Part shown: positions 1 through 64,000 of the stretch, piece by piece
Position numbering within the stretch: position 1 is the first letter of the stretch
Layout of the letters: each line of letters opens with the position of its first letter
Assembly (NCBI RefSeq): GCF_001307295.1
Contig: NZ_CP012700.1
Location: 2,359,001-2,423,000 of the forward strand
Source of the DNA: Sphingopyxis macrogoltabida
GTDB taxonomy: Bacteria > Pseudomonadota > Alphaproteobacteria > Sphingomonadales > Sphingomonadaceae
Length of the DNA stretch: 64,000 bases
Reading direction: 5' to 3'
Program-made: the position numbers and the translations under genes
Notes under the pieces: model-generated
The model's database searches: none
The model's input: only the letters and a program-made list of their open reading frames with translations
Told to the model about the DNA's origin: nothing

Positions 1-1
1 G

Positions 2-1816
2 TTCTGGATCGCGCCGCCCCCCGGCGGCGGCGGGCGCGTGGTCTGGACCTCGACCAGCCTCGCCGACGCGGGGCAGCCGGTCTTCGCCCTCGCCGACCAT
101 GTCGCGCGGGAAGACGCGGCGAGCGCGGCGGTATTGTGGTGGGAGCCGTCGCCCGACGGCGCCCGCGTCGCGGCGATCGTCTGCATCGGCGGCGACATGA
201 TGGGCGAATGGCATATCTTCGATACTGCGACCGGCAAGGCGCTGCGCGCGCCGCTGCCGGCGATCGGTTACAGCGGCGCGATCCCGGGTTGGCTCGCCGA
301 CGGCAGCGGCTTCTATCTCCACGGCCGCGACGCGCAAGGGCGCCACCGCATCGGCTTCGTCGCGCTCGACGAGGGCGTTGCCGACCGGCCCGAGGTCGTG
401 TTCGGCGATGCCGAGGTGCCCGCCAACATGTCGGGCCTCAGTTGCAACGTCTCGCCGGGCGAACGCTGGGTTATCGCGGATTCGGGCCCGCACGAACGCA
501 CCGCCTATGTCGTCGGCGATACGACGACGGGCGAATGGCGCCCCTTCATCCCCGACGGCTATGACGGCGAACTGACCGGCGGCTGGCTCGACGCCGACAC
601 CTATGTCGCGCGCGCGCACGGCGACGACACGCCGCGCGGCTGCATCGTCGCCATTCCGGTGGCGACTTCGCAGGACCGCAGCACGTGGCGAGAGATCGCG
701 CCGCAAGGCGCGGCGGTGATCCGCGCCGTCGGCACGATCCGCGGCAAGATCGTCGTCGCCGAACTGCTGCACGTCTCGCTGCGCCTCCGCGTCATCGATC
801 CCGTCGACGGCAGCGAACAGCTCGTGCCGCTCGAAGACGCGGGCGCGAGCTGGATCAGTGCCTTCCACCGTTTCGACCGCACCGACGCGCTGACCTTCGA
901 CTATGCAAGCTTCACCAAGACCGCCGGCATCTATCATTACGACCTGGACAGCGGCGAGGTTAGCACCGTCGTCGCGCCCGAGGTCGAACTGGACGGGATC
1001 AAGGTCAGCCAGCATTTTGCGCGCGGCAAGGACGGCGTCCATATCCCCTATTATCTGGTCCACCGCGACGATCTGGACTTCAGCGCGCCGCGCCCGGCGC
1101 TAATCACTGCCTATGGCGGTTTCAATTCGGCCTTTGTCCCGGCCTTCCTCGCCCATTTCACGCCCTTCGTCCGCGCCGGCGGCGTGCTGATCCACGCCAA
1201 CATCCGCGGCGGCGGCGAATATGGCAAGATCTGGCACGACAGCGGCCGGCTCGCGTGCAAATGGAACAGCTATCTCGATCTCTTCGCCATCGTCGAGGAA
1301 GCGATCGCCAACGGCGTCACCGCGCCCGACCGGCTGGCGATGACCGGCGCGAGCAACGGCGGCCTGCTCGCCGGGGTCGCGATCGTCCATCGCCCCGACC
1401 TGTTCCGCGTCGTCGTCCCCGACGTGCCGACCTTCGACGAGATGGAGCCGCTTCCCGACGACGCCGAATCGGCGCCGATCCGCGCGATCTTCTGGCAGGA
1501 TTATGGCGATCCGCAGGATCCAGTGATGTCGAAGATCCTCTATTCCTATTCGCCCTATCACAATGTCCGCGATGGCATCGCCTATCCCGCGGTGTTCCAG
1601 GTCTTCGGCGAAAAGGATGCCGGTTGCCGTCCCTTCCACGGCCGCAAGTTCACGGCGCGGATGCTCGAAGCATCGACGTCGGGCCACCGGACGCTGCTGC
1701 GCGTGTGGAGGGACACCGGCCACGCCTCGTTCGACGCCGACACCTCGGTGACCCAGCGCGCCGAATGGCTCGGCTTCGTGATGGCCGAACTGGGGATGGC
1801 GCCGGTCTCGTCGTGA
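2..1816 (+). CDS. Prolyl oligopeptidase family (S9) serine peptidase, 5' end missing
   Basis: The reading frame is open from base 2, so the true start lies outside the window; the GTG at 38 is only an internal codon. The visible ~604 residues hold part of the beta-propeller domain and the complete alpha/beta-hydrolase domain. The nucleophile is the serine of GASNGG (about base 1351), the acid the aspartate of GEKDAG (about 1617) and the base the histidine of DTGHASF (about 1720), in the normal family order. S9A enzymes cleave after proline in short peptides. Location in the cell cannot be judged because the N terminus is missing. The gene ends just before a convergent TetR gene. Confidence 0.9.
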   Translation, partial: FWIAPPPGGGGRVVWTSTSLADAGQPVFALADHVAREDAASAAVLWWEPSPDGARVAAIVCIGGDMMGEWHIFDTATGKALRAPLPAIGYSGAIPGWLADGSGFYLHGRDAQGRHRIGFVALDEGVADRPEVVFGDAEVPANMSGLSCNVSPGERWVIADSGPHERTAYVVGDTTTGEWRPFIPDGYDGELTGGWLDADTYVARAHGDDTPRGCIVAIPVATSQDRSTWREIAPQGAAVIRAVGTIRGKIVVAELLHVSLRLRVIDPVDGSEQLVPLEDAGASWISAFHRFDRTDALTFDYASFTKTAGIYHYDLDSGEVSTVVAPEVELDGIKVSQHFARGKDGVHIPYYLVHRDDLDFSAPRPALITAYGGFNSAFVPAFLAHFTPFVRAGGVLIHANIRGGGEYGKIWHDSGRLACKWNSYLDLFAIVEEAIANGVTAPDRLAMTGASNGGLLAGVAIVHRPDLFRVVVPDVPTFDEMEPLPDDAESAPIRAIFWQDYGDPQDPVMSKILYSYSPYHNVRDGIAYPAVFQVFGEKDAGCRPFHGRKFTARMLEASTSGHRTLLRVWRDTGHASFDADTSVTQRAEWLGFVMAELGMAPVSS

Positions 1817-1848
1817 CCGACGCCACGGGCCGCGCCCCAGCGCGCTCC

Positions 1849-2502
1849 TCAGGCAGCCTTGGGCTTGGCCCTCGCCCGCGGTTTCGGCTTTTCGAGCGTG
1901 CGAAGCGCGTCCTTCAGCCCCTCGGGCGCCGGCAGGCCGGTCACCGCGGTGCAATAATAGGGCGCCAGTTCGATACGGTCTTCGATGCTCTCGCGGATCG
2001 CGAGGGCGTAATAGCCGATCTGGTGGAAATACATCACGCGGGCGCGGACAAACGCCTCGGTCCCCTGTATCCCGTTGCGCTCGAGGAAGAGCTGGAACAA
2101 GCCGATCCACGCGTCGTCGATATCGTGAACCACCTTGGTTACGTCGCGCGACTTGCGCGCCCAGACGCGGATCGCGATGTCGAACGCCGGGAAATTCGGG
2201 TCCTCGCCCAGCCAGACCTTGAACAACTCGATCAGCCCCGTCGCCCCCTCCGCGGCGCGCTGTTCGATCGCGGCGATTTCGCGGCGATTATTGTCCTTCC
2301 AGTCCTCCAGCAGCGCGTCGAGCAATTCCTGCCGATGCTTGAAATGCCAATAGAAGCTGCCGCGCGTCACCTTCATTCGGCGCGCCAGTACATCCACCTT
2401 CACATCGTCGACGCCCGACGCGATCAGCGCCTTGCGCGCGACCGCGATCCAGTCCCCGCGGGTCAAACGACCGTTCGCCACTGCACCTGCTCCTCTGTTC
2501 AT
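1849..2502 (-). CDS. TetR/AcrR family transcriptional regulator
   Basis: A 217-residue protein. The N-terminal helix-turn-helix lies at about residues 15-60, with the family pattern of a helix followed by VTRGSFYWHFKHR, in which the recognition helix ends in the typical YWHF. The rest is a helical ligand-binding domain with no recognisable specificity. The C terminus is lysine/arginine/proline rich. The gene is divergent from the FAD dehydrogenase at 2754, and the 250-bp space between them holds two perfect inverted repeats, so it may control itself and that gene. The ATG at 2502 is preceded by a GGAAG-like ribosome site; a later GTG near residue 8 is possible. Confidence 0.85.
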   Translation of the reverse strand: MNRGAGAVANGRLTRGDWIAVARKALIASGVDDVKVDVLARRMKVTRGSFYWHFKHRQELLDALLEDWKDNNRREIAAIEQRAAEGATGLIELFKVWLGEDPNFPAFDIAIRVWARKSRDVTKVVHDIDDAWIGLFQLFLERNGIQGTEAFVRARVMYFHQIGYYALAIRESIEDRIELAPYYCTAVTGLPAPEGLKDALRTLEKPKPRARAKPKAA

Positions 2503-2620
2503 CGCGCTTCCATCGCATGGAAGTCGGTTCGCCCATGGATCGCTGTATCGATCAATTGCCTGTTTAGGAACGGCCAGTTTTACCGGCCGGCGATAATGAC
2601 GAAGGCGAAATTGGCTTCGC

Positions 2621-2659
2621 CGGAATATATTTTTCCGTTCCGACCATACATTTCTGTAT
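2621..2659. promoter_or_regulatory. Two inverted repeats between the TetR gene and the FAD dehydrogenase
   Basis: CGGAA-N7-TTCCG at 2621-2637 and ATACA-N4-TGTAT at 2646-2659 are both perfect palindromes in an A+T-rich patch of an otherwise G+C-rich region. They are placed as operators for the divergent TetR gene or for the XRE-cupin regulator. Which protein binds is inference. Confidence 0.45.
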
Positions 2660-2753
2660 TGTCGATTTTTGGCGCAACCGCTAAGCCGGTGGGGCCCGGC
2701 GCGAGGTGGGCGAAGACGCCGCGACTCACGCTGGCGGCAAGGGAAAGAATGCG

Positions 2754-4013
2754 GTGGCCGACAATCTGATCATCGGATGCGGAGTCGTCGGACTGACCAC
2801 GGCGCTCGAGCTTCTCGGGCGCGGCGAGCGCGTCACGCTGGTCGATTCGGCGGCGCAGGAGGGGCTGGGCACCAGCTTCGCCAATGGCGGCTTGCTGACC
2901 CCGTCGATGTCCGATCCGTGGAATGCCCCGGGCGTCCACCGCCACCTGTTCGAATATCTCGTCAGTTCGTCGGCGGCGCTCAAGATCCGCCTCGGCGCCC
3001 TGCCCTCGCTCCTTCGCTGGGGCCCGCAATTCCTGCTCAATTCGCGCGCCGCGCCGCACCGCAAGGCGACGCTCGCCAACCTCGAACTCGCAACCTATTC
3101 GCTCACGGCGATGAAGGAACTGCGCGAGCGCTTCGGCTTCGCCTTCGATGCATCGGACGGCGGCGCGCTCAAATTCTTCCGCACCGAAGCGGCATTCGAC
3201 GCCGCGCTCGCCATCGCCGACCTCGTCCGCGAACATGGCATCGAAGCCCGGCCGCTCGACGGCAACGGCGCGGTCGAGGTCGAACCGTGCCTCGCCCCGG
3301 TGGGCGCCGAGATTGCCGGCGCGATCCACTATCCCGGCGACGCGTCGGGCGACGCCTATCTTTTCTGCCGCGAGGCTGCGCGAACGATCGCCGAGCTTGG
3401 CGGCATCTTTCGCTACGGCCAGACGGTGGAAGCAGTCGAGGTGCGCGGCGGCCGCGTCGCAGGCGTGCGGCTGGCAGGCGAAACGATCGCGGCCGAACGG
3501 GTCGTCGTCGCGGCCGGGGTTGCCAGCCCCGCGCTCGCCGCGAAACTCGGGCTCGATCTCGCGGTCAAGCCGGTCAAAGGCTATTCGATGACCTACACGC
3601 CGGACCCCGCGGGGCCGATGCCGCGCCTGCCGGTCATCGACGACGGCTATCACACCGCCATCACCCCGCTCGGCACCCGGCTCCGCGTCGCCGGAACTGC
3701 CGAGTTCGCGGGCCACGACCTACGGCTCGATCCGAAGCGGATCGGCAATCTCGGCCAGCTTTTCAAGGCGACCTATCCGGCGGTCGCCAGCGGCGCCGTG
3801 CTCGCGACCGGCCAGCCGTGGACAGGGCTGCGTCCGGTCGCCGCCGACGGGCGCCCCTATATCGGACCCGGCCGGGTCGCGGGGTCGTGGGTCAACGCCG
3901 GCCACGGCCATCTCGGCTGGACGCTCGCCGCCGGCTCGGCGCGCCTGCTCGCCGACCTGATGGCGGGGACGGCGCCCGAACTCGACCCGTCGCCCTATGC
4001 GCCATGCCGCTGA
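2754..4013 (+). CDS. FAD-dependent D-amino acid dehydrogenase (DadA-like)
   Basis: A 419-residue flavoprotein of the DAO/DadA family. The FAD-binding dinucleotide fold is at the very N terminus (IIGCGVVGLTTALELL, GxGxxG), followed by the DadA-type GTSFANGG segment near residue 45 and a C-terminal GHGHLGWT flavin-contact motif. DadA enzymes deaminate D-amino acids to oxo acids and pass electrons to quinones at the inner membrane. I place the start at GTG 2754, which has AAGGGAAAG eight to ten bases upstream; the frame stays open upstream to 2706 but that extension lacks family character. The RidA gene downstream fits, because RidA removes the enamine/imine intermediates such enzymes make. Substrate unknown. 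Confidence 0.8.
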   Translation: MADNLIIGCGVVGLTTALELLGRGERVTLVDSAAQEGLGTSFANGGLLTPSMSDPWNAPGVHRHLFEYLVSSSAALKIRLGALPSLLRWGPQFLLNSRAAPHRKATLANLELATYSLTAMKELRERFGFAFDASDGGALKFFRTEAAFDAALAIADLVREHGIEARPLDGNGAVEVEPCLAPVGAEIAGAIHYPGDASGDAYLFCREAARTIAELGGIFRYGQTVEAVEVRGGRVAGVRLAGETIAAERVVVAAGVASPALAAKLGLDLAVKPVKGYSMTYTPDPAGPMPRLPVIDDGYHTAITPLGTRLRVAGTAEFAGHDLRLDPKRIGNLGQLFKATYPAVASGAVLATGQPWTGLRPVAADGRPYIGPGRVAGSWVNAGHGHLGWTLAAGSARLLADLMAGTAPELDPSPYAPCR

Positions 4014-4103
4014 TTTTGTCATGCCGCGGCACCGATCGACCGTGCAGGCGATCCGATCGGAAACCCGAAAAGAACAGGAAATCTAGGGCGAAGCACTTCA
4101 ATT

Positions 4104-4119
4104 TATCCTGATTAGGATA
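4104..4119. promoter_or_regulatory. TATCCT-N4-AGGATA palindrome before the XRE-cupin regulator
   Basis: A perfect 6+4+6 inverted repeat 35 bases before the GTG start of the regulator and just after the dehydrogenase. Its position suggests an autoregulatory operator of the XRE-cupin protein. An AAGGAG ribosome site follows at about 4141. Confidence 0.5.
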
Positions 4120-4154
4120 TAAGTATCGGACCGAAACAGAAGGAGCGAATATCG

Positions 4155-4784
4155 GTGGCAGGTGGTCGAAAGACTTTGGGTGCGGTGATGGCGGGCCTTC
4201 GCACGCGCAACGGCTGGACGCTCAAGGAAATGAGCCAGCACAGCGGCATCCCCATGTCGACCCTGTCGAAGGTCGAGCATGACCGGCTGTCGCTCACTTA
4301 CGACAAGCTGCAACAGGTCAGCGAGCGGCTCAACATCAGCATGGCCGACCTGTTCGCCGAGGAGCCCGCGGCGGCGACCGTGCTCGGACGGCGCAGCGTC
4401 GGCACGCTCGAAACCGCGGTCCGCGTCGAAACGCCCAATTACGAGTATAATTATGTCTGCACCGAGCTTCGGAACAAGCGCATGGTGCCCGTCATCACGC
4501 GCATCCGCGCCAAGACGATCGAGGAATTCGGCGAACTCGTCCGCCATTCGGGCGAGGAGTTCATCTATGTCGTCGAGGGACGGCTGATCGTGCACACCGA
4601 ATTTTACGATCCGATCGAACTGAACCCCGGCGAGTCGATCTATATCGATTCGGGCATGGGCCATGCCTATGTCTGCGATGCGAAATCGGGCGAAACGCTG
4701 ACCATCGGCGTCATGTCGAGCGCCGACGAGGATTTGTCGGCCCTCGTCCCCAGCGCCAGCCACCGCCCCGGCAAAGCCGCTTAG
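4155..4784 (+). CDS. XRE-family regulator with C-terminal cupin domain
   Basis: A 209-residue protein with an N-terminal lambda-repressor-type HTH (about residues 8-65, MSQHSGIPMSTLSKVEHDR) and a small C-terminal cupin barrel (about 120-195, with HSGEEFIYVVEG and PGESIYIDSGMGHAY). Such regulators (SutR/PuuR type) sense a small ligand in the cupin and often control amino acid or amine catabolism. The start is GTG 4155 with AAGGAG upstream. It sits between the DadA-like enzyme and RidA, which suggests it controls these two genes; the palindrome at 4104-4119 is a likely operator. The ligand is unknown. Confidence 0.88.
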   Translation: MAGGRKTLGAVMAGLRTRNGWTLKEMSQHSGIPMSTLSKVEHDRLSLTYDKLQQVSERLNISMADLFAEEPAAATVLGRRSVGTLETAVRVETPNYEYNYVCTELRNKRMVPVITRIRAKTIEEFGELVRHSGEEFIYVVEGRLIVHTEFYDPIELNPGESIYIDSGMGHAYVCDAKSGETLTIGVMSSADEDLSALVPSASHRPGKAA

Positions 4785-4886
4785 GGGCGCCGAAGGGCCA
4801 TAACCCGCCCCGCAAAGGCGAAAGATCGACGACGGTCGCGCCCGCGGCCTTCGCACCAACACGTCCCGACCAAATCAAGGAGCAAG

Positions 4887-5243
4887 ATGATGACTAATAT
4901 TTCCGCCCTGCCGCTGTCGATGGTTCGCCAGGCCGGCGACCTCGTCTTCATTTCGGGCCAGCTCTCGCTCGCCGACGGCAAGGTCTTCGGCGACGACATC
5001 GTTACCCAGACCGGGCGCGCGCTCGACGGGCTAGAGGGCCATCTCGCCAGCCTCGGCCTTGACCTGACCGACGTGGTCAAGACGACGATCTGGATCACGT
5101 CGAAGGAAAATTTCGCGGGCTTCAACACGACCTACGCCGCGCGTTTCAGCGCCCCCTACCCCGCACGGTCGACGGTGGTCAGCGATCTCGTGCTCGACGG
5201 CGCGCTCGTCGAGATCGAAGCGGTCGCGCAGCTTCGCCGCTGA
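4887..5243 (+). CDS. RidA family enamine/imine deaminase
   Basis: A 118-residue YjgF/YER057c/UK114 protein. The family-defining arginine is in YPARSTV (about residue 90) and the C-terminal glutamate in VEIEAVA. RidA proteins hydrolyse 2-aminoacrylate and related reactive imines to oxo acids, mainly in the cytoplasm. The sequence FISGQLSLADGKVFG near the N terminus is typical of the subgroup. An AAGGAGCAAG ribosome site precedes the ATG at 4887 (a second ATG follows directly at 4890). It lies 102 bp after the XRE-cupin gene on the same strand and probably clears the product of the upstream dehydrogenase. Confidence 0.9.
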   Translation: MMTNISALPLSMVRQAGDLVFISGQLSLADGKVFGDDIVTQTGRALDGLEGHLASLGLDLTDVVKTTIWITSKENFAGFNTTYAARFSAPYPARSTVVSDLVLDGALVEIEAVAQLRR

Positions 5244-5280
5244 CCCGGCGCGATCGGAGGGAGTCGGAAAGCCGCCCCCT

Positions 5281-6111
5281 TCAGAACCGCCGCGCGATGC
5301 CGAAATAGACCTCGGCGTCGGGGCTGACCCGGTTGAGGCCGAAGTTCACCCCGACGTCGAGCTGCGTGTCGTCGCCGGCCTGCCAGCCCATCGACAGACC
5401 CGCCAGCGCCTGCGTATTGTGGCCGCCGGGATCGCGGTCGCGGTACAGCGATATTTCGGCGGCCGCCGAGAGGCTGTCGTTCAGGCCGAAACCAAGGCCG
5501 ACGACGCTGCCATAACCCAGATGCCGTCCGGCGCCATCGCCGTCGACCGCCGCATCGACCTGCGGCGTGACGGCAAGCGACACGGAATCCGACAAGTCGA
5601 AGCTCATCGACACCAGCAATCCGCCGCCCCAGTCGCCGGCACCGATCGCGCTGCCGCCCGCAGGCAGGCTGGCATAGGGCATCACCGCGACCGAAAAGCC
5701 CGATCCGTCGGGATTGCGCAGATTCTGTCGCAGCGCGAGTGTGACGTCGCCTATCCCCGATGCCTTGCGGACAGTCCCTGCGGCGCGGTCGCGGGTCCGG
5801 ACATGGCCATAGGCGGTCCAGCCAAGCTGCGCCTCGAGGCTTTCGGTCAGGCCGATGCGAACCAGCGCATCGCCGACTTGCACCGTGTCGGTTCGCACCG
5901 GCCCCTGCCGGTCGCGTGTCCAGTCGCCGAGCCCGAGCTCGAATATCACCTTGCCGCGGTCGACGGTGCAGGCCGGCGTGCCGAGCCCCGGACGGTCGGG
6001 GCAAAGCTCGCGCTGCCCCTCGGCGGCGGCGGGGCTTGCGATCAAGGCGATCGGCAGCAGCAAGGCCGCCGCGAACGGCAGAGTTGATCGGGTCCGGGCG
6101 GCAATCGTCAT
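5281..6111 (-). CDS. Outer-membrane channel/transporter-like protein (phenol MetA-pathway type)
   Basis: About 276 residues from ATG 6111 (GTG 6129 is possible). An N-terminal signal peptide ends near SPAAAEG. The body is built of short alternating strands, and the last residue is phenylalanine in IARRF, the usual mark of an outer-membrane beta-barrel. The pattern, including RPGLGTPACTVDRGKVIFELG at the start of the mature part, fits the transporter family often found beside aromatic degradation genes. It lies 48 bp downstream of the maleate isomerase and on its strand, so it may be the last gene of the aromatic operon and let aromatic acids into the periplasm. Function is inferred from family and position. 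Confidence 0.65.
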   Translation of the reverse strand: MTIAARTRSTLPFAAALLLPIALIASPAAAEGQRELCPDRPGLGTPACTVDRGKVIFELGLGDWTRDRQGPVRTDTVQVGDALVRIGLTESLEAQLGWTAYGHVRTRDRAAGTVRKASGIGDVTLALRQNLRNPDGSGFSVAVMPYASLPAGGSAIGAGDWGGGLLVSMSFDLSDSVSLAVTPQVDAAVDGDGAGRHLGYGSVVGLGFGLNDSLSAAAEISLYRDRDPGGHNTQALAGLSMGWQAGDDTQLDVGVNFGLNRVSPDAEVYFGIARRF

Positions 6112-6159
6112 CGCCGACCCATTCCCCACATCCCGATACTTTGCAAGCGGTTGGCCGCC

Positions 6160-6912
6160 TTAATAGCGGCCCGACAGCAGCGCCCCGGCGCCGGGCACTT
6201 CGGTGCGCAGGCCCAGCCGCGTCAGCATCTGGTGCGCGGTACAGATCGCCGCCGATATCACCGGTTTGCCGATCGCATCCTCGATCTTCTGCACCGACGT
6301 CAGCGACGGCATCTGGACGCACGCCGACAGGACGAGCGCATCGACGCCGCTCAGGTCAAACCGTTTGTAATGGTCGAGCAGGTTCGCCGGGTCCTGCGCC
6401 GCGACCTCCAGATTGTCCGGAATTTCGAGGGCAAGCCAATCGCTTACCTCGACACCCTCGGTCTCGATATAAGATACGACCATCTGGGTCAGCGGCTTCA
6501 TATAGGGCGCGACCAGCGCGATGCGCTTCGCCCCCAGCACCTTCAGCCCTTCGACCAGCGCGCCGGCGCTGGTGACGACGGGCGCGGCATGGCCGTTCTC
6601 GACCGTCCGCTGGTGCAGCCGCGCCTCCGACACGCGATGATAGCCCTCGCCCATGCTCATGATTGCGACGAGGCAGGCATAGCCGAGCACGTCGACCGCG
6701 GCGTCGGACAGTTCGAGCGCGCAGCGGTCCGAATCGGCGTCCATCGCCGCCAGTTCCTCCTTCGTCACCTTCTTCATCCGCATCCGCGACGAGTGGAAAG
6801 TGAAGCGTTCGGGGGCGATGCCCTCGCGCGCACGGAGCAGCGCCGGGATTTCGGTTTCCATCGTGACGTTCGAGCTCGGGACGATCTGCCCGATCCGGAT
6901 CGGTCTTGCCAT
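6160..6912 (-). CDS. Maleate cis-trans isomerase (Asp/Glu racemase superfamily)
   Basis: A 250-residue cytoplasmic protein starting IRIGQIVPSSNVTMETEIP, the signature opening of maleate isomerases. The two catalytic cysteines are C80 (GYACLVAIMSMG) and C198 (SACVQMPS). The family converts maleate to fumarate without cofactors. I choose ATG 6912, preceded by GGCGGAA; ATG 6924, which overlaps the stop of the upstream FAH gene, is an alternative. As the last enzyme of the aromatic operon it explains how ring-cleavage carbon could reach the TCA cycle: maleylpyruvate hydrolysed directly yields pyruvate and maleate, and this enzyme turns maleate into fumarate. The pathway link is inference. Confidence 0.85.
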   Translation of the reverse strand: MARPIRIGQIVPSSNVTMETEIPALLRAREGIAPERFTFHSSRMRMKKVTKEELAAMDADSDRCALELSDAAVDVLGYACLVAIMSMGEGYHRVSEARLHQRTVENGHAAPVVTSAGALVEGLKVLGAKRIALVAPYMKPLTQMVVSYIETEGVEVSDWLALEIPDNLEVAAQDPANLLDHYKRFDLSGVDALVLSACVQMPSLTSVQKIEDAIGKPVISAAICTAHQMLTRLGLRTEVPGAGALLSGRY

Positions 6913-6923
6913 GATTCCGCCCA

Positions 6924-7832
6924 TCAGACCGCGACGATCGGGTTGCGCAGCGTGCCGATGCCCTCGACGGTGCATTCGACGACGTCGCCCGGCCACATGA
7001 ATTCCTGCGGATCGCGGCCCGCGCCGACTCCCGCCGGGGTGCCGGTCGCGATGATGTCCCCCGGCTCCAGCGTCATCACGCTCGAAATATCGGCGATGAG
7101 CTGGTTGACGTTGAACAGCATGAAGCGGGTGTTGCTGTTCTGCTTCTCGACCCCGTTGACGCGGGTCGACAGATTGAGGTTGTGCGGATCGCCGATCTCG
7201 TCCGCCGTGACGATGCACGGCCCCATCGGCGCGAAGCTGTCCTGCCCCTTCGACACGATCCACTGCCCGGCGCGGCGGCAGTCGCGCGCCGAAACGTCGT
7301 TGATCACCGTGTAACCGAAGACATGGTTTAGCGCGTCGGCCTCGGCGACATGACGCGCGGTGCTGCCGATCACCACCGCCAGCTCGGTTTCCCAGTCGAG
7401 CTGCTGCGTCACCCGGGCATTGTGGCGGATCGGATCATTCCACGCGACGACCGCGGTCGGTGGCTTCGAAAAGATCACCGGCTGCTTCGGAAGTTCGTTC
7501 GACGTGTCGAGGCTGCGTGCCGATTCAGCGACATGCTCGGTATAGTTGAGACCGATACCGAAGATATTCTTGCGCGGCCGCGGGATCGGCGCGAGCAAGG
7601 CGACATTGCCCCCGGGCAGCGAGGTGCCGACCAGATCGGCCGCCGTTGCGCCGGCGACCGCTTCCTTGAGGAAGCGCAGCCCGATCGGCCCCAGATCGAT
7701 GAAATCGAGCATCGTCGAGGGCAGGTCCTGCCCGATCGCGTCGCCGAAATATTCGACGTCGATCACCAGCCCGTCGTGAAGCAGCCCGAGCCGCGGTTCG
7801 GTTTCGACCGTGCGATAGGTTACGAAGCGCAT
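6924..7832 (-). CDS. Fumarylacetoacetate hydrolase family protein (acylpyruvate hydrolase)
   Basis: 302 residues. The C-terminal FAH domain (about 90-300) has the entry motif GIGLNYTEHVAES, the metal-binding acidic residues in DWETELAVVIG and NDVSARD, and the closing LEPGDIIATGTPAGVG. These Mg/Mn enzymes cleave C-C bonds of acylpyruvates such as fumarylpyruvate or maleylpyruvate. The start at ATG 7832 lies 26 bp after the ring-cleavage dioxygenase stop. Position between that dioxygenase and a maleate isomerase suggests it hydrolyses the ring-cleavage product directly to pyruvate and maleate. The exact substrate cannot be read from the sequence. Confidence 0.85.
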   Translation of the reverse strand: MRFVTYRTVETEPRLGLLHDGLVIDVEYFGDAIGQDLPSTMLDFIDLGPIGLRFLKEAVAGATAADLVGTSLPGGNVALLAPIPRPRKNIFGIGLNYTEHVAESARSLDTSNELPKQPVIFSKPPTAVVAWNDPIRHNARVTQQLDWETELAVVIGSTARHVAEADALNHVFGYTVINDVSARDCRRAGQWIVSKGQDSFAPMGPCIVTADEIGDPHNLNLSTRVNGVEKQNSNTRFMLFNVNQLIADISSVMTLEPGDIIATGTPAGVGAGRDPQEFMWPGDVVECTVEGIGTLRNPIVAV

Positions 7833-7858
7833 GAAGATGTCCTGTCTGTCTGGAAAAA

Positions 7859-8992
7859 TCAGGCGGGCTGGCGGCCGCCGTGGTCGGGATAAGGCTCCTC
7901 GATGCGGACGCCGAGCACCTCCATCACCGGGAAGTCGTTGAACGAAAAAAGGAAAGCCGGTTCGGACGGGTCGAGGTTGACATGCTCGTGCCACATCCAC
8001 GCGGGCACGCAGAAGATGTCGTGCGTTTCCCAGTCGAACCGTTCGCCGCCGATGATCGAATAGCCGCGCCCGCCCGCGGCATTATAGACGACGTTGCCGG
8101 TGTGCCGGTGCGCCTGCCCGCGAAAGCCACCGGGCAGCATCTGCATATGCGCGCCCATCGTCTGCAGCGCCCAGCCGCCGGTCAGCGGGTTGGCATAGCG
8201 CATCAGATGCCCGTCGAACGGCGATCCCTCCGACACCGCGGCAAGGTTCCACAGCGCATCGCGCACCGCCTCCCAGCGATAGACCATCACCGGCGAATAA
8301 GGCTTGTCCCACGCGCCGACGCCCTCGGGCCGCAGCCCCGCGCCGCCATAGCTCAGCGGCAGATCGTTCGACGGAAAGGCCGGCGTTTGGCGGGGCTGGT
8401 CGTGAACCGCATAGAAGTTCGTTTCCATGCAGTTCATCAACGGAATATCGAGCCCGTCCTGCCAGATCGACACCTCGCCGTCGGCGGCGATACCATGGTC
8501 GTGCCAGCAGCCGTTCGGGGTCAGCACATAATCATTGGCGCCCAGCGTGATATGATGCCCGTCGACGACTGTATAGGCGCCGCGCCCTTCCATGATGAAG
8601 CGGTGCGCCGAGGCGGTGTGCTTGTGCGCGGGGGTGATTTCGCCGGGCTTCATCGCCTGCATGCCGCTGAACAGCCAGCCGCACACCGCGACATTCTCGC
8701 GGCCCGCATCGCTGTCGTTGAGCAGGGTGACGACGCGCCGCCCCGCTTCCTCGGGCCGGACGAGGTCGATCGCGCGCAGGCACAGCGCACGCATATCGGC
8801 ATAACGCCACAGTGTCGGGCGATAGCGTGTCTCGGGCTCCCACGGCTCGATCGCATTTGCGCGCTTCCAGAATGCGCCTGCATTCCGGCCCGCAAGCTCC
8901 TGATAAAAGGCTTCCAGTTCGGGTGTGTCGGTGACGTGCGAGCGCCCCAGCACCTTGTCGCGCGGGTCGATCACGGCGGGATGGTCGGTCAT
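7859..8992 (-). CDS. Gentisate/salicylate 1,2-dioxygenase-like bicupin ring-cleavage dioxygenase
   Basis: 377 residues with two cupin domains. The N-terminal cupin carries the iron ligands H123 and H125 (PAHKHTASAHR) and H164 (NGCWHDHG), the same spacing as the triad of the gentisate/salicylate 1,2-dioxygenase family; the C-terminal cupin has QAHRHTGN and PAWMWHEH. These Fe(II) enzymes open hydroxylated benzoates between the carboxyl carbon and the neighbouring hydroxyl carbon. Its ATG at 8992 overlaps the nitrilase stop. It is embedded in a tryptophan-degrading operon, so the real substrate may be an anthranilate-derived acid rather than gentisate; the family is certain, the substrate is not. 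Confidence 0.8.
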   Translation of the reverse strand: MTDHPAVIDPRDKVLGRSHVTDTPELEAFYQELAGRNAGAFWKRANAIEPWEPETRYRPTLWRYADMRALCLRAIDLVRPEEAGRRVVTLLNDSDAGRENVAVCGWLFSGMQAMKPGEITPAHKHTASAHRFIMEGRGAYTVVDGHHITLGANDYVLTPNGCWHDHGIAADGEVSIWQDGLDIPLMNCMETNFYAVHDQPRQTPAFPSNDLPLSYGGAGLRPEGVGAWDKPYSPVMVYRWEAVRDALWNLAAVSEGSPFDGHLMRYANPLTGGWALQTMGAHMQMLPGGFRGQAHRHTGNVVYNAAGGRGYSIIGGERFDWETHDIFCVPAWMWHEHVNLDPSEPAFLFSFNDFPVMEVLGVRIEEPYPDHGGRQPA

Positions 8993-10008
8993 GACGGCTC
9001 CTCCTCGCTGGCGCCCTCCACGGCGGGTGGCGCATCCGCGAACGTCGCCGGCGCGCGCGGCGTCCGGTCGACGGTCAGGTTGAAGATGTCGAAGCGGTTA
9101 TAACCGCCGATGATGTCGTGCATCTGCTTCGGCCCAACGCAGGCGCCGAGGTCGATATCGGCATAGACGATGCCCTCGTCGTCGATCAGTGCCTCGCCGA
9201 CCAGATTGCCATGCGGGTCGATGACCCCCGACCAGGCGCTGCTCCGCCGTTCGAGCAAGGCGCGGTTTTCGGGGCGCTCGACACTCATCGCGGCGATGAT
9301 CTCCTCGCTTACCGTCGAACAGGCGACGATGGTGAAGACCTTGCCCTCGAAACTGTGCGCGGTGGCGCGGATGCGGATCGCTTCGGCCATATTATACGAC
9401 GCGGGCGCCACCGGCAGCGCGATATAATTGGCCACATGGACGAGCTCGCCCTGCGACAGCAGCGCGAAGCGCGCCAGCGTGTTGGTATTCTCCCCGCACG
9501 CCAGCGTACCCAGCGGCCCGACCGGCGTGTCGTACACGCGGATCGAGGCACCGTCGCCGCCGGCCCAGGTCAGTTTCTCGGCCCAGGTCGGCACCAGCTT
9601 GCGGTGACGGCCGAGCAGGCTGCCGTCGGAGCCGATGATCAGGTTGGTGTTGTAGAGGGTGCCGACGCTGACCGGATCGCGCTCGTTGATCCCGATCACG
9701 ACGGTACAGCCATGATCGCGCGCCGCCGCGCACAGCGCCGCAACCTCGGGCCCGTCGACGCGGATCGAGGCGCGATAGAGCCGCTCGAACCAAGCCGCCC
9801 CCTCGATCGGCGTCATCAGCCAGTTCCAATAGGGGTAAGCGGCGACGAACACCTCGGGGAACGCTACAAGCTGCGCGCCGCCCGCCGCCGCTTCGGCGAT
9901 CAGCGCACACGCCTTGTCGACCGTCGCCGCGGCGTCGAGGAACACCGGCGCGGCCTGCACCGCCGCGACGCGCGATTTGGGCAAAAAGGGGGCCGACACG
10001 TCGCTCAT
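8989..10008 (-). CDS. Nitrilase/carbon-nitrogen hydrolase family protein
   Basis: 339 residues from ATG 10008, which overlaps the kynU stop. The catalytic triad is E52 (AFPEVF), K137 (HRKLVP) and C171 (LACGENTN). The CGENTN surroundings of the cysteine match the aliphatic/aromatic nitrilase branch rather than amidases or ureidopropionases. Such enzymes hydrolyse nitriles to acid and ammonia. A nitrilase between kynureninase and a ring dioxygenase is unusual: it may act on an indole nitrile, a cyano-aromatic acid or an amide-like ring-cleavage intermediate. None of these can be preferred from sequence. Confidence 0.82.
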   Translation of the reverse strand: MSDVSAPFLPKSRVAAVQAAPVFLDAAATVDKACALIAEAAAGGAQLVAFPEVFVAAYPYWNWLMTPIEGAAWFERLYRASIRVDGPEVAALCAAARDHGCTVVIGINERDPVSVGTLYNTNLIIGSDGSLLGRHRKLVPTWAEKLTWAGGDGASIRVYDTPVGPLGTLACGENTNTLARFALLSQGELVHVANYIALPVAPASYNMAEAIRIRATAHSFEGKVFTIVACSTVSEEIIAAMSVERPENRALLERRSSAWSGVIDPHGNLVGEALIDDEGIVYADIDLGACVGPKQMHDIIGGYNRFDIFNLTVDRTPRAPATFADAPPAVEGASEEEPS

Positions 10009-11246
10009 GTCACCGCCGCCCGCTCGTGATATTGCGGCTTGTCCCACGCGCGCGCCGCACAGACCTTTTCGAGCCGCGCTACCGCTTCCACGACATCGCG
10101 ATAGCCGAGGTAGAGCGGCGTCAGCCCGAAGCGCAAAATGTCGGGCGCCCGGAAATCGGCGATCACGTCATATTCCTTAAGCGCCTGGACGATCTGATAG
10201 CCTTGCGGGTGGGCATAGGCGACCTGGCTGCCGCGTGCCGCATGCTCCGCGACGCTCGCCAGCGTAAAGCCATAGGCATCGCAAAGCGGCGCCATCCGCT
10301 CGATGAACAGATCGCCGAGCGCCAGCGACTTGCGGCGCAGCTCGGCCATATCGGCTTCGAGCAGCAGATCTACCCCGACCTCGAGCGCCGCGAGGCCGAG
10401 CACCGGCGGCGTCCCGCACTGGAAACGCTCGATACCGGCGGCCGGGTCATAATCCTCCTCGAAAGCAAACGGCCGCGCGTGGCCGAACCAGCCCGACAGC
10501 ACCGGAGTCGCCGCATGGTGTCGCGCCGCGGCGAACAGATAGGCGGGCGCACCGGGGCCGCCGTTCAGATATTTATAGCCGCAGCCGATCGCGAAATCGG
10601 CATCCGCGCCACCCAGATCGACCGGAATCGCCCCCGCGCTGTGACTCAAATCCCAGACCACCAGCGCTCCGACCTCATGTGCCCGCCGGGTAATCGCCGC
10701 CATGTCGCGGACGCGGCCTGACTTGTAATGAACCTGCGTCAGCAGCAGCACCGCGACGTCTTCGTTCAGCGCATCGACGACATCGTCGGGCGCGACGGTC
10801 ATCGCCTTCACCCGCCCGCCCGAAAACGCCTCGATGCCCTGCATCATATAGACATCGGTCGGGAAATTGGTCGCTTCCGACAGGATCACCGACCGTTCAT
10901 GCCGCAATGAAAGTGCGGCAGTCAGCGCCTTGAAAATATTCACCGAAGTTGAATCGCTCGCGACAATCTCGCCAGGATTCGCGCCGAGCAGACGGGCGAT
11001 CTTGTCGCCGATCCGCCGCGGCGCGGTCGACCATGAGGCGCCGAGCCACGAGGTGATCAGCCCCTCGCCCCATTCGTCGGCGACAACCCGCGCCAGCCGC
11101 TCGCCCGTCGCTTTCGGCAGCGCGCCGAGCGAATTGCCGTCGAGGTAGATCAGCCCGTCGCGCAGGTGAAAACGCTCGCGAAAGTGCGCGAGCGGGTCGG
11201 CGGCGTCGCGCGCCGCGACATCGTTGGCGAACATCGTGTCGGTCAT
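10005..11246 (-). CDS. kynU: Kynureninase
   Basis: 413 residues, the usual length. PLP enzyme of the aspartate aminotransferase fold: the Schiff-base lysine is K225 in GCGYKYLNGGPGAPA, the cofactor aspartate lies in VWDLSHSAGA, and the N-terminal YLDGNSLG is characteristic. It cleaves L-kynurenine to anthranilate and L-alanine. ATG 11246 overlaps the kynB stop, giving translational coupling. With kynA and kynB it completes tryptophan to anthranilate. Preference for kynurenine over 3-hydroxykynurenine is inferred because no kynurenine monooxygenase is seen here. Confidence 0.95.
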   Translation of the reverse strand: MTDTMFANDVAARDAADPLAHFRERFHLRDGLIYLDGNSLGALPKATGERLARVVADEWGEGLITSWLGASWSTAPRRIGDKIARLLGANPGEIVASDSTSVNIFKALTAALSLRHERSVILSEATNFPTDVYMMQGIEAFSGGRVKAMTVAPDDVVDALNEDVAVLLLTQVHYKSGRVRDMAAITRRAHEVGALVVWDLSHSAGAIPVDLGGADADFAIGCGYKYLNGGPGAPAYLFAAARHHAATPVLSGWFGHARPFAFEEDYDPAAGIERFQCGTPPVLGLAALEVGVDLLLEADMAELRRKSLALGDLFIERMAPLCDAYGFTLASVAEHAARGSQVAYAHPQGYQIVQALKEYDVIADFRAPDILRFGLTPLYLGYRDVVEAVARLEKVCAARAWDKPQYHERAAVT

Positions 11247-11872
11247 GCAAGCTCCCTCAAAATCGCGCGCACCGGGCTCGCGTCGGCGCCGACGATGCGC
11301 AGCGGCAGCGCGATCAGTTCGTACCGCCCCGGCGGCACGTCATCGAGCACCAGCCCCTCCAAGATCCGCATGTCGGCCGCCTTCACCGCCTGATGCGCGT
11401 CAAGCGTCTTCGACTGTTCGGGGTCGAGCGACGCGGCATCGGTGCCGATCAGCCGCACCCCCATGCCGCCGAGCCGCGCGATCACCTCGGCGGCGATCGC
11501 GGTAAAGTCGCTGTCCCAGGCGTCGTGCGGAAACGACTCGTATGTCCTGAGCAGCACCCGCTCGGCGCCCGCGACCGCATCCCAGTCGATATCGCCGACT
11601 TCGACGCGCCCTTCCGCATGGCGGACGTCGAGTAGCACGCACGGCCCGATATAGGGATCGAGCGCGCTGTCTGCCGACGACACGCCGTCATTGGCATAAT
11701 GCAGCGGCGCATCGCCATGCGTTCCAGCATGCAGCGGCGTCGACATACCGCCGACATTGACCGGGCAGCCGTCGCCGATCACTGCATGGCTGTGCAGCGC
11801 GAACGCTGGCTCGCCGGGCCACACCGGAACCCCGGCATGGAGCGGCTGCGAAATGTCCCAGATCCGGCTCAT
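11243..11872 (-). CDS. kynB: Kynurenine formamidase (arylformamidase, cyclase family)
   Basis: 209 residues, normal for KynB. The metal-binding motif is H48-A-G-T-H52-G-D54 with H58 (HAGTHGDAPLHY). It hydrolyses N-formylkynurenine to kynurenine and formate with a divalent metal. I choose ATG 11872, which overlaps the kynA stop by the usual ATGA; a longer open frame upstream is only a shadow of kynA. The start MSRIWDISQPLHAGVPVWPG is typical of the family. Confidence 0.95.
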   Translation of the reverse strand: MSRIWDISQPLHAGVPVWPGEPAFALHSHAVIGDGCPVNVGGMSTPLHAGTHGDAPLHYANDGVSSADSALDPYIGPCVLLDVRHAEGRVEVGDIDWDAVAGAERVLLRTYESFPHDAWDSDFTAIAAEVIARLGGMGVRLIGTDAASLDPEQSKTLDAHQAVKAADMRILEGLVLDDVPPGRYELIALPLRIVGADASPVRAILRELA

Positions 11873-12774
11873 GCCCTCGCCTCGCCGACATAATCGCCGC
11901 CTTCGCGCGGCGCCGCCATCAACGTGCGCATCGACCAGAGTTCGGGGAAGAAGCTGAGGCTCAGCGCCTTGACCAGGTAATTGACTCCCGACGATCCGCC
12001 CGTCCCCGGCTTGTGACCGATGACGCGCGACACCGTTTTCATGTGCTTGAAGCGCCATTCCTGAAAATAATATTCGAGCGCGGTGATCTTCTCGGCGAGC
12101 ATATAAAGGTCCCAGTGATGCTCGGGGTCGGTATAGATCTCCAGCCACGCCTGCTCGACCGCTTCGGAAGGTTCATACGCCTTAGTCCAGTCGCGCTCGA
12201 GGTGATCGGCGGGAATATCGAAACCGCGCCGCGCGAGCAGCTTCAGCAACTCGTCGTAAAGCGACGGCGCCTCGAACGCCGCGCGCAGCCGCTGCGTCGC
12301 TTCGGTATCGTCCTGGTGGACGATCATCATGTCGCCGCGCTTGTTGCCGAGCAGATATTCGAGTTCGCGATATTGCTGCGACTGGAACCCCGACGCGCGG
12401 CGCAGAAAACCACGGAAGGTCAGGAAATCATGCGGCGTCAGCGTCGCAAGCACTTCCCAGCTATGGATCATGTGGCGCTGGATCGTCGCGATGCGGTCGA
12501 GCCCCTTGCCCGCGATCTCCAGGCGGTCGGCCCGGATCGCCCCGACGACCAGCCGCGCCTCGTGCAGCACCAGTTTGATCCACAACTCCATCGTCTGGTG
12601 CATGATGATGAACAGCATCTCGTCGGGCTTGTCCGACACCGGCACCTGCGCCGACAGCAGCTGCTGCGTCTGGAGATGACGCGCATAGGTAAGGCCATTG
12701 TCCCACTGGATCGTCTCGCCGTCGATTTCGGTTTCGAAGACGGTGGTGCCGTCGTCCTTGCTCTGCCGGATCAT
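11869..12774 (-). CDS. kynA: Tryptophan 2,3-dioxygenase
   Basis: 301 residues of the helical haem dioxygenase family. Visible hallmarks are LTYARHLQTQQLL near residue 30, FIIMHQTMELWIKL near 60, the RGFLRRASGFQSQQYRELE helix and the haem-proximal histidine region VIGHKPGTGGSSG near residue 255. It opens the indole ring of L-tryptophan with O2 to N-formylkynurenine in the cytoplasm. ATG 12774 overlaps the phhA stop. This is the first tryptophan-specific gene of the operon. Confidence 0.96.
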   Translation of the reverse strand: MIRQSKDDGTTVFETEIDGETIQWDNGLTYARHLQTQQLLSAQVPVSDKPDEMLFIIMHQTMELWIKLVLHEARLVVGAIRADRLEIAGKGLDRIATIQRHMIHSWEVLATLTPHDFLTFRGFLRRASGFQSQQYRELEYLLGNKRGDMMIVHQDDTEATQRLRAAFEAPSLYDELLKLLARRGFDIPADHLERDWTKAYEPSEAVEQAWLEIYTDPEHHWDLYMLAEKITALEYYFQEWRFKHMKTVSRVIGHKPGTGGSSGVNYLVKALSLSFFPELWSMRTLMAAPREGGDYVGEARA

Positions 12775-13658
12775 GGGCGCGCGCCTCCGTTCATGAAGGC
12801 CGGCCCCGGGCGGACCGGCTGCAGGGGGCCATCATAGGCGCGGTCTCCGGGGAAAGCATCTTCCGGTTCGAGCGGAATATCGTCGCCGATCCTGCTGTAA
12901 ATCGAAGAAAAGTCGGATTCCTCGGTGGCGGCGAGCAGCGCCTCGAACCCTTCGACGACGAAATAGATGCGCTGAAATTCGTCGAAATGATATTTGGTCC
13001 GCATGACCCGCTCGATATCGAGCCAGATGCGGCGCGGCTCGGGCGAGGTCAGCGCGGCGACCGTCTCGGCATAGCTCGACAGCAGGCCGCCGCCGAAGGC
13101 GCGCAGTTCGCCATCCTCGACCACCAGCCCGAATTCGGTCGTATAGAGCCACAGCCGCCCGAGGAAATCCGACGCGCCAAGCTTCTCGGCGCGCAGCCCC
13201 GCCTGCCCATAGGCGACCAGAAATTCCGAAAAGGCCGGGTTGGTCAGCATCGGGACATGGCCGAAAATGTCGTGAAACATATCGGGCTCTTCACTGTAGC
13301 CGATCTGCTCGGGCGGGCGCAGGAAGTTGGCTGCCGGAAACCGCTTGTTCGCGAGATGCTCGAAAAAGGGCTCGTTGGGGATCCAGCCCGGAACCGCGAC
13401 GATTTCCCAGCCGGTCGCGGGTTTCAGATGGCGGTTGAGCGCGGCACAATCGGGAACCCCGGCGGGCACCGCGCGCAATATGTCGAGCCCGCTGAGGAAA
13501 TCCGCGCAGGCATAGCCGGGCAGCGCCGCCGACTGCTGCTCGAACAGCGTCCGCCAGGTCGCATGCTGCGCGGCGGTAAAGGCCGGCCAGTCCTGCGGCA
13601 TCGTCCAGTCCGCGGCGACCCCTTCGGGCGGGGCATCGAAAATATGTGTCGCAGCCAA
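12771..13658 (-). CDS. phhA: Phenylalanine-4-hydroxylase (bacterial, tetrahydropterin-dependent)
   Basis: 295 residues, the size of bacterial single-domain enzymes. The iron ligands are H129 and H134 (MFHDIFGHVPML) and E175 (LYTTEFGLV). It converts L-phenylalanine to L-tyrosine using a reduced pterin; no pterin dehydratase (phhB) is present in the window. It is the promoter-proximal gene of the operon, overlaps kynA by ATGA, and reads away from the isomerase/Lrp pair. A phenylalanine gene leading a kynurenine operon implies shared control of aromatic amino acid breakdown. Confidence 0.94.
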   Translation of the reverse strand: MAATHIFDAPPEGVAADWTMPQDWPAFTAAQHATWRTLFEQQSAALPGYACADFLSGLDILRAVPAGVPDCAALNRHLKPATGWEIVAVPGWIPNEPFFEHLANKRFPAANFLRPPEQIGYSEEPDMFHDIFGHVPMLTNPAFSEFLVAYGQAGLRAEKLGASDFLGRLWLYTTEFGLVVEDGELRAFGGGLLSSYAETVAALTSPEPRRIWLDIERVMRTKYHFDEFQRIYFVVEGFEALLAATEESDFSSIYSRIGDDIPLEPEDAFPGDRAYDGPLQPVRPGPAFMNGGARP

Positions 13659-13867
13659 GCGCGCTCTCCCAAAGCTGACGGGAGGATAGGCCGGATGCCT
13701 GCAAACATTGTCCGCAATTTGCGGCTCGCAGCCGCTCCAAATCCCCGATTGTTTGCCATTTTTCCAAAAATGAGGGACAATGTTCTTCGCAATCGCGAAA
13801 TATCATGCGCTATATCCGATTTACCGAATCAGGGCGGAACGATGCAGCGACGCAGAAGGAATACAAG
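13659..13867. promoter_or_regulatory. Divergent control region of the phhA operon and the GST-Lrp pair
   Basis: This 209-bp space has unusually A+T-rich stretches. It contains ACATTGTC at 13705-13712 and its inverted copy GACAATGT at 13776-13783, and between them a perfect inverted repeat CATTTTT-CC-AAAAATG at 13757-13772. This geometry suits an Lrp/AsnC octamer binding both promoters. Binding is inference; the repeats are seen. Confidence 0.55.
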
Positions 13868-14509
13868 ATGAGCCAGACCATCCTGCACGGCTATTGGCGG
13901 TCGAGCGCCGCCTATCGCGTCCGCATCGCGCTGAACGTCAAGGGGATCGCCTATGAACAGGTCGCGCACGACCTGCGCGCCGGCGAACAGCGCGACCCCG
14001 CCTATCTGGCCATCGCCCCGCACGGCCTCGTCCCCGCGCTCGAACATGACGGCGCCGTGCTGATCGAAAGCCCCGCGATCCTCGAATGGATCGAGGCGAA
14101 ATGGCCCGAACCGCCGCTGCTGCCTGCATCCCCCGCTGATGCCGCGACGGTGCGCGCCATCGCGGCGCTGGTCGGCTGCGACATCCACCCGCTCAACAAT
14201 CTGCGCGTCCTCACCCGGCTGCGCAGCCAGTTCGACGCCGACAATGCGCAGGTGAAGGCCTGGATCGCGCACTGGATCGGCGAAGGCTTCGGTGCGCTCG
14301 AACAACTGATCGCGCGCACCGGCGGTCGCTACGCCTTCGGCGACACCCCGACCTTCGCCGACTGCTATCTCGTCCCGCAGGTCTATAACGCCGAACGCTA
14401 TAACGTCGATCTCGCCGCCTTCCCGCGCACCCTCGCCGCCGCGGAAGCCGCCCGCGCCCTCCCCGCCTTCGCCGCGGCGCATCCCGACCTACAGCCGGAT
14501 TTCCAATGA
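13868..14509 (+). CDS. Maleylacetoacetate/maleylpyruvate isomerase (zeta-class GST)
   Basis: 213 residues. An N-terminal thioredoxin-like domain carries the zeta motif SSAAYRVRIALN (residues ~13-24) with the glutathione-activating serine, and a helical C-terminal domain follows (from ~90, GCDIHPLNNLRVL). Zeta GSTs isomerise maleylacetoacetate in tyrosine breakdown or maleylpyruvate in gentisate breakdown, with glutathione as cofactor. The start is ATG 13868 with AGAAGGAA upstream. Divergent from phhA and coupled to an Lrp regulator. If it serves maleylpyruvate, the cell would have both an isomerisation route and a direct hydrolysis route; which one it serves is open. Confidence 0.85.
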   Translation: MSQTILHGYWRSSAAYRVRIALNVKGIAYEQVAHDLRAGEQRDPAYLAIAPHGLVPALEHDGAVLIESPAILEWIEAKWPEPPLLPASPADAATVRAIAALVGCDIHPLNNLRVLTRLRSQFDADNAQVKAWIAHWIGEGFGALEQLIARTGGRYAFGDTPTFADCYLVPQVYNAERYNVDLAAFPRTLAAAEAARALPAFAAAHPDLQPDFQ

Positions 14510-14982
14510 CCATGGACCGGCTCGACTGGAAAATCGTCGCCGCGCTCGAACAGGACGGCCGCCAGTCCTTCGCGGAACTGGGCGAGACCGTCGGCCTCTC
14601 GAAATCGCCCTGCTGGTCGCGCGTGCGCAGCCTCGAAGGGTCGGGGATCATCCGCGGCTATGCCGCGTCGCTCGACCCCGTCGCGCTCGGTCTTGCCGTA
14701 CAAAGCTTTGTCGAGGTCCGTATCAACCTCGACGCGCACAGCGAGTTCGAGGCAGCGGTGCTCGCGCACCCCGCGGTGGTCGAATGCCACACGACGGCGG
14801 GCGACGGCGATTATATCCTCAAGATTTTCGCGCGCTCGGTCGACCACCTCGACGAACTGCTCCGTTACGACCTCTCCAAACTGCCCGGCGTGCACGGTCT
14901 CTCGACCGTCGTCTGCCTGAAAACGATCAAGCAGCAGGGCCGCCTCGCCGAATGGGCGCGCACCACCGAACAGCGGCGCTGA
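14506..14982 (+). CDS. Lrp/AsnC family transcriptional regulator
   Basis: 158 residues: winged HTH at about 4-60 (DWKIVAALEQDGRQSFAELGETVGLSKSPCWSRVRSLEGSGII) followed by the RAM ligand-binding domain (~68-145, with the GDGDYILKI turn). The ATG overlaps the stop of the isomerase gene (ATGA at 14506). These octameric regulators bind amino acids; beside phhA and kyn genes the likely effector is an aromatic amino acid or catabolite, and the inverted repeats in 13659-13867 are likely targets. Confidence 0.9.
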   Translation: MTMDRLDWKIVAALEQDGRQSFAELGETVGLSKSPCWSRVRSLEGSGIIRGYAASLDPVALGLAVQSFVEVRINLDAHSEFEAAVLAHPAVVECHTTAGDGDYILKIFARSVDHLDELLRYDLSKLPGVHGLSTVVCLKTIKQQGRLAEWARTTEQRR

Positions 14983-15014
14983 GGTTTGCGGAGGGGCCTT
15001 CCGACCCGGTTTTC

Positions 15015-15092
15015 CGTCATCCCGGCGAAGGCCGGGATCTCGCCGTTGCGTCATCCCGATATGATGAGATCCCGGCCTTCGCCGGGATGACG
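15015..15092. repeat. Palindromic repeat, CCCGGCGAAGGCCGGGAT type
   Basis: Two inverted arms beginning CGTCATCCCGGCGAAGG and ending CCTTCGCCGGGATGACG around a short centre. The same type recurs at 50209-50286. It could fold into a long hairpin and lies between the Lrp gene and acnD. Confidence 0.85.
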
Positions 15093-15115
15093 GTTCAGGC
15101 GAAAACGCCGATCCA

Positions 15116-15210
15116 GCTTCGCAAACTTCGCCGCTTCGCAACATCGCCTTCGCAAATCTTGACCTTTTCAGCCGTTTTCGCGGAGCCCGCGCCCGCCGAT
15201 AGCGCGCGGC
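15116..15210 (+). promoter_or_regulatory. acnD promoter block with three TTCGCAA boxes
   Basis: TTCGCAA occurs at 15118, 15135 and 15149, spaced 17 and 14 bases, directly before acnD. A closely similar block lies before the 94-aa gene (19023-19116), and related TTTGCGAA/TTTGCAAA boxes precede the ScfR-like regulator. RamB/ScfR-type regulators of acetate and propionate genes are known to bind TTTGCAAA-like boxes, so these are proposed operators. Confidence 0.6.
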
Positions 15211-17829
15211 ATGAACCAGCCATATCGCCAGCCGCTGCCGGGAACCGGTCTCGACTATTTCGATACCCGCGCCGCGATCGACGCCATTCGTCCCGGTGCC
15301 TATGACAGCCTGCCCTATGTGTCGCGCGTGCTCGCCGAACAGCTTGTCCGCCGCTGCGATCCCGCGCTCCTCCCCGCTGCGCTGAAAGAGATCGTCGACC
15401 GCAAGCGCGACCTCGACTTCCCCTGGTATCCGGCGCGCGTCGTCTGCCACGACATTCTCGGCCAGACCGCGCTCGTCGACCTCGCCGGGCTGCGCGATGC
15501 CATTGCCGAGCGGGGTGGCGACCCCGCCAAGGTCAACCCGGTGGTGCCGACCCAGCTCATCGTCGATCACAGTCTCGCGGTCGAATATGCGGGCTTCGAC
15601 GCCGACGCCTTCGCGAGGAACCGCGCGGTCGAGGACCGCCGCAACGAAGACCGCTTCCACTTCATCGAATGGACGAAAAGCGCCTTCGAAAATGTCGACG
15701 TCATCCCCGCCGGCAACGGCATCATGCACCAGATCAACCTCGAAAAAATGTCGCCGGTCGTTCAGGTCCGGGACGGCGTCGCCTTCCCCGACACCTGCGT
15801 CGGCACTGACAGCCATACGCCGCATATCGACGCGCTCGGGGTGATCGCGATCGGCGTCGGCGGGCTCGAGGCGGAGACGGTGATGCTCGGCCGCGCCGCG
15901 ATGATGCGGCTGCCCGATATCGTCGGCGTCCGCCTCACCGGCGCCCCCGCGCCGGGGATCACCGCGACCGACATCGTGCTCGCGCTCACCGAATATCTGC
16001 GCGAGGCGCGCGTCGTCGGCGCCTGGCTCGAATTTTTTGGTGAAGGCGCCGACCGGCTGACGATCGGCGACCGCGCGACGATCTCGAACATGTGCCCCGA
16101 ATATGGCGCCACCGCTGCGATGTTCCATATCGACCGGCAGACGATTGATTACCTGCTCCTGACCGGGCGCGACCCTGAGCAGGTGCGGCTCGTCGAAACC
16201 TATGCGAAGGCGACCGGCCTGTGGGGAGACGCGCTCAAGACCGCACATTATGAGCGCCTGCTCGAATTCGACCTGTCGGGCGTCGGCCGCAACATGGCCG
16301 GCCCCTCCAATCCGCACCGCCGCCTGCCGACCGCCGCACTCACAGAACGCGGCATTGCGGTCGGGCTCGACGGGGCGCGCGACGAAGAGCGCGCGGGCAT
16401 GCTCCCCGACGGCGCGGTGATCATCGCCGCGATCACAAGCTGCACCAACACCTCGAACCTGCGCAATGTCGTCGCGGCGGGGCTCGTCGCGAAGAAAGCC
16501 AATGCGCTCGGGCTCACCCGCAAACCGTGGGTCAAGAGCAGCTTCGCGCCCGGCTCGAAAGTCGCGCGTCTCTATCTCGAAGAAGCGGGGCTGCTCGCCG
16601 AACTCGAAACGCTCGGCTTCGGCATCGTCGCCTTCGCCTGCACGACGTGCAACGGCATGTCGGGCGCCCTCGATCCCGCTATCGAGCGCGAGATCGTCGA
16701 CCGCGACCTTTATGCGACCGCCGTCCTCTCCGGGAACCGCAACTTCGACGGCCGCATCCACCCGCAGGCGAAACAGGCGTTCCTCGCCTCGCCGCCGCTC
16801 GTCGTTGCCTATGCCATCGCCGGGACGATCCGCTTCGACATCGAAAACGACATACTCGGGACTGCGGAGGGCAGGGATATTCGCCTCGCCGATCTATGGC
16901 CGAGCGATGCCGAAATCGACGCGATCGTCGCTGCTTCGGTCAAGCCTGAGCAGTTTCGCGCCGTCTATGACCCGATGTTCGCCCCGCGCGGCCGCGACAG
17001 GGCGGAGCCGCTCTACGCCTGGCGCCCGCAATCGACCTATATCCGCCGCCCGCCCTATTGGGATATCGAGGGTGTCGGCGCGCTCGCCGCCAACCCGCGA
17101 ACGCTGAAGGGCATGCGCCCGCTCGCCATCCTCCCCGACAATATCACCACCGACCATCTGTCGCCGTCGAACGCGATCCTCGCCAGCTCGGCGGCGGGCG
17201 AATATCTCGCCAGAATGGGCGTCCCCGAAGAGGACTTCAACAGCTACGCCACCCACCGTGGCGACCATCTGACCGCGATGCGCGCCACCTTCGCCAACCC
17301 TGAGCTCGTCAACGAAATGGCGGTGGTCGACGGTGCGGTGAAAAAGGGATCGCTGGCGCGCGTCGAGCCCGACGGCAAGGTCATGCGGATGTGGGAGGCG
17401 ATCGAAACCTATCTCGAACGCCGCCAACCGCTGATCATCATCGCGGGCGCCGATTACGGGCAGGGCTCGTCGCGCGACTGGGCGGCAAAGGGCGTCCGCC
17501 TCGCGGGGGTCGAGGCGATCGTCACCGAGGGGTTCGAGCGCATTCACCGCACCAACCTCATCGGCATGGGCGTGCTGCCACTCGAGTTCAAGCCGGGCAC
17601 CACGCGGCTGCGGCTCAATCTCGACGGCACCGAAACCTATGACGTCGCAGGAACGCCGCGCCCGCGCGCCGACCTCATGCTCGTGATCCGCCGCCGCAAT
17701 GGCATGACGCTCGAAGTCCCGGTGACCTGCCGCCTCGATACGGCCGAGGAAGCATCGATCTACGAAGCCGGCGGCGTGCTCCAGCGCTTCGCACAGGATT
17801 TTCTCGCTTCGGAAAGCAAGGCCGCATGA
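15211..17829 (+). CDS. acnD: Fe/S-dependent 2-methylisocitrate dehydratase
   Basis: 872 residues of the aconitase superfamily with the AcnD N terminus (GTGLDYFDTRAAIDAI). The [4Fe-4S] cysteines lie in SCTNTSN (~residue 411) and ACTTCNG (~477-480); the swivel domain has GADYGQGSSRDWAAKG. It dehydrates 2-methylcitrate to 2-methylaconitate in the propionyl-CoA-oxidising methylcitrate cycle. AcnD is the version that needs PrpF rather than PrpD, and prpF follows directly with an ATGA overlap. ATG 15211 follows the TTCGCAA promoter block. Cytoplasmic. Confidence 0.95.
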   Translation: MNQPYRQPLPGTGLDYFDTRAAIDAIRPGAYDSLPYVSRVLAEQLVRRCDPALLPAALKEIVDRKRDLDFPWYPARVVCHDILGQTALVDLAGLRDAIAERGGDPAKVNPVVPTQLIVDHSLAVEYAGFDADAFARNRAVEDRRNEDRFHFIEWTKSAFENVDVIPAGNGIMHQINLEKMSPVVQVRDGVAFPDTCVGTDSHTPHIDALGVIAIGVGGLEAETVMLGRAAMMRLPDIVGVRLTGAPAPGITATDIVLALTEYLREARVVGAWLEFFGEGADRLTIGDRATISNMCPEYGATAAMFHIDRQTIDYLLLTGRDPEQVRLVETYAKATGLWGDALKTAHYERLLEFDLSGVGRNMAGPSNPHRRLPTAALTERGIAVGLDGARDEERAGMLPDGAVIIAAITSCTNTSNLRNVVAAGLVAKKANALGLTRKPWVKSSFAPGSKVARLYLEEAGLLAELETLGFGIVAFACTTCNGMSGALDPAIEREIVDRDLYATAVLSGNRNFDGRIHPQAKQAFLASPPLVVAYAIAGTIRFDIENDILGTAEGRDIRLADLWPSDAEIDAIVAASVKPEQFRAVYDPMFAPRGRDRAEPLYAWRPQSTYIRRPPYWDIEGVGALAANPRTLKGMRPLAILPDNITTDHLSPSNAILASSAAGEYLARMGVPEEDFNSYATHRGDHLTAMRATFANPELVNEMAVVDGAVKKGSLARVEPDGKVMRMWEAIETYLERRQPLIIIAGADYGQGSSRDWAAKGVRLAGVEAIVTEGFERIHRTNLIGMGVLPLEFKPGTTRLRLNLDGTETYDVAGTPRPRADLMLVIRRRNGMTLEVPVTCRLDTAEEASIYEAGGVLQRFAQDFLASESKAA

Positions 17830-19019
17830 CCGCATCGGCTCCCCATCTCCGCGTTCCCGCCACCTATATGCGCGGCGGGACGAGCAAGGGCGTCTTCTTC
17901 CGGCGCGAGGATTTGCCCGAAGCAGCGCGCGTTGCGGGAGCCCCCCGCGACCGCTTCCTCCAGCGTGTGATCGGCAGCCCCGACCCCTATGCCGTGCACA
18001 TCGACGGCATGGGCGGCGCAACGTCGAGCACCAGCAAATGCGTGATCGTCGCGCCGAGCGCGCGCGCCGATCACGACATCGACTATCTCTATGGCCAGGT
18101 CGCGGTCGACGCCGACTTCGTCGACTGGTCGGGCAATTGCGGCAATCTCTCGACCGCAGCGGGCGCTTTCGCGATTCACGCAGGCTATGTGGTGCCGGCC
18201 GGCGACGGCGTCTGCACCGTTCGCATCTGGCAGGCGAATATCGGCAAGACGATCGTCGCGCATGTTCCCGTGACGGGCGGCGCGGTCGTCGAGACCGGCG
18301 ATTTCGAACTCGACGGCGTGCCCTTTCCCGCCGCCGAGATCGTCATCGAATTTATCGATCCGGCCGATGACGATGGCGAAGGCGGCGCGATGTTTCCGAC
18401 CGGCAATCTCGTCGACACGCTCGACGTCCCCGAAGACATCGTCGCGGGCGGCAAGCTGAAGGCGACGCTGATCGATGCCGGCATCCCGACGATCTTCGTC
18501 GATGCCGCCGATTTCGGCCTCACCGGCACCGAGCTTCGCGAGGCGATCAACGGCGACGCCAACCTCCTCGCGCGTTTCGAACGGCTGCGTGCGATCGGGG
18601 CGTTGCGCATGGGACTGATCGGCGCGCCCGAGGAAGCCGCGACGCGCCAGCATACGCCAAAGATCGCCTTTGTCGCGCCGCCCGCGCGCTATGTCGCATC
18701 GAGCGGCAGAACCATCGCCGCCGAAGACATCGACCTGCTCGCCCGCGCCTTTTCGATGGGCAAGCTGCACCATGCGATGATGGGCACCGCGTCGGTCGCC
18801 ATCGCGGCCGCTGCGGCGATCCCCGGCACGCTGGTCAATCGCGCGGCCGGCGGCGGCGAGCGTCAGGCCGTCCGTTTCGGCCACCCGTCGGGAACATCGC
18901 GCGTCGGCGCCGAAGCGCAGCGGATCGACGGCAAGTGGACCGTGGCCAAGGCGGTGATGAGCCGCAGCGCGCGCATCCTGATGGAAGGATTTGTCAGGGT
19001 ACCGTCCGATGTCTGCTGA
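17826..19019 (+). CDS. prpF: 2-methylaconitate cis-trans isomerase
   Basis: 397 residues of the PrpF family (diaminopimelate-epimerase fold). It opens with PATYMRGGTSKGVFF, and SGNCGNLSTAAGAFAIHAG at ~100-118 is the characteristic loop. It isomerises the aconitate produced by AcnD so that aconitase can make 2-methylisocitrate. ATGA overlap with acnD shows translational coupling. The TGA stop at 19017-19019 is immediately followed by the second copy of the acnD-type promoter block. Confidence 0.95.
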   Translation: MTASAPHLRVPATYMRGGTSKGVFFRREDLPEAARVAGAPRDRFLQRVIGSPDPYAVHIDGMGGATSSTSKCVIVAPSARADHDIDYLYGQVAVDADFVDWSGNCGNLSTAAGAFAIHAGYVVPAGDGVCTVRIWQANIGKTIVAHVPVTGGAVVETGDFELDGVPFPAAEIVIEFIDPADDDGEGGAMFPTGNLVDTLDVPEDIVAGGKLKATLIDAGIPTIFVDAADFGLTGTELREAINGDANLLARFERLRAIGALRMGLIGAPEEAATRQHTPKIAFVAPPARYVASSGRTIAAEDIDLLARAFSMGKLHHAMMGTASVAIAAAAAIPGTLVNRAAGGGERQAVRFGHPSGTSRVGAEAQRIDGKWTVAKAVMSRSARILMEGFVRVPSDVC

Positions 19020-19022
19020 GGC

Positions 19023-19116
19023 GCTTCGCAAGCTTCGCCGATTTGCAGGCCCGGCTTCGCAATCCTCCGCCTTTTCAGCCATTTCCGGCGTGCCTGCGCG
19101 CGCCGATAAGGCCGCC
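19023..19116 (+). promoter_or_regulatory. Second copy of the acnD promoter block, inside the prp cluster
   Basis: About 94 bases that align almost without gaps to 15116-15210, roughly 75% identical by hand count, including GCTTCGCAA at the start, a second CTTCGCAA in the middle, CCTTTTCAGCC and the CGCCGATA-N9 run up to the ATG. It begins directly after the prpF stop codon, so prpC-prpB probably have their own promoter under the same regulator. Confidence 0.65.
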
Positions 19117-19401
19117 ATGCTCTCCAACGCCCCTGTTCACGGCCTCGACCTCCTCGTCCGTATGGCTGCGGCCGCCGCCGACCGCGCCGCGGCGCGGCTA
19201 TGCGGCGCGATCCGTCTCACCGACTGTCAGTCGCTCGATCTCGCCGAAGATCTCGACGCCGCCGATCTCGCCATCGAAAGCTGGACGGTGCGCGCGGGCG
19301 ACGGCCGGGCCGTCATCGCTGTTTTCGCCACCACACCGCAAGCGGACGGCGGCCGCCGCATCGCCGCGTCGGGCCGTTTCACCTTCGCTGCCCTCACCTG
19401 A
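19117..19401 (+). CDS. 94-residue protein of unknown function in the prp cluster
   Basis: I do not recognise this protein. The start ATG 19117 is supported by the duplicated promoter block, in which the acnD ATG and this ATG occupy the same place; the frame is open upstream to 18991 but that part overlaps prpF. The sequence is alanine rich, has an amphipathic N-terminal helix and ends in strands ([22 protein letters not shown]). The last segment recalls the closing strand of HotDog thioesterase-like folds, but the protein seems too short for a whole domain. It is 14 bp before prpC on the same strand and should be co-expressed with it. Confidence 0.6.
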
Positions 19402-19415
19402 CCGGAGAAAAGATC

Positions 19416-20567
19416 ATGGGAGCTACCTTCAAACCCAAGAAATCGGTCGCGCTGTCGGGCGTCGCCGCCGGCAACACCGCGCTCTGCACGGTCGGCCGCA
19501 CCGGCAACGACCTCCACTATCGCGGCTACGACATCCTCGAGTTCGCCGAGAGTGCCGAATATGAGGAAATTGCCCACCTGCTCGTCCATGGCACGCTGCC
19601 GACCGCCACTCAGCTCCGGGCCTACAAGGCCAAGCTGCGCGGTCTGCGCGGCCTGCCGCAGTCGGTGAAGCAGGCGCTCGAAGCCGTGCCCGCGGCCGCG
19701 CATCCGATGGACGTCATGCGCTCGGGGGTGTCGGCGCTCGGCTGCGTGCTCCCCGAAACGCACGACCATAATGTCCCCGACGCGCGCGACGTCGCCGACC
19801 GGCTGATCGCCTCCTTGGGCTCGATCCTCCTCTACTGGTATCATTTCGCGCATCACGGCCGGCGCATCGCGGTCGAGACCGACGACGACAGCGTCGGCGG
19901 CCATTTCCTCCACCTGCTCCACGGCCAGCCGCCGACGGCAAGCTGGGTGCGCGCGATGCACAGCTCGCTCATCCTCTATGCCGAACATGAATTCAACGCC
20001 TCGACCTTCGCGGCGCGCGTCATCGCGGGTACCGGGTCGGACATGTATAGCTGTGTCGCGGGCGCGATCGGCGCACTGCGCGGCCCCAAGCATGGCGGCG
20101 CCAACGAGGTCGCTTATGAAATCCAGAAACGCTATGCGAACCCCGACGAGGCCGAGGCCGATATCCGCCGCCGCGTCGATGCGAAGGAAGTCGTGATCGG
20201 CTTCGGCCACCCCGTCTATACCATCGCCGATCCGCGCAACGTCGTGATCAAGCGCGTCGCCAAGAGCCTCGCCGACGAAGCGGGGGCGCACCGCCAGTTC
20301 GCGATCGCCGAGCGCATCGAAAGCGTGATGTGGGACGCCAAGGCGATGTTCCCCAACCTCGACTGGTTCTCGGCCGTTTCCTACAATCTGATGGGCGTGC
20401 CCACCGCAATGTTCACTCCCCTGTTCGTCATCGCGCGCACCTCGGGCTGGGCCGCGCATGTCGTCGAACAGCGCCAGGACGACAAGATCATCCGCCCCTC
20501 GGCCCATTATACAGGGCCCGAGAATCTCAAATATGTCCCGCTCGCCGAACGCAGCGAAGCCGCCTGA
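19416..20567 (+). CDS. prpC: 2-methylcitrate synthase
   Basis: 383 residues of the citrate synthase family, short form typical of PrpC. Visible motifs are GNTALCTVG and LHYRGYDI near the N terminus, the catalytic histidine in [11 protein letters not shown], the second histidine in [13 protein letters not shown], and GPKHGGANE. It condenses propionyl-CoA with oxaloacetate. ATG 19416 has GGAGAAAAG just upstream; an extended frame upstream is a shadow. prpB follows after 11 bp. Confidence 0.95.
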
Positions 20568-20578
20568 GGAGAGCTCCT

Positions 20579-21502
20579 ATGCCCTATCTGATCGCCAGCG
20601 ACCTGCCGCACGAAACCGCCGGCCGGCGCTTCCGCGAAGCGCTCGCGCGCCCCGGCATCTACCAGCTCCCCGGCGCGCACAACGGCCACGCCGCGCTGCA
20701 GGCGAAGGCGGCGGGCTTCGACGGCCTCTATCTCTCGGGCGCCGCGATGACCGCGTCGATGGGGCTCCCCGATCTCGGCATCATCACCGTCGATGAGGTC
20801 GCCTTCTTCGTCCGCCAGATCGCCCGCGCCGCCGGCCTGCCTTTGCTCGTCGACGGTGACACCGGCTATGGCGAGGCGCTCAACGTCATGCACATGGTGC
20901 GCAGCTTCGAGGACGCCGGCGCGGGCGCGGTCCATCTCGAAGACCAGATTCTCCCGAAAAAATGCGGCCATCTCAACGGCAAGCACCTCGTCCCCGCCGA
21001 CGATATGGCCGCCAAGGTCGCGGCGGCGAAGAAGGCGAGCCGCGATCTGGTCATCGTCGCGCGCACCGACGCCGCCGGGGTCGAGGGCTTCGACGCCGCG
21101 GTCACGCGTGCGAAACGCTATGTCGAAGCGGGCGCCGACGCGATCTTCCCCGAAGCGCTCGTCACGCGCGAGATGTTCGAAAAATTCGCCGCCGCGCTGC
21201 CCGATGTGCCGCTGCTCGCCAATATGACCGAATTCGGCAAGACCCCCGTCTTCACCGCCGGCGAGTTCGAGGCGATGGGTTACAAGATGGTGATCTGGCC
21301 CGTCTCCAGCCTCCGCGTCGCCAACAAGGCGCAGGCCGATCTCTACGCCTCGCTCAAGGCGCATGGCGGGACCCACAAGATGATCGACCGGATGCAGACC
21401 CGCCAGCAGCTCTACGACACCATCGGCCTCCACGCGTTCGAGGAACTCGACGCCAGCATCGTCCGGACGATCGTCCCGCAGGCGATGCCGCAGAAAGTCT
21501 GA
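20579..21502 (+). CDS. prpB: 2-methylisocitrate lyase
   Basis: 307 residues of the isocitrate lyase/PEP mutase superfamily. The catalytic loop is LPKKCGHLNGK (cysteine near residue 122), with Mg ligands in VDGDTGYGEA and HLEDQ. It splits 2-methylisocitrate into pyruvate and succinate, the last step of the cycle. ATG 20579 is preceded by GAGGAGAG. A strong hairpin follows the stop. Confidence 0.95.
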   Translation: MPYLIASDLPHETAGRRFREALARPGIYQLPGAHNGHAALQAKAAGFDGLYLSGAAMTASMGLPDLGIITVDEVAFFVRQIARAAGLPLLVDGDTGYGEALNVMHMVRSFEDAGAGAVHLEDQILPKKCGHLNGKHLVPADDMAAKVAAAKKASRDLVIVARTDAAGVEGFDAAVTRAKRYVEAGADAIFPEALVTREMFEKFAAALPDVPLLANMTEFGKTPVFTAGEFEAMGYKMVIWPVSSLRVANKAQADLYASLKAHGGTHKMIDRMQTRQQLYDTIGLHAFEELDASIVRTIVPQAMPQKV

Positions 21503-21532
21503 TCGCGATCGTTCGTCGTCCGGACGGGCGAT

Positions 21533-21564
21533 GGGCCATGGCGGCTGGGGAGTCGCCATGGCCC
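21533..21564 (+). terminator. Strong hairpin after prpB
   Basis: GGGCCATGGCG and CGCCATGGCCC form a perfect 11-bp stem with a 10-base loop, 30 bases after the prpB stop. No T-run follows, so it may protect the mRNA 3' end or act with Rho rather than terminate intrinsically. Confidence 0.5.
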
Positions 21565-21617
21565 GACATTATGGAAGGCGGCTTTGGGGTGGGAGCGGGC
21601 GGTGCTTCACCCGCCTT

Positions 21618-21690
21618 CGTCATCCCGGACTTGATCCGGGATCCACTGCGGCGTCGAAGTCATGGCCCCCGGATCGAGTCCGGGGTGACG
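21618..21690. repeat. Palindromic repeat, GGACTTGATCC type
   Basis: Arms CGTCATCCCGGACTTGATCC and GGATCGAGTCCGGGGTGACG around GGGATCCACTG-rich centre. Same family at 26308, 38245, 43502 and 45074. It fills much of the 378-bp gap between prpB and the regulator. Confidence 0.9.
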
Positions 21691-21780
21691 ATGAGAAGAG
21701 GTTCACTTCCAGCGGTCAGCGGTCCAACTGATCCCCAAAATAGCACTCGACCCGACCTTGCCGCCTTATAATTTTTACAA

Positions 21781-21880
21781 TATGCGAAGACGCAATAAGT
21801 GACGTAAAACAGGCATTTTTGTAAAGATTTGCGAACATCGATCGCCGATTTTGCAAATATTGCGAATACAGGGGTCTGCC
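21781..21880 (+). promoter_or_regulatory. Promoter of the ScfR-like regulator with TTTGCGAA/TTTGCAAA boxes
   Basis: An A+T-rich stretch with TTTGCGAAC at 21828-21836, TTTTGCAAAT at 21849-21858 and TTGCGAATA at 21860-21868. These are the same or reverse-complement forms of the boxes before acnD and the 94-aa gene, which suggests autoregulation. Confidence 0.55.
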
Positions 21881-23281
21881 ATGCGTAAAGCCTTTATGGG
21901 CGTCCGCCTCCGCCGCCTGCGCGAGGAACGCAAGCTCAAGCAGGTCGAGCTCGCGAACGCACTCGGCATTTCGCCGAGCTATCTCAACCAGCTCGAACAG
22001 AATCAGCGCCCGCTCACCGTCCCGGTGCTGCTCAAGATCAACGCCGTCTTCGGCATCGATGTCCAGCTCTTCTCGGAGGGCGAGGAAGCGCGGCTGATCA
22101 CCGAACTCCGCGATGCACTCGCCGAGGGAAGCGAAGACGTCTCGCTCGCCGAGGTCCGCGAAGTCGCGATGAACATGCCCGCCGTCGGACGGACGCTCGT
22201 CGCGCTGCACCGCCGCTACCGCGAGGCGGCCGAGCGCAGCGAAGCGATGGCGGCGCAGCTTGGCGACGAATGGCTCGCGGGCGGCCCCGCGCGGATGCCG
22301 TTCGAGCAGGTGCGCGACTTCTTCTACGCGCGCCACAATCACGTCGAACCGCTCGACCAGGCGGCCGAGCGGCTTTACGCGGCGGCCGGGCTCAGCCCGC
22401 ACGGCGTGCACGCCGGGTTGCAGGCGTGGCTGCGCGACCGCCACGCGATCCAGACGATCTTCGCCGACGGCAACGGCACCCAGCGCCGCTTCGACCCCGC
22501 GACGCGCGTCCTCCACATCGCCGCCGACCTCACCTCGGGGCAGCAGGCATTCCAGATGGCGACCCAGCTCGCCTTCCTCGAGCTTGCCGAACCGATCGAC
22601 CGACTCGCCGACGACCGCATCCTCCAGGGCGAGGAAGCGCGCCAGCTCGCGCGCGTCGGGCTCGCCAATTATTTCGCCGGCGCGCTGCTCCTGCCCTATG
22701 GCGCGTTCCTCGAAGCCGCCGAGGCCGAGGCCTATGATATCGAGCGGCTGGCGCGGCGCTTCGGGGTCGGCTTCGAAACCATCTGCCACCGGCTGTCGAC
22801 GCTCCAGCGCCCCGAAGCACGCGGCGTCCCCTTCTTCTTCGTCCGCGTCGATCGCGCCGGCAATATCTCGAAACGACAGTCGGCGACTGACTTCCATTTC
22901 TCGCGTGTCGGCGGCAGCTGCCCGCTGTGGAACGTCCACGAAGCCTTTGCGCAGCCGGGCAAGCTATTGACCCAGATCGCGCAGATGCCCGACGGGCGCA
23001 CCTATTTGTGGATTGCCCGCACCGTCGGCACGCCGAGCGGCGGCTATGGCGAACCGGGCAAGAGCTTCGCGGTCGGGCTCGGCTGCGACATTCGCCACGC
23101 CGGCCGGCTCGTCTATTCGCGCGGGCTCGACCTCGCCGACCCGGCGGCGGCGACGCCGATTGGCGCCGGCTGCAAGATATGCGAACGCACCGGCTGCGCC
23201 CAGCGCGCCTTCCCGCCGATCGGCCGCGCGGTTGCGGTCGACCACAACCGCAGTACGCTGGCACCCTACCCGGTCGCTTAA
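21881..23281 (+). CDS. Short-chain acyl-CoA-responsive XRE regulator (ScfR/RamB/PrpR type)
   Basis: 466 residues from ATG 21881. The N-terminal HTH (~10-65, ELANALGISPSYLNQLEQNQRPL) is followed by a long region containing the inactive-peptidase-like ImmA/IrrE domain (~180-260) and the C-terminal domain with four conserved cysteines near ICERTGCAQRAFPPIGR (~435-455). This architecture belongs to regulators of acetate/propionate genes. Its place after prpB and the shared boxes make it the likely controller of the methylcitrate cycle. I prefer this start to the in-frame ATG 21851, which lies inside a TTTGCAAA box. Confidence 0.9.
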   Translation: MRKAFMGVRLRRLREERKLKQVELANALGISPSYLNQLEQNQRPLTVPVLLKINAVFGIDVQLFSEGEEARLITELRDALAEGSEDVSLAEVREVAMNMPAVGRTLVALHRRYREAAERSEAMAAQLGDEWLAGGPARMPFEQVRDFFYARHNHVEPLDQAAERLYAAAGLSPHGVHAGLQAWLRDRHAIQTIFADGNGTQRRFDPATRVLHIAADLTSGQQAFQMATQLAFLELAEPIDRLADDRILQGEEARQLARVGLANYFAGALLLPYGAFLEAAEAEAYDIERLARRFGVGFETICHRLSTLQRPEARGVPFFFVRVDRAGNISKRQSATDFHFSRVGGSCPLWNVHEAFAQPGKLLTQIAQMPDGRTYLWIARTVGTPSGGYGEPGKSFAVGLGCDIRHAGRLVYSRGLDLADPAAATPIGAGCKICERTGCAQRAFPPIGRAVAVDHNRSTLAPYPVA

Positions 23282-23335
23282 GGAACTGCCGCTGCGCTCC
23301 AAGGGGAACCGGAACGCAGCGGCAGCAGGAGAAAA

Positions 23336-25348
23336 TCAGCGCGGCGCGGCGTCGATGCCGAGCGCCTTGGCGATCCGTTCCCACGGCACCAGCTTGAAAT
23401 TCTGATGCTCGGGCGGCGACACGTTGCGTCCGTCCTGCGCGACCATCAGGCCGTTCGGGAACGCCGGTCCTGCCGCCATGCTGGTGACGTCGAGCCCGTC
23501 GGTTTCCGACACGCCATCGATGCCCGCCGCCATGTCGGCGCCGATCCGGAACGATCCGACATAGTCGTTGTTCCCCTCGCGCCGGAACACCGCATAGCTG
23601 TCGTTGCCCTGGCTCGACACGACCAGATAGCCCTTGCCGTCCGCCTGCGCGTACAGCCCGATGCCTTCCATATCGTCTTTGAGCGCAGGATTGTCGGTGA
23701 CCTTCGCCAGCATCGTCCGCGCCGGTCCGCCGCGCGGTTCGGCCCCTTCGCGCCAGACGCCGACATCTTCCTCGCCGGTATAGAGCATCCCCGTCTCGTC
23801 GTCGGCGACGCAGCCTTCGACCTGCGTTCCGAACGGCAGGTCGCGCATCAGCTTGGCGCGGACCTTGCCCGCCGGGGTCGCGACCAGTTCCCACTGGCGC
23901 ATCTTGCCGTCGCCCTGGTTGACGAAGACATAGGTCTTCTTCGACTTCGCGCTGCGATACATGCACAGGCCATAGGGATCGTCGAACCCGGTATCCTGCA
24001 GCCCGTCGGCGACATCGGTCAGCATCCGCGTCGCGGGGTCGATCGTATAGATGGAGATGCCCTTGGTCGTCCGGTTGCTCGCGGTCACCAGCGACACCTC
24101 GCGCCCGCCGAGGCGGAAACCGCTACGCAGGTCGACATTGTTCATCCGCCCGTCGGGCAGGAACTGGATCTGCTTGCCGTCGAGGCCATAGACATAGAGC
24201 CCCGACTGCTTCTGCGTCCCGATGATCACGCTCAGCGCCGGGTCGACGGGGTTGATCCAGATCGCCGGGTCGTCGGCCGCATCGCCGCCGGTCTCGACCG
24301 GGTCGGTCTCGACCGTCGCGAGCGCGAGCGGCATCGTTTCGGGCGCCGCCATCGCCGGCCGTTCGGCTATCCCCGCCGCGGCGAGCAGCGCGGACCAGCT
24401 CGCGATCTTGAAATTGGGTAGTTCGGGCGAATTGTCGTCGTCGGCGACGACGACCACCGGCCCCGCGACGGTGACGCTCCCCGCATCCTCGACCGCATCG
24501 TTCCCGGCCGCCAGCGCGACCGAGCCGAGATAGGCATAATCGTCGGCGGGGTCATAGATGTTCAGCCGGTTCGCCGAGGCGTCCGACACGAGCAGCCGGC
24601 CGTCGAGCGCAACAGCGACCCCCTTCGCTTCCTCGGTGATATGGCCGAGGCGGACGATATCGACGATCTCGGGCGTGATCTCGGCCTCGGGCTCGGCGGC
24701 AAAGCGCCACACGCCGACCGCTTCCTGCGAGAAATAGACCGAGCCGCGGTCGTCGGCGGCGCAATATTTGATTTCGGAGCCGAGCGACCAGCGCCGCGCG
24801 ATCCGTCCGTTCATCGTCCCCGACGCATCGGCCGACAGGCCCCATTGCTCGACCTCGCCCTTGTCGCCGGCGAGGAACAGATAGAGCGTCCCGTCGCGGT
24901 GGCTGCGCGAGAAACAGAGGCTCGCTATCGTCATCTCGGGCTTGATCCCGGCGAGCGTCAGCGGCGCCGGCACGCCGCCGGCCCCGACGCGGAAGAATTT
25001 CGGCGCATTATCCTTGCCGTCGAGCGCCGCGAGCAGCGGCGCGCCGCCCGCCGCGGCACCGGCGCGCAGGTCGAGCCCGCGGATATTGCCCACCTTGTGC
25101 GTTGCGACGCGCTGCCCTTTCAGGTCGAAGACGTCGACGCCCGCCGATTCGGCGCCGGCGAGAATCAGCGAACGCGACGGATCGCCCGGATCGGCGACGA
25201 CAACCGCGCCATCGGCACCCGATCCCTGCGTCGCTTGTGTCTCTGCCGATGCGGCGACGGTGCGGACCGGTGCGGCTTCCTGTGCGGCGGCGCCTGCGGC
25301 CGACACGCCCGCGAGCACGGCGGCGATTGCGAACAAGCTCGTTTTCAC
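23336..25348 (-). CDS. Exported beta-propeller phytase, two-domain
   Basis: 670 residues with an N-terminal signal peptide (cleavage near AAAQEA, residue ~23). The C-terminal half (~350-670) is a typical beta-propeller phytase: DDPAIWINP, IIGTQKQSGLYVYGLDGK, MNNVDLRSGF, DDPYGLCMY, VEGCVADDE, LYTGEEDVGVWRE and DMEGIGLY are all calcium- or phosphate-site segments. The N-terminal half (~40-340) is a second, diverged copy that lacks several of them, as in known dual-domain enzymes where the partial domain assists the active one. It removes phosphates from phytate outside the cytoplasm and needs Ca2+. It is divergent from an inositol monophosphatase gene. Confidence 0.9.
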   Translation of the reverse strand: MKTSLFAIAAVLAGVSAAGAAAQEAAPVRTVAASAETQATQGSGADGAVVVADPGDPSRSLILAGAESAGVDVFDLKGQRVATHKVGNIRGLDLRAGAAAGGAPLLAALDGKDNAPKFFRVGAGGVPAPLTLAGIKPEMTIASLCFSRSHRDGTLYLFLAGDKGEVEQWGLSADASGTMNGRIARRWSLGSEIKYCAADDRGSVYFSQEAVGVWRFAAEPEAEITPEIVDIVRLGHITEEAKGVAVALDGRLLVSDASANRLNIYDPADDYAYLGSVALAAGNDAVEDAGSVTVAGPVVVVADDDNSPELPNFKIASWSALLAAAGIAERPAMAAPETMPLALATVETDPVETGGDAADDPAIWINPVDPALSVIIGTQKQSGLYVYGLDGKQIQFLPDGRMNNVDLRSGFRLGGREVSLVTASNRTTKGISIYTIDPATRMLTDVADGLQDTGFDDPYGLCMYRSAKSKKTYVFVNQGDGKMRQWELVATPAGKVRAKLMRDLPFGTQVEGCVADDETGMLYTGEEDVGVWREGAEPRGGPARTMLAKVTDNPALKDDMEGIGLYAQADGKGYLVVSSQGNDSYAVFRREGNNDYVGSFRIGADMAAGIDGVSETDGLDVTSMAAGPAFPNGLMVAQDGRNVSPPEHQNFKLVPWERIAKALGIDAAPR

Positions 25349-25403
25349 TCAAACCCTCCCTCTGTTGTCGATTATTGCGCCCTCACCGCGTGACGGCGCA
25401 CTC

Positions 25404-25460
25404 CGAATGTCATTTCAGAATAATTTTTCTATCTTTATCTAAAAACAGAACGTATATTCA
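25404..25460. promoter_or_regulatory. Three NGAA-N6-TTCN sites between phytase and inositol monophosphatase
   Basis: CGAA-N6-TTCA at 25404-25417, AGAA-N6-TTCT at 25417-25430 and AGAA-N6-TTCA at 25447-25460. They lie in the A+T-rich divergent promoter and resemble the GGAA-N6-TTCC operator described for IolR of inositol genes in other bacteria. Confidence 0.5.
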
Positions 25461-25464
25461 TTCC

Positions 25465-26256
25465 ATGACGATGTCACCCCTTATTTCCGCCATGATCGCC
25501 GCCGCTCACGCCGCAGGCGAAGGACTGATCGCCGACCGCGAGCGCATTGCGACGCTCACGATCCACAGCAAGGCCGGCGCCGCCGACATGTTCACCGAGG
25601 CCGATCTTCGGGCCGAGGCCACCGTGCGCGAACACTTGCTGGCCCATGCTCCCGATTACGGCTTCCTCGGAGAAGAAGGCGGGCTGACGCCCGGCCGCGA
25701 CGCCGACCATGTGTGGGTGGTCGATCCGTTGGACGGTACAACCAACTTCCTGACAGGATCCCCACTCTTCGCGGTCAATATCGCGCTGGCGCGGCAGGGC
25801 GATGTCGTCGCCGGCGTCACCTATATTCCTGCGATGAATGAACTTTTCTGGGCCGAAACCGGAAACGGCGCTTGGCTCGGCGAAAAACGCATCGAAATTT
25901 CACCGCGCACGACGATCGAGGAATCGGTGCTCGGAGTCGGTATCCCGTTCGCAACCAAGCCCGACCACGACCAGTTTTACGCCGAGATGGAACGACTGAC
26001 CCCGCGCGTCACCGGCATCCGCCGCCTCGGCGCCGGCGCCATCGACATGGCATGGGTCGCCTGCGGCCGCCACGACGCCTATTGGGAACAGAGCGTCAGC
26101 GCGTGGGACATGGCCGCGGGGGTCGCGATTGTTCGCGAGGCGGGTGGGATCGTCACCGACACGCGCGGAGGCGGACTCGATCTGATGAACGGGACCGTGC
26201 TGGCGTCGACGCCGGCGATTCATGCGGAGTTGCTGACGGCGCTGGCGCGGGTTTAG
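25465..26256 (+). CDS. Inositol monophosphatase family protein
   Basis: 263 residues. The Mg-binding motifs of the family are present: GEEGG (~residue 71-75), WVVDPLDGTTNF (~88-99) and SAWDMAAGVAIVREAGG (~212-228). These cytoplasmic enzymes take the last phosphate from inositol phosphates, and some members act on histidinol phosphate or other sugars. Divergent promoter sharing with a phytase, and the iol genes downstream, support an inositol role. ATG 25465 is chosen; the frame is open far upstream, but only as a shadow of the phytase. Confidence 0.88.
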   Translation: MTMSPLISAMIAAAHAAGEGLIADRERIATLTIHSKAGAADMFTEADLRAEATVREHLLAHAPDYGFLGEEGGLTPGRDADHVWVVDPLDGTTNFLTGSPLFAVNIALARQGDVVAGVTYIPAMNELFWAETGNGAWLGEKRIEISPRTTIEESVLGVGIPFATKPDHDQFYAEMERLTPRVTGIRRLGAGAIDMAWVACGRHDAYWEQSVSAWDMAAGVAIVREAGGIVTDTRGGGLDLMNGTVLASTPAIHAELLTALARV

Positions 26257-26307
26257 TCCGGAAGAAAGACTGCTTTGGCGTGAAGCGGCCGTTCGTTTGC
26301 CCTCATT

Positions 26308-26380
26308 CGTCATCCCGGACTTGATCCGGGATCCATCGCTACGCTGAAGTCATGGACCCCGGATCAAGTCCGGGGTGACG
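26308..26380. repeat. Palindromic repeat, GGACTTGATCC type
   Basis: Same family as 21618-21690, here closing the gap between the convergent monophosphatase and dehydrogenase genes. It may act as a shared transcription end. Confidence 0.9.
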
Positions 26381-26422
26381 ATGATGGATGAGGCAGCTAC
26401 CAACCGTCGGCCGCCTTCCTCC

Positions 26423-27538
26423 TCAGGGCTTCGTCCATCCCCCCTCGCGGTGCGAGCGCCGGATCGCATCGGCGACCTTCTCGACCGCCAGCGCATCGGC
26501 AAAGCTCTTCGCCGCCGACGACAGCCCCGCCGCCGCTTCAACCGCCGCCTTGACCTCGATCGTCTTCAGGTCGTTATAGCCGATCTGATGCCCCGATGCG
26601 GGACAGAAGGCACCGTAATCGCCATGCTCGGGCCCGGCGCAGATCGTCGTGAAGCCGTTGGTCCGCCCCGGCCCCGACCGAAAGAGCTTCAGCTCGTTGA
26701 ACTGCTCCTGCGTGAAGCCGATCGATCCCTTCGTGCCGCTGATCTCGAACGCCAGCCCCATCTTGCGCCCGCTCGCGATCCAGCTCGCCGCCAGCGTCCC
26801 CGTCGCGCCATTCGCAAAGGCGACCACCGCATCCATCTGGTCGTCGACCGTCACCGCCCGGTCGTTCCCCTCAGCGTCGCGGCGCGTCGGGTAAGCGGTG
26901 TGGAGCCGCCCCGATACCGACGCGATATCGCCGACCAGATGCTGCGCCATCGCGATGATGTGGCTGCCGATGTCGGCGAGCGCGCCGCCCGCCTGCTCGG
27001 GCTCGCAGCGCCAGTTGAACGGCGCGTCGGCCGAGGCCATGAAATCCTCCGCGTGGATACCGCGAAACGCCGTCACCTCGCCGATCTCGCCGTCGGCGAC
27101 CAGTTCGCGCGCCAGCGCAATCATCGGGTTGTAGAGATAGGTGAAGCCGACCGCGGTCGGCCGTCCTGACGCCGCCGCGGCTGCGGTCATCGCCTCGGAC
27201 TCCGCGATCGTCGTCGCCAGCGGCTTTTCGCAATAGACCGCCTTCCCCGCTTCCAGCGCCGCGATCGCGATCGGCGCGTGCAGCAGGTTCGGCGTCGCCA
27301 CCGCCACCATGTCGATCGACGCATCGGCAATCGCCTCGCGCCAGTCGCCGCTCGCGTTCGGAATCCCGAGCGACGCCGCAGCGGCCGTTGCCGTGGACAA
27401 ATCGCGGTCGGCGAGCACCGTCACGCGCGGCGACAGCGGCAGGTCGAAGGTGCGATCCGCCGCCGCAAAGGCCAGCGCATGCGCCCGCCCCATGAAGCCG
27501 CTGCCGATCAGGGCGATGTTGAGCACCGGCCTCGTCAT
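26423..27538 (-). CDS. Gfo/Idh/MocA family dehydrogenase (probable inositol dehydrogenase)
   Basis: 371 residues. N-terminal NAD(P) Rossmann domain (IALIGSGFMGRAHALAF), the family lysine in CEKPLATT (~residue 105) and the C-terminal catalytic pair D and H in ALADIGSHIIAMAQ. The family oxidises sugars and cyclitols. As the last gene of the iol operon it may be a scyllo-inositol or second myo-inositol dehydrogenase; a sugar substrate cannot be excluded. The ATG at 27538 overlaps the stop of the 66-aa gene. The longer open frame to 27742 is a shadow of that gene. Confidence 0.85.
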   Translation of the reverse strand: MTRPVLNIALIGSGFMGRAHALAFAAADRTFDLPLSPRVTVLADRDLSTATAAAASLGIPNASGDWREAIADASIDMVAVATPNLLHAPIAIAALEAGKAVYCEKPLATTIAESEAMTAAAAASGRPTAVGFTYLYNPMIALARELVADGEIGEVTAFRGIHAEDFMASADAPFNWRCEPEQAGGALADIGSHIIAMAQHLVGDIASVSGRLHTAYPTRRDAEGNDRAVTVDDQMDAVVAFANGATGTLAASWIASGRKMGLAFEISGTKGSIGFTQEQFNELKLFRSGPGRTNGFTTICAGPEHGDYGAFCPASGHQIGYNDLKTIEVKAAVEAAAGLSSAAKSFADALAVEKVADAIRRSHREGGWTKP

Positions 27539-27735
27539 GCCCCGGTCACCTCGCGATAGCGCTCGCGCAGCCGGTCGAGCGTCTGCCGCTTCACCGGCTG
27601 GCCGTCGCGCAGCTTGTACCAGCTGTTCTGGCTGATCCGGTACGTCTCGAACAGCCCTTCGCGCGTCGCGCACGGCAGGCTTGCCCGCATCGCCTCGAAC
27701 TCGTCGCGCGCAATCGTCACCATCTCGAACCGCAT
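27535..27735 (-). CDS. Small HTH-like protein, 66 residues
   Basis: Not recognised as a named family. The middle, FETYRISQNSWYKLRDGQPV, looks like an HTH in which SQNSWYKL would be the recognition helix, followed by VKRQTLDRLRERYREV, another helix. It lies 3 bp after the PhoD gene and overlaps the dehydrogenase start (ATGA), so translation is coupled on both sides and the gene is very probably real. It may be a small DNA-binding modulator within the operon; that is inference. Confidence 0.65.
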   Translation of the reverse strand: MRFEMVTIARDEFEAMRASLPCATREGLFETYRISQNSWYKLRDGQPVKRQTLDRLRERYREVTGA

Positions 27736-27738
27736 CGC

Positions 27739-29151
27739 TCACTCACCTCCATAATAGCTGCCGCCGCGCAGGGCGCGCTCGCGCCGTTCGAGTTCATCCT
27801 TGTCGATCGCCGCGCGCCAGCTCTGCTTGCCGTTGACCAGATCGCTCGCGCGCAGCACGACCGGCTTGCCCGACGCCGGCGCGCCGATCACGTCGCGGAT
27901 GCTGAGTTCGACGCGCGGTTCGGGATCGAAATGGAATTCGAGCAGCCCGAAATTGGCGCTGCGCACGAAGGGTGCACGCAGTCGCACTTCGGGATGCTGG
28001 TCGACGAACTTTGGCGCCAGATATTGCGCCAGCCCCGAACTGACGAGGTCATAGAAATCATAGCCGCCCTTGTCGGACCAGGGCACGCAATTGACCTCGC
28101 CCTGATGGACGTCGCCCGAAATGCCGAGACAGCCGGCGATCTTCTCGTCGCGGATGAAGTCGAGGATCTCGTTCCGCTCGTGGAGATAATTGGCCCAGCT
28201 ATCGCCATCCTTTTCCGCGAGGGTCCAGCCGGTGCCCGACGCCAGCACCTTGAACGCCGCCTTCGACGCCTTGAGCTCGCGCTTCAGCCACGCCTTCTGC
28301 CCTGCGCCGAGCATCGTCTTCTCGGGGCCGTCGGGGTGGTCGGGCGGGTCGCGGTGATAGCGCCCGTCGAGCATGAAGATGTCGACAGGGCCAAAGCTGT
28401 GGCGAAAGAAAATCCCCGGCGTATCGGCGGTCCCGCCGGGCGGGTTCGCCCACCAGCGCCGGAACAGCCGGTGCGTCATCTCCTTCACCGCATTGTAACG
28501 GTCGGAGTTGTTATAGCCGAAATCATGGTCGTCCCAGATCGCGAGTTGCGGCACCGACCGCAGCAGCGGCACCAGCGCCGAAACATTGCGCTGGCGCGAA
28601 TAGAGCGCCGAGTAAGCGCTCTCACTGTCGCTGTCGGCATAGATATTGTCGCCCAGCCACAGGAACAGGTCGGGCTCCATCGCCGCGACCGCCTCGAACA
28701 CCGGCTGTTCGGGGTAAAGCTGCACCCGCGCGCACGACCCGAAGGCGATGCGGATCGGCCGCGGCTTGTCGGGCGCGGTGCGGGTGCGGAACGGCAGCGG
28801 CTGGTGCCGGTCGTCGATCCCGTCGGTCTTGACCCGGTAATGATATTCGGTGTCGGGCCGGAGCCCGGTCACCTCGATCGCGGTGCAGAGGTCGTTCTCC
28901 TGCATCGCCTCGACGACCGCTGTCGTCTTCGCATCGGCAAAGTCGCGCCGCGTCGCATATTCGACCGCGACCCCGAACGCCCCGCTGGCGCGCGACCAGA
29001 CGGTGAAGCTGCCCGGGCTCGTCGCCCCGATCATCGGCCCGTCGAGCAGCCGCGGATAGCCGATCGCGGCGGCATAGAGCCGGCGCGGCAGCGCCGCGAG
29101 CAAGGCGAGCGTTCCCGTTCCCCAAAGGAGCTTGCGTCGTTCCATCATCAT
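27739..29151 (-). CDS. PhoD-like phosphatase, Tat-type signal
   Basis: 470 residues. The N terminus MERRKLLWGTGTLALLAAL has twin arginines and a short hydrophobic stretch, so export by Tat is likely, as for PhoD. A PhoD N-terminal beta domain (~35-130) is followed by the metallophosphatase core: GSCARVQL, LWLGDNIYAD, IWDDHDFGYNNSD and SGDVHQGE carry the metal ligands. PhoD enzymes use Ca/Fe to hydrolyse phosphomono- or diesters in the periplasm. It sits 21 bp downstream of the OPA antiporter within the iol operon, so an inositol phosphate substrate is proposed. Confidence 0.85.
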   Translation of the reverse strand: MMMERRKLLWGTGTLALLAALPRRLYAAAIGYPRLLDGPMIGATSPGSFTVWSRASGAFGVAVEYATRRDFADAKTTAVVEAMQENDLCTAIEVTGLRPDTEYHYRVKTDGIDDRHQPLPFRTRTAPDKPRPIRIAFGSCARVQLYPEQPVFEAVAAMEPDLFLWLGDNIYADSDSESAYSALYSRQRNVSALVPLLRSVPQLAIWDDHDFGYNNSDRYNAVKEMTHRLFRRWWANPPGGTADTPGIFFRHSFGPVDIFMLDGRYHRDPPDHPDGPEKTMLGAGQKAWLKRELKASKAAFKVLASGTGWTLAEKDGDSWANYLHERNEILDFIRDEKIAGCLGISGDVHQGEVNCVPWSDKGGYDFYDLVSSGLAQYLAPKFVDQHPEVRLRAPFVRSANFGLLEFHFDPEPRVELSIRDVIGAPASGKPVVLRASDLVNGKQSWRAAIDKDELERRERALRGGSYYGGE

Positions 29152-29172
29152 CCTATTCCCAGTCGTGCTGCC

Positions 29173-30507
29173 TCAATCGCGCAGCTTCGTGTTCCACAAT
29201 GTCGTCGCGAGCAGGGTCGCGACCACCGAGCAGCCGATCCAGAACCAGATCACCGGCTCGAAATCATAGATGCGCGTATTTCCCGTGACATGCATGTTGG
29301 CGTCGATCAGCGCCCCCGACACCTGTTCCTGCATCGCCGCGCCGAGATAGCTGAATACCCCGACCATCCCGAGCGCCGCGCCCGCGACGCGCTTCGGACA
29401 GATGTCGATCGCGAACAGCCCGCCGAGCGAGGTGACGAGCCCGGTCATGCCGAGCCCGAACAGGACCGCGCCGAGCAGCACCCAGCCATGCCCCTCGGGA
29501 CCATAAAAGAAGATCAGCAGGCCGACGATCTCGACCACCCCGAACAGCAGGTTGGCCGGCGGCCGGCGCGCGCCGAAGAATTTGTCGGATATGAAACCGA
29601 AAGCGAGCGCCCCGGCGACCCCCGCAAATGTGCTCGCGGTCAGCATCACTCCTGCCTCGCCCAGCGAAAAGCCGCGTGATTCCTGCAGATACAGGATGCC
29701 CCAACTGTTGATCGCATAGCGCGTCACATAATTGGCGGCGCTCGCCAGCGCGAGCACCCACACCGCCGGAATCGCAAGGATCGAAAGCTGCGTAGCGAAC
29801 ACGCCGCGTTCGGGCATCCCTTCGGCGGGCGGCGCATAATGGTCGTTCCGCCAGTCGGCGACCGTCGGCAGACCCAGCGTCCGCGGCCGGTCGGCCATCG
29901 CATAAAAGGCTGCAACCGCGGCGATCAGCGTCGCAATCCCCGGTCCCCAGAAACCCCAGTGCCAGCCGCCCACCGCGACCAGCGCGGTGACCAGCGCAAA
30001 GGTCAGCCCCTCGCCGATCGAATGCGCGGTCGACCAGATGCCGTAATAACGCCCGCGCTCGCGGTTCGAAAACCAGCTCGCCAGCGCGACGACGCACGAC
30101 GGCGCGCCATAGCTCTGGAACCAGCCGTTCAATCCCCAGATCATCACCGTGACCCAGAAGACGGTCGAAAAGCCCATCGCGATATTGCACAGCGCCGACA
30201 GCACCAGTCCCGCCGCGAACAGCCGCTTCACATTGCTGTGATCGGCGACGAAGCCGTTGACCAGCTTGCCCGCGGCATAGGTATAGAAGAGCGCCGACCC
30301 GATCATGCCGAGCTCGAGCGGGGTGAAGATGCCTTGGTCGATTAGCGGCTTCTTGACGATGTTGATCGCCAGCCGGCACATATAGCTGATCGCGTAAGCG
30401 AGCGTGATCGCGGCGATGATCCGCATCCGGTAATGACGGAACCGGCCGTCGATATCGCTGCCCGTATCGACCGGAACCTCGGGCCCAGCCGCGAAAAACT
30501 TCAGCAT
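29173..30507 (-). CDS. OPA-family MFS organophosphate:phosphate antiporter (GlpT/UhpT-like)
   Basis: 444 residues with about twelve membrane segments. The OPA signature residues are in place: R45 in SYMCRLAIN, H162 in STAHSIGEG and R263 in NYVTRYAINSW, matching the phosphate-binding arginines and central histidine of GlpT in position and surroundings. OPA proteins exchange cytoplasmic phosphate for an organophosphate. There is no ordinary inositol permease or ABC transporter in the window; instead this gene occupies the transporter place in the iol operon, 26 bp after iolB. Import of an inositol phosphate is therefore a specific hypothesis. Glycerol-3-phosphate or sugar phosphates are alternatives. 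Confidence 0.82.
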   Translation of the reverse strand: MLKFFAAGPEVPVDTGSDIDGRFRHYRMRIIAAITLAYAISYMCRLAINIVKKPLIDQGIFTPLELGMIGSALFYTYAAGKLVNGFVADHSNVKRLFAAGLVLSALCNIAMGFSTVFWVTVMIWGLNGWFQSYGAPSCVVALASWFSNRERGRYYGIWSTAHSIGEGLTFALVTALVAVGGWHWGFWGPGIATLIAAVAAFYAMADRPRTLGLPTVADWRNDHYAPPAEGMPERGVFATQLSILAIPAVWVLALASAANYVTRYAINSWGILYLQESRGFSLGEAGVMLTASTFAGVAGALAFGFISDKFFGARRPPANLLFGVVEIVGLLIFFYGPEGHGWVLLGAVLFGLGMTGLVTSLGGLFAIDICPKRVAGAALGMVGVFSYLGAAMQEQVSGALIDANMHVTGNTRIYDFEPVIWFWIGCSVVATLLATTLWNTKLRD

Positions 30508-30533
30508 CGATCCTCTCCCCTCGACCTGTTTTT

Positions 30534-31325
30534 CTATTGGCGCACGATCCAGTCGTGCGCGGGATCGTTACGGAACACCCAGTTGCGCCGGGGCCCCGCC
30601 ATCACGTTCAGATAATAAAGGTCATAGCCGTGCGGCGCCCCGACCGGATGATAGCCACGCGGCACCATCACGACGTCGCCGTCCTCGACCGCCATCGTCT
30701 CGTCGATGTCGCGTTCGTCGGTATAGACGCGCTGAAAGGCAAAGCCCTGCGGCGGCGACAGCCGGTGGTAATAGGTCTCCTCGAGGAAGGTTTCCTCGGG
30801 GAACGCGTCGCGATCATGCTTGTGCGGCGGATAGCTCGACCAGTGGCCGCCGGGCGTGATCACCTCGACGACGAGCAGGCTTTCGGCCTCGTCGGCGTCG
30901 GACAGGATGTTGCGCACATGCCGCGTGTTGGTGCCCTTGCCGCGCACCTCGACCGCCTCGGACCGGATCAGCCGCACTGCCCCCGCGCCGCTCCCCGGTG
31001 CGGTGCAGATCGCGATTTCAGCATCCGATCCCGCCTCGATCGTATAACGATGCCCCGCGGGGACATAGACCGAGGTCGCGGCACCGTCGAACACCGTCGC
31101 GCGCCCGCCGATCCCCTCGAACCGCTCGCCGCCCGCGTCGACCGACACCGTGCCCGTCAGCACGACGAGGCACGCCTCGCGCCCGTCTTCGACGTGGTTG
31201 TAGCGCGCCCCTGCCGCCAGCCTGACGACGCGGAAGCCGACATATTTCCACCCCGCGCTTTCGGGCGTGATGTCGAGCAGCGTACCATCGTCGTCGGGCG
31301 CATGCGGGCGGACGAGCAGCGACAT
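30534..31325 (-). CDS. iolB: 5-deoxy-glucuronate isomerase
   Basis: 263 residues of the IolB double-cupin family; SYPPHKHDRD and the downstream glutamate/histidine residues in PEETFLEETYYHRL are the metal site. It isomerises 5-deoxy-glucuronate to 2-deoxy-5-keto-gluconate in myo-inositol breakdown. Its ATG (31325) shares a base with the iolE stop (TGATG), showing coupling. Confidence 0.95.
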   Translation of the reverse strand: MSLLVRPHAPDDDGTLLDITPESAGWKYVGFRVVRLAAGARYNHVEDGREACLVVLTGTVSVDAGGERFEGIGGRATVFDGAATSVYVPAGHRYTIEAGSDAEIAICTAPGSGAGAVRLIRSEAVEVRGKGTNTRHVRNILSDADEAESLLVVEVITPGGHWSSYPPHKHDRDAFPEETFLEETYYHRLSPPQGFAFQRVYTDERDIDETMAVEDGDVVMVPRGYHPVGAPHGYDLYYLNVMAGPRRNWVFRNDPAHDWIVRQ

Positions 31326-32218
31326 CAGACCAGCGCCTCTTCGCGCGCCAGCCGCTTCAGCGTATCGAGCCCGAGTTGGCTGTACTCGCGCGGATTGGCG
31401 ATCGCCGGGTCCTGTTCGGCCTCGATCACGATCCAGCCCGAATAGTTCATGTCGGCGAGCGCGCGCATGAAGGGGGCATAATCATAATCGCCGTCGCCCG
31501 GCGCGGTGAACATGCCGCCGACGACGCCGTTGAGGAAGCTGGTGCCGTTCGCGAGAAACTCGTCATATTTGGCATTGCGGACGTCCTTGCAATGGACGTG
31601 GGTGACACGCTCGGGGCGCGCCTTGATCACGTCGATCGGCTCGATTCCGCCGAACAGCGCGTGGCCCGTATCGAGCACCAGCCCGACATGGTCGCCGGTC
31701 GCATCGAAGAAGCGTTCGAGTTCGTCCTTCGTCTCGACGATCGTGCCGAGATGATGGTGATAGGCGAAACGCAGCCCGCGGTCGTTGATGAAGCGCGCCA
31801 CGGTGTTCAGCCGCTCGCCGAACTGCTTCCAGTCGGCGGCGGGCAGCACCGGGTGCGTGTCGAGCCGGCTGCCATAGCGGTCGCCGTGCACCGCGTTCGA
31901 CGTTTCGGCGAGGATGAAGACGCTCGAATCCATATATTCGAGCAGCGCCAGATGCTTCGCCAGCGCGTCGATCTCGGCATCGGCATCGCGCACCAGCAGG
32001 TTCGACGAATACCAGCCGCTGACGATGTCGAGGCCGTAACCCGCCATGATCGGCGCCAGCGCTTCGGGATCGCGCGGGAATTTATTGCCCAGCTCGACCC
32101 CTTCGAACCCGATATCGCGCACATCGGTCAGCAGTTCGTCGAGCGTCGTGTCGCCGCCCAGTTCGCGCATATCGTCGTTGCACCACGCAATCGGGCTCAC
32201 GCCCCAGCGGATCGTCAT
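31325..32218 (-). CDS. iolE: 2-keto-myo-inositol dehydratase (inosose dehydratase)
   Basis: 297 residues with a TIM-barrel sugar isomerase/epimerase fold. It begins IRWGVSPIAWCNDDMRELG, the hallmark of IolE, and has AYHHHLGTIVE and LDTGHALFGG for metal binding and catalysis. It removes water from inosose to give the dione that IolD hydrolyses. ATGA overlap with iolD. Confidence 0.96.
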   Translation of the reverse strand: MTIRWGVSPIAWCNDDMRELGGDTTLDELLTDVRDIGFEGVELGNKFPRDPEALAPIMAGYGLDIVSGWYSSNLLVRDADAEIDALAKHLALLEYMDSSVFILAETSNAVHGDRYGSRLDTHPVLPAADWKQFGERLNTVARFINDRGLRFAYHHHLGTIVETKDELERFFDATGDHVGLVLDTGHALFGGIEPIDVIKARPERVTHVHCKDVRNAKYDEFLANGTSFLNGVVGGMFTAPGDGDYDYAPFMRALADMNYSGWIVIEAEQDPAIANPREYSQLGLDTLKRLAREEALV

Positions 32219-34050
32219 GTCCTTTCTCCCTTGATCTTGTCGTCATAGGCGCGGCGCGCCGCCTGCACTTCGGTGCGACCCGACACTTCGGGCACCGCGA
32301 CGTCCCACCAGTGACCGCCCGCTTCGGTCGTGATCATCGGATCGGTATCGATGACGATCACATAGCTTTTGTCCGACGCCTTCGCCCGCCCCAGCGCACT
32401 TTCCAGCCCGGCAATCCCGTCGACCTTTTCGGCCGCTGCGCCAAGGCTGCGCGCATGCGCCGCGAAATCGATCTCGGGCAGCACCCGGTGCGCCGCGTCG
32501 GCGAGCAGATTGTTGAACGGGCGCCCGCCGGTCCCCTGCTGCAACCGGTTGATGCAGCCGTAACCGCGGTTGTCGAGCAGGATGACGGTGATTTTCTGCC
32601 CCAGCATCACCGACGTCGCGAGTTCGGAATTGAGCATCAGATAGCTGCCGTCGCCGACCATCACATAGACGTCGCGCGCCGGGTCGGCCATTTTGACCCC
32701 GAGGCCGCCGGCGACCTCGTACCCCATGCACGAAAAGCCATATTCGACATGATAGCCGCCCGGGCGATGGCTGCGCCACAGCTTGTGCAACTCGCCGGGC
32801 AGCCCGCCCGCGGCGCAGACGACGGTCGCATCATCCCCCGCCTGCCGCCACACCGCGCCGATCACCTGCGCGTCGGAGGGCAGCGCCGAAGACGGCGTGG
32901 TCGCGGCGTCCCATGCGTTATTCCATTCGGCGACCGCGTTCCGGTTCGCCTCGCGCCAGCCGGCTGCGACCTGCCAATCGCCCAGCGCCCCTGCCAACGC
33001 TTCAAGCACTTCGCGCGCGTCGCCGACGACCGCCTCGGCCCCCTGCTTGATCGCATCGGGCGCCGCGACATTGATCTGGACCAGTCGCTTGCCCGCGAAC
33101 AGGGTCCGCGAACCGGTGGTGAAATCCTGCAACCGCGTCCCGATCCCGACGATCAGGTCGGCGGCCTCGGCGGCGGCGTTGGCCGCGCTCGTCCCCGTCA
33201 CCCCGATACTGCCGAGCGCTTGGGGATGGTCCCACGCCAGCGCGCCCTTCCCCGCCTGCGTCTCGGCAACCGGAATGCCGGTCGCGGTGGCAAGCTCGGC
33301 CAGCACCGTCTCGGCGCCTGCATACAGCACCCCGCCGCCCGCGACGATCAGCGGCGCTTTCGCGCCCCGAACCGCTGCGACGAGCGCGTCGAGTTCGGCG
33401 CGGTCGGGGCGTGGCCGGCGCTGACGCCACACCCGCGGCGCAAAGAAGCTTTCGGGATAGTCGTAGGCCTCGGCCTGCACATCCTGACACAGCGCCAGCG
33501 TCACCGGCCCGCACAGCGCCGGATCGGTCAGCACCCCCATCGCGCGCGGCAGCGCATCAATTATCTGCTCGGGCCGCGTGATCCGGTCGAAATAGCGCGA
33601 CACGGGGCGGAAACAGTCGTTCGCGCTCACCACCCCGTCGCCAAAATCCTCGATCTGCTGGAGCACCGGGTCGGGGCGGCGGCTCGCATAGACGTCGCCG
33701 GGCAGGAACAGCACCGGTAGCCGGTTGACGTGCGCCAGCGCCGCCGCGGTGACCATGTTCGTCGCGCCGGGGCCGATCGAGGTCGTGCACGCCATCGCGC
33801 GCTGCCGCCGGCTCGCCTTGGCAAAGGCGATCGCCGCGTGCGCCATGCCCTGCTCGTTATGGGCGCGCCAAGTCGGCAGCGCCGCTTCCATCCCCGCCAG
33901 CGCCTCGCCCATGCCTGCGACGTTACCATGGCCGAAGATCGCCCACATGCCCGCAAAATAGGGCAGCTCTATACCATCGATCTCGACCCGCTGCGCCGCG
34001 AGCCAGCGCGACAGCGCCTGTGCCATCGTCAATCGCACCATATCGCTCAT
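32215..34050 (-). CDS. iolD: 3D-(3,5/4)-trihydroxycyclohexane-1,2-dione hydrolase
   Basis: 611 residues, ThDP-dependent. The catalytic glutamate is in WRAHNEQGMAHAA (~residue 66); the ThDP/Mg motif GDGSYLMLNSELATS ends with LLDNRGYG at the expected distance. It opens the cyclitol ring to 5-deoxy-glucuronate. ATGA overlap with iolC upstream and with iolE downstream. Confidence 0.96.
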   Translation of the reverse strand: MSDMVRLTMAQALSRWLAAQRVEIDGIELPYFAGMWAIFGHGNVAGMGEALAGMEAALPTWRAHNEQGMAHAAIAFAKASRRQRAMACTTSIGPGATNMVTAAALAHVNRLPVLFLPGDVYASRRPDPVLQQIEDFGDGVVSANDCFRPVSRYFDRITRPEQIIDALPRAMGVLTDPALCGPVTLALCQDVQAEAYDYPESFFAPRVWRQRRPRPDRAELDALVAAVRGAKAPLIVAGGGVLYAGAETVLAELATATGIPVAETQAGKGALAWDHPQALGSIGVTGTSAANAAAEAADLIVGIGTRLQDFTTGSRTLFAGKRLVQINVAAPDAIKQGAEAVVGDAREVLEALAGALGDWQVAAGWREANRNAVAEWNNAWDAATTPSSALPSDAQVIGAVWRQAGDDATVVCAAGGLPGELHKLWRSHRPGGYHVEYGFSCMGYEVAGGLGVKMADPARDVYVMVGDGSYLMLNSELATSVMLGQKITVILLDNRGYGCINRLQQGTGGRPFNNLLADAAHRVLPEIDFAAHARSLGAAAEKVDGIAGLESALGRAKASDKSYVIVIDTDPMITTEAGGHWWDVAVPEVSGRTEVQAARRAYDDKIKGERT

Positions 34051-36002
34051 GCTGCCTCCCGCGCCCGGCGCGCCTCGCGCCAGCCGTCGGCGAGGACGCG
34101 CAGATTTTCGCTCAGCGCCCCGATCGCCGCCTCATCGTCGATCGCGCCCGCCAGCCACTGCTGCGCGACATCCTGAAAGATCGTGCGCCCGACCGCAAAT
34201 CCCTTGACCAGCGTAAAGGGCGCCGCGGCGACGATCCCCGCCAGCACCTCGTCCTGCGGTGCCGACAGGCCGAGCAGCACGATACCGCGGCACAGCGGAT
34301 CGTGGCGCAGGATCGCCGCCTCGCTCGCCGCCCAGGCGGCGGCGTCGGTCGTCGGTTCGAGCTTCCACCAGTCGGGATAGATGCCCAGCGAATAGACATG
34401 GTCGATGACCGAGGCGATCGTCCCGCTGTTCACCGGCCCATGTTTCGAGGCGATGATTTCGAGCAGGAACTCGTGCCGCGTCCGCCGGCAGGCGTCGAAC
34501 AGCCGCAATATCTGCCGGTCCTGCGCCGCGCGCATCTCGGCATCGTCGTCGGGGTGATAGAAGACGAGGCATTTGACGACATGGTTCGTCGGCCAGTCGC
34601 GCAAGGTCATGCCGACATCGGGCGATCCCTCGAAGCGCAGCGGGCGCGATCCCGGAACCTCGATCGGCCGCCCGATCCAGTAAGGATGATCCGCCGCCGC
34701 CTCGAGCGCGCGCGCGCCGAAGCGGCCGTCGAGCAACACCCCATAGCAGGGATCGCCCGCCGCCAGCCGGTGCAGCGCCTCGAGCGCCAGATTCTTGAAA
34801 TGATGGACGCGCGCCTCGTCGACTTCGCCCAGTTCGGCGAGCAGGTCGTCGAACTGGCTGCGATGGTCGATCGCCAGCACGGTCAGCTCGTCGCGCTCGC
34901 CCTGCCGGTTGGTCGACCAGTGCAATTGCTCCAGCTCGGCGCTCTCGCGCAGCCGGTGCGGCCACTGGCGGCTGAGGAAATGCTGCAATTCCTCCCACGA
35001 CGCCATCGCCGGGGCGCAGCCGTGCCGCGACACGACGAGCGCGCCGCAGGCATTGGCGATCTCGCAGCATTTCTCCAGCGGCATGTCCTTCAACCAGCCG
35101 CGCAGAAAGCCCGCCATGAAGGCGTCGCCCGCGCCCAGCACGTTGAACACCTCGATCGGAAAGCCGCGCCCGACCACCCCGTCGTCGAGCGACAGCGGAA
35201 TCGCGCCCGGAAAGGCGACGCAGCCGTCGGCGCCGCGCTTGCAGACGAGCAGCGCTTCACTCTTTTCCCGGATCTCGCGCAACGCCGCCAGCGTGTCGAT
35301 CGAGCCGCCGAGAATATGGATTTCCTCCTCGGTGCCGACGATCAGGTCGCACAGCGGCAGGACGCGCTGCAGCGCTTCGGTTACCCCGCGATCGGCGACA
35401 AAGCGGTCCTCGCCATTGTCTTTACCCGCGAGACCCCACAGCACCGGGCGATAATCGATGTCGAAAACGACGCGTCCGCCCGCCGCCTTCATCAGCGTCG
35501 CCGCCCTCAGGCTCGCCGCGAACACGCCGGGCTGCGACAGATGCGTGCCGTTGATCAGCAGCGCGCCGGCCGAGGCGATGAGATCGGGGTCGATATCGTC
35601 GGCGACGAGCGCCATGTCGGCGCAATTCTCGCGGTAGAAGATCAGCGGAAAGGTATCGGGGTCGCGGATGCCGAGGAACACCAGCGCGGTCAGCCGGTCG
35701 GGGTCGGACAGGACGCCGCGCGTCGACACGCCTTCGCGTTCCAGTTCCTCGACGATGAAGCGGCCGAAATGGTCGGCGCCGACGCGGGTGATCAGCCCCG
35801 CCTTCAGCCCCAGCCGCGACGCGCCGATCGCGGTATTCGTCGGGCTGCCGCCGATATATTTGGCGAAACTCGCCATATCTTCCAGCCGGCCGCCGATCTG
35901 CTCACCATAAAGATCGATCCCCGCCCGCCCCAGCGTGACGATATCCAACCGGCATTCCCCGCCCGCCTCATGCCCTTGTTGCGCCATCGCTTTCCAGACC
36001 AT
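34047..36002 (-). CDS. iolC: Fused 5-dehydro-2-deoxygluconokinase and aldolase-type (DUF2090) protein
   Basis: 651 residues, about twice a plain IolC. Residues ~18-335 are a PfkB-type sugar kinase with the substrate-entry IVTLGRAGIDLYGEQIG and the ATP/anion-hole motif NVLGAGDAFMAGFL near 290. Residues ~345-645 are a DUF2090 domain, a TIM-barrel aldolase relative with VLAIDHRSQ at its start. Proteins with this fusion are thought to phosphorylate 2-deoxy-5-keto-gluconate and then cleave it to dihydroxyacetone phosphate and malonate semialdehyde, replacing IolJ. First gene of the operon; ATG 36002 or 35987. A GGAA-N6-TTCA site lies 73 bp upstream. Confidence 0.92.
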   Translation of the reverse strand: MVWKAMAQQGHEAGGECRLDIVTLGRAGIDLYGEQIGGRLEDMASFAKYIGGSPTNTAIGASRLGLKAGLITRVGADHFGRFIVEELEREGVSTRGVLSDPDRLTALVFLGIRDPDTFPLIFYRENCADMALVADDIDPDLIASAGALLINGTHLSQPGVFAASLRAATLMKAAGGRVVFDIDYRPVLWGLAGKDNGEDRFVADRGVTEALQRVLPLCDLIVGTEEEIHILGGSIDTLAALREIREKSEALLVCKRGADGCVAFPGAIPLSLDDGVVGRGFPIEVFNVLGAGDAFMAGFLRGWLKDMPLEKCCEIANACGALVVSRHGCAPAMASWEELQHFLSRQWPHRLRESAELEQLHWSTNRQGERDELTVLAIDHRSQFDDLLAELGEVDEARVHHFKNLALEALHRLAAGDPCYGVLLDGRFGARALEAAADHPYWIGRPIEVPGSRPLRFEGSPDVGMTLRDWPTNHVVKCLVFYHPDDDAEMRAAQDRQILRLFDACRRTRHEFLLEIIASKHGPVNSGTIASVIDHVYSLGIYPDWWKLEPTTDAAAWAASEAAILRHDPLCRGIVLLGLSAPQDEVLAGIVAAAPFTLVKGFAVGRTIFQDVAQQWLAGAIDDEAAIGALSENLRVLADGWREARRAREAA

Positions 36003-36074
36003 CCTTCCCTGATCTGTAACGCATATTCCACTTTTAGAATCTTTGCAACATATGTTTCAGGATGGCGTGAAAAT

Positions 36075-36088
36075 GGAATGCCCGTTCA
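36075..36088. promoter_or_regulatory. GGAA-N6-TTCA site before iolC, overlapping the rpiR stop
   Basis: One mismatch from the palindrome GGAA-N6-TTCC. A 10-bp palindrome AACATATGTT (36047-36056) lies between it and iolC. The spot is suited to control the whole iolC-to-dehydrogenase operon. Confidence 0.5.
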
Positions 36089-36964
36089 CGTACCGACATT
36101 ATCGCGCGCCTTGCCGTCGGTGCGCGTCGCCTCGAAGGCGAAATTGATCACCAGCGCCTGCGCCAGGCACATCGATGCCGACAGCGAACGGAACTTGCGC
36201 ACCTCGGCCTCGCGAATCTGCAGCACATGCTCGGCGGGCTTGGCGACCGGGCTGACCAGGCTGTCGCTTATCGCGAGCACCTTGCCGCCATTGGCCCTCG
36301 CCGCGTTGACCACCGCGACCGTTTCCTCGGAATAGGGGTGAAAGCTGATCGCGACGAGCAGGTCGCCGGGCCCGATGGCATGCGCCTGCTGCACCCCGAG
36401 CCCGCCGACCCCGTCGACGAAGACGGTGCGCTTGCCCGCCTGGAGCAGCGAATAGGCGATATAGGACGCGACCGGGAACGACCGGCGAAACCCGGTGACG
36501 TGCACCGTATCGGCCGCCATCAGCAGGTCGACCGCCGCGCGCATGTCGGCCCCGCTCACCGTCTGCAGCAGGTTCTGGATCGCCAGGCTGTTGCCCTCGA
36601 CGAATTCGGACAGCAGGTTCGCGGGCTCGGCGTCCTGCGCGCTCGTCGCCTCATCGAGCTGGCGGACGCGCTCCGAATAGCCGAGCGCGGCATTATTGCT
36701 GAGCAGCCCGTCGCGGAACAGCCGCTGCATCTGGCTCGCCCCCTCGAACCCGAAACTCTTGGCAAAGCGCACGATCGCCGAGGGCTGGACACCACAGCGA
36801 TCGGCGATCACCGCAAGCGTTTCGAGCGCGATATCGTTGGGTTCGTCGAGGATGTAGCGCGCGATCTGTTTGAGCCGCTTGCTCAGCGTCTCGTATCGGC
36901 TCACGATCTCGGCGCGCAATTCTTCCGCCGAGGCGGGGGCGTTCGGGACGTCGTTCAAAATCAT
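36086..36964 (-). CDS. RpiR-family regulator, probable IolR
   Basis: 292 residues: N-terminal RpiR HTH (~12-90, LETLAVIADRCGVQPSAIVRFAKSFGFEGASQMQRLFRD) and C-terminal SIS sugar-isomerase domain (~125-270, with VTGFRRSFPVASYIAYSLLQ and LLVAISFHPYSEETV). In rhizobia and related bacteria this type represses inositol genes and senses a phosphorylated inositol intermediate, here 2-deoxy-5-keto-gluconate-6-phosphate made by IolC. It lies between iolC and the divergent iolG. Naming it IolR is inference from place and family. Confidence 0.87.
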   Translation of the reverse strand: MILNDVPNAPASAEELRAEIVSRYETLSKRLKQIARYILDEPNDIALETLAVIADRCGVQPSAIVRFAKSFGFEGASQMQRLFRDGLLSNNAALGYSERVRQLDEATSAQDAEPANLLSEFVEGNSLAIQNLLQTVSGADMRAAVDLLMAADTVHVTGFRRSFPVASYIAYSLLQAGKRTVFVDGVGGLGVQQAHAIGPGDLLVAISFHPYSEETVAVVNAARANGGKVLAISDSLVSPVAKPAEHVLQIREAEVRKFRSLSASMCLAQALVINFAFEATRTDGKARDNVGT

Positions 36965-36989
36965 TCTCCCCCGCTGATCCGGAAAAAAC

Positions 36990-37090
36990 GGAATATCTGT
37001 TCAAAACTTGTAACGCAACTATCGCCCTGCCGTATTTTCCACGCTATAGAATATATGTTCCAGTCATTAACAACATGGAACAAGGTTTCA
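36990..37090. promoter_or_regulatory. Three (G/A)GAA-N6-TTC(C/A) sites in the rpiR-iolG divergent promoter
   Basis: GGAA-N6-TTCA at 36990-37003, AGAA-N6-TTCC at 37048-37061 and GGAA-N6-TTCA at 37077-37090. All lie in the A+T-rich 141-bp space between the two starts and would let the RpiR protein control itself and iolG. Confidence 0.6.
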
Positions 37091-37105
37091 ACCAGAGAGG
37101 CTTTC

Positions 37106-38089
37106 ATGCACGACATTGCCCTGATCGGCGCCGGCAGGATCGGCAAAATCCACGCGGCTAACCTTGCCGCCAACCCGCGCCTGCGGCTGGCGCGCGTCGT
37201 CGACCCCTTCCCCGACGCCGCCTCAGCGGTCGCTGCCCAATATGACGCGCGCGTCTCGACGATCGACGAAGCGCTCGCCGATCCCGCGATCGCCGGCGTC
37301 GTCGTCGCCAGCTCGACCGACACCCACCTGCCCTACAGCCTCGCCGCTGCCGAGGCGGGCAAAGCGGTCTTCTGCGAAAAGCCGCTCGATCAGGACCTCG
37401 GCCGCGCCCGCGAATCGGCGGCGCGCTTCGCCGCGCTCGACGCACGCCTGTTCCTCGCCTTCAACCGCCGCTTCGACCCCAATTTCGCGGCGCTGCAGGC
37501 GCGCCTCACCGGCGGCGCGGTCGGCAATCTCGAAACGCTGCACATCATCAGCCACGATCCCGCGCCGCCGCCGGTCGATTACGTCAAGGTGTCGGGCGGC
37601 ATCTTCAAGGACATGGTGATCCACGATTTCGACATGGCGCGCTGGCTGCTCGGCGAAGAGGTCAGCGAGGTTTTCGCCAGCGCCTCGGTGCTCGTCGATC
37701 CGGCGATCGGCGAAGCGGGCGACGCCGACACCGCCAAGACGATCCTGCGCACCGCGTCGGGCCGCCTGTGCGTCATCTCGTCGAGCCGCCGCAGCGGTTA
37801 TGGCTACGACCAGCGGATCGAGGCCTTCGGATCGGCGGGGATGATTCGCGCCCAGAACCAGCTCGAAACGACGGTCGAGACCTGGGGCGAGAATGGCGCC
37901 GCCGCCGACCGCTTCCAGAATTTCTTCCTCGACCGCTATGCCGTCGCCTACGCCCGCGAGGCCGAACATTTCGCCGACATATTGGACGGCGCCGCCCCGC
38001 TGGTCGACGTCCGCGACGGCGTCGCCGCCCTCGCCCTCGCCGAAGCCGCCGCCCAATCGGCGAAAACCGGTGAGCGCGTGCTGCTCTAA
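37106..38089 (+). CDS. iolG: myo-Inositol 2-dehydrogenase
   Basis: 327 residues of the Gfo/Idh/MocA family, standard IolG length. Rossmann motif LIGAGRIGKIHAANL, lysine K92 in CEKPLDQ, and the catalytic pair D167 and H171 in GGIFKDMVIHDFDMARW. It oxidises myo-inositol at C2 to inosose with NAD+. ATG 37106 is preceded by AGAGAGG; the open frame upstream is a shadow of rpiR. It stands alone, divergent from rpiR, with its own operators. Confidence 0.93.
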   Translation: MHDIALIGAGRIGKIHAANLAANPRLRLARVVDPFPDAASAVAAQYDARVSTIDEALADPAIAGVVVASSTDTHLPYSLAAAEAGKAVFCEKPLDQDLGRARESAARFAALDARLFLAFNRRFDPNFAALQARLTGGAVGNLETLHIISHDPAPPPVDYVKVSGGIFKDMVIHDFDMARWLLGEEVSEVFASASVLVDPAIGEAGDADTAKTILRTASGRLCVISSSRRSGYGYDQRIEAFGSAGMIRAQNQLETTVETWGENGAAADRFQNFFLDRYAVAYAREAEHFADILDGAAPLVDVRDGVAALALAEAAAQSAKTGERVLL

Positions 38090-38097
38090 GACATCAA

Positions 38098-38318
38098 ATC
38101 CTCCCTGTGGCGTAGCCATGGGGAGGGGGACCGCCCGCAAAGCGGGTGGTGGAGGGGCCGCGACGTTTGCGCCATTAGCCCCTCCGTCAGCGCTCCGCGC
38201 TGCCACCTCCCCATGGCTTCGCCACGGGGAGGATTTTCCTTGTTCGTCACCCCGGACTTGATCCGGGGTCCACAGTTACGGACGCGCTAATGGATCCCGG
38301 ATCAAGTCCGGGATGACG
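38098..38318. repeat. Composite repeat: 138-bp CCTCCC element plus GGACTTGATCC palindrome
   Basis: The first part (38098-38235) starts AATCCTCCCTGTGGCG, contains GGTGGTGGAGGGGCC and TCCGTCAGCGCTCCGCGCTG, and ends with the inverse GGGGAGGATT, so it is itself a long imperfect palindrome. The second part (38245-38318) is the common palindromic repeat. The same pair, in the same order, recurs at 44927-45171. Together with a terminator they fill the 322-bp gap between iolG and the TonB receptor. Confidence 0.85.
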
Positions 38319-38358
38319 AGATGGGCGAAGTAACGTCCACCCCCAACCCACCACCACC

Positions 38359-38391
38359 AAAAAAAGGGGCCGGGTTTCCCCGACCCCTTTT
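38359..38391 (-). terminator. Intrinsic terminator of the TonB receptor gene
   Basis: On the minus strand a 9-bp G+C-rich stem with one G-U pair (GGGGTCGGG against CCCGGCCCC) and a GAAA loop is followed by seven T. It starts 20 bases after the receptor stop codon. Confidence 0.85.
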
Positions 38392-38411
38392 CCAGTGGTC
38401 CCCCGCAATAA

Positions 38412-40940
38412 TCAGAATTTGAACTGCACCCCCGTCTTCACCGAATAGCCATAGCGTTCGACCTCGTCGATCCGCGACGGGATGCCCTGGAAGACGCGGT
38501 ACGGCTCGTCGTTGAGGTTCGATCCTTCGAGGAAGATCGTGACATGCTTCACGATGTCGTAGCCGATCCGCGCATCCCACTGGTTGAAGGCGCCGACATA
38601 CAGGTCGGTGTCGCGATCCTCGCCGGGTTCGAGCAGGTAGGCCGAGCGATAGGTGTAGGCGATCCGCGCCGACAGCCCGCCCTTTTCGTATGACAGGAAC
38701 GCCGATGCCACCCGGTTCGACTGGCTGGCGAGCGGCAGCCGCTCGTCGCCGCGGCCGGGGATGCCCTTGGCGCGCGATTTGACGAAGGTGATGCTGCCCC
38801 CGACGCTGAACCCGTCGAGCGGCGACGGCAGGAAGCTGAGCTCGGTCTGCGCGTTGATCTCGACGCCCTTGACGAAGGCGCTGTCGGCGTTGACCGGCAT
38901 CGTCACCTGCGCATCGATCAGGTCCTGCCCGGCAAAGGTGCCGCTCTGCACCGTCGTCGCCGAATAGATCGGGTTCTCGATCGTCTTGTAGAAGCCGGCG
39001 ACGCTGACGATGCCCTTGCGGCCGATATAGAATTCGCCGGCAAGGTCATAGTTGGCCGAGGTCAGCGGCCGCAGGCCCGGATTGCCCTGTTCGACCTCGT
39101 TGTCGCCGGTGTTGACGATCGTCGTCGGCGCGAGCTGCTCATAGTTCGGCCGCCCGATCGCCCGCGTCACCGCGGCGCGGAAGACCAGCGACTGCGTCGC
39201 GTCCCAGCGCAGGTTCAGCCCCGGGAACCAGTCGGTGTAGCTTTGCGACCCGAAGCTGTCGTAATCCTTGTCCAGATCGTCGACGGTCGAGGAATCGAGC
39301 ACCGCCTTCGCGGCATAATTGCTCTTCGTCTTCTCCATGCGGACGCCCGGGATCGCAGTGATCTGACCGATCTTCAGCGTCGCCATCGCATAGGCGGCAA
39401 AAATCTTCTCGCGGATCAGGTAATCGCCGGCCAGGCTGTCGCCGACGGTGCCTTCCTCGTCGAGTTCGAAATCGTCGAAATTGGAATCGAAGAAATCGTC
39501 GGCGCTCGGGCGGCTGATGACCACGCCGAACGGATAACGGCCCTTGAAGATGCTGCCGATCGACCCGCCCTCGACCTGATCGAGCGTGAAGTCGCCGTCA
39601 TAGCCGTCATAGACCGACGCGTTCGCATCATTCGTCTTTCGGCGGCTGGTATATTTGGCGCCGACCTTGATCGAACTGTCGTCGCCGATCGCGATCGGGG
39701 TGCGGAAGTCGGCGCGGAACTGGTACAGATCTTCGCGTGCCCGGCGGCTTTCGTAGCTCGTCTCGTCGAATTCATAAATCGAGGGGTCGAACGCGCTGGC
39801 GTCGGGGCGGAAGATCGGGATGCCATCCGACAGGTCGTATGACCCCGACACGCCCTCGCCCTCGAACGAGATTTCGTCGCGATGCGGGTCGCGCTTGTTG
39901 GCGCGGGTATAGCTGCCCTCGACGCGCAGCCAGCTCGGGCCGAGGTCGAACTCGCCGCCCAGCGACCCGGTCAGCGTATCCGAATCCTCCTGCCGCGAGC
40001 GCAGCGCGCGAGCGACATCGGCTTCGGCGAAATCGCCGCCGGCCGCGGTCTGGTTGGTGATCTCGTCCTCGTCGAGCTCGATCGTGAAGCCCGGCCGCGA
40101 TTCCTTGTCCTTGTACTTCGAATAGAGGAAGCGGGCATAGGTCTTCACCGCATCGGTCGGTCGCCAGTCGAAATTGGCGACCGCGCCATAGCGTTGGCGC
40201 CGCGTGTGATAATCGCGGATCGTCTGTTCGAGCGGGATGAACTGGCCGTTCACTTCTTCCCAGCTGCCGCCCGACTGGACGTTCTGCGCCTCGAACTCGC
40301 GGTTCGAATAGTTGACCGCCAGCACGACGCCGAACTGCCGGTCGGGACCAAAGCGCGTCCCGATCGACGCGTCGAGTTCATAGGGATGCTTGCCGTTGAG
40401 GTCGTATTTGCCATAGGCGCCGCGCAGGCTGCCGAAGGTGCCCGGACGGTCGAAGGCCGACACCGTTTCGATATTCGCGGCGCCGGCGATCGCGTTGGCG
40501 TCCATGTCGGGGGTCAGCGTCTTCGACACGGTGATCGCGCCGATCAGCGCCGACGGGATGTCGTCGAGCTTCACCTGCCGCGAGTCGGGTTCGGGGGCGG
40601 CGGCGGTCTGGCCGTTCAGCGTCACGTTGAGCAGGTCGGGCGAGACGCCGCGCACGGTCAGGTAACGCCCCTCGCCCTGATCGTTGGCGACGCTGAGGCC
40701 CGGCAGGCGGCGCAGCGTTTCGGCGACATTCTGGTCGGGCAGCCGGCCGACGTCGTCGGCGCGCACTTCGTCGACCTGCGTGTCGGTGTTGCGCTTCGTC
40801 TCCAGCGCCGCGCGATCGGCGGCGCGGCGGCCGCTGACGACGATCGTATCGTCGTCGCCTGCCGTATCCTGTGCCCAGGCGCCCGCAACCGGAACCGCCA
40901 GACATGTCGTGAGCAAAAGCGCCCGTCCGAACCGTGTCAT
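38412..40940 (-). CDS. TonB-dependent outer-membrane receptor
   Basis: 842 residues with a signal peptide (1-24, ending GAWAQ), a TonB box region near DDTIVVSG, a plug domain (~45-165, GRLPDQNVAETLRRLPG and YLTVRGVSPDLLNVTLNG) and a 22-strand barrel ending in VQFKF. The plug is of the large Caulobacter/Xanthomonas receptor type that commonly serves carbohydrates. It probably imports phytate, inositol phosphates or a related ligand, since it lies between iolG and an AppA-type phytase. The ligand is inference. A weak AGAA-N6-TTGC site is at 41027-41040. Confidence 0.9.
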   Translation of the reverse strand: MTRFGRALLLTTCLAVPVAGAWAQDTAGDDDTIVVSGRRAADRAALETKRNTDTQVDEVRADDVGRLPDQNVAETLRRLPGLSVANDQGEGRYLTVRGVSPDLLNVTLNGQTAAAPEPDSRQVKLDDIPSALIGAITVSKTLTPDMDANAIAGAANIETVSAFDRPGTFGSLRGAYGKYDLNGKHPYELDASIGTRFGPDRQFGVVLAVNYSNREFEAQNVQSGGSWEEVNGQFIPLEQTIRDYHTRRQRYGAVANFDWRPTDAVKTYARFLYSKYKDKESRPGFTIELDEDEITNQTAAGGDFAEADVARALRSRQEDSDTLTGSLGGEFDLGPSWLRVEGSYTRANKRDPHRDEISFEGEGVSGSYDLSDGIPIFRPDASAFDPSIYEFDETSYESRRAREDLYQFRADFRTPIAIGDDSSIKVGAKYTSRRKTNDANASVYDGYDGDFTLDQVEGGSIGSIFKGRYPFGVVISRPSADDFFDSNFDDFELDEEGTVGDSLAGDYLIREKIFAAYAMATLKIGQITAIPGVRMEKTKSNYAAKAVLDSSTVDDLDKDYDSFGSQSYTDWFPGLNLRWDATQSLVFRAAVTRAIGRPNYEQLAPTTIVNTGDNEVEQGNPGLRPLTSANYDLAGEFYIGRKGIVSVAGFYKTIENPIYSATTVQSGTFAGQDLIDAQVTMPVNADSAFVKGVEINAQTELSFLPSPLDGFSVGGSITFVKSRAKGIPGRGDERLPLASQSNRVASAFLSYEKGGLSARIAYTYRSAYLLEPGEDRDTDLYVGAFNQWDARIGYDIVKHVTIFLEGSNLNDEPYRVFQGIPSRIDEVERYGYSVKTGVQFKF

Positions 40941-41110
40941 CTACTGCCTCTCCTCCCCGGCACGGCTCCTCTGCCGCACTCGTTGATGACAATAATGACA
41001 CAATTATTCCATATTGCAAGAGAAATAGAATATATCTTGCACAATGGACATTCCAACCGCACGGGAACGCGGCGCTGAGGCACCGTCCTGACATGGCGCT
41101 GACAGGAAGT

Positions 41111-42448
41111 TCAGGCGGATAGCGTCCACGATACGCGGACTTCAAGTCCGCCGAGCGATGACCGGGAGAGCGTCAGCTCGCCGCGCGTCGCCTCGGCGAG
41201 CTCGCGTGCGATGGCAAGGCCGAGGCCATGCCCCTCCTCCCCCGAGTCGAGCCGTGCGCCGCGCAGGATCGCTTCGCCGCGTTGCGCGCTGTCGAGCCCC
41301 GGGCCGTCGTCGCCGACCACCAGCGCCAGCGCGCCGCCATCGCCCTCGACCGCGACATGGACGAGGCGGCGGGCGTGGCGCGCCGCATTTTCGAGCAGCG
41401 GGCCGAGCAGTTCGGCGGCGTCGTCGCTGGCCAGCGGCAGCGTCGCATCCTCGGCGCAGGCGAGCGAAAAGGCGACGCGCTCGCCCGCCTCGGTCTGCTC
41501 GATCACCGCGACGATGCGCTCGATCAGCGGCAACGCGACGGTGCTGCGCCCCTCGTGGACCAGGCTGATCCGCGTCCGCGCCAGTTCGCCGTCGATCGCG
41601 GCGCGCATCGCGGCGATCGACGAATCGAGCCCGTCGGCGATTTCTGCGGCGCCACCCTCGCGCATCCGCGCGCTCTGCGCCGCGAGTGCCGCGAGCGGCG
41701 TTTTCAGCCCGTGCGCCAGATCGGCGGCGCGCCGCCGCGCCCGCACCAGATCGGCCTCGCGCGCATCGGCGAGCGCATCGATCGACGTGGTGAGCGGCGC
41801 GAGTTCGCGCGGATAGGCACCGCCGAGGCGCGCCGAGGCGTCGCGGCTCAATTGCTCGATCTCCTGCCGCACCCGGCCCAGCGGCCGCAGCCCCAGCGAA
41901 ACCTGCGCCCAGGCGGCGAGCGCCAGCACCGCCCACAGCAGCACCATGAACAGCGCCATTTCACGCCCGAACTCGCGCTGCGCCGGCGCCAGTTTGGCAA
42001 GATCGTAACCGAGCTGAACGATCACCGGCGGTTCCTGTGGCTGCAGCCGGATCGCGCGTTCCATCAGCAGCAACCTTTGCCCGAACGGGCCGTCGGCGCG
42101 GCGCAGGCGCCACGTATCGGCGGGCGCCGTCGCGGCGCGCGGCAGGCGGCTGTCCCACAAGGACACCGAGCGGATCGTCCCGGCGCCGGTCGACGCCTGC
42201 CAGTAGAGCCCACCCGCAGGCACCGCGAAGCGCGGATCGGCGGGCTCCGATCCCGCAACCGGCACCCCGCCCGACAGGGTGAGGTCGGCGAGCAGCGGCC
42301 GCACCTGCACCAGCAGCTCGTCCTCGACGCGCCGCTCGACATGGCCGTTGAACAGCCAGGTCATCGCGAACCAGGCGACGACGAGCGCAACCGCGATCGC
42401 CACCCCGGCCCCCGCGATCAGCCGCAGCCGGAGCGAACCGCCGGTCAC
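41111..42448 (-). CDS. Two-component sensor histidine kinase
   Basis: 445 residues from a GTG start that overlaps the response regulator stop. Membrane segments at ~11-33 and ~163-184 frame a periplasmic sensor of about 130 residues; then HAMP-like, H-box with H246 (DLAHGLKTPLAAL), N-box LLENAARHA and ATP-lid motifs DDGPGL and GHGLGLAI. Overall similar to PhoQ/QseC-type kinases. It autophosphorylates and passes phosphate to the regulator upstream in the operon. The signal is unknown. The longer open frame to 42862 is a shadow. Confidence 0.9.
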   Translation of the reverse strand: MTGGSLRLRLIAGAGVAIAVALVVAWFAMTWLFNGHVERRVEDELLVQVRPLLADLTLSGGVPVAGSEPADPRFAVPAGGLYWQASTGAGTIRSVSLWDSRLPRAATAPADTWRLRRADGPFGQRLLLMERAIRLQPQEPPVIVQLGYDLAKLAPAQREFGREMALFMVLLWAVLALAAWAQVSLGLRPLGRVRQEIEQLSRDASARLGGAYPRELAPLTTSIDALADAREADLVRARRRAADLAHGLKTPLAALAAQSARMREGGAAEIADGLDSSIAAMRAAIDGELARTRISLVHEGRSTVALPLIERIVAVIEQTEAGERVAFSLACAEDATLPLASDDAAELLGPLLENAARHARRLVHVAVEGDGGALALVVGDDGPGLDSAQRGEAILRGARLDSGEEGHGLGLAIARELAEATRGELTLSRSSLGGLEVRVSWTLSA

Positions 42449-43110
42449 GCGGCGGCGGCCGGCACCAGATAGCCGAAGCCGCGCCGCGTCTCGATCGTCC
42501 CCGCCCCCAGCTTGCGGCGCAGCCGCGCAATCAGCGCCTCGATCGCATTGGTGTTTTCGGTGTCGGCGTCGCCATAAAGATGGTCGGACAATTCGGTCGC
42601 CGGCACCGCGCGCCCGGCATGATGCGCCAGATAGTCGAGCAGCCGGTATTCGAGCGGCGACAGCTTGATCAGCGCGCCGTCGAGCGTCGCGGTCATCCGG
42701 TGCGTGTCGATCCGCACCGGCCCCGCCTGCAGCATCGGGCTCGACCGCCCGGCGGCGCGGCGGATCAGCCCGCGCAGCCGCGCGACCAGTTCCTCCATCG
42801 CCCATGGCTTCGCCATATAATCGTCGGCGCCGACCTCGATCCCGGCGACCTTGTCGGTCCATTCGCCGCGCGCCGACAGGATCAGAACGGGAAAATTCCG
42901 CCCCGCCTCGCGCCAGCGCTTGATCACCGACAGTCCGTCGAGCCGCGGCAGGCCAAGGTCGACGACCGCGACGTCATATTCCTCGACATCGCCGTTGAAC
43001 CACGCCTGCTGCCCGTCGCCCGCCAGATCGACGACGAAGCCGGCGGCGGTCATCCCGCGCACCAGTTCGCACGCGACCGCCGGATCGTCCTCGACCACCA
43101 ATGCACGCAT
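42445..43110 (-). CDS. OmpR-family response regulator
   Basis: 221 residues: receiver domain with phospho-acceptor D51 (VAVVDLGLPRLDG), acidic pocket VVEDD and lysine in MAKPW, then a winged-helix DNA-binding domain ending RRGFGYLVP. ATG 43110 shares a base with the PepSY gene stop (TGATG); a TTG at 43113 also fits the frame. The partner is the kinase encoded just downstream. Lying between the receptor and the phytase it may control one of them. Confidence 0.93.
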   Translation of the reverse strand: MRALVVEDDPAVACELVRGMTAAGFVVDLAGDGQQAWFNGDVEEYDVAVVDLGLPRLDGLSVIKRWREAGRNFPVLILSARGEWTDKVAGIEVGADDYMAKPWAMEELVARLRGLIRRAAGRSSPMLQAGPVRIDTHRMTATLDGALIKLSPLEYRLLDYLAHHAGRAVPATELSDHLYGDADTENTNAIEALIARLRRKLGAGTIETRRGFGYLVPAAAA

Positions 43111-43430
43111 CAATCATCCTCGATCTTGATTACCCGGCCGGTCTTGGCGTCGATTTCGACCTCGCGCACCCTGCCGCTTCCGGTGAGGATTTTCACCTCA
43201 TATTTGAAACCGAATTTTTCGCGCTCGAGCTCGACCTTCAGCACGTCGCCCGGGACGCGCCCGGTCGCGATCGCAAGGACGCGGGCGATCGGCAGGATCT
43301 CCCCGCGCGCGAGCGCCGCGCTGGCGGCTTGCTGGTCGGCCCGGTCGTCCTTGTCGCCATAGGCGAACGAGGCGGAAGCGGGAATGGCGAAGGCGGCAAC
43401 TGCGGCCGCGATGAGGAGGGTCTTCTTCAT
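43110..43430 (-). CDS. Small exported PepSY-domain protein
   Basis: 106 residues: signal peptide (1-23, ending ASASFAYG), a short charged segment, and a PepSY domain (~45-105, GRVPGDVLKVELEREKFGFKYEVKI and TGRVIKIEDD). PepSY proteins of this size are periplasmic and often precede a two-component pair, where they may modulate the kinase or a peptidase. First gene of the three-gene operon. Confidence 0.88.
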   Translation of the reverse strand: MKKTLLIAAAVAAFAIPASASFAYGDKDDRADQQAASAALARGEILPIARVLAIATGRVPGDVLKVELEREKFGFKYEVKILTGSGRVREVEIDAKTGRVIKIEDD

Positions 43431-43501
43431 GCTGCCCTTTTGCCACACCGGCCCTGACATCGCGCTGACATGCAATTCAGGCCTAAAGCATTCCCTTCCA
43501 T

Positions 43502-43574
43502 CGTCATCCCCGACTTGATCCGGGATCCAGACAACGGACGTCGCAATGGATCCCGGATCAAGTCCGGGATGACG
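43502..43574. repeat. Palindromic repeat, GACTTGATCC type
   Basis: Same family as 21618-21690, lying in the 238-bp divergent space between the PepSY gene and the AppA-type phytase. Confidence 0.9.
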
Positions 43575-43611
43575 AAGCAGGAGAAAGCTGCTCACCAAAC
43601 CAATCATTGAT

Positions 43612-43625
43612 GAAACATATTTTCT
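43612..43625. promoter_or_regulatory. GAAA-N6-TTCT site before the AppA-type phytase
   Basis: One mismatch from NGAA-N6-TTCN in an A+T-rich stretch 44 bp before the start codon. Weak on its own; noted because similar sites occur at the other inositol promoters. Confidence 0.3.
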
Positions 43626-43668
43626 GTTATACGACATACCGATATATTTATTCTAATAGGAGAGCGAA

Positions 43669-44904
43669 GTGAAGCGGATATTCCTCCTGTCGACCGCGCT
43701 GCTGGCCGCCTGCGCGGCGCCTGCCCCCGGCACCGGGACCGCATCCCCCGCCGCCGCGCCGGGTCCGCTCAAGCTCGAAAAGGTCGTGATGCTGATGCGC
43801 CACGGCATCCGCCCGCCGACCAAGGCCTCTGTCGTTCCCGCCGGCTATTCGGACGAGCGCTGGCCCGACTGGCCGGTCGACTATGGCCTGCTCACCCCGC
43901 GCGGCGGCGCCGGGGTGAAGCTGCTCGGCGAAAGCGACCGCCTCTGGTTCGGCGACCGCGGGCTGTTTCCGGGCGGCTGCCCCGCCGCGGGGACCATCGT
44001 GCTCAAGGCCAGCTACAAACAGCGAACGATCGACACCGCGCGCAACTGGGCCGCTGGCTTCATGCCCGGCTGCGCCGTCGATGTGTCGCACCCGGCGGGC
44101 GCCGACGACGATGCGATCTTCCACGGCCTCGACGGTGCGCCGCCGTCGTTCGACGGCAAGCGCGCCTATGACGCCTCGCTCGCCGAAGCGCCCGAGGGCG
44201 GGCTCGCCGCCGACACCGAACGCCATCGCGGCGAACTCACCCTGCTGGCAAAAGTGCTGAACTGCGCCCTTCCCGCCTGCCCTCTCGTCGCCGAGCCGAG
44301 CCGGCTGATCGCGCAGCCGCACGACCGCCCCGACCTCGAAGGCCCGCTCGACGTCGGCTCGACCGCCAGCCAGACCTTGCTCCTCGAATATCTCGAAGGC
44401 ATGCCGATGGAGCAGGTCGGCTGGGGCCGCGTCAGCCGCGCCGAGATCGAACAGTTGCTGCGCTTCCACCCGCTGAAGTTCCGCTATGCCAACCGCCCCG
44501 GCTATATCGCCGCCGCGGCCGCTGCACCGATCGTCGGCGAAATCGTCGCGGCGCTCGGCGATACCAGCCCCGCGCGGCTGACCCTGCTCGCCGGCCACGA
44601 CACCAATGTCGCCGACCTCGGCGGCTTCTTCGACCTCCACTGGCAGGTGCCGAGCTATCCCGCCGACGAGGTACCGCCGGGCAGCGCGCTCGGCTTCGAG
44701 CTGGTGAGCGATGCCAAGGGCGAACGCTATGTCCGCGCCTTCTATCGCGGCCAGACGATGGACCAGCTGCGCAATCTCGAACCGCTCGGCCGCGGCGACA
44801 CCTTCTTCCGCCGCTACCTCCCGATCCCCGGCTGCGGCAATTCGGCCGAAGCGACCGCCTGCACCTGGACCGCCTTCACCCGCCTCGCCGCACCGCGAGG
44901 ATAA
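43669..44904 (+). CDS. Histidine acid phosphatase, AppA-type phytase, lipoprotein
   Basis: 411 residues. The N-terminal LSTALLAAC ends in a lipobox with C15, so it is probably a membrane-anchored lipoprotein. The histidine acid phosphatase motif is RHGIRPP (residues 44-50, nucleophile H45) and the proton donor is D of GHDTNVADL (~309-311). The following region, ending PPGSALGFELV and later paired cysteines (PGCGN, CTWTAF), matches the AppA/glucose-1-phosphatase branch. It removes phosphates from phytate at acid pH. GTG 43669 has AGGAG upstream. It complements the Ca-dependent phytase at 23336. Confidence 0.88.
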   Translation: MKRIFLLSTALLAACAAPAPGTGTASPAAAPGPLKLEKVVMLMRHGIRPPTKASVVPAGYSDERWPDWPVDYGLLTPRGGAGVKLLGESDRLWFGDRGLFPGGCPAAGTIVLKASYKQRTIDTARNWAAGFMPGCAVDVSHPAGADDDAIFHGLDGAPPSFDGKRAYDASLAEAPEGGLAADTERHRGELTLLAKVLNCALPACPLVAEPSRLIAQPHDRPDLEGPLDVGSTASQTLLLEYLEGMPMEQVGWGRVSRAEIEQLLRFHPLKFRYANRPGYIAAAAAAPIVGEIVAALGDTSPARLTLLAGHDTNVADLGGFFDLHWQVPSYPADEVPPGSALGFELVSDAKGERYVRAFYRGQTMDQLRNLEPLGRGDTFFRRYLPIPGCGNSAEATACTWTAFTRLAAPRG

Positions 44905-44926
44905 GGACAGGCGGGGCGATCGCACC

Positions 44927-45171
44927 AATCCTCCCTGCGGCGCAGCCATGGGGAGGGGGACCACCGCGAAGCGGTGGTGGAGGGGCCCCGACGCTGGCGC
45001 CATCAGCCCCTCCGTCAGCGCTCCGCGCTGCCACCTCCCCATCGCTACGCGACAGGGAGGATATCTACTGCCTCGTCACCCTCTAACGAGACACGTGGCT
45101 CGTTAGACTTGATCCGGGGTCCATCCACGCGCCGTCGGCGTCATGGACCCCGGATCAAGTCCGGGGTGACG
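44927..45171. repeat. Composite repeat, second copy, carrying a 24-base hairpin insert
   Basis: The CCTCCC element (44927-45063) and the palindromic repeat (45074-45171) occur as at 38098-38318. In the palindromic part the expected CCGG after CGTCACC is replaced by a 26-base block holding CTAACGAG and CTCGTTAG (45083-45106) around ACACGTGG. The copy fills the 360-bp gap after the phytase gene. Confidence 0.8.
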
Positions 45172-45264
45172 ACTGTCTGCAATCGACCGAAGGCGGACGT
45201 TAAACATCTGTTCGACAAACCGTACTATCGGATGTCCAGAGGCCACGATTGAGACGAGGGAACG

Positions 45265-45516
45265 ATGGAGCTATTCGGTACACCGGACAGGAGCGGACGC
45301 TTCCGTACCGACGACGGCGTAGGACGTCTCGCCGAAGCGACTCTATACCTCAGTGTATCCGAAATGCTGAAGCTGTCCGAATTTTTGGCGAAATGCGCTC
45401 GCGAAGCGCACGAGTTTGATCTTTGGGACCATGAGCATTTTGCCGACTTTCTAAGCCTCAGCGATTCATCATATGATGGCCCCGATATAATTGTGCACCT
45501 GCCCGAGCAGGGATGA
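45265..45516 (+). CDS. 83-residue protein of unknown function
   Basis: Not recognised. Acidic, with an amphipathic central helix (VSEMLKLSEFLAKCAREAH) and the ending SLSDSSYDGPDIIVHLPEQG. GAGGGA lies seven bases before the ATG. Base composition is clearly less G+C rich than in the neighbours, which hints at transfer. It is convergent with the membrane protein at 45544. Confidence 0.6.
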   Translation: MELFGTPDRSGRFRTDDGVGRLAEATLYLSVSEMLKLSEFLAKCAREAHEFDLWDHEHFADFLSLSDSSYDGPDIIVHLPEQG

Positions 45517-45543
45517 TTGTCCCGAAACGACCGATTGCGGAAA

Positions 45544-45924
45544 TTAGCCAACGAGCATTTTCCGCCGTTCGGCCAACGTTAGGGCGAGCACGCATACAGT
45601 GGACGTGACGGAGGATAAAGCAACGGCGTCAAGCAAGCTGGTGCCGTCAATCGCCCACCAGCTACCGCAGACAACGATAGGCCCTAAGACACAAAACGGT
45701 ATGATGTGTCGGTCTAGGGCGTTCGGCCTAAACCAAACGATAGCGAGGACAGTCGCGATCCAGGGGAGCGATAATATCGCACCCGCAAACGTGCCGACAA
45801 ATGCTCCCGCACCAAACCCACCCGAGGTTCCAATCGTTCCGTAGAAGCCGACGGTCAACAGGCCGACGAAGTGAGCGATACCAATACGCACTGCCAAAAT
45901 TTGTCGACGACTGGGGCTTGTCAT
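45544..45924 (-). CDS. 126-residue integral membrane protein of unknown function
   Basis: Four hydrophobic segments at about 13-31, 38-63, 72-90 and 97-117 (GIAHFVGLLTVGFYGTIG, AILSLPWIATVLAIVW, IIPFCVLGPIVVCGSWW, VTSTVCVLALTLA). No family recognised. As with the 83-aa gene, the G+C content is lower than around it. Convergent to that gene; both may have come in together. Confidence 0.6.
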   Translation of the reverse strand: MTSPSRRQILAVRIGIAHFVGLLTVGFYGTIGTSGGFGAGAFVGTFAGAILSLPWIATVLAIVWFRPNALDRHIIPFCVLGPIVVCGSWWAIDGTSLLDAVALSSVTSTVCVLALTLAERRKMLVG

Positions 45925-45998
45925 TCCCGGATAATAGCTTTCGAAGATTTACTAGGCAACGTCCGCTTCCCACCCCAAACCCGCCACTCACGAAACCC

Positions 45999-46883
45999 TT
46001 ACCCCAGCACCCACGACCGCCGCGGATAGCCCTGCGCCCACAGCAGCGCCGTCAAATCATGATGCCGGATCGCCGCCGCTGCCGCTTCGCCCGCCGCCGG
46101 GTGCGGGTGATAGCCGATGCCGAGCCCCGCCGCGGTGATCATCGGGATGTCGTTGGCACCGTCGCCGACCGCCAGCGTGTCGGCGAGCGGCAGGCCGTGC
46201 CTTGCCGCTTCGGCCTTCAGCGTCTCCAGCTTCGCGGCGCTGTCGACGATCGGCTCCAGCACCTTGCCGGTCAGCCGGCCGTTCGCGATCTCCAGTTCGT
46301 TCGCGATCACCTTGTCGAAACCGATCGCCTCGCCGACCGGGCCGGCAAAGGGCATGAAGCCGCCGGAGATCAGGATCGAATATGCGCCATGCGCCTTCAT
46401 CGTCTGGATCAATGTCCGCGCGCCGCGGGTCAGCCGCACGCGTTCCATCCGGCAATCGACCAAAGTCGATTCGGCCATCCCGCCGAGCAGCCCGACGCGT
46501 TCGGCCAGCGCGGCGGCAAAATCGATCTCGCCGCGCATCGCGCGTTCGGTGATCGCCGCGATCTGCGGCTTCAGCCCCGCATAATCGGCCAGTTCGTCGA
46601 TGCATTCGACGGTGATCATCGTCGAATCCATGTCGGCGATGATCAGCTTCTTGGTGCGGTCGCCGAGCGGCTGGACGACGACGTCGAGCGCGCCATGATC
46701 CATTTTCGCCAGTTCGGCGCGCGCGCTCACCAGACTGCCCTGAAAGACGATATCGGCGGCGTCGCCCTCGTCGAGCCAGTGCGGCGCCCCCACCTCATGT
46801 TCCGTCGCATCGAGCCGGTCGATTGCCTCGCGGACCACCTCGCCCGTCAGCTTTCCGGCTGCTATCAGCGTTGCGACGAACAT
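45999..46883 (-). CDS. serB: Phosphoserine phosphatase
   Basis: 294 residues. HAD phosphatase core from ~80 with the nucleophile motif DMDSTMI, the serine of [10 protein letters not shown] and the acidic GDGANDIPM; an N-terminal ACT-like part begins [12 protein letters not shown]. It makes serine from phosphoserine. ATG 46883 overlaps the divergent miaA ATG in the same CATG tetranucleotide. Confidence 0.95.
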
Positions 46884-47841
46884 GGCATCTCCTTCATTCT
46901 TTCGCGGCGACCTGCCGCCTGTCGCGCTTATCGCCGGACCCACCGCCAGCGGCAAGAGCGCATTGGCGGTGATGCTGGCAAAAGCCTGTCCCGGCGCGGT
47001 CGTCGTCAACGCCGACGCCAGCCAGGTCTATGCCGACCTCGCCATCCTCTCGGCGCGTCCGACCGCCGAAGAGATGGCGGACGTGCCCCACCATCTCTTC
47101 GGCCATGTCGATGCCGCCGAGGCGTATAACGCCGCACGCTGGGCCGACGAGGCCCGCCACCTCATCTCTCACGCACACGCCGCGGGGAAGGTTCCGATCC
47201 TCGTCGGCGGCACCGGCCTGTACCTGCGCACCCTGCTCGACGGCATCGCGCCGGTGCCCGAAATCGACCCCGCCGTGCGCGAAGCGGTGCGCGAGCTGCC
47301 GGTTGCCGACGCCCACGCCGCGCTCGCTGCGCTCGACCCCGCCGCGGCGGCGCGGCTGGGCGCCGCCGACCGCACCCGCGTCGCGCGCGCGCTCGAGGTC
47401 GTCCGCTCGACCGGCCGCACCCTCGCCGACTGGCAACAGGCGCGCGAGGGCGGCATCGCGGGCGCCATCGCCCTCACCCCCTTCGTCCTGCTGCCACCGC
47501 GCGACTGGCTGCGCGCCCGCTGCGACACGCGCCTCGTCGACATGTTCGCGCGCGGCGCGATCGAGGAGGTCGAAGCGCTGCTGGCGCGCCATCTCGACCC
47601 CGACCTGCCCGCGATGCGCGCGATCGGAGTACCGCAGATCGCACGCCATCTGGCGGGCGAAATCACCCGAGCCGAAGCGCTCGACCTGACGCAGGCGGCG
47701 ACCCGCCAATATGCCAAGCGCCAATATACGTGGTTCCGCCATCAGCCCCCGGCGAGCTGGCTACGTCATGAGGAGATATTATCGGTCGACAATGTCAATG
47801 GAATAGCAATAATATTACGTGAAAAGCTGTTGACAGGATAG
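46882..47841 (+). CDS. miaA: tRNA dimethylallyltransferase
   Basis: 319 residues. P-loop AGPTASGKS near the N terminus, the DASQVY and GGTGLYLRT segments and the C-terminal [11 protein letters not shown] are typical. It adds the dimethylallyl group to A37 of tRNAs reading U-starting codons. The start codon lies back to back with that of serB, leaving no intergenic space; the miaA promoter must lie within serB. Confidence 0.95.
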
Positions 47842-47871
47842 AATCATACACCTATTGCCCGCAACCCTGTT

Positions 47872-47896
47872 GCAGCGCACAAGCGCTGCGTTTTTT
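47872..47896 (+). terminator. Intrinsic terminator between miaA and ilvB
   Basis: GCAGCGC and GCGCTGC form a perfect 7-bp stem with loop ACAA, followed by G and six T. It starts 30 bases after the miaA stop and ends 20 bases before the ilvB start. A TTGACA box with a TATTGC box 17 bases later (47830-47858) lies just before it, so a role as ilvB leader element is possible but there is no room for a leader peptide. Confidence 0.8.
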
Positions 47897-47916
47897 GTAT
47901 CGGAAGGAGTTTCGTC

Positions 47917-49671
47917 GTGACGGAAATGAGTGGTGCCGACATGGTGGTTCAGGCGCTGGTCGACCTCGGGGTCGACACGGTGTTCGGCTATCCGGGCGGC
48001 GCGGTCCTTCCGATTTACGACGCACTCTACAAGCATCCGACGATCAAGCATGTCCTCGTCCGCCACGAACAGGCGGCGACCCACGCGGCCGAAGGTTATG
48101 CGCGCTCGACGGGCAAGCCCGGCGTCGTGCTCGTCACCTCGGGCCCCGGCGCGACCAACGCGGTCACCGGCATCACCGACGCGCTGCTCGACTCGATTCC
48201 TATGGTCGTGCTCACCGGGCAGGTGTCTACCGCGCTGATCGGCACCGACGCCTTCCAGGAATGCGACACGGTCGGCATCACGCGCCATTGCACCAAGCAT
48301 AATTATCTCGTGATGGACCCCGAACGCCTCGGCCCGATCCTGCACGAGGCGTTCCATATCGCGACCCACGGCCGCCCCGGCCCGGTGGTGATCGACATTC
48401 CGAAGAATGTGCAGGTCGCGACCGGCGAATATGTCGTGCCCGAAAATATCCTGCACAACAGCTATCGCCCGCAGGTCGAACCCGATGGCGATGCGATCGC
48501 CCGCGCCGTCGCGATGATCGCCGCCGCCGAACGCCCGGTCTTCTACACCGGCGGCGGCGTGATCAACGCCGGTCCGGCCGCCAGCGCCGCGCTGCGCCAG
48601 CTCGTCGCGCTCACCGGCGCGCCCGTGACCTCGACGCTGATGGGGCTCGGCGCCTTTCCGTCCGACGATGAAAAATGGCTCGGCATGCTCGGCATGCACG
48701 GGACGTACGAGGCCAATATGGCGATGAACCGCGCCGACCTGATCATCGCGGTCGGCGCGCGCTTCGACGACCGCGTCACCGGCCGCCTCGACGCTTTTTC
48801 GCCGGACTCGAAGAAGATCCACATCGACATCGACCGCAGCTCGATCAACAAGATCGTTCCCGTCGACCTCGCCATCGTCGGCGACGCCGGCCGCGCGCTC
48901 GCGGCGATCGTCGCCGACTGGCAGGCGGCGGGCCACAAGGCGCGCGACCTTGGCGAATGGTGGCGCCGCGTCGACGGGTGGCGCGCGACGCGCTGCCTCG
49001 ACTTCCCCGAAAAGAAGGAAGCCGACGCCGAAATCATGCCGCAGCGCGCGGTCAAGGCGCTGTTCGACGCCACGCGCGGCCGCGACCCGATCGTCACCAC
49101 CGAAGTCGGCCAGCACCAGATGTGGGCGGCGCAGCATTTCGGCTTTGCCGAACCCAACCGCTGGCTGACCAGCGGCGGGCTCGGCACGATGGGTTATGGC
49201 TTCCCCGCCGCGGTCGGCGCGCAGATCGCCAACCCCGACCGCCTCGTCATCTGCATCGCGGGCGAAGCCTCGCTCCAGATGAACATCCAGGAAATGGGCA
49301 CCGTCGCGCAGTACCGCCTGCCGGTGAAAATCTTCATCCTCAACAACGAATGGATGGGGATGGTCCGCCAGTGGCAGGAACTGACCTACGAAAGCCGTTA
49401 TTCAAACAGCTATTCGGACAGCCTGCCCGATTTCGTGAAGCTCGCCGACGCCTATGGCTGGACGGGCCTCCGCATCGACACGCTGGGAGAACTCGAGGCG
49501 GGCATCCAGACGATGCTCGACACGCCGGGCCCGGTGATCGTCGACTGCCGCGTCGCGAAGCTCGCCAACTGCTTCCCGATGATCCCGTCGGGCGCCGCGC
49601 ACACCGAAATGCTCCTCCAGCCGAGCGACGTCACCGGCACGATGGACGACGAAGCCAAGGCACTGGTGTAA
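47917..49671 (+). CDS. ilvB: Acetolactate synthase large (catalytic) subunit
   Basis: 584 residues, ThDP- and FAD-dependent. The catalytic glutamate is in RHEQAATHAAEGYAR (~residue 51), the FAD region in LGMLGMHGTYEANMA, and the ThDP/Mg motif near 449 ends in LNNEWMG. The usual GDG/GDA start of that motif reads GEAS here (E450). It condenses two pyruvates, or pyruvate and 2-oxobutyrate, in branched-chain amino acid synthesis. GTG 47917 has GGAAGGAG upstream. ilvH follows after 4 bp. Confidence 0.95.
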   Translation: MTEMSGADMVVQALVDLGVDTVFGYPGGAVLPIYDALYKHPTIKHVLVRHEQAATHAAEGYARSTGKPGVVLVTSGPGATNAVTGITDALLDSIPMVVLTGQVSTALIGTDAFQECDTVGITRHCTKHNYLVMDPERLGPILHEAFHIATHGRPGPVVIDIPKNVQVATGEYVVPENILHNSYRPQVEPDGDAIARAVAMIAAAERPVFYTGGGVINAGPAASAALRQLVALTGAPVTSTLMGLGAFPSDDEKWLGMLGMHGTYEANMAMNRADLIIAVGARFDDRVTGRLDAFSPDSKKIHIDIDRSSINKIVPVDLAIVGDAGRALAAIVADWQAAGHKARDLGEWWRRVDGWRATRCLDFPEKKEADAEIMPQRAVKALFDATRGRDPIVTTEVGQHQMWAAQHFGFAEPNRWLTSGGLGTMGYGFPAAVGAQIANPDRLVICIAGEASLQMNIQEMGTVAQYRLPVKIFILNNEWMGMVRQWQELTYESRYSNSYSDSLPDFVKLADAYGWTGLRIDTLGELEAGIQTMLDTPGPVIVDCRVAKLANCFPMIPSGAAHTEMLLQPSDVTGTMDDEAKALV

Positions 49672-49675
49672 CATC

Positions 49676-50191
49676 ATGAAAATCAAGACCGAAGCCGGCG
49701 AGCGCCACGTGCTCGCCATCACCGTCGACAACGAGGCCGGGGTGCTCGCCAAGATCACCGGGCTGTTCACCGCGCGCGGCTATAACATCGAAAGCCTGAC
49801 CGTGGCCGACATCAGTTCGGACCATGCCCTCTCGCGCATCACCATCGTCACCAACGGCCCGCCGCCGATCATCGACCAGATCATCGCACAACTCGACCGC
49901 CTCGTGCCGGTGCACAAGGTCACCGACCTCACCGACAATGGCGCGCACGTCGAACGCGAGATCGCGCTGGTCAAGGTCGCGGGCACCGGCGACAAACGGA
50001 TCGAGGCGCTGCGCCTTGCCGACGTGTTCCGCGCCAAGGTCGTCGACACGACGATCAGCAGCTTCATCTTCGAAATCACCGGCAACAGCGAAAAGGTCGA
50101 CCGCTTCGTCGCCCTGATGCGCGAATGCGGGCTGGTCGAAGTCGGCCGCACCGGCGTCGTCGCCATCGCGCGGGGAGCCGAGGCGCTTTAG
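49676..50191 (+). CDS. ilvH: Acetolactate synthase small (regulatory) subunit
   Basis: 171 residues. N-terminal ACT domain (~8-80, VDNEAGVLAKITGLFTARGYNIESLTV) that binds valine for feedback control, and the conserved C-terminal half with REIALVKV and FEITGNSEKVDRF. It activates and gives valine sensitivity to the large subunit encoded 4 bp upstream. Confidence 0.95.
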   Translation: MKIKTEAGERHVLAITVDNEAGVLAKITGLFTARGYNIESLTVADISSDHALSRITIVTNGPPPIIDQIIAQLDRLVPVHKVTDLTDNGAHVEREIALVKVAGTGDKRIEALRLADVFRAKVVDTTISSFIFEITGNSEKVDRFVALMRECGLVEVGRTGVVAIARGAEAL

Positions 50192-50208
50192 AGTTTATCA
50201 CCAACCTT

Positions 50209-51351
<1,143 letters not shown>

Positions 51352-51400
51352 CGCGTTCGGGTCGCTTTCGCAATCGCGGGTAAAGGATTAGGGAGGGGCC

Positions 51401-52003
51401 ATGGCCGCCGACCTTTCCTTTGCCTGCGCTTGCGGGACGGTTTCCGGAACGCTGCTCGGCGCCGGTCCAGATCAGGGCGACCATGTCATATGCCATCGCA
51501 CCGACTGCCAGGATCTGACGCATTATCTCGGCCACGCCGGGCGCGTGCTCGACGACCATGGCGGCACGTCGCTCTACCAGTCGCGGTGCGCGTGGATGCG
51601 GATCGACACCGGCCGCGACCGCCTCGCCTGCATCCATATGACCGACAAGCCGACGCTGCGCTGGTACGCGTCCTGCTGCGGCATGCCGCTGTTCAACAGC
51701 TACGCCAACGGCCGCATTCCCTATATCACGACGCAGGTCGCAGCCTGCGACCCGAGCGCGCGCGCCGCGCTGCTCGGCCCGCCGCTCGGCCACCTCTTCA
51801 CGCAGGACGGCATCGGCGACACGAGCGCGCTGCCGAAGATGAGCATGGGCCGGTTGATGCGCCGCTTCTTCCCGCGCATGGTCCGCGACGTGATTTCCGG
51901 CGATCGCCGGCGCTGCGCCCTGTTCGACGCCGCCACGCTCGCGCCGATTGCGCCGCCGCACCGCCTGCCCGCCGCAGAGCGGCAGGCCGGACGCGACGGA
52001 TGA
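51401..52003 (+). CDS. DUF6151-type, GFA-like zinc-binding protein
   Basis: 200 residues. Cysteines in FACACGTVSG, HRTDCQDLTHYLG and ASCCGMPLFN follow the zinc-binding pattern of the GFA/CENP-V fold, in a shorter variant. No catalytic role is established for this type. An AGGGAGGGGCC ribosome site precedes ATG 51401. It lies 17 bp before bioF on the same strand and may share its transcript, but a biotin role is not implied. Confidence 0.65.
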   Translation: MAADLSFACACGTVSGTLLGAGPDQGDHVICHRTDCQDLTHYLGHAGRVLDDHGGTSLYQSRCAWMRIDTGRDRLACIHMTDKPTLRWYASCCGMPLFNSYANGRIPYITTQVAACDPSARAALLGPPLGHLFTQDGIGDTSALPKMSMGRLMRRFFPRMVRDVISGDRRRCALFDAATLAPIAPPHRLPAAERQAGRDG

Positions 52004-52019
52004 CGAGAGAGAAAGCCGC

Positions 52020-53156
52020 ATGAACACCCCGCCCTTCGCCGCGCACCACGCCGACCTCGCCGGGCTTGCCGCCGACAATCGCCGCCGCATCCTCGCGCCG
52101 CGTGCCGGGGTCGATTTCGCCTCGAACGACTATCTCGGCCTCGCGGGCTCAGCCGTCCTCCGCGACGCGCTCGCCGCCGGAATCGCGCAGGGCCTGCCCG
52201 CCGGATCGGGCGGCTCGCGCCTGCTCCGCGGCAATCATGACGAACATGAAGCGCTCGAAGTGCATGCCGCGCGCCATTACGGCCACGAAGCGGCGCTGTT
52301 CTTCCCGACCGGCTTCGCCGCCAACGCCGCCTTTTTTGCAACGCTGCCGCAGCGCGGCGACCTGATCGTCCACGACGAGCTGATCCACGCCAGCGCCCAC
52401 GACGGGATGAAGCTCGGCCGCGCCGCGCGCGTCGCCGCCGCGCACAACGATCCGCAGGCGTTCGACGATACGATCGCCGCATGGCGCGCCGCGGGCGGAA
52501 CCGGGACGCCATGGATCGCGGTCGAAAGCCTCTATTCGATGGACGGCGACCGCGCCCCGCTCGCCGAGCTCGCGGCCGTCGCCGACCGCCACGATGCCGT
52601 CCTCGTCGTCGACGAAGCGCATGCGACCGGCGTCTACGGCCCGGCCGGACAGGGGCTCGCGCACGCCCTTATACGCCGCGACAATCTCGTCACCCTCCAC
52701 ACCTGCGGCAAGGCGCTCGGCGTCGAAGGCGCGCTGCTCTGCGCCCCTAACATCGTCCGCGATTTCATCGTCAACCGCGGCCGTCCCTTCATCTTCTCGA
52801 CCGCGCCATCGCCGCTGATGGCATGGCTCGTCCGGCAAGCGCTCGAAATCGTCGCGACCGAGCCCGAACGGCAGGCCCGCCTGCTGTCGCTCGTCCGCCA
52901 CGCCGAAAGCCGCCTCGCCGCACTCGGCCTGCCGCCCAGCGGCAGCCAGGTCCTGCCCGTCGTCATCGGCGACAATGCGCGCACGATGCGCATCGCCGGC
53001 GCGCTCCAGCAGGCGGGCTTCGACGTCCGCGGCATCCGCCCGCCCACCGTGCCGCAGGGCACCGCGCGGCTCCGCATCGCAATCACCCTCAATGTCGGCG
53101 AGGCAGAGATCGACGCAATGCTCGATACTCTCGCCGCCGCCATGGCGACGGCATGA
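52020..53156 (+). CDS. bioF: 8-amino-7-oxononanoate synthase
   Basis: 378 residues of the alpha-oxoamine synthase family. [10 protein letters not shown] near the N terminus, [19 protein letters not shown], the PLP aspartate in [12 protein letters not shown] and the Schiff-base lysine in [12 protein letters not shown] (~232). It joins pimeloyl-ACP/CoA and alanine in biotin synthesis. The open frame upstream to 51948 is a shadow. ATGA overlap with bioD. Confidence 0.93.
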
Positions 53157-53764
53157 CCCGCCGCTTCGTCGTTACCGGCACCGACACCGGGATCGGCAAG
53201 ACGGTCTTTTCCGCCGCGCTCGCCGGGGCGCTGGGACTGCCCTATTGGAAACCGATCCAGTCGGGCCTCGAGGAAGAGACCGACAGCGAGACGGTCGCCC
53301 GCCTCGCGCGCGTGCCCGTCCATCCCGAGGCGTATCGCCTCGTCACCCCCGCCTCGCCGCACCTTGCCGCCGAAATCGACGGCGTCACTATCGACGTGGG
53401 CCGGCTGACCCCGCCCGGCGGCGACCTCCTCGTCGAAGGCGCCGGCGGCGCGCTCGTCCCGGTCACCCGCTCGATCCTTTACGCCGACCTGTTCGCGCGC
53501 TGGCAAATCCCCGTAATCGTCTGCGCGCGCACCAGCCTCGGCACGATCAACCACAGCCTGATGACAATCGAGGCGCTGAAAGCGCGCGGTGTACCCATCC
53601 ACGGCGTCGCTTTCCTCGGGGATGCGGTCGAGGACAGCGAAGCGATTATTGCCGACATCGGCGGCGTGCGGCGGCTCGGGCGTTTGCCGGTGGTCGATCC
53701 GCTCACGCCCGAAAGTCTCGCCGCCGCTTTTACCGCCAACTTTGACCCGACAGATTTCGCCTGA
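53153..53764 (+). CDS. bioD: Dethiobiotin synthetase
   Basis: 203 residues. P-loop GTDTGIGKT at the N terminus, the KPIQSG motif and [11 protein letters not shown] are family marks. It closes the ureido ring of dethiobiotin with CO2 and ATP. Coupled to bioF by ATGA; a palindromic repeat separates it from bioA. Confidence 0.95.
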
Positions 53765-53772
53765 TCCTGCAT

Positions 53773-53836
53773 GCTCCCCGGCGTAAGCCGGGGCCCATGG
53801 AATTGTTGCACTGGACCCCGGCTTTCGCCGGGGAGC
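53773..53836. repeat. Palindromic repeat, GCTCCCCGGCGTAAGCCGGGG type
   Basis: Arms GCTCCCCGGC and GCCGGGGAGC with inner inverted GCCGGGG/CCCCGGC segments; a third palindrome family, between bioD and bioA. Confidence 0.75.
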
Positions 53837-53850
53837 ACGGACCCAAAGAC

Positions 53851-55107
53851 ATGACGATGAACCAATCCCCCGTCTGGCACCCCTTCACCCAGCACGGTCT
53901 CGGCGACCCGATCCCGCTCATCGACCGCGCCGCGGGCGCGTGCCTCTACGACGCCGCCGGCAATCGCTGGATCGACGCGATATCGAGCTGGTGGGTCACC
54001 ACCCACGGCCACGCCCACCCGCGCATCATGGCCGCGATCCGCGCCCAGACCGAAAAGCTCGACCAGCTCATCTTCGCCGGCTGGACGCACGAACCCGCCG
54101 AAGAGCTCGCCGCCGAACTGATCCGCATCACCCCCGCCCCGCTCACCCGCGTCTTCTTCTCGGACTCGGGCTCGACCAGCGTCGAGGTCGCGCTGAAAAT
54201 GGCGCTCGGCTACTGGTATAACATCGGCGAGCCGCGCCACCGCATCCTCGTCCTCGAACACAGCTATCACGGCGATACGATCGGCACGATGTCGGTCGGC
54301 GAACGCGGCGTCTACAACCGCGCCTGGCAGCCGCTGCTCTTCGACGTCGACACCATCCCGTTTCCGCACGAGGGGCAGGAACAGGCGACGCTCGACGCGC
54401 TCGAAGCGGCTTGTTCAAAGAAACCGGCCGCCTTCATCGTCGAACCGCTCATCCTCGGCGCCGGCGGCATGCTGATCTACCCCGCATGGGTGGTGGCCGA
54501 AATGCGCGCCATCTGCGCCCGCCACGACGTCCTGTTCATCGCCGACGAGGTGATGACCGGCTGGGGGCGCACCGGCACCCGCTTCGCCTGCGATCAGGCC
54601 GGGGTCATCCCCGACATCGTCTGCCTGTCGAAGGGGCTGACCGGCGGCGCGATCCCGCTTGCCGTCACTCTCTGCACCGATCCGATTTTCGACGCCCATT
54701 ATTCGACCGACCGCGCCCGGACCTTCTATCATTCGTCGAGCTACACCGCGAACCCGATCGCTTGCGCCGCCGCCAACGCCAATCTCGAAATCTGGCGCGA
54801 CGAACCGGTGCAGGCGCGCATCGACGCGCTCGCCGACGCGCAGGCCGCCCACCTTGCGCTGCTCGCCGCCGATCCGCGCGCGCGCAGCCCCCGCCGCCTC
54901 GGCAGCATCGCCGCGGTCGACATCGTGGTCCCCGACAACGGCTATCTCTCGACCTTCGCGCCGCGCCTGATCGCCTTCGCCCGCGACCACGGCGTCCTCC
55001 TCCGTCCGCTCGGCAACAGCGTCTATGTGATGCCCCCCTATTGCATCGCGCCCGATGAGCTGGCGCAGGTGTGGGACACGATCGGGGCTTCGCTCGACGC
55101 GTTATAA
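53851..55107 (+). CDS. bioA: Adenosylmethionine-8-amino-7-oxononanoate aminotransferase
   Basis: 418 residues, class III aminotransferase. WHPFTQHGLGDP and DAISSWWVTTHGHAHP are typical of BioA; the PLP lysine is in LSKGLTGGAIPLA (~272). It converts the bioF product to 7,8-diaminopelargonate with SAM as amino donor. ATG 53851 (or 53857) follows the palindromic repeat. The last 47 bases are repeated 1683 bp downstream at 56744-56790. Confidence 0.95.
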   Translation: MTMNQSPVWHPFTQHGLGDPIPLIDRAAGACLYDAAGNRWIDAISSWWVTTHGHAHPRIMAAIRAQTEKLDQLIFAGWTHEPAEELAAELIRITPAPLTRVFFSDSGSTSVEVALKMALGYWYNIGEPRHRILVLEHSYHGDTIGTMSVGERGVYNRAWQPLLFDVDTIPFPHEGQEQATLDALEAACSKKPAAFIVEPLILGAGGMLIYPAWVVAEMRAICARHDVLFIADEVMTGWGRTGTRFACDQAGVIPDIVCLSKGLTGGAIPLAVTLCTDPIFDAHYSTDRARTFYHSSSYTANPIACAAANANLEIWRDEPVQARIDALADAQAAHLALLAADPRARSPRRLGSIAAVDIVVPDNGYLSTFAPRLIAFARDHGVLLRPLGNSVYVMPPYCIAPDELAQVWDTIGASLDAL

Positions 55108-55149
55108 TCGATTAAAGGCTGCTCGTTCGGCGGCTGGCAAGCCGGAAGG

Positions 55150-55419
55150 TTAAAACCGGGGGAGCGACAGCAGGGCCACGGGCGGAAAACTACCGCCCGC
55201 TATCGTCAGATAATAGCGTCGCGACGAACCTTGCTCTCTCGCGACAACATCGACCTTTTCATTCTGAAACCACACCCAGAAACGGTGTGTCCCGGCGGTG
55301 ATCCAGTCGACGATCTGATCCGCGAGGAACAGGCTCTCGCCAACCTTGACGGCCGCAATGTGGTGCGTCCGGCCGTTACTGGCGGCTTCGCGAACGGCGA
55401 TAATCTCATGATCGGCCAT
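55150..55419 (-). CDS. 89-residue DUF3892-like protein
   Basis: A small protein opening with MADHEIIAVREAASNGRTHHIAAVKVG and closing with VALLSLPRF, a layout like DUF3892 proteins of unknown function; a lysine/tryptophan-rich middle (HRFWVWFQNEKVDVV) follows. Last of four genes on the minus strand between bioA and the second bioA 3' end. Function unknown. Confidence 0.6.
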   Translation of the reverse strand: MADHEIIAVREAASNGRTHHIAAVKVGESLFLADQIVDWITAGTHRFWVWFQNEKVDVVAREQGSSRRYYLTIAGGSFPPVALLSLPRF

Positions 55420-55451
55420 ATGCAGAAGTCCGATGGTCTTGTCCTGGACGG

Positions 55452-55685
55452 CTAATAGCGAACCGGCACGATTCGGATCCGGTCGATGGCGCTGGGGGAA
55501 GCGCGCGATCGGGCGATCGCCGCCGCGCGAAGTGCGTCGAGCGCGATCGTTTCGTAACCATTTTCGTCAGGCTGCATCGGGAGATCGGTTTCGACGACAA
55601 GGATGACCCTTCGCGCAAGGCCGTCGATCTCCCACTCGAACCAGCATCGCACGATATGGCCTGCACCTCCGCGATCATCCTCCAT
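55452..55685 (-). CDS. 77-residue protein of unknown function
   Basis: Not recognised. Starts MEDDRGGAGHIVRCWFEWEIDG and overlaps the end of the 100-aa gene by 11 bases. It appears to form a small beta-rich domain (ARRVILVVETDLP) and a helix (IALDALRAAAIARSRA). The open frame runs upstream to 55892, but the overlap with the next gene speaks for ATG 55685. Confidence 0.55.
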   Translation of the reverse strand: MEDDRGGAGHIVRCWFEWEIDGLARRVILVVETDLPMQPDENGYETIALDALRAAAIARSRASPSAIDRIRIVPVRY

Positions 55686-55977
55686 GGGTCGCGCCGGGGA
55701 AAACGGATCGCGCATGGATTTCCCGTTCGATGTTCGCATAGCCCGCCTCGCTCTCGGTCGCGACAGCGATCGGACGCCCACCCAGAGCGGCGTCTTCTGT
55801 GTTGAGGAAGTCGAGCGCGGGATCGCGCCCGCCGAGCAACCGGAATGCCAGCGCGCTGATCGCGCCCTGCCGCCGCGCCCCTTCCGGCGCAAGCGGTATA
55901 ATCCAGCGATTTCGCCGAAACGGGCTGGTTCGCGCGCGCGCCGGCGCGGGGCCGGGCTTGTCCTGATCAGATGTCAT
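55675..55977 (-). CDS. 100-residue protein of unknown function
   Basis: Not recognised. A proline/arginine-rich N terminus (MTSDQDKPGPAPARARTSPF) is followed by RNRWIIPLAPEGARRQGAISALAFRLLGG and an acidic end. It overlaps the 213-aa gene by 11 bases, and the following gene overlaps it by the same length, so the three are translated as a unit. Confidence 0.55.
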   Translation of the reverse strand: MTSDQDKPGPAPARARTSPFRRNRWIIPLAPEGARRQGAISALAFRLLGGRDPALDFLNTEDAALGGRPIAVATESEAGYANIEREIHARSVFPGATHGG

Positions 55978-56608
55978 TGGCTTGATTTCCTTCCGTTCCG
56001 CCACCGGAATGCTGGCGCCGGAGCGCCGCGCGCGCCTCGTCGATGGTCGCATATCGAAATGGTCCGACGCGGAACTGTTCCGCATATGTGTGGACGATGC
56101 CCGCTTCCAATTGCGACCGGAATGGCTCGAGATGCACGGCGTCGTCGCGATGCAGTTCTGGCGCGGCAGGCAATTTGGCGGCGAGCGCGGCGAGCTTTTC
56201 CTCATCGAGGCCAAGCGCGCGGTAAATGTCGCGTCCGATAATCCAGATATCCTCCTGAACATTGGCAAGGCGGCCGACGATGTCGTCGAGGCCGAAGGAC
56301 GTCCGTTGCTCCCCGGTCATCGCAAGCGCCTCGTTGACGAGCAATTCGGCAATCAGCGTGTCGCCCAGGAAAACCGGATAATTGGCCGCAGGCTCGGAAA
56401 CCGGCGGGTCGGCCTTTGGACCGCCCTCTGCCTGCTCGGCTACCGCAGCAAAGCCGTCCTCCAACCCGCGCCGCTCGCGATATTCGTTGATCCGCTTGGC
56501 ATAATAGCGCGGCAGGTCGAAACTCGGCAGCAGATGACCGTCGCGCCGGGCCTGGCTTACCGCCATCAAAGCCATCTGGTGATGATAGAGAAGTTGGTTG
56601 AGATCCAT
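55967..56608 (-). CDS. 213-residue protein of unknown function, first gene of a four-gene cassette
   Basis: Not recognised. It begins MDLNQLLYHHQMALMAVSQ, is mostly helical and ends with a region of ATIDEARAALRRQ. No membrane segment or known motif is visible. Its start codon is 4 bases from a perfect hairpin (56613-56630) whose one arm holds the ribosome-binding GGGAG, so translation may be switchable. Confidence 0.6.
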   Translation of the reverse strand: MDLNQLLYHHQMALMAVSQARRDGHLLPSFDLPRYYAKRINEYRERRGLEDGFAAVAEQAEGGPKADPPVSEPAANYPVFLGDTLIAELLVNEALAMTGEQRTSFGLDDIVGRLANVQEDIWIIGRDIYRALGLDEEKLAALAAKLPAAPELHRDDAVHLEPFRSQLEAGIVHTYAEQFRVGPFRYATIDEARAALRRQHSGGGTEGNQANDI

Positions 56609-56612
56609 GTCT

Positions 56613-56630
56613 GCTCCCGTTTGCGGGAGC
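56613..56630 (-). promoter_or_regulatory. Hairpin that could hide the ribosome site of the 213-aa gene
   Basis: GCTCCCG-TTTG-CGGGAGC on the plus strand: 7-bp perfect stem, 4-base loop. In the minus-strand mRNA the arm next to the start codon carries CGGGAGC, the only ribosome-site-like sequence. Confidence 0.55.
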
Positions 56631-56743
56631 GCGAATGTCTCTCAGCCACAGGCATGCAAAAAGAAGCCCGCGATGAAAAGGATATGGGACCGGCAGCCCT
56701 TCTTTTCAAGGGTGAGGCTCCCCAAGTCGCCCCACAGCTTTTT

Positions 56744-56790
56744 GACGCAGGTGCGGGATACGATCGGGGCCTCGCTCGACGCATTGTGAG
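56744..56790 (+). pseudogene. Second, diverged copy of the bioA 3' end
   Basis: 47 bases matching 55061-55107 at 40 positions. It would encode QVRDTIGASLDAL and a stop, against QVWDTIGASLDAL in bioA. Four of the seven differences are third-codon changes that keep the amino acid, as expected if both copies come from working bioA genes. Nothing of bioA precedes it. Confidence 0.75.
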
Positions 56791-57113
56791 GAGCGAGTTT
56801 CGGCCGATGACGATCCCATCGTCACCCCGGGCTTGACCCGGGGCCCGCCTTATCTTTTCATGCGACGATGGAGCTTGCCCCTGCGCTTATATTCTGGTGC
56901 GGTCATCGCATGGCACGCTTACAACGGTGTTACCTCCCACCTCGTCCAGCGCATTCCTCAGCACCGCGAGGGGGCGCCCTTCACCACCCCCTTGGTTTCG
57001 CGCAATAAATCCCCATCTCTACAAAACCGCACCGCACCCCTGTTCGCATGCGAAGGTTCGGCTTAGGTTCATCTGGCCGGGCTAGCGTGATCCTCAGGGC
57101 ACGGAGTGAGGGA

Positions 57114-57551
57114 ATGACGACGACGATGAAAATGCCTTCCCGCCTCCTCTTCCCCCTGCTCGCGACCCTCGCGTTCGCCGCCCCGGCGCACGCCGACCCC
57201 AGCCTCGCGCAATCGGCCGAGCCGCCCGACAAATTCTCCTTCCTCATCACCTATGGCGCCGACCAGTGCCCCGAATCGTCGGGCGACGAGATCGTCGTCT
57301 GCGCGCAGGAACCCGAGACCGAACGCTACCGCGTCCCCAAGCCGCTGCGCGAGGAACTGAAGGAAGACGACGCACCGATGGGCGGCAGTTGGGCCTCGGC
57401 GGTCGAGGGCTATGACAGCATCGCGCGCACGACGCGCCCGAACAGTTGCTCGGCGGTGGGCAGCTATGGCTTCACCGGCTGCACCGCCGCGGCGATCCGC
57501 CAGTGGTTCGAGGAACGGCGCCTCTATGCGCAGCAGCAGGGCAAGGATTGA
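57114..57551 (+). CDS. 145-residue exported protein of unknown function
   Basis: Signal peptide with hydrophobic LLFPLLATLAFAAPAHA (cleavage near residue 23). The mature part contains CPESSGDEIVVC, a short cysteine-bounded loop, RYRVPKPLRE, and two more cysteines near the C terminus (NSCSAVGSYGFTGC), suggesting disulfides in the periplasm. This layout is common in sphingomonad exported proteins, but I know no function. GGAGTGAGGGA precedes ATG 57114. Confidence 0.7.
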   Translation: MTTTMKMPSRLLFPLLATLAFAAPAHADPSLAQSAEPPDKFSFLITYGADQCPESSGDEIVVCAQEPETERYRVPKPLREELKEDDAPMGGSWASAVEGYDSIARTTRPNSCSAVGSYGFTGCTAAAIRQWFEERRLYAQQQGKD

Positions 57552-57604
57552 CGCCGCGCCGTCCGCCAGCCTAGCCTGACGCCTCCCCCAATCAGGAGTT
57601 CGTC

Positions 57605-58240
57605 ATGCGCTTTGTTCTCCCCCTCGTCGCTCTCGCTGCCGCCGTCGCGGTTCCCGTCATCGCGCAGAATGCGCCGCAGGTTCCGGGCCAGCCCGACAAG
57701 ACACGCGTCGCGGCGGGCACGTACGCGGCCGATTCCGCGCACACGATGGTCGTCTGGGAAGTCGATCATCTGGGCTTCAGCAAATATACCGGCATCTTCG
57801 GCGACGTGACCGGCACGCTCGTCCTCGATCCCGCCAATCCCGCCGCGACGAAGGTCGATGTGACGATCCCGGTCGCCAAGGTCACCACCGCCAACGCCGG
57901 CCTCACGGCCCATCTGCTGCGCGCCGGCAAGGACGGCGGCAAGCCCGATTTCTTCGGCGCCGCGCCCGCCGACGCCAAATTCGTCTCGACCAGCGTCGTC
58001 CTCGACGACGACGGCGACGACGCAAAGGTCACCGGCAACCTCACCCTCAACGGCGTGACCAGGCCCGTGACGCTCGACGTCGATTTCCACGGCGCCGGCA
58101 CCGGCATGAACAAGAAGGAAACCGTCGGTTTCCAGGCCGAAACGACGATCAAACGCAGCGACTTCGGCATCGCCTACGGCATCCCGATGGTCAGCGACGA
58201 AGTCGAACTCGAAATCCACGCGGCGTTCGAGAAGCAGTAA
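57605..58240 (+). CDS. YceI family exported protein
   Basis: 211 residues: signal peptide (1-20, ending VIAQ) and a YceI lipocalin-like barrel (~38-210) with YAADSAHTMVVWEVDHLGFSKY, LTLNGVTRPVTLDVDF and GFQAETTIKRSDFGI. YceI proteins bind lipid-like molecules such as polyprenyls in the periplasm. An AATCAGGAG ribosome site precedes the ATG. Confidence 0.92.
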   Translation: MRFVLPLVALAAAVAVPVIAQNAPQVPGQPDKTRVAAGTYAADSAHTMVVWEVDHLGFSKYTGIFGDVTGTLVLDPANPAATKVDVTIPVAKVTTANAGLTAHLLRAGKDGGKPDFFGAAPADAKFVSTSVVLDDDGDDAKVTGNLTLNGVTRPVTLDVDFHGAGTGMNKKETVGFQAETTIKRSDFGIAYGIPMVSDEVELEIHAAFEKQ

Positions 58241-58252
58241 GGGCCCTTCGCT

Positions 58253-58336
58253 CGTCATTGCGAGGAGCCAAAGGCGACGCGGCAATCCAGAGTGGCATAG
58301 ACCGCTCTGGATTGCTTCGCTCCGCTCGCAATGACG
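58253..58336. repeat. Palindromic repeat, CGTCATTGCGAGGAGC type
   Basis: Arms CGTCATTGCGAGGAGC and GCTCGCAATGACG with inner GCAATCCAGAG/CTCTGGATTGC inverted pair; a fourth palindrome family in the window, between the YceI and rhodanese genes. Confidence 0.85.
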
Positions 58337-58405
58337 GTGGACTATATTCATCCCCCAGCCATCGCACCCCGCCTAACCTCCCCGTCTTTATCGGGAGGAA
58401 CCATC

Positions 58406-58894
58406 ATGCGCCGCACCCTGCTTCTCGCTCTCGCGCTCGCCCCCACCCCCGCGCTGGCGCAAGCCAATCCGCAGATAGATTACCCCGCCTTCCAGCAGCT
58501 CACGGCCAGCGTCGCGCCGCAACGCGCCGAACGCCTGCTCCCCTTCGACCGCTTCAAGGCCGAGGCCGCAAAGCCCGATGTCCTCCTCCTCGACGCGCGC
58601 TCGAAGGACGCCTTCGCCGCCGGGCATATCGCGGGCGCAGTCAACCTGCCGCTCACCGATTTCACCGCCGACAGCCTCGCCGCGGTGATCGGCGCCAATC
58701 CCGACCGACCGATCCTCATCTATTGCAACAATAATTTCGCGAACGACCGCGCCCCGGTGCCGATGAAGTCGCGCGCCCTCGCGCTCAATATCCAGACCTT
58801 CATCAACCTCGTCGGCTATGGCTATCCCAACGTCTGGGAGCTCGGCGACGTCATCGATATGGGCGATCCGGCGGTCGAGTGGGTGACGGGCTGA
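58406..58894 (+). CDS. Exported rhodanese-like protein
   Basis: 162 residues: signal peptide (1-19, ending ALAQA) and one rhodanese domain (~45-150). The active-site loop is IYCNNNFANDRAP with the catalytic cysteine. Periplasmic sulfur carrier or transferase; substrate unknown. GGGAGGAACC lies before ATG 58406. Confidence 0.88.
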   Translation: MRRTLLLALALAPTPALAQANPQIDYPAFQQLTASVAPQRAERLLPFDRFKAEAAKPDVLLLDARSKDAFAAGHIAGAVNLPLTDFTADSLAAVIGANPDRPILIYCNNNFANDRAPVPMKSRALALNIQTFINLVGYGYPNVWELGDVIDMGDPAVEWVTG

Positions 58895-58963
58895 GCGTCA
58901 CGCCGACGCAATTTTCGCACTCTCCGCTTGCCAAGCGCGACATTTTGAACCAATAGCCTGCCC

Positions 58964-59014
58964 ATGCGCTCCGACGCCCTTCTTCTTCTGCGACTTACAC
59001 GCCCTTGGGCGTGA
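58964..59014 (+). CDS. Leucine-rich leader peptide before leuA
   Basis: A 16-codon frame, MRSDALLLLRLTRPWA and stop, 84 bases before leuA. Four leucine codons in a row plus one more two codons later are what an attenuation leader needs. Its 3' end forms a perfect hairpin, CACGCCC-TT-GGGCGTG (58998-59013). No clear ribosome site precedes the ATG, and I do not see a T-tailed terminator after it, so the mechanism (ribosome stalling against some alternative fold) is inference. Confidence 0.55.
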   Translation: MRSDALLLLRLTRPWA

Positions 59015-59098
59015 CACTGGCTGCGCGCTAGTCGCGGCCACCCGCTCAAGGGTCCGATCGACAAGCACCGCAACCGACAGCAGAAGAAGACCACATTC

Positions 59099-60763
59099 AT
59101 GCCCATGCTCCGCGACCCCTCGGTCAAGTATAGCGCCTTCCCGCAGGTTCCCTTGGCGAACCGCGAATGGCCCGGCCGCGTCACCACCAGCGCGCCGATC
59201 TGGCTCTCCACCGACATGCGCGACGGCAACCAGTCGCTGATCGACCCGATGGATGCCGAGAAAAAGGCGCGCTTCTTCGACCTGCTCGTCCGCTGCGGGT
59301 TCAAGGAGATCGAAGTCGGCTTCCCCAGCGCCGGCGCGACCGAGTTCGACTTCATCTCGGGGCTGGTCAAGAACGGCCGCATCCCCGACGATGTGACGCC
59401 GCAGGTACTCACGCAAAGCCGCGCCGACCTCATCCGCACCAGCTTCGACAGCCTCGAGGGCGCAAAGACCGCGATCGTCCACGTCTATAACGCGGTCAGC
59501 CCCGCGTGGCGCAAGATCGTCTTCGGCATGGACATGGCCGACATCAAGCAGATCGCGATCGAGGGCGCGAAGCAGCTCCGCGACAATGCCGCGCGCCTGC
59601 CCGGCACCGACTGGCGCTTCGAATATAGCCCCGAAACCTTCTCGACCGCCGAGCTCGATTTCAGCATCGCCTGCTGCGAGGCGGTGATGGACATTCTCCA
59701 GCCCACCGCGGACAAGCCGATCATCCTCAACCTCCCCGCGACGGTCGAGGCATCGACGGCGAACATCTACGCCGACCAGATCGAATATTTCTGCAAGAAC
59801 TTGCCCAATCGCGACCGCGCGATCATCTCCCTGCATACGCACAACGACCGCGGCACCGGCGTCGCGGCGGCCGAACTCGGCCTGCTCGCGGGCGCCGACC
59901 GCGTCGAGGGCTGCCTGTTCGGCAATGGCGAGCGCACCGGCAACACCTGCCTCGTCACCATCGCGCTCAACATGTACACGCAGGGCGTCGACCCACAGCT
60001 CGACTTCTCGAACATCGACGAGGTCATCCAGACGGTCGAATATTGCAACCAGCTCCCCGTCCACCCGCGCCACCCCTATGGCGGCGAGCTTGTCTACACC
60101 GCCTTTTCGGGCAGCCACCAGGACGCGATCAAGAAAGGCTTCGCCGCGCGCGAGCGCCAGAATGACGAACGCTGGGAAGTCCCCTATCTGCCCATCGACC
60201 CCGCCGACCTCGGCCGCAGCTATGAAGCGGTGATCCGCGTCAACAGCCAGTCGGGCAAGGGCGGCGTCGCCTGGGTGCTCGAACAGGACAAGGGCCTGAA
60301 ACTGCCCAAGAAAATGCAGGCGAGCTTCAGCCATGTCGTGCAGGCACTCGCCGACCAGACGAGCCGCGAACTCGGCGCCGAGGACATCTGGCACGCCTTC
60401 GAGGGCCAGTATCTGACCACGTCGGGCAAGCGCTTCCAGCTCGTCGACTGGTCGGAGACGCACTCGGGCGCCGACCGCATCTTCGCCGGCAAGCTCACCA
60501 TCGACGGCACCCCGCGCAGCGTCAGCGGCCGCGGCAACGGCCTGATGTCGAGCGTCATCGCCGCGCTCAGCGAAAGCGGCGGCCCGGTGATGGACATCGT
60601 CGACTATAGCGAGCACGCGATCGGCCAGGGCAGCAATGTGCAAGCCGCGGCCTATGTCGAATGCCGCACGGCGGACGGGAAAAGCCTGTTTGGCTGCGGG
60701 CTGGATACGGACGTCGCGACGGCGAGCGTGCGGGCGATTTTGTCGGCGGCTAATGGGGCTTGA
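59099..60763 (+). CDS. leuA: 2-isopropylmalate synthase
   Basis: 554 residues, long LeuA form. Catalytic TIM barrel (~30-310) with RDGNQSLIDPM, HTHNDRGTGVAA metal ligands and GNGERTGN, then linker and C-terminal leucine-sensing regulatory domain (~430-550, IDYSEHAIGQGSNVQAAAYVE-like). It condenses 2-oxoisovalerate with acetyl-CoA in leucine synthesis and is inhibited by leucine. Leader peptide upstream. No other leu genes are in the window. Confidence 0.95.
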   Translation: MPMLRDPSVKYSAFPQVPLANREWPGRVTTSAPIWLSTDMRDGNQSLIDPMDAEKKARFFDLLVRCGFKEIEVGFPSAGATEFDFISGLVKNGRIPDDVTPQVLTQSRADLIRTSFDSLEGAKTAIVHVYNAVSPAWRKIVFGMDMADIKQIAIEGAKQLRDNAARLPGTDWRFEYSPETFSTAELDFSIACCEAVMDILQPTADKPIILNLPATVEASTANIYADQIEYFCKNLPNRDRAIISLHTHNDRGTGVAAAELGLLAGADRVEGCLFGNGERTGNTCLVTIALNMYTQGVDPQLDFSNIDEVIQTVEYCNQLPVHPRHPYGGELVYTAFSGSHQDAIKKGFAARERQNDERWEVPYLPIDPADLGRSYEAVIRVNSQSGKGGVAWVLEQDKGLKLPKKMQASFSHVVQALADQTSRELGAEDIWHAFEGQYLTTSGKRFQLVDWSETHSGADRIFAGKLTIDGTPRSVSGRGNGLMSSVIAALSESGGPVMDIVDYSEHAIGQGSNVQAAAYVECRTADGKSLFGCGLDTDVATASVRAILSAANGA

Positions 60764-60867
60764 TCATTGGCGCCGCTAGAGTCCGCTAAATTGGCGTTCT
60801 CTCAAGTCTTTTATCTGGATCGCGAGACTAACTGCCGCCATACGTTCATCAACAAAACGGAGTCTGT

Positions 60868-62037
60868 ATGAGCGAGATGAACTGGCTGCACGACAAGCGG
60901 ACCGAATGTTATTCGGTTCAAACTACTATGTCTGTCGGCGACTACATAGATTTAATCAAGACGGCGCACTCAGCTCGCGGCGCGTTGAGCGGACAGCGTG
61001 ACACTCTCAAAACGACGACTGCCAAGCGAATAAGAGACAGAATGGTTGGCGATCTTAGGCGCGGCGCCATCTTGCCACCTGTCGTTATTGGTGCCGTCGT
61101 AGATGAAGCGAAATTTGCTGAATATCCTATCACAAAGGCGAAGACTCCGACGGACATTCTCCCCGATGAAGTTCGTAAAGACCTATCCATCATTGACGGG
61201 ATGCAGCGGACTTCCGCCCTCCTTGAAGCGGTCGAGATAGACTCTGCTGTCAGAAACAATCAAATGCGAGTGGAGTTCTGGCTGACCAAGAATGTGCGAA
61301 CGATGGTGTATCGCATGCTCGTCCTCAATACCGGCCAAGTTCCTTGGACGCTAGCACGCCAGCTCTCGGTCGTGTTTGCACCGCTATTGAATGAAGTTCA
61401 GGACAAGGTTCCTGAGATTAACCGCATGTTCACGCCGGACAAGCCCGGTCGACGCGTAAATCCTGGAGAATTTAGTAGCGATGCGTTGGTCGAGTTGTAC
61501 TTGGCTTTTTCCTTACGCAAGACGAACGTAGATACCAAGGAAGCTCTTTCAGATGAGTTTTCACGTCTGGATTTCGTGGAAAACTTGTCCGATAAATCGT
61601 TTCAAGAGTATTTTTACACGACGCTTTCCGTATTAACGAAGTTGGATGTATCATTCTCACGATATGACAATGGGACGAATGCAAAATTTTCCAAAGGTCG
61701 AAACATTTTCGACAGTCAGCCTGCAAGAATTGGCTTCACGGTAGCAACTGCTCAGCACGTATTGGGACGACCGGGCATGGATCGGGAATCAACCGACCGT
61801 GAATCCCGAATGGCGCAGCTTGAGAAAAATGCTTTGGCGCTGCTCTCAAAACTTGAAACCATGAATGCGGAAGAGTTGGGAGATTTCCTAAAGCTCGATG
61901 TTCTCGCAGAAACGCTTGATCGACGCGTCGGGCAAGTTGGCCGTTATGAGCGTGGTGTCTATTTTGAAGGTTTCCAAGTTCTCATTAGTGAAAATTTTGA
62001 ACTGAGAAACATGGAGCCCTGCTGGCGAGCCAACTAG
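60868..62037 (+). CDS. DGQHR/ParB-like domain protein of a foreign cassette
   Basis: 389 residues. The N-terminal third resembles DGQHR/DUF262-type folds: RMVGDLRRGAILPPVVIGAVV followed by SIIDGMQRTSALLEA, where D110-G-M-Q-R114 is the signature. Such domains occur in DNA-modification and defence proteins (DndB, GmrSD-like). The rest is helical and unassigned. CGGAGT precedes ATG 60868. Codon use is rich in A/T-ending codons, unlike leuA upstream. Two bases separate it from the next gene, so the three genes form an operon. Confidence 0.7.
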   Translation: MSEMNWLHDKRTECYSVQTTMSVGDYIDLIKTAHSARGALSGQRDTLKTTTAKRIRDRMVGDLRRGAILPPVVIGAVVDEAKFAEYPITKAKTPTDILPDEVRKDLSIIDGMQRTSALLEAVEIDSAVRNNQMRVEFWLTKNVRTMVYRMLVLNTGQVPWTLARQLSVVFAPLLNEVQDKVPEINRMFTPDKPGRRVNPGEFSSDALVELYLAFSLRKTNVDTKEALSDEFSRLDFVENLSDKSFQEYFYTTLSVLTKLDVSFSRYDNGTNAKFSKGRNIFDSQPARIGFTVATAQHVLGRPGMDRESTDRESRMAQLEKNALALLSKLETMNAEELGDFLKLDVLAETLDRRVGQVGRYERGVYFEGFQVLISENFELRNMEPCWRAN

Positions 62038-62039
62038 AA

Positions 62040-62510
62040 GTGTCAAGAAACCTGATCGGCGCTAACCAGTCAATTTTTCAGATTCTGGATACATATTGCG
62101 CGGCCAGAGGACTAAATTTGCAGAATGGAGGCAGTCCAAGATGGATTTCTTCTAAAGGTCCCGATCGTCATTTTATGATAAATGCGGACATCGGTGATTG
62201 CGTTCATTTCGGTCCACACAGAAAGCTCGCAAGACTGAATATATCGTCAAAGTCCTACCTTTGCACGATTGGCTTTGAGCGCAACCAAGGATTTCTAAGC
62301 CAAGCCGAGTTGGACCTTGACCCTGCATTTTCAACTGTTGCCTTGGCAGAATTAAAACCGCGCCCCACCGCTTCGCCGGCGGAAATCCGAGAGGTTGTTG
62401 AGTGGTCAGATAAGACCACTGACCCACAGTATCTCGGTCACGATCACGAGAGCGTCGCATCTCTCTTTCCCAAAATTCGTATCTACGGACTAGAAGGAAA
62501 AAGGCGATGA
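62040..62510 (+). CDS. 156-residue protein of unknown function in the foreign cassette
   Basis: Not recognised. GTG 62040, two bases after the upstream stop. Mixed alpha/beta appearance, with FHFGPHRKLARLN-like and KSYLCTIGFERNQGF strands and a proline-rich turn. The next frame continues with coding-like sequence without a clear start codon, so this and the HEPN protein might be one gene split by a frameshift. Confidence 0.6.
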   Translation: MSRNLIGANQSIFQILDTYCAARGLNLQNGGSPRWISSKGPDRHFMINADIGDCVHFGPHRKLARLNISSKSYLCTIGFERNQGFLSQAELDLDPAFSTVALAELKPRPTASPAEIREVVEWSDKTTDPQYLGHDHESVASLFPKIRIYGLEGKRR

Positions 62511-62595
62511 AGAAACGTGGAATGTATTCTTTCAGGCTTGCGTCGATGAGTGTGAGTTAGGCGCCTCTTGGGTCGAGAGCGACCTTGCTTTCACC

Positions 62596-63099
62596 TTGCG
62601 ATCAATGTGTGGGCTTGACCAAAATCGTATTCCATATCGCGTCCTTTGCCGATCAATATTCGACAGCGACAAGAGCAGCTTTTTTCTTGCTCTATACCGA
62701 TGCCTAGAAGCTCTCTATTCTTATTCGAGTTCGCATAGTTTAGCGAGCGCGCTAGATTTGAAAACATCTTGGGACGAGATTGCACGAGCATTGGAGGACA
62801 ATCTGGGGTGGCATCCGCGTGAGGAAGATAGCTTAACGCGCCTCACGAAATTTTCATCGGCGGTCGATCTTAAGGCGATTTTGGAGGAATTTTCCGATCT
62901 GGACCTGCCCGAAGAATTTGAGCTGCTGAATAACAGGGCATCAAAAGCTATTTACAAGCTCAGAAATTCCATCGTCCACTATCGACCCGCTCAGCATAAG
63001 ATTGAAATGGACACCATCAATTGGGAGAAGATTTGCCGTGCGATGGTCGGCATCGTCGTCGATGTCTACGAAGCTGTCTTTAGCGGCAAATCGGCTTAA
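62596..63099 (+). CDS. HEPN-domain protein, putative RNase
   Basis: 167 residues from ATG 62596; helical. LRNSIVHYRP contains the HEPN ribonuclease motif R-x4-H (R123, H128). The preceding helices (ALYRCLEALYSYS, LLNNRASKAIYKLRNSIV) suit a HEPN four-helix bundle. HEPN proteins are often RNA-cutting toxins or defence effectors. In this frame sequence without stops reaches back to about 62494 (GDEETWNVFFQACVDECE), so the real protein may be longer, with an unusual start or a frameshift from the 156-aa gene. Low G+C like its neighbours. Confidence 0.7.
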   Translation: MRSMCGLDQNRIPYRVLCRSIFDSDKSSFFLALYRCLEALYSYSSSHSLASALDLKTSWDEIARALEDNLGWHPREEDSLTRLTKFSSAVDLKAILEEFSDLDLPEEFELLNNRASKAIYKLRNSIVHYRPAQHKIEMDTINWEKICRAMVGIVVDVYEAVFSGKSA

Positions 63100-63176
63100 C
63101 GCCAGAGAATCCCCTTTCCTACAATTCACCCATATGGTTCATTCTGTCGGTTTCACCCAACCGAAAGGACGAATCG

Positions 63177-64000
63177 ATGGACGACTCCCCGCACGATCCC
63201 GCGCATATCCCCGCCCCCGGCAGCTATCACTGGACGCCGCGGCTCCAGCGCGATTTTCTCGAAGCTTTCGCCACCAACGGGTCGGTAAAGATTTCGGCGG
63301 CGAAGGTCTGCATGTCGCCCGCCGCCGTCTATCAGCTGAGGCAGCGGCCCGAGGGCGCGGCGTTCCGGCTCGGCTGCGCCGCGGCGCTGCTGATCGCGCG
63401 CGGGCGGCTCGTCGACGAGCTGCTCGACCGCGCGATCTGGGGGCATGACGAGATGACCACCGTGATGCGCGAGGAGGATCGCAGCCTCTACAAGCGCCGC
63501 CGCATCGACAGCCGCCTCGGCCTCGCGATGCTCGCGCGGCTCGACAAGATGGTCGAAACGCGCGCGCGGGCGGGCGAGGAAATGCTGGCGCAGGTCATTG
63601 CCGGCGACTGGCCGGGATTCCTATCGCTGTTCGACGCCGCGGAGGCCGCGCGTACCGCCGCCGCCGAAGCATCGGCCGACGCGGCGCCCGACAGCGCAGC
63701 GGAAACCAGCCCCGCAACCGGCATGGCGGCCGCGCTCGCGCTCTGGCTCGCCGGCCGCGACAACCGCGCGGGGCCCCTCGCCGCCCTCTGGCGCGGCACT
63801 GGAATCGCGAATGAAGTTGCGCGGATTTCCGCCGATTGCGACGAAGAACCCGACGCCGAACCGACCCCGGAGGAAGAGGCGGCCGCGATGACCGTCTGGC
63901 CCGACGAGGACAGCGGCGAATGGCGCACCAATTTCCCGCCGCCCGACGATTTCATCGGCGACGAGGAAGGCCGGTTCGGCGACGAAGGCTATGAACGCGC
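63177..64000 (+). CDS. HTH-containing protein of sphingomonad type, 3' end missing
   Basis: Open from ATG 63177 to the window end (274 codons). CCGAAAGGACGA precedes the start. The N-terminal part, SYHWTPRLQRDFLEAFATNGSVKISAAKVCMSPAAVYQLRQRPEG, is a helix-turn-helix like that of small terminase subunits and transposase N termini; the C-terminal part is acidic (many E and D). High G+C again, so the foreign cassette ends before it. A role is unknown; DNA binding is likely. Confidence 0.65.
   Translation, partial: MDDSPHDPAHIPAPGSYHWTPRLQRDFLEAFATNGSVKISAAKVCMSPAAVYQLRQRPEGAAFRLGCAAALLIARGRLVDELLDRAIWGHDEMTTVMREEDRSLYKRRRIDSRLGLAMLARLDKMVETRARAGEEMLAQVIAGDWPGFLSLFDAAEAARTAAAEASADAAPDSAAETSPATGMAAALALWLAGRDNRAGPLAALWRGTGIANEVARISADCDEEPDAEPTPEEEAAAMTVWPDEDSGEWRTNFPPPDDFIGDEEGRFGDEGYER

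Follow-up and report, generated by a model that had tools for sequence, protein, structure and literature searches.

The OPA-type MFS transporter encoded at 29173..30507 (minus strand) of a 64 000-nucleotide stretch of Sphingopyxis macrogoltabida DNA (the window) probably belongs to an OPA subfamily that imports inositol monophosphate across the inner membrane and exports phosphate in exchange, a reading to which we assign a probability of about 0.75. OPA proteins exchange organophosphates for phosphate, and what would be new here is the substrate class, within a family that is already known. Because the relatives of this protein lie in phytate and inositol gene clusters, keep the phosphate-gripping residues and usually neighbour an inositol-monophosphatase-family protein (IMPase) or an inositol kinase, the clade probably imports phosphorylated inositol, not inositol. 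As in the original prediction, we know of no described OPA transporter for inositol phosphates, and no published description of one was found among the open-licence (CC0, CC BY, CC BY-SA) PubMed Central literature. Phytate is a major organic phosphorus store of soils and seeds, and the bacterial uptake of its breakdown products is poorly known; a survey and a review refer, in the portions available to us, to free-inositol transporters.

Gene content of the phytate and inositol locus

The phytases, PhoD phosphatase, IMPase, TonB receptor and iol genes that had been predicted to lie within 22 kb were all located there. IolB (30534..31325; TIGR04378, 352.7 against a cut-off of 205), IolE (31325..32218; TIGR04379, 357.4 against 290), IolD (32215..34050; TIGR04377, 937.9 against 715) and an IolC kinase-DUF2090 aldolase fusion (34047..36002; NF047869, 728.6 against 600) each exceed their NCBIfam cut-off and form one minus-strand operon with the transporter gene (iolC-D-E-B plus the OPA gene). 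The OPA gene is, as predicted, the sole inner-membrane transporter gene found in the iol operon, and no other scanned protein between 23 and 45 kb matched such a family. An RpiR-family regulator (36086..36964, minus; SIS and HTH_6 domain matches) is followed by an IolG-like GFO/IDH/MocA dehydrogenase (37106..38089, plus; PF01408 and PF22725, by Pfam scan only), and another GFO/IDH/MocA dehydrogenase (26423..27538, minus) falls below the cut-offs for IolG (109.2 against 355) and levoglucosan dehydrogenase.

Two phytases had been predicted, and the beta-propeller enzyme (23336..25348, minus; PF02333, 417 bits in two stretches) stands, with the correction that it has two propeller domains; its N-terminus, read by eye, is of Sec type. 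The other, a histidine acid phosphatase with a lipoprotein-like N-terminus (43669..44904, plus; PF00328, 70.5 bits), carries the RHGIRPP motif and is only AppA-like, scoring 209.9 bits with the AppA model NF007552 against a cut-off of 585. A PhoD-like phosphatase (27739..29151, minus; PF09423, 102.9 bits) has a twin-arginine-like N-terminus, also read by eye. The IMPase gene (25465..26256, plus, with its likely start at 25465; PF00459, 225.8 bits) proved to lie outside the iol operon, divergent from the phytase gene. Its product has the PF00459 domain and the IMPase motifs DPLDGTTNF and WDMAAG, and is presumed to be cytosolic since no signal peptide is visible; it is one of six PF00459 proteins in the genome, is placed in a clade of its own and falls below the NCBIfam equivalog cut-offs for inositol-1-monophosphatase (168.9 against 332) and HisN (172.8 against 275). 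The remaining minus-strand genes encode a TonB-dependent receptor (38412..40940; TIGR01782, 578.1 against 310), a histidine kinase (ORF 41111..42862, real start probably near 42450; HATPase_c), an OmpR-type response regulator (42445..43113; domain match) and a PepSY protein (ORF 43110..43637; domain match). A histidine kinase cluster occurs near the OPA gene in 30 of 81 loci. The window gave no match to Rfam at the gathering threshold and no tRNA.

The IMPase/phytase promoter shares an operator-like sequence with the iol promoters: the palindrome GAATATACGTTC lies between the IMPase and phytase genes (25448..25459, minus; same position in L016, L019, L100 and L101), another precedes iolC (36017..36028, minus) and two occupy the rpiR/iolG-like intergenic region (36991..37002 and 37049..37060, plus). 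These four window sites compare with 0.03 expected, a post hoc count in that the consensus GAATATNYGTTM was read off the same four. Only the loci of relatives therefore count as a test, and those outside Sphingopyxis hold 24 sites against 0.25 expected. The consensus is a form related to the Caulobacter operator GGAA-N6-TTCC; the exact Caulobacter operator was rejected as a candidate: it matches the window once, at 12851 and away from the locus, no more often than by chance.

The OPA protein and its clade

By sequence comparison the nearest solved relative of the protein is E. coli GlpT (1pw4, 1.2e-50), and the top solved relatives are GlpT and SLC37A4, which together with a PF07690 match (154.4 bits) places it in the OPA fold family. 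It scores below all curated NCBIfam cut-offs, however (GlpT 224.7 against 632.55, UhpT 153.9 against 497, PgtP 151.3 against 750 and UhpC, the best-scoring model, 254.5 bits against 564). The locus also shows no UhpAB-type neighbours, in which it differs from the UhpC, UhpT and PgtP systems, and its inositol gene context sets it apart from GlpT. The genome showed no other OPA-like protein; the next-best match is 28% identical (62.9 bits). In the tree the relatives form their own clade (99/98), far from GlpT and sister to OPA proteins of PgtP-like and galactonate contexts; the sister proteins at L109 and L110 adjoin a binding protein and a sensor kinase, an arrangement like that of PgtP systems. 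Source databases label relatives as UhpC-like sensors. A viral or mobile origin of the gene was considered and rejected, since the 16 pattern stretches examined in viral contigs contained no gene for a relative.

R45, K81, H162 and R263 of the OPA protein align with GlpT R45, K80, H165 and R269. Conservation of R45, H162 and R263, noted in the original prediction, extends to all 82 rows compared (one for each of 80 loci, the window protein and a second copy), and K81 is kept in 80 of the 82, with Arg in the other two. One further homologue, P0088, which lies beyond these rows, has Arg at the H162 position. The substrate-site tyrosines (GlpT Y38, Y42, Y76 and Y270) are retained in the clade. 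The position of GlpT K46 is Leu in 82/82 rows and that of E299 is Thr in 80/82, so that the site differs from those of the known antiporters; K52-K53, N84, E166 and E326 are also typical of the clade and unlike GlpT. In GlpT itself, R45K is described as abolishing binding and R269K as lowering it (PMC4598623, in the part available).

Partner genes among relatives

Whether the OPA gene accompanies iol and phytase genes in other genomes and branches apart from GlpT was the check proposed with the original prediction; it does both, the association spanning several phyla. Of 80 loci (among which L069 and L070 appear to be close duplicates), counted with our own profiles and with score limits that we set, 71 have within 10 kb a gene for either an IMPase (48 loci) or a PPi-dependent inositol kinase of the TM0415 type (23 loci), and never for both. 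The kinase gene is directly downstream of the OPA gene in 23/23 loci and the IMPase gene in 39/48. Genes for iolCDE or for the Thermotoga-type iolMNO pathway occur in 64 of the 80 loci; IolMNO was compared with NCBIfam models in L058 only, where all three exceed their cut-offs (IolM 540.8 against 450, IolN 307 against 245, IolO 345.3 against 300), and was assigned by our own profiles elsewhere. On the tree, the OPA protein stays constant while the partner enzyme needs at least two changes and the inositol pathway one. A calcineurin-like phosphatase recurs among the annotated neighbour clusters.

Nearly all of the linked IMPases examined (27 of 28) form one clade apart from SuhB. The TM0415-type kinases, which are absent from the window, keep K171, R229 and R232 (RXGRGD) in 21/21 readable of 22 rows; position 221 is F in 18 and W in three of these 21, and M266 is M in 14. 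N78L, S89L and L116S are found in all 22 and are common to homologue No. 49 of PMC5931981, an enzyme shown to make inositol monophosphates from PPi.

Adjacency of OPA and IMPase genes alone is no proof of inositol, because a more distant OPA gene (39% identity; L111) stands beside an IMPase gene and GlpA/GlpB-like genes. A few relatives do not fit an inositol-phosphate role. Four of their genomes (L020, L022, L023 and L052) encode the OPA protein and show no iolD, PF02333 phytase or AppA-like match; that of L090 has an AppA-like match and shows no iolD or PF02333, and that of L056 shows no iolD, the completeness of all these genomes not being given. L087 has OPA and iol genes with neither an IMPase nor a kinase gene within 10 kb, and its genome gave no phytase match.

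In a survey of 247 genomes of the order, eight encode a close OPA protein, all with iolD 1.7-10.1 kb away, and iolD is present in four of the 239 genomes without one. Fifteen further genomes gave OPA matches of 109-404 bits, none of them close, and the highest-scoring of these (404 bits, 45%; G049) is without iolD. As our profiles were built from the same 80 loci, the count of IMPases elsewhere used a limit of E 1e-5 in place of a high score. An IMPase gene lies near iolD in 9/9 OPA-positive loci, at least five of which (L103, L104, L106, L112 and L113) are also counted among the 80, against 4/66 OPA-negative loci; a TM0415-type kinase gene lies near iolD in none of the 66. The phylum survey, for which 62 of 95 OPA-negative iolD genomes were fetched (about one per genus), by itself gives an IMPase near iolD in 4/4 OPA-positive loci (Fisher p 0.004, a value that, like all our Fisher values, ignores relatedness). 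Within the order, a two-domain PF02333 phytase lies within about 13 kb of iolD in 11 of 12 iolD genomes, three of them without OPA, so phytase linkage tracks iolD as much as OPA.

Substrate alternatives and a proposed route

A free myo-inositol importer, with periplasmic phosphatases finishing the dephosphorylation and the OPA fold reused as a permease, would suit an iol operon in which the OPA gene is the only transporter gene found, and likewise L087, where OPA and iol genes occur without an IMPase gene nearby. The genome also has no clear IolT among the PF00083 proteins searched, the three matches at E 1e-25 or better being weak (at most 107.7 bits) and partial (best stretch less than half of the model). 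Such an importer is nevertheless quite unlikely, given that both phosphate-binding arginines, the lysine (80/82) and the tyrosines are retained, that IMPase or inositol kinase linkage tracks the OPA gene and not the iol genes, and that of three OPA-less phytase-iol loci none has an IMPase and two have an SSF sodium symporter. The exchange of IMPase for kinase, the two inositol pathways and these IMPase-free loci had not been foreseen in the original prediction and strengthen it.

The substrate could instead be another organophosphate met with phytate, such as glycerol-3-phosphate, phosphoglycerate, glycerophosphoinositol or an inositol polyphosphate, as the PgtP-like setting of L109/L110, the GlpA/GlpB-like genes at L111 and the four genomes with neither iolD nor phytase might suggest. 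We think this unlikely in view of the missed GlpT, PgtP, UhpT and UhpC cut-offs, the linkage to two separate inositol pathways and the lack of any glycerophosphodiesterase family match among the annotated recurrent neighbour clusters. A UhpC-like receptor sensing inositol phosphate for a two-component system would agree with the database names and with the histidine kinase and response regulator that recur nearby, but the UhpC cut-off is far from reached, the response regulator is OmpR-type and has genes for a PepSY protein and a TonB receptor next to its own, and the iol locus of the window would be left without a visible inner-membrane importer; this very improbable reading was rejected on model cut-off and neighbours. 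The window histidine kinase was also rejected as a UhpB.

Thermotoga InoE was reportedly found, by Rodionova in 2013, to bind inositol phosphate. The Thermotoga inositol cluster resembles the kinase-partnered loci in uniting IolG-M-N-O with a TM0415-type PPi-dependent kinase, but has an ABC transporter (InoEFGK) where the relatives have an OPA protein beside the kinase (PMC5931981 and PMC3750489, each in part). In Caulobacter, the IbpA-IatA-IatP ABC transporter, encoded about 500 kb from iol, imports free inositol and serves an iol operon with the GGAA-N6-TTCC operator; the available part of that paper merely mentions possible inositol phosphate carriage, for another transporter (PMC2597717). 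A described phytase likewise adjoins an outer-membrane TonB receptor, and the portion of the report available to us proposes no inner-membrane inositol-phosphate carrier (PMC3400609).

If the protein is an inositol monophosphate antiporter, the phytases and the PhoD-like phosphatase would strip phytate to inositol monophosphate outside the cytoplasm, and uptake would follow the GlpT mechanism with R45 and R263 gripping the phosphate. Inositol would then be freed in the cytosol, by the linked IMPase or, in other relatives, by a TM0415-type kinase run backwards, for IolG and IolEDBC or IolMNO to burn, and the phosphate released inside could be the counter-ion for the next round; against this reading, the partner kinase would need the direction opposite to that assayed. 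A regulator may bind the operator-like sequence common to the iol and IMPase/phytase promoters. Import of phosphorylated inositol followed by intracellular dephosphorylation, as originally predicted, is supported by the conservation pattern, from which we infer the substrate. It is possible, if doubtful, that the whole clade consists of dedicated inositol-monophosphate:phosphate antiporters, from Proteobacteria to Acidobacteria, KSB1 and Neomarinimicrobiota, with the kinase reversed in the kinase-partnered branches (inositol phosphate + Pi -> inositol + PPi) so that ester energy is kept as pyrophosphate, and with a specialised IMPase, for which Ins(2)P as the end product of phytase is the probable substrate, returning phosphate to the antiporter in the others.

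An OPA clade tied to inositol monophosphate by gene order, exclusive partners and a common operator-like site offers a concrete test protein. If the reading is true, database labels such as UhpC-like sensor would be corrected, and the TM0415-type PPi-dependent kinases would gain a physiological role.

The OPA protein and its locus

The window covers positions 2359001-2423000 in a 5.1 Mb genome. The OPA protein (window 29173-30507, minus strand), of the MFS organophosphate:phosphate antiporter family, is encoded within a minus-strand series of iolC-aldolase fusion, iolD, iolE, iolB, OPA, phoD-like and dehydrogenase genes, joined by short or overlapping junctions. The iolB and OPA genes are separated by a bare gap of 26 bases (30508-30533), an interval occupied in other Sphingopyxis loci (L015-L019) by an iolA-type aldehyde dehydrogenase; iolA had no match anywhere in the 64-kb window. 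At 25.4 kb a two-domain beta-propeller phytase (minus) diverges from a gene of the inositol-monophosphatase (IMPase) family (plus). The region at 38.4-44.9 kb encodes a TonB receptor, a two-component set of the PepSY/OmpR type and an AppA-like protein. The two-component set (41111-43637) adjoins the receptor, consists of a histidine kinase, an OmpR-type response regulator and a PepSY protein, and may serve to sense phytate or its metal ions; the histidine kinase cluster recurs in 30 loci and the response-regulator cluster in 24. Past a leuA-type gene (59099-60763), GC drops from about 0.66 to 0.55-0.58 (60764-64000), possibly marking a foreign stretch; of five ORFs scanned there, one (62596-63099) weakly matches HEPN_Apea and four had no match.

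PF07690 was the sole Pfam match of the OPA protein, and its best NCBIfam models (UhpC 254.5, PgtP-subfamily 249.9 and GlpT 224.7 bits) all scored far below cut-off. Among 8000 candidates scored, 3675 homologues reached E 1e-20 or better, and a number of the best 120 of these are labelled UhpC-like sensor. R45, H162 and R263, singled out as conserved in the original prediction, do align with GlpT R45, H165 and R269, as K81 does with GlpT K80. Across 82 clade rows, R45, R263, Y38, Y42, Y77, Y264 and H162 never vary and K81 is kept in 80; the positions of GlpT K46 and E299 hold Leu (82/82) and Thr (80/82) respectively. In GlpT, R45K abolished binding and transport, while K80A, R269K and K46L weakened binding (PMC4598623).

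The clade received support of 99/98 in a maximum-likelihood tree of 63 rows, made up of 57 clade rows (55 of the 80 loci of closest relatives, the window and one second copy) and six more distant or control rows. UhpT and the protein of L111 were omitted as long branches; a quick tree including both gave the clade an SH-aLRT of 94. Its tree neighbours, from L107, L109 and L110, sit among galactonate genes or beside a binding protein and sensor kinase as in PgtP systems, with E. coli GlpT and UhpC far away. In L109 (5372-10695) and L110 (5313-10618) the OPA genes (43% protein identity) are divergent to those for a solute-binding protein and sensor kinase in a PgtBCP-like arrangement, followed in L109 by pyruvate kinase.

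Partner enzymes among the closest relatives

A scan of a one-genome-per-species collection gave 265 OPA relatives, of which the best 80 (54-95% identity, one in Sphingopyxis panaciterrae being 95% identical) were fetched with flanks of up to 10 kb each side, shorter where contigs end, and scored with profiles built on their recurrent neighbours. Near OPA we found an IMPase in 48 loci and a TM0415-type PPi-dependent inositol kinase in 23, never both, so that 71/80 carry one or the other; directly downstream of OPA lay the kinase in 23/23 cases and the IMPase in 39/48. The catabolic genes iolC/D/E were nearby in 53 loci and iolM/N/O in 11 (either, 64), a beta-propeller or AppA-like phytase in 35, and at least one IMPase, kinase, iol or phytase gene in 75. 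Two loci (L086, L089) have a tandem pair of OPA copies ahead of the kinase.

We searched 34 whole genomes for phytases (30 of the 45 loci without one nearby, plus four with a nearby AppA-like gene). PF02333 was present in 26, as two adjacent stretches in 22 of those, and AppA-like matches occurred in 22, every one below the model's cut-off; in L071 and L074 some 12-14 kb separate OPA from the two-domain phytase, which is barely outside the fetched stretch.

Two kinases tested matched TM0415 (1vk4) at 1.4e-43 and 2.9e-35. The PPi-binding signature (K171, R229, R232) is kept in all 21 readable rows of 22, and the acceptor site has Leu78, Leu89, Ser116 and Met76 in 22/22. The replacements at Leu78, Leu89 and Ser116 are those of homologue No. 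49, which with PPi as donor, but not with ATP or ADP, produced inositol monophosphates that did not include Ins(1)P, and for which its authors suspect another true acceptor (PMC5931981). Of 28 linked IMPases tested, 27 form one clade (SH-aLRT 96 in a quick tree in which a number of branches are long). E. coli SuhB falls outside it, as do four of the genome's own five paralogues, those that were tested; L177 is the nearest to it. The remaining IMPase, in L079 (Pleomorphomonas), belongs to another lineage; there an AppA-like phytase adjoins OPA. Given the kinase and IMPase partners and the Thermotoga-type pathway of L058 (IolM, IolN and IolO above NCBIfam cut-offs), the OPA protein has been retained while the tree requires one or more changes of catabolic route and two or more of partner enzyme.

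Nine loci have neither partner (L018, L020, L022, L023, L052, L056, L087, L090, L093), the contig ending 2.8 kb after OPA in L018 and 0.8 kb after it in L056. The genome of L087 gave no phytase match. We found neither iolD nor a phytase of either kind in the genomes of L020, L022, L023 and L052, neither iolD nor PF02333 in that of L090, which has an AppA-like match, and no iolD in that of L056; iolD was thus absent in 6/14 genomes checked. Neighbours in L022 and L023 include a molybdopterin enzyme, a tryptophan halogenase and an esterase. These gaps reflect either incomplete assemblies or branches with a changed substrate. A distant OPA can also adjoin an IMPase-family gene in a GlpA/GlpB-like setting, as L111 shows (9164-11378; 39% identity, near GlpA/GlpB-like FAD genes; iolD not found in the genome).

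Genome surveys and an operator-like palindrome

In 247 genomes of the order, close OPA proteins (>600 bits) occurred in eight and iolD in 12, the eight all among the 12 (p 1.6e-12, kinship ignored) with OPA and iolD 1.7-10.1 kb apart. PF02333 phytases are common in the order (99/247), and a two-domain form lies within about 13 kb of iolD in 11 of the 12 iolD genomes, three of them without OPA. Among 397 genomes of the phylum, four had a close OPA, all with iolD 1.7-3.4 kb away, and 99 had iolD; three with an OPA at 39-43% identity lacked iolD. The IMPase profile matched 9/9 OPA-positive loci (426-479 bits) versus 4/66 OPA-negative iolD loci (114-152 bits), and the kinase profile matched 0/66; the 66 comprise one locus each from 62 of the 95 phylum-survey genomes with iolD and no OPA, and four order-survey loci, seven of the stretches being shortened by contig ends. 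Three loci without OPA (L097-L099) still have iol genes, a TonB receptor and the two-domain phytase, and no IMPase was found in them. L098 and L099 carry a sodium:solute symporter and, farther along, a further MFS protein, which in L098 matches Sugar_tr; among the neighbours scanned in L097, an amino-acid permease is the only transporter. The loci with a symporter and no IMPase, two cases only, come closest to a naturally occurring swap experiment.

The palindrome GAATATNYGTTM, a consensus picked after the sites had been seen, has four copies in the window versus 0.03 expected: two between rpiR and an iolG-like gene, one ahead of iolC, and one immediately ahead of the IMPase start, facing the phytase. 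It resembles the iol operator of Caulobacter, GGAA-N6-TTCC (PMC2597717), of which no exact copy lies within the locus. Four loci (L016, L019, L100, L101) carry the IMPase/phytase site in exact form, which L014, L015 and L017 do not. In 74 loci outside Sphingopyxis there were 24 copies versus 0.25 expected (first-order resampling, 20 rounds), 22 around iolG, rpiR and iolC (some within over-long ORF calls), one 104 bases ahead of OPA (L034) and one 82 bases ahead of a TonB receptor (L048). Because OPA-negative iolD loci are also enriched (8 versus 1.0 expected; highest of 20 rounds, 5), the palindrome may be a general feature of the iol regulon.

A putative inositol-phosphate carrier

The OPA family itself is already known; we found no description of a member for inositol phosphates in the open-licence (CC0, CC BY, CC BY-SA) PubMed Central literature. 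An inositol survey excluded transporters that are not homologous to known, characterised facilitators of inositol (PMC9430895), a review cites IolT for bacteria (PMC12482443), and inositol-phosphate uptake is raised as a possibility for a different, ABC-type, transporter (PMC2597717).

Gene content, conserved residues, linkage, partner exclusivity and a common operator-like sequence are established. The putative role they suggest for the clade, inositol-monophosphate:phosphate antiport, is well supported by comparison. Import of free inositol by the OPA protein is less probable, since its partners belong to enzyme types that use inositol monophosphate and track OPA rather than the iol genes. 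Under antiport, phytases and phosphatases would work outside the cytoplasm, as their N-termini, read by eye, suggest; inositol monophosphate would enter through the OPA protein as phosphate leaves, and the IMPase or kinase would release inositol inside. Phytate breakdown by phytases tends to end at Ins(2)P, on which ordinary IMPases are poor, and the linked IMPase clade is therefore predicted to have an unusual specificity.
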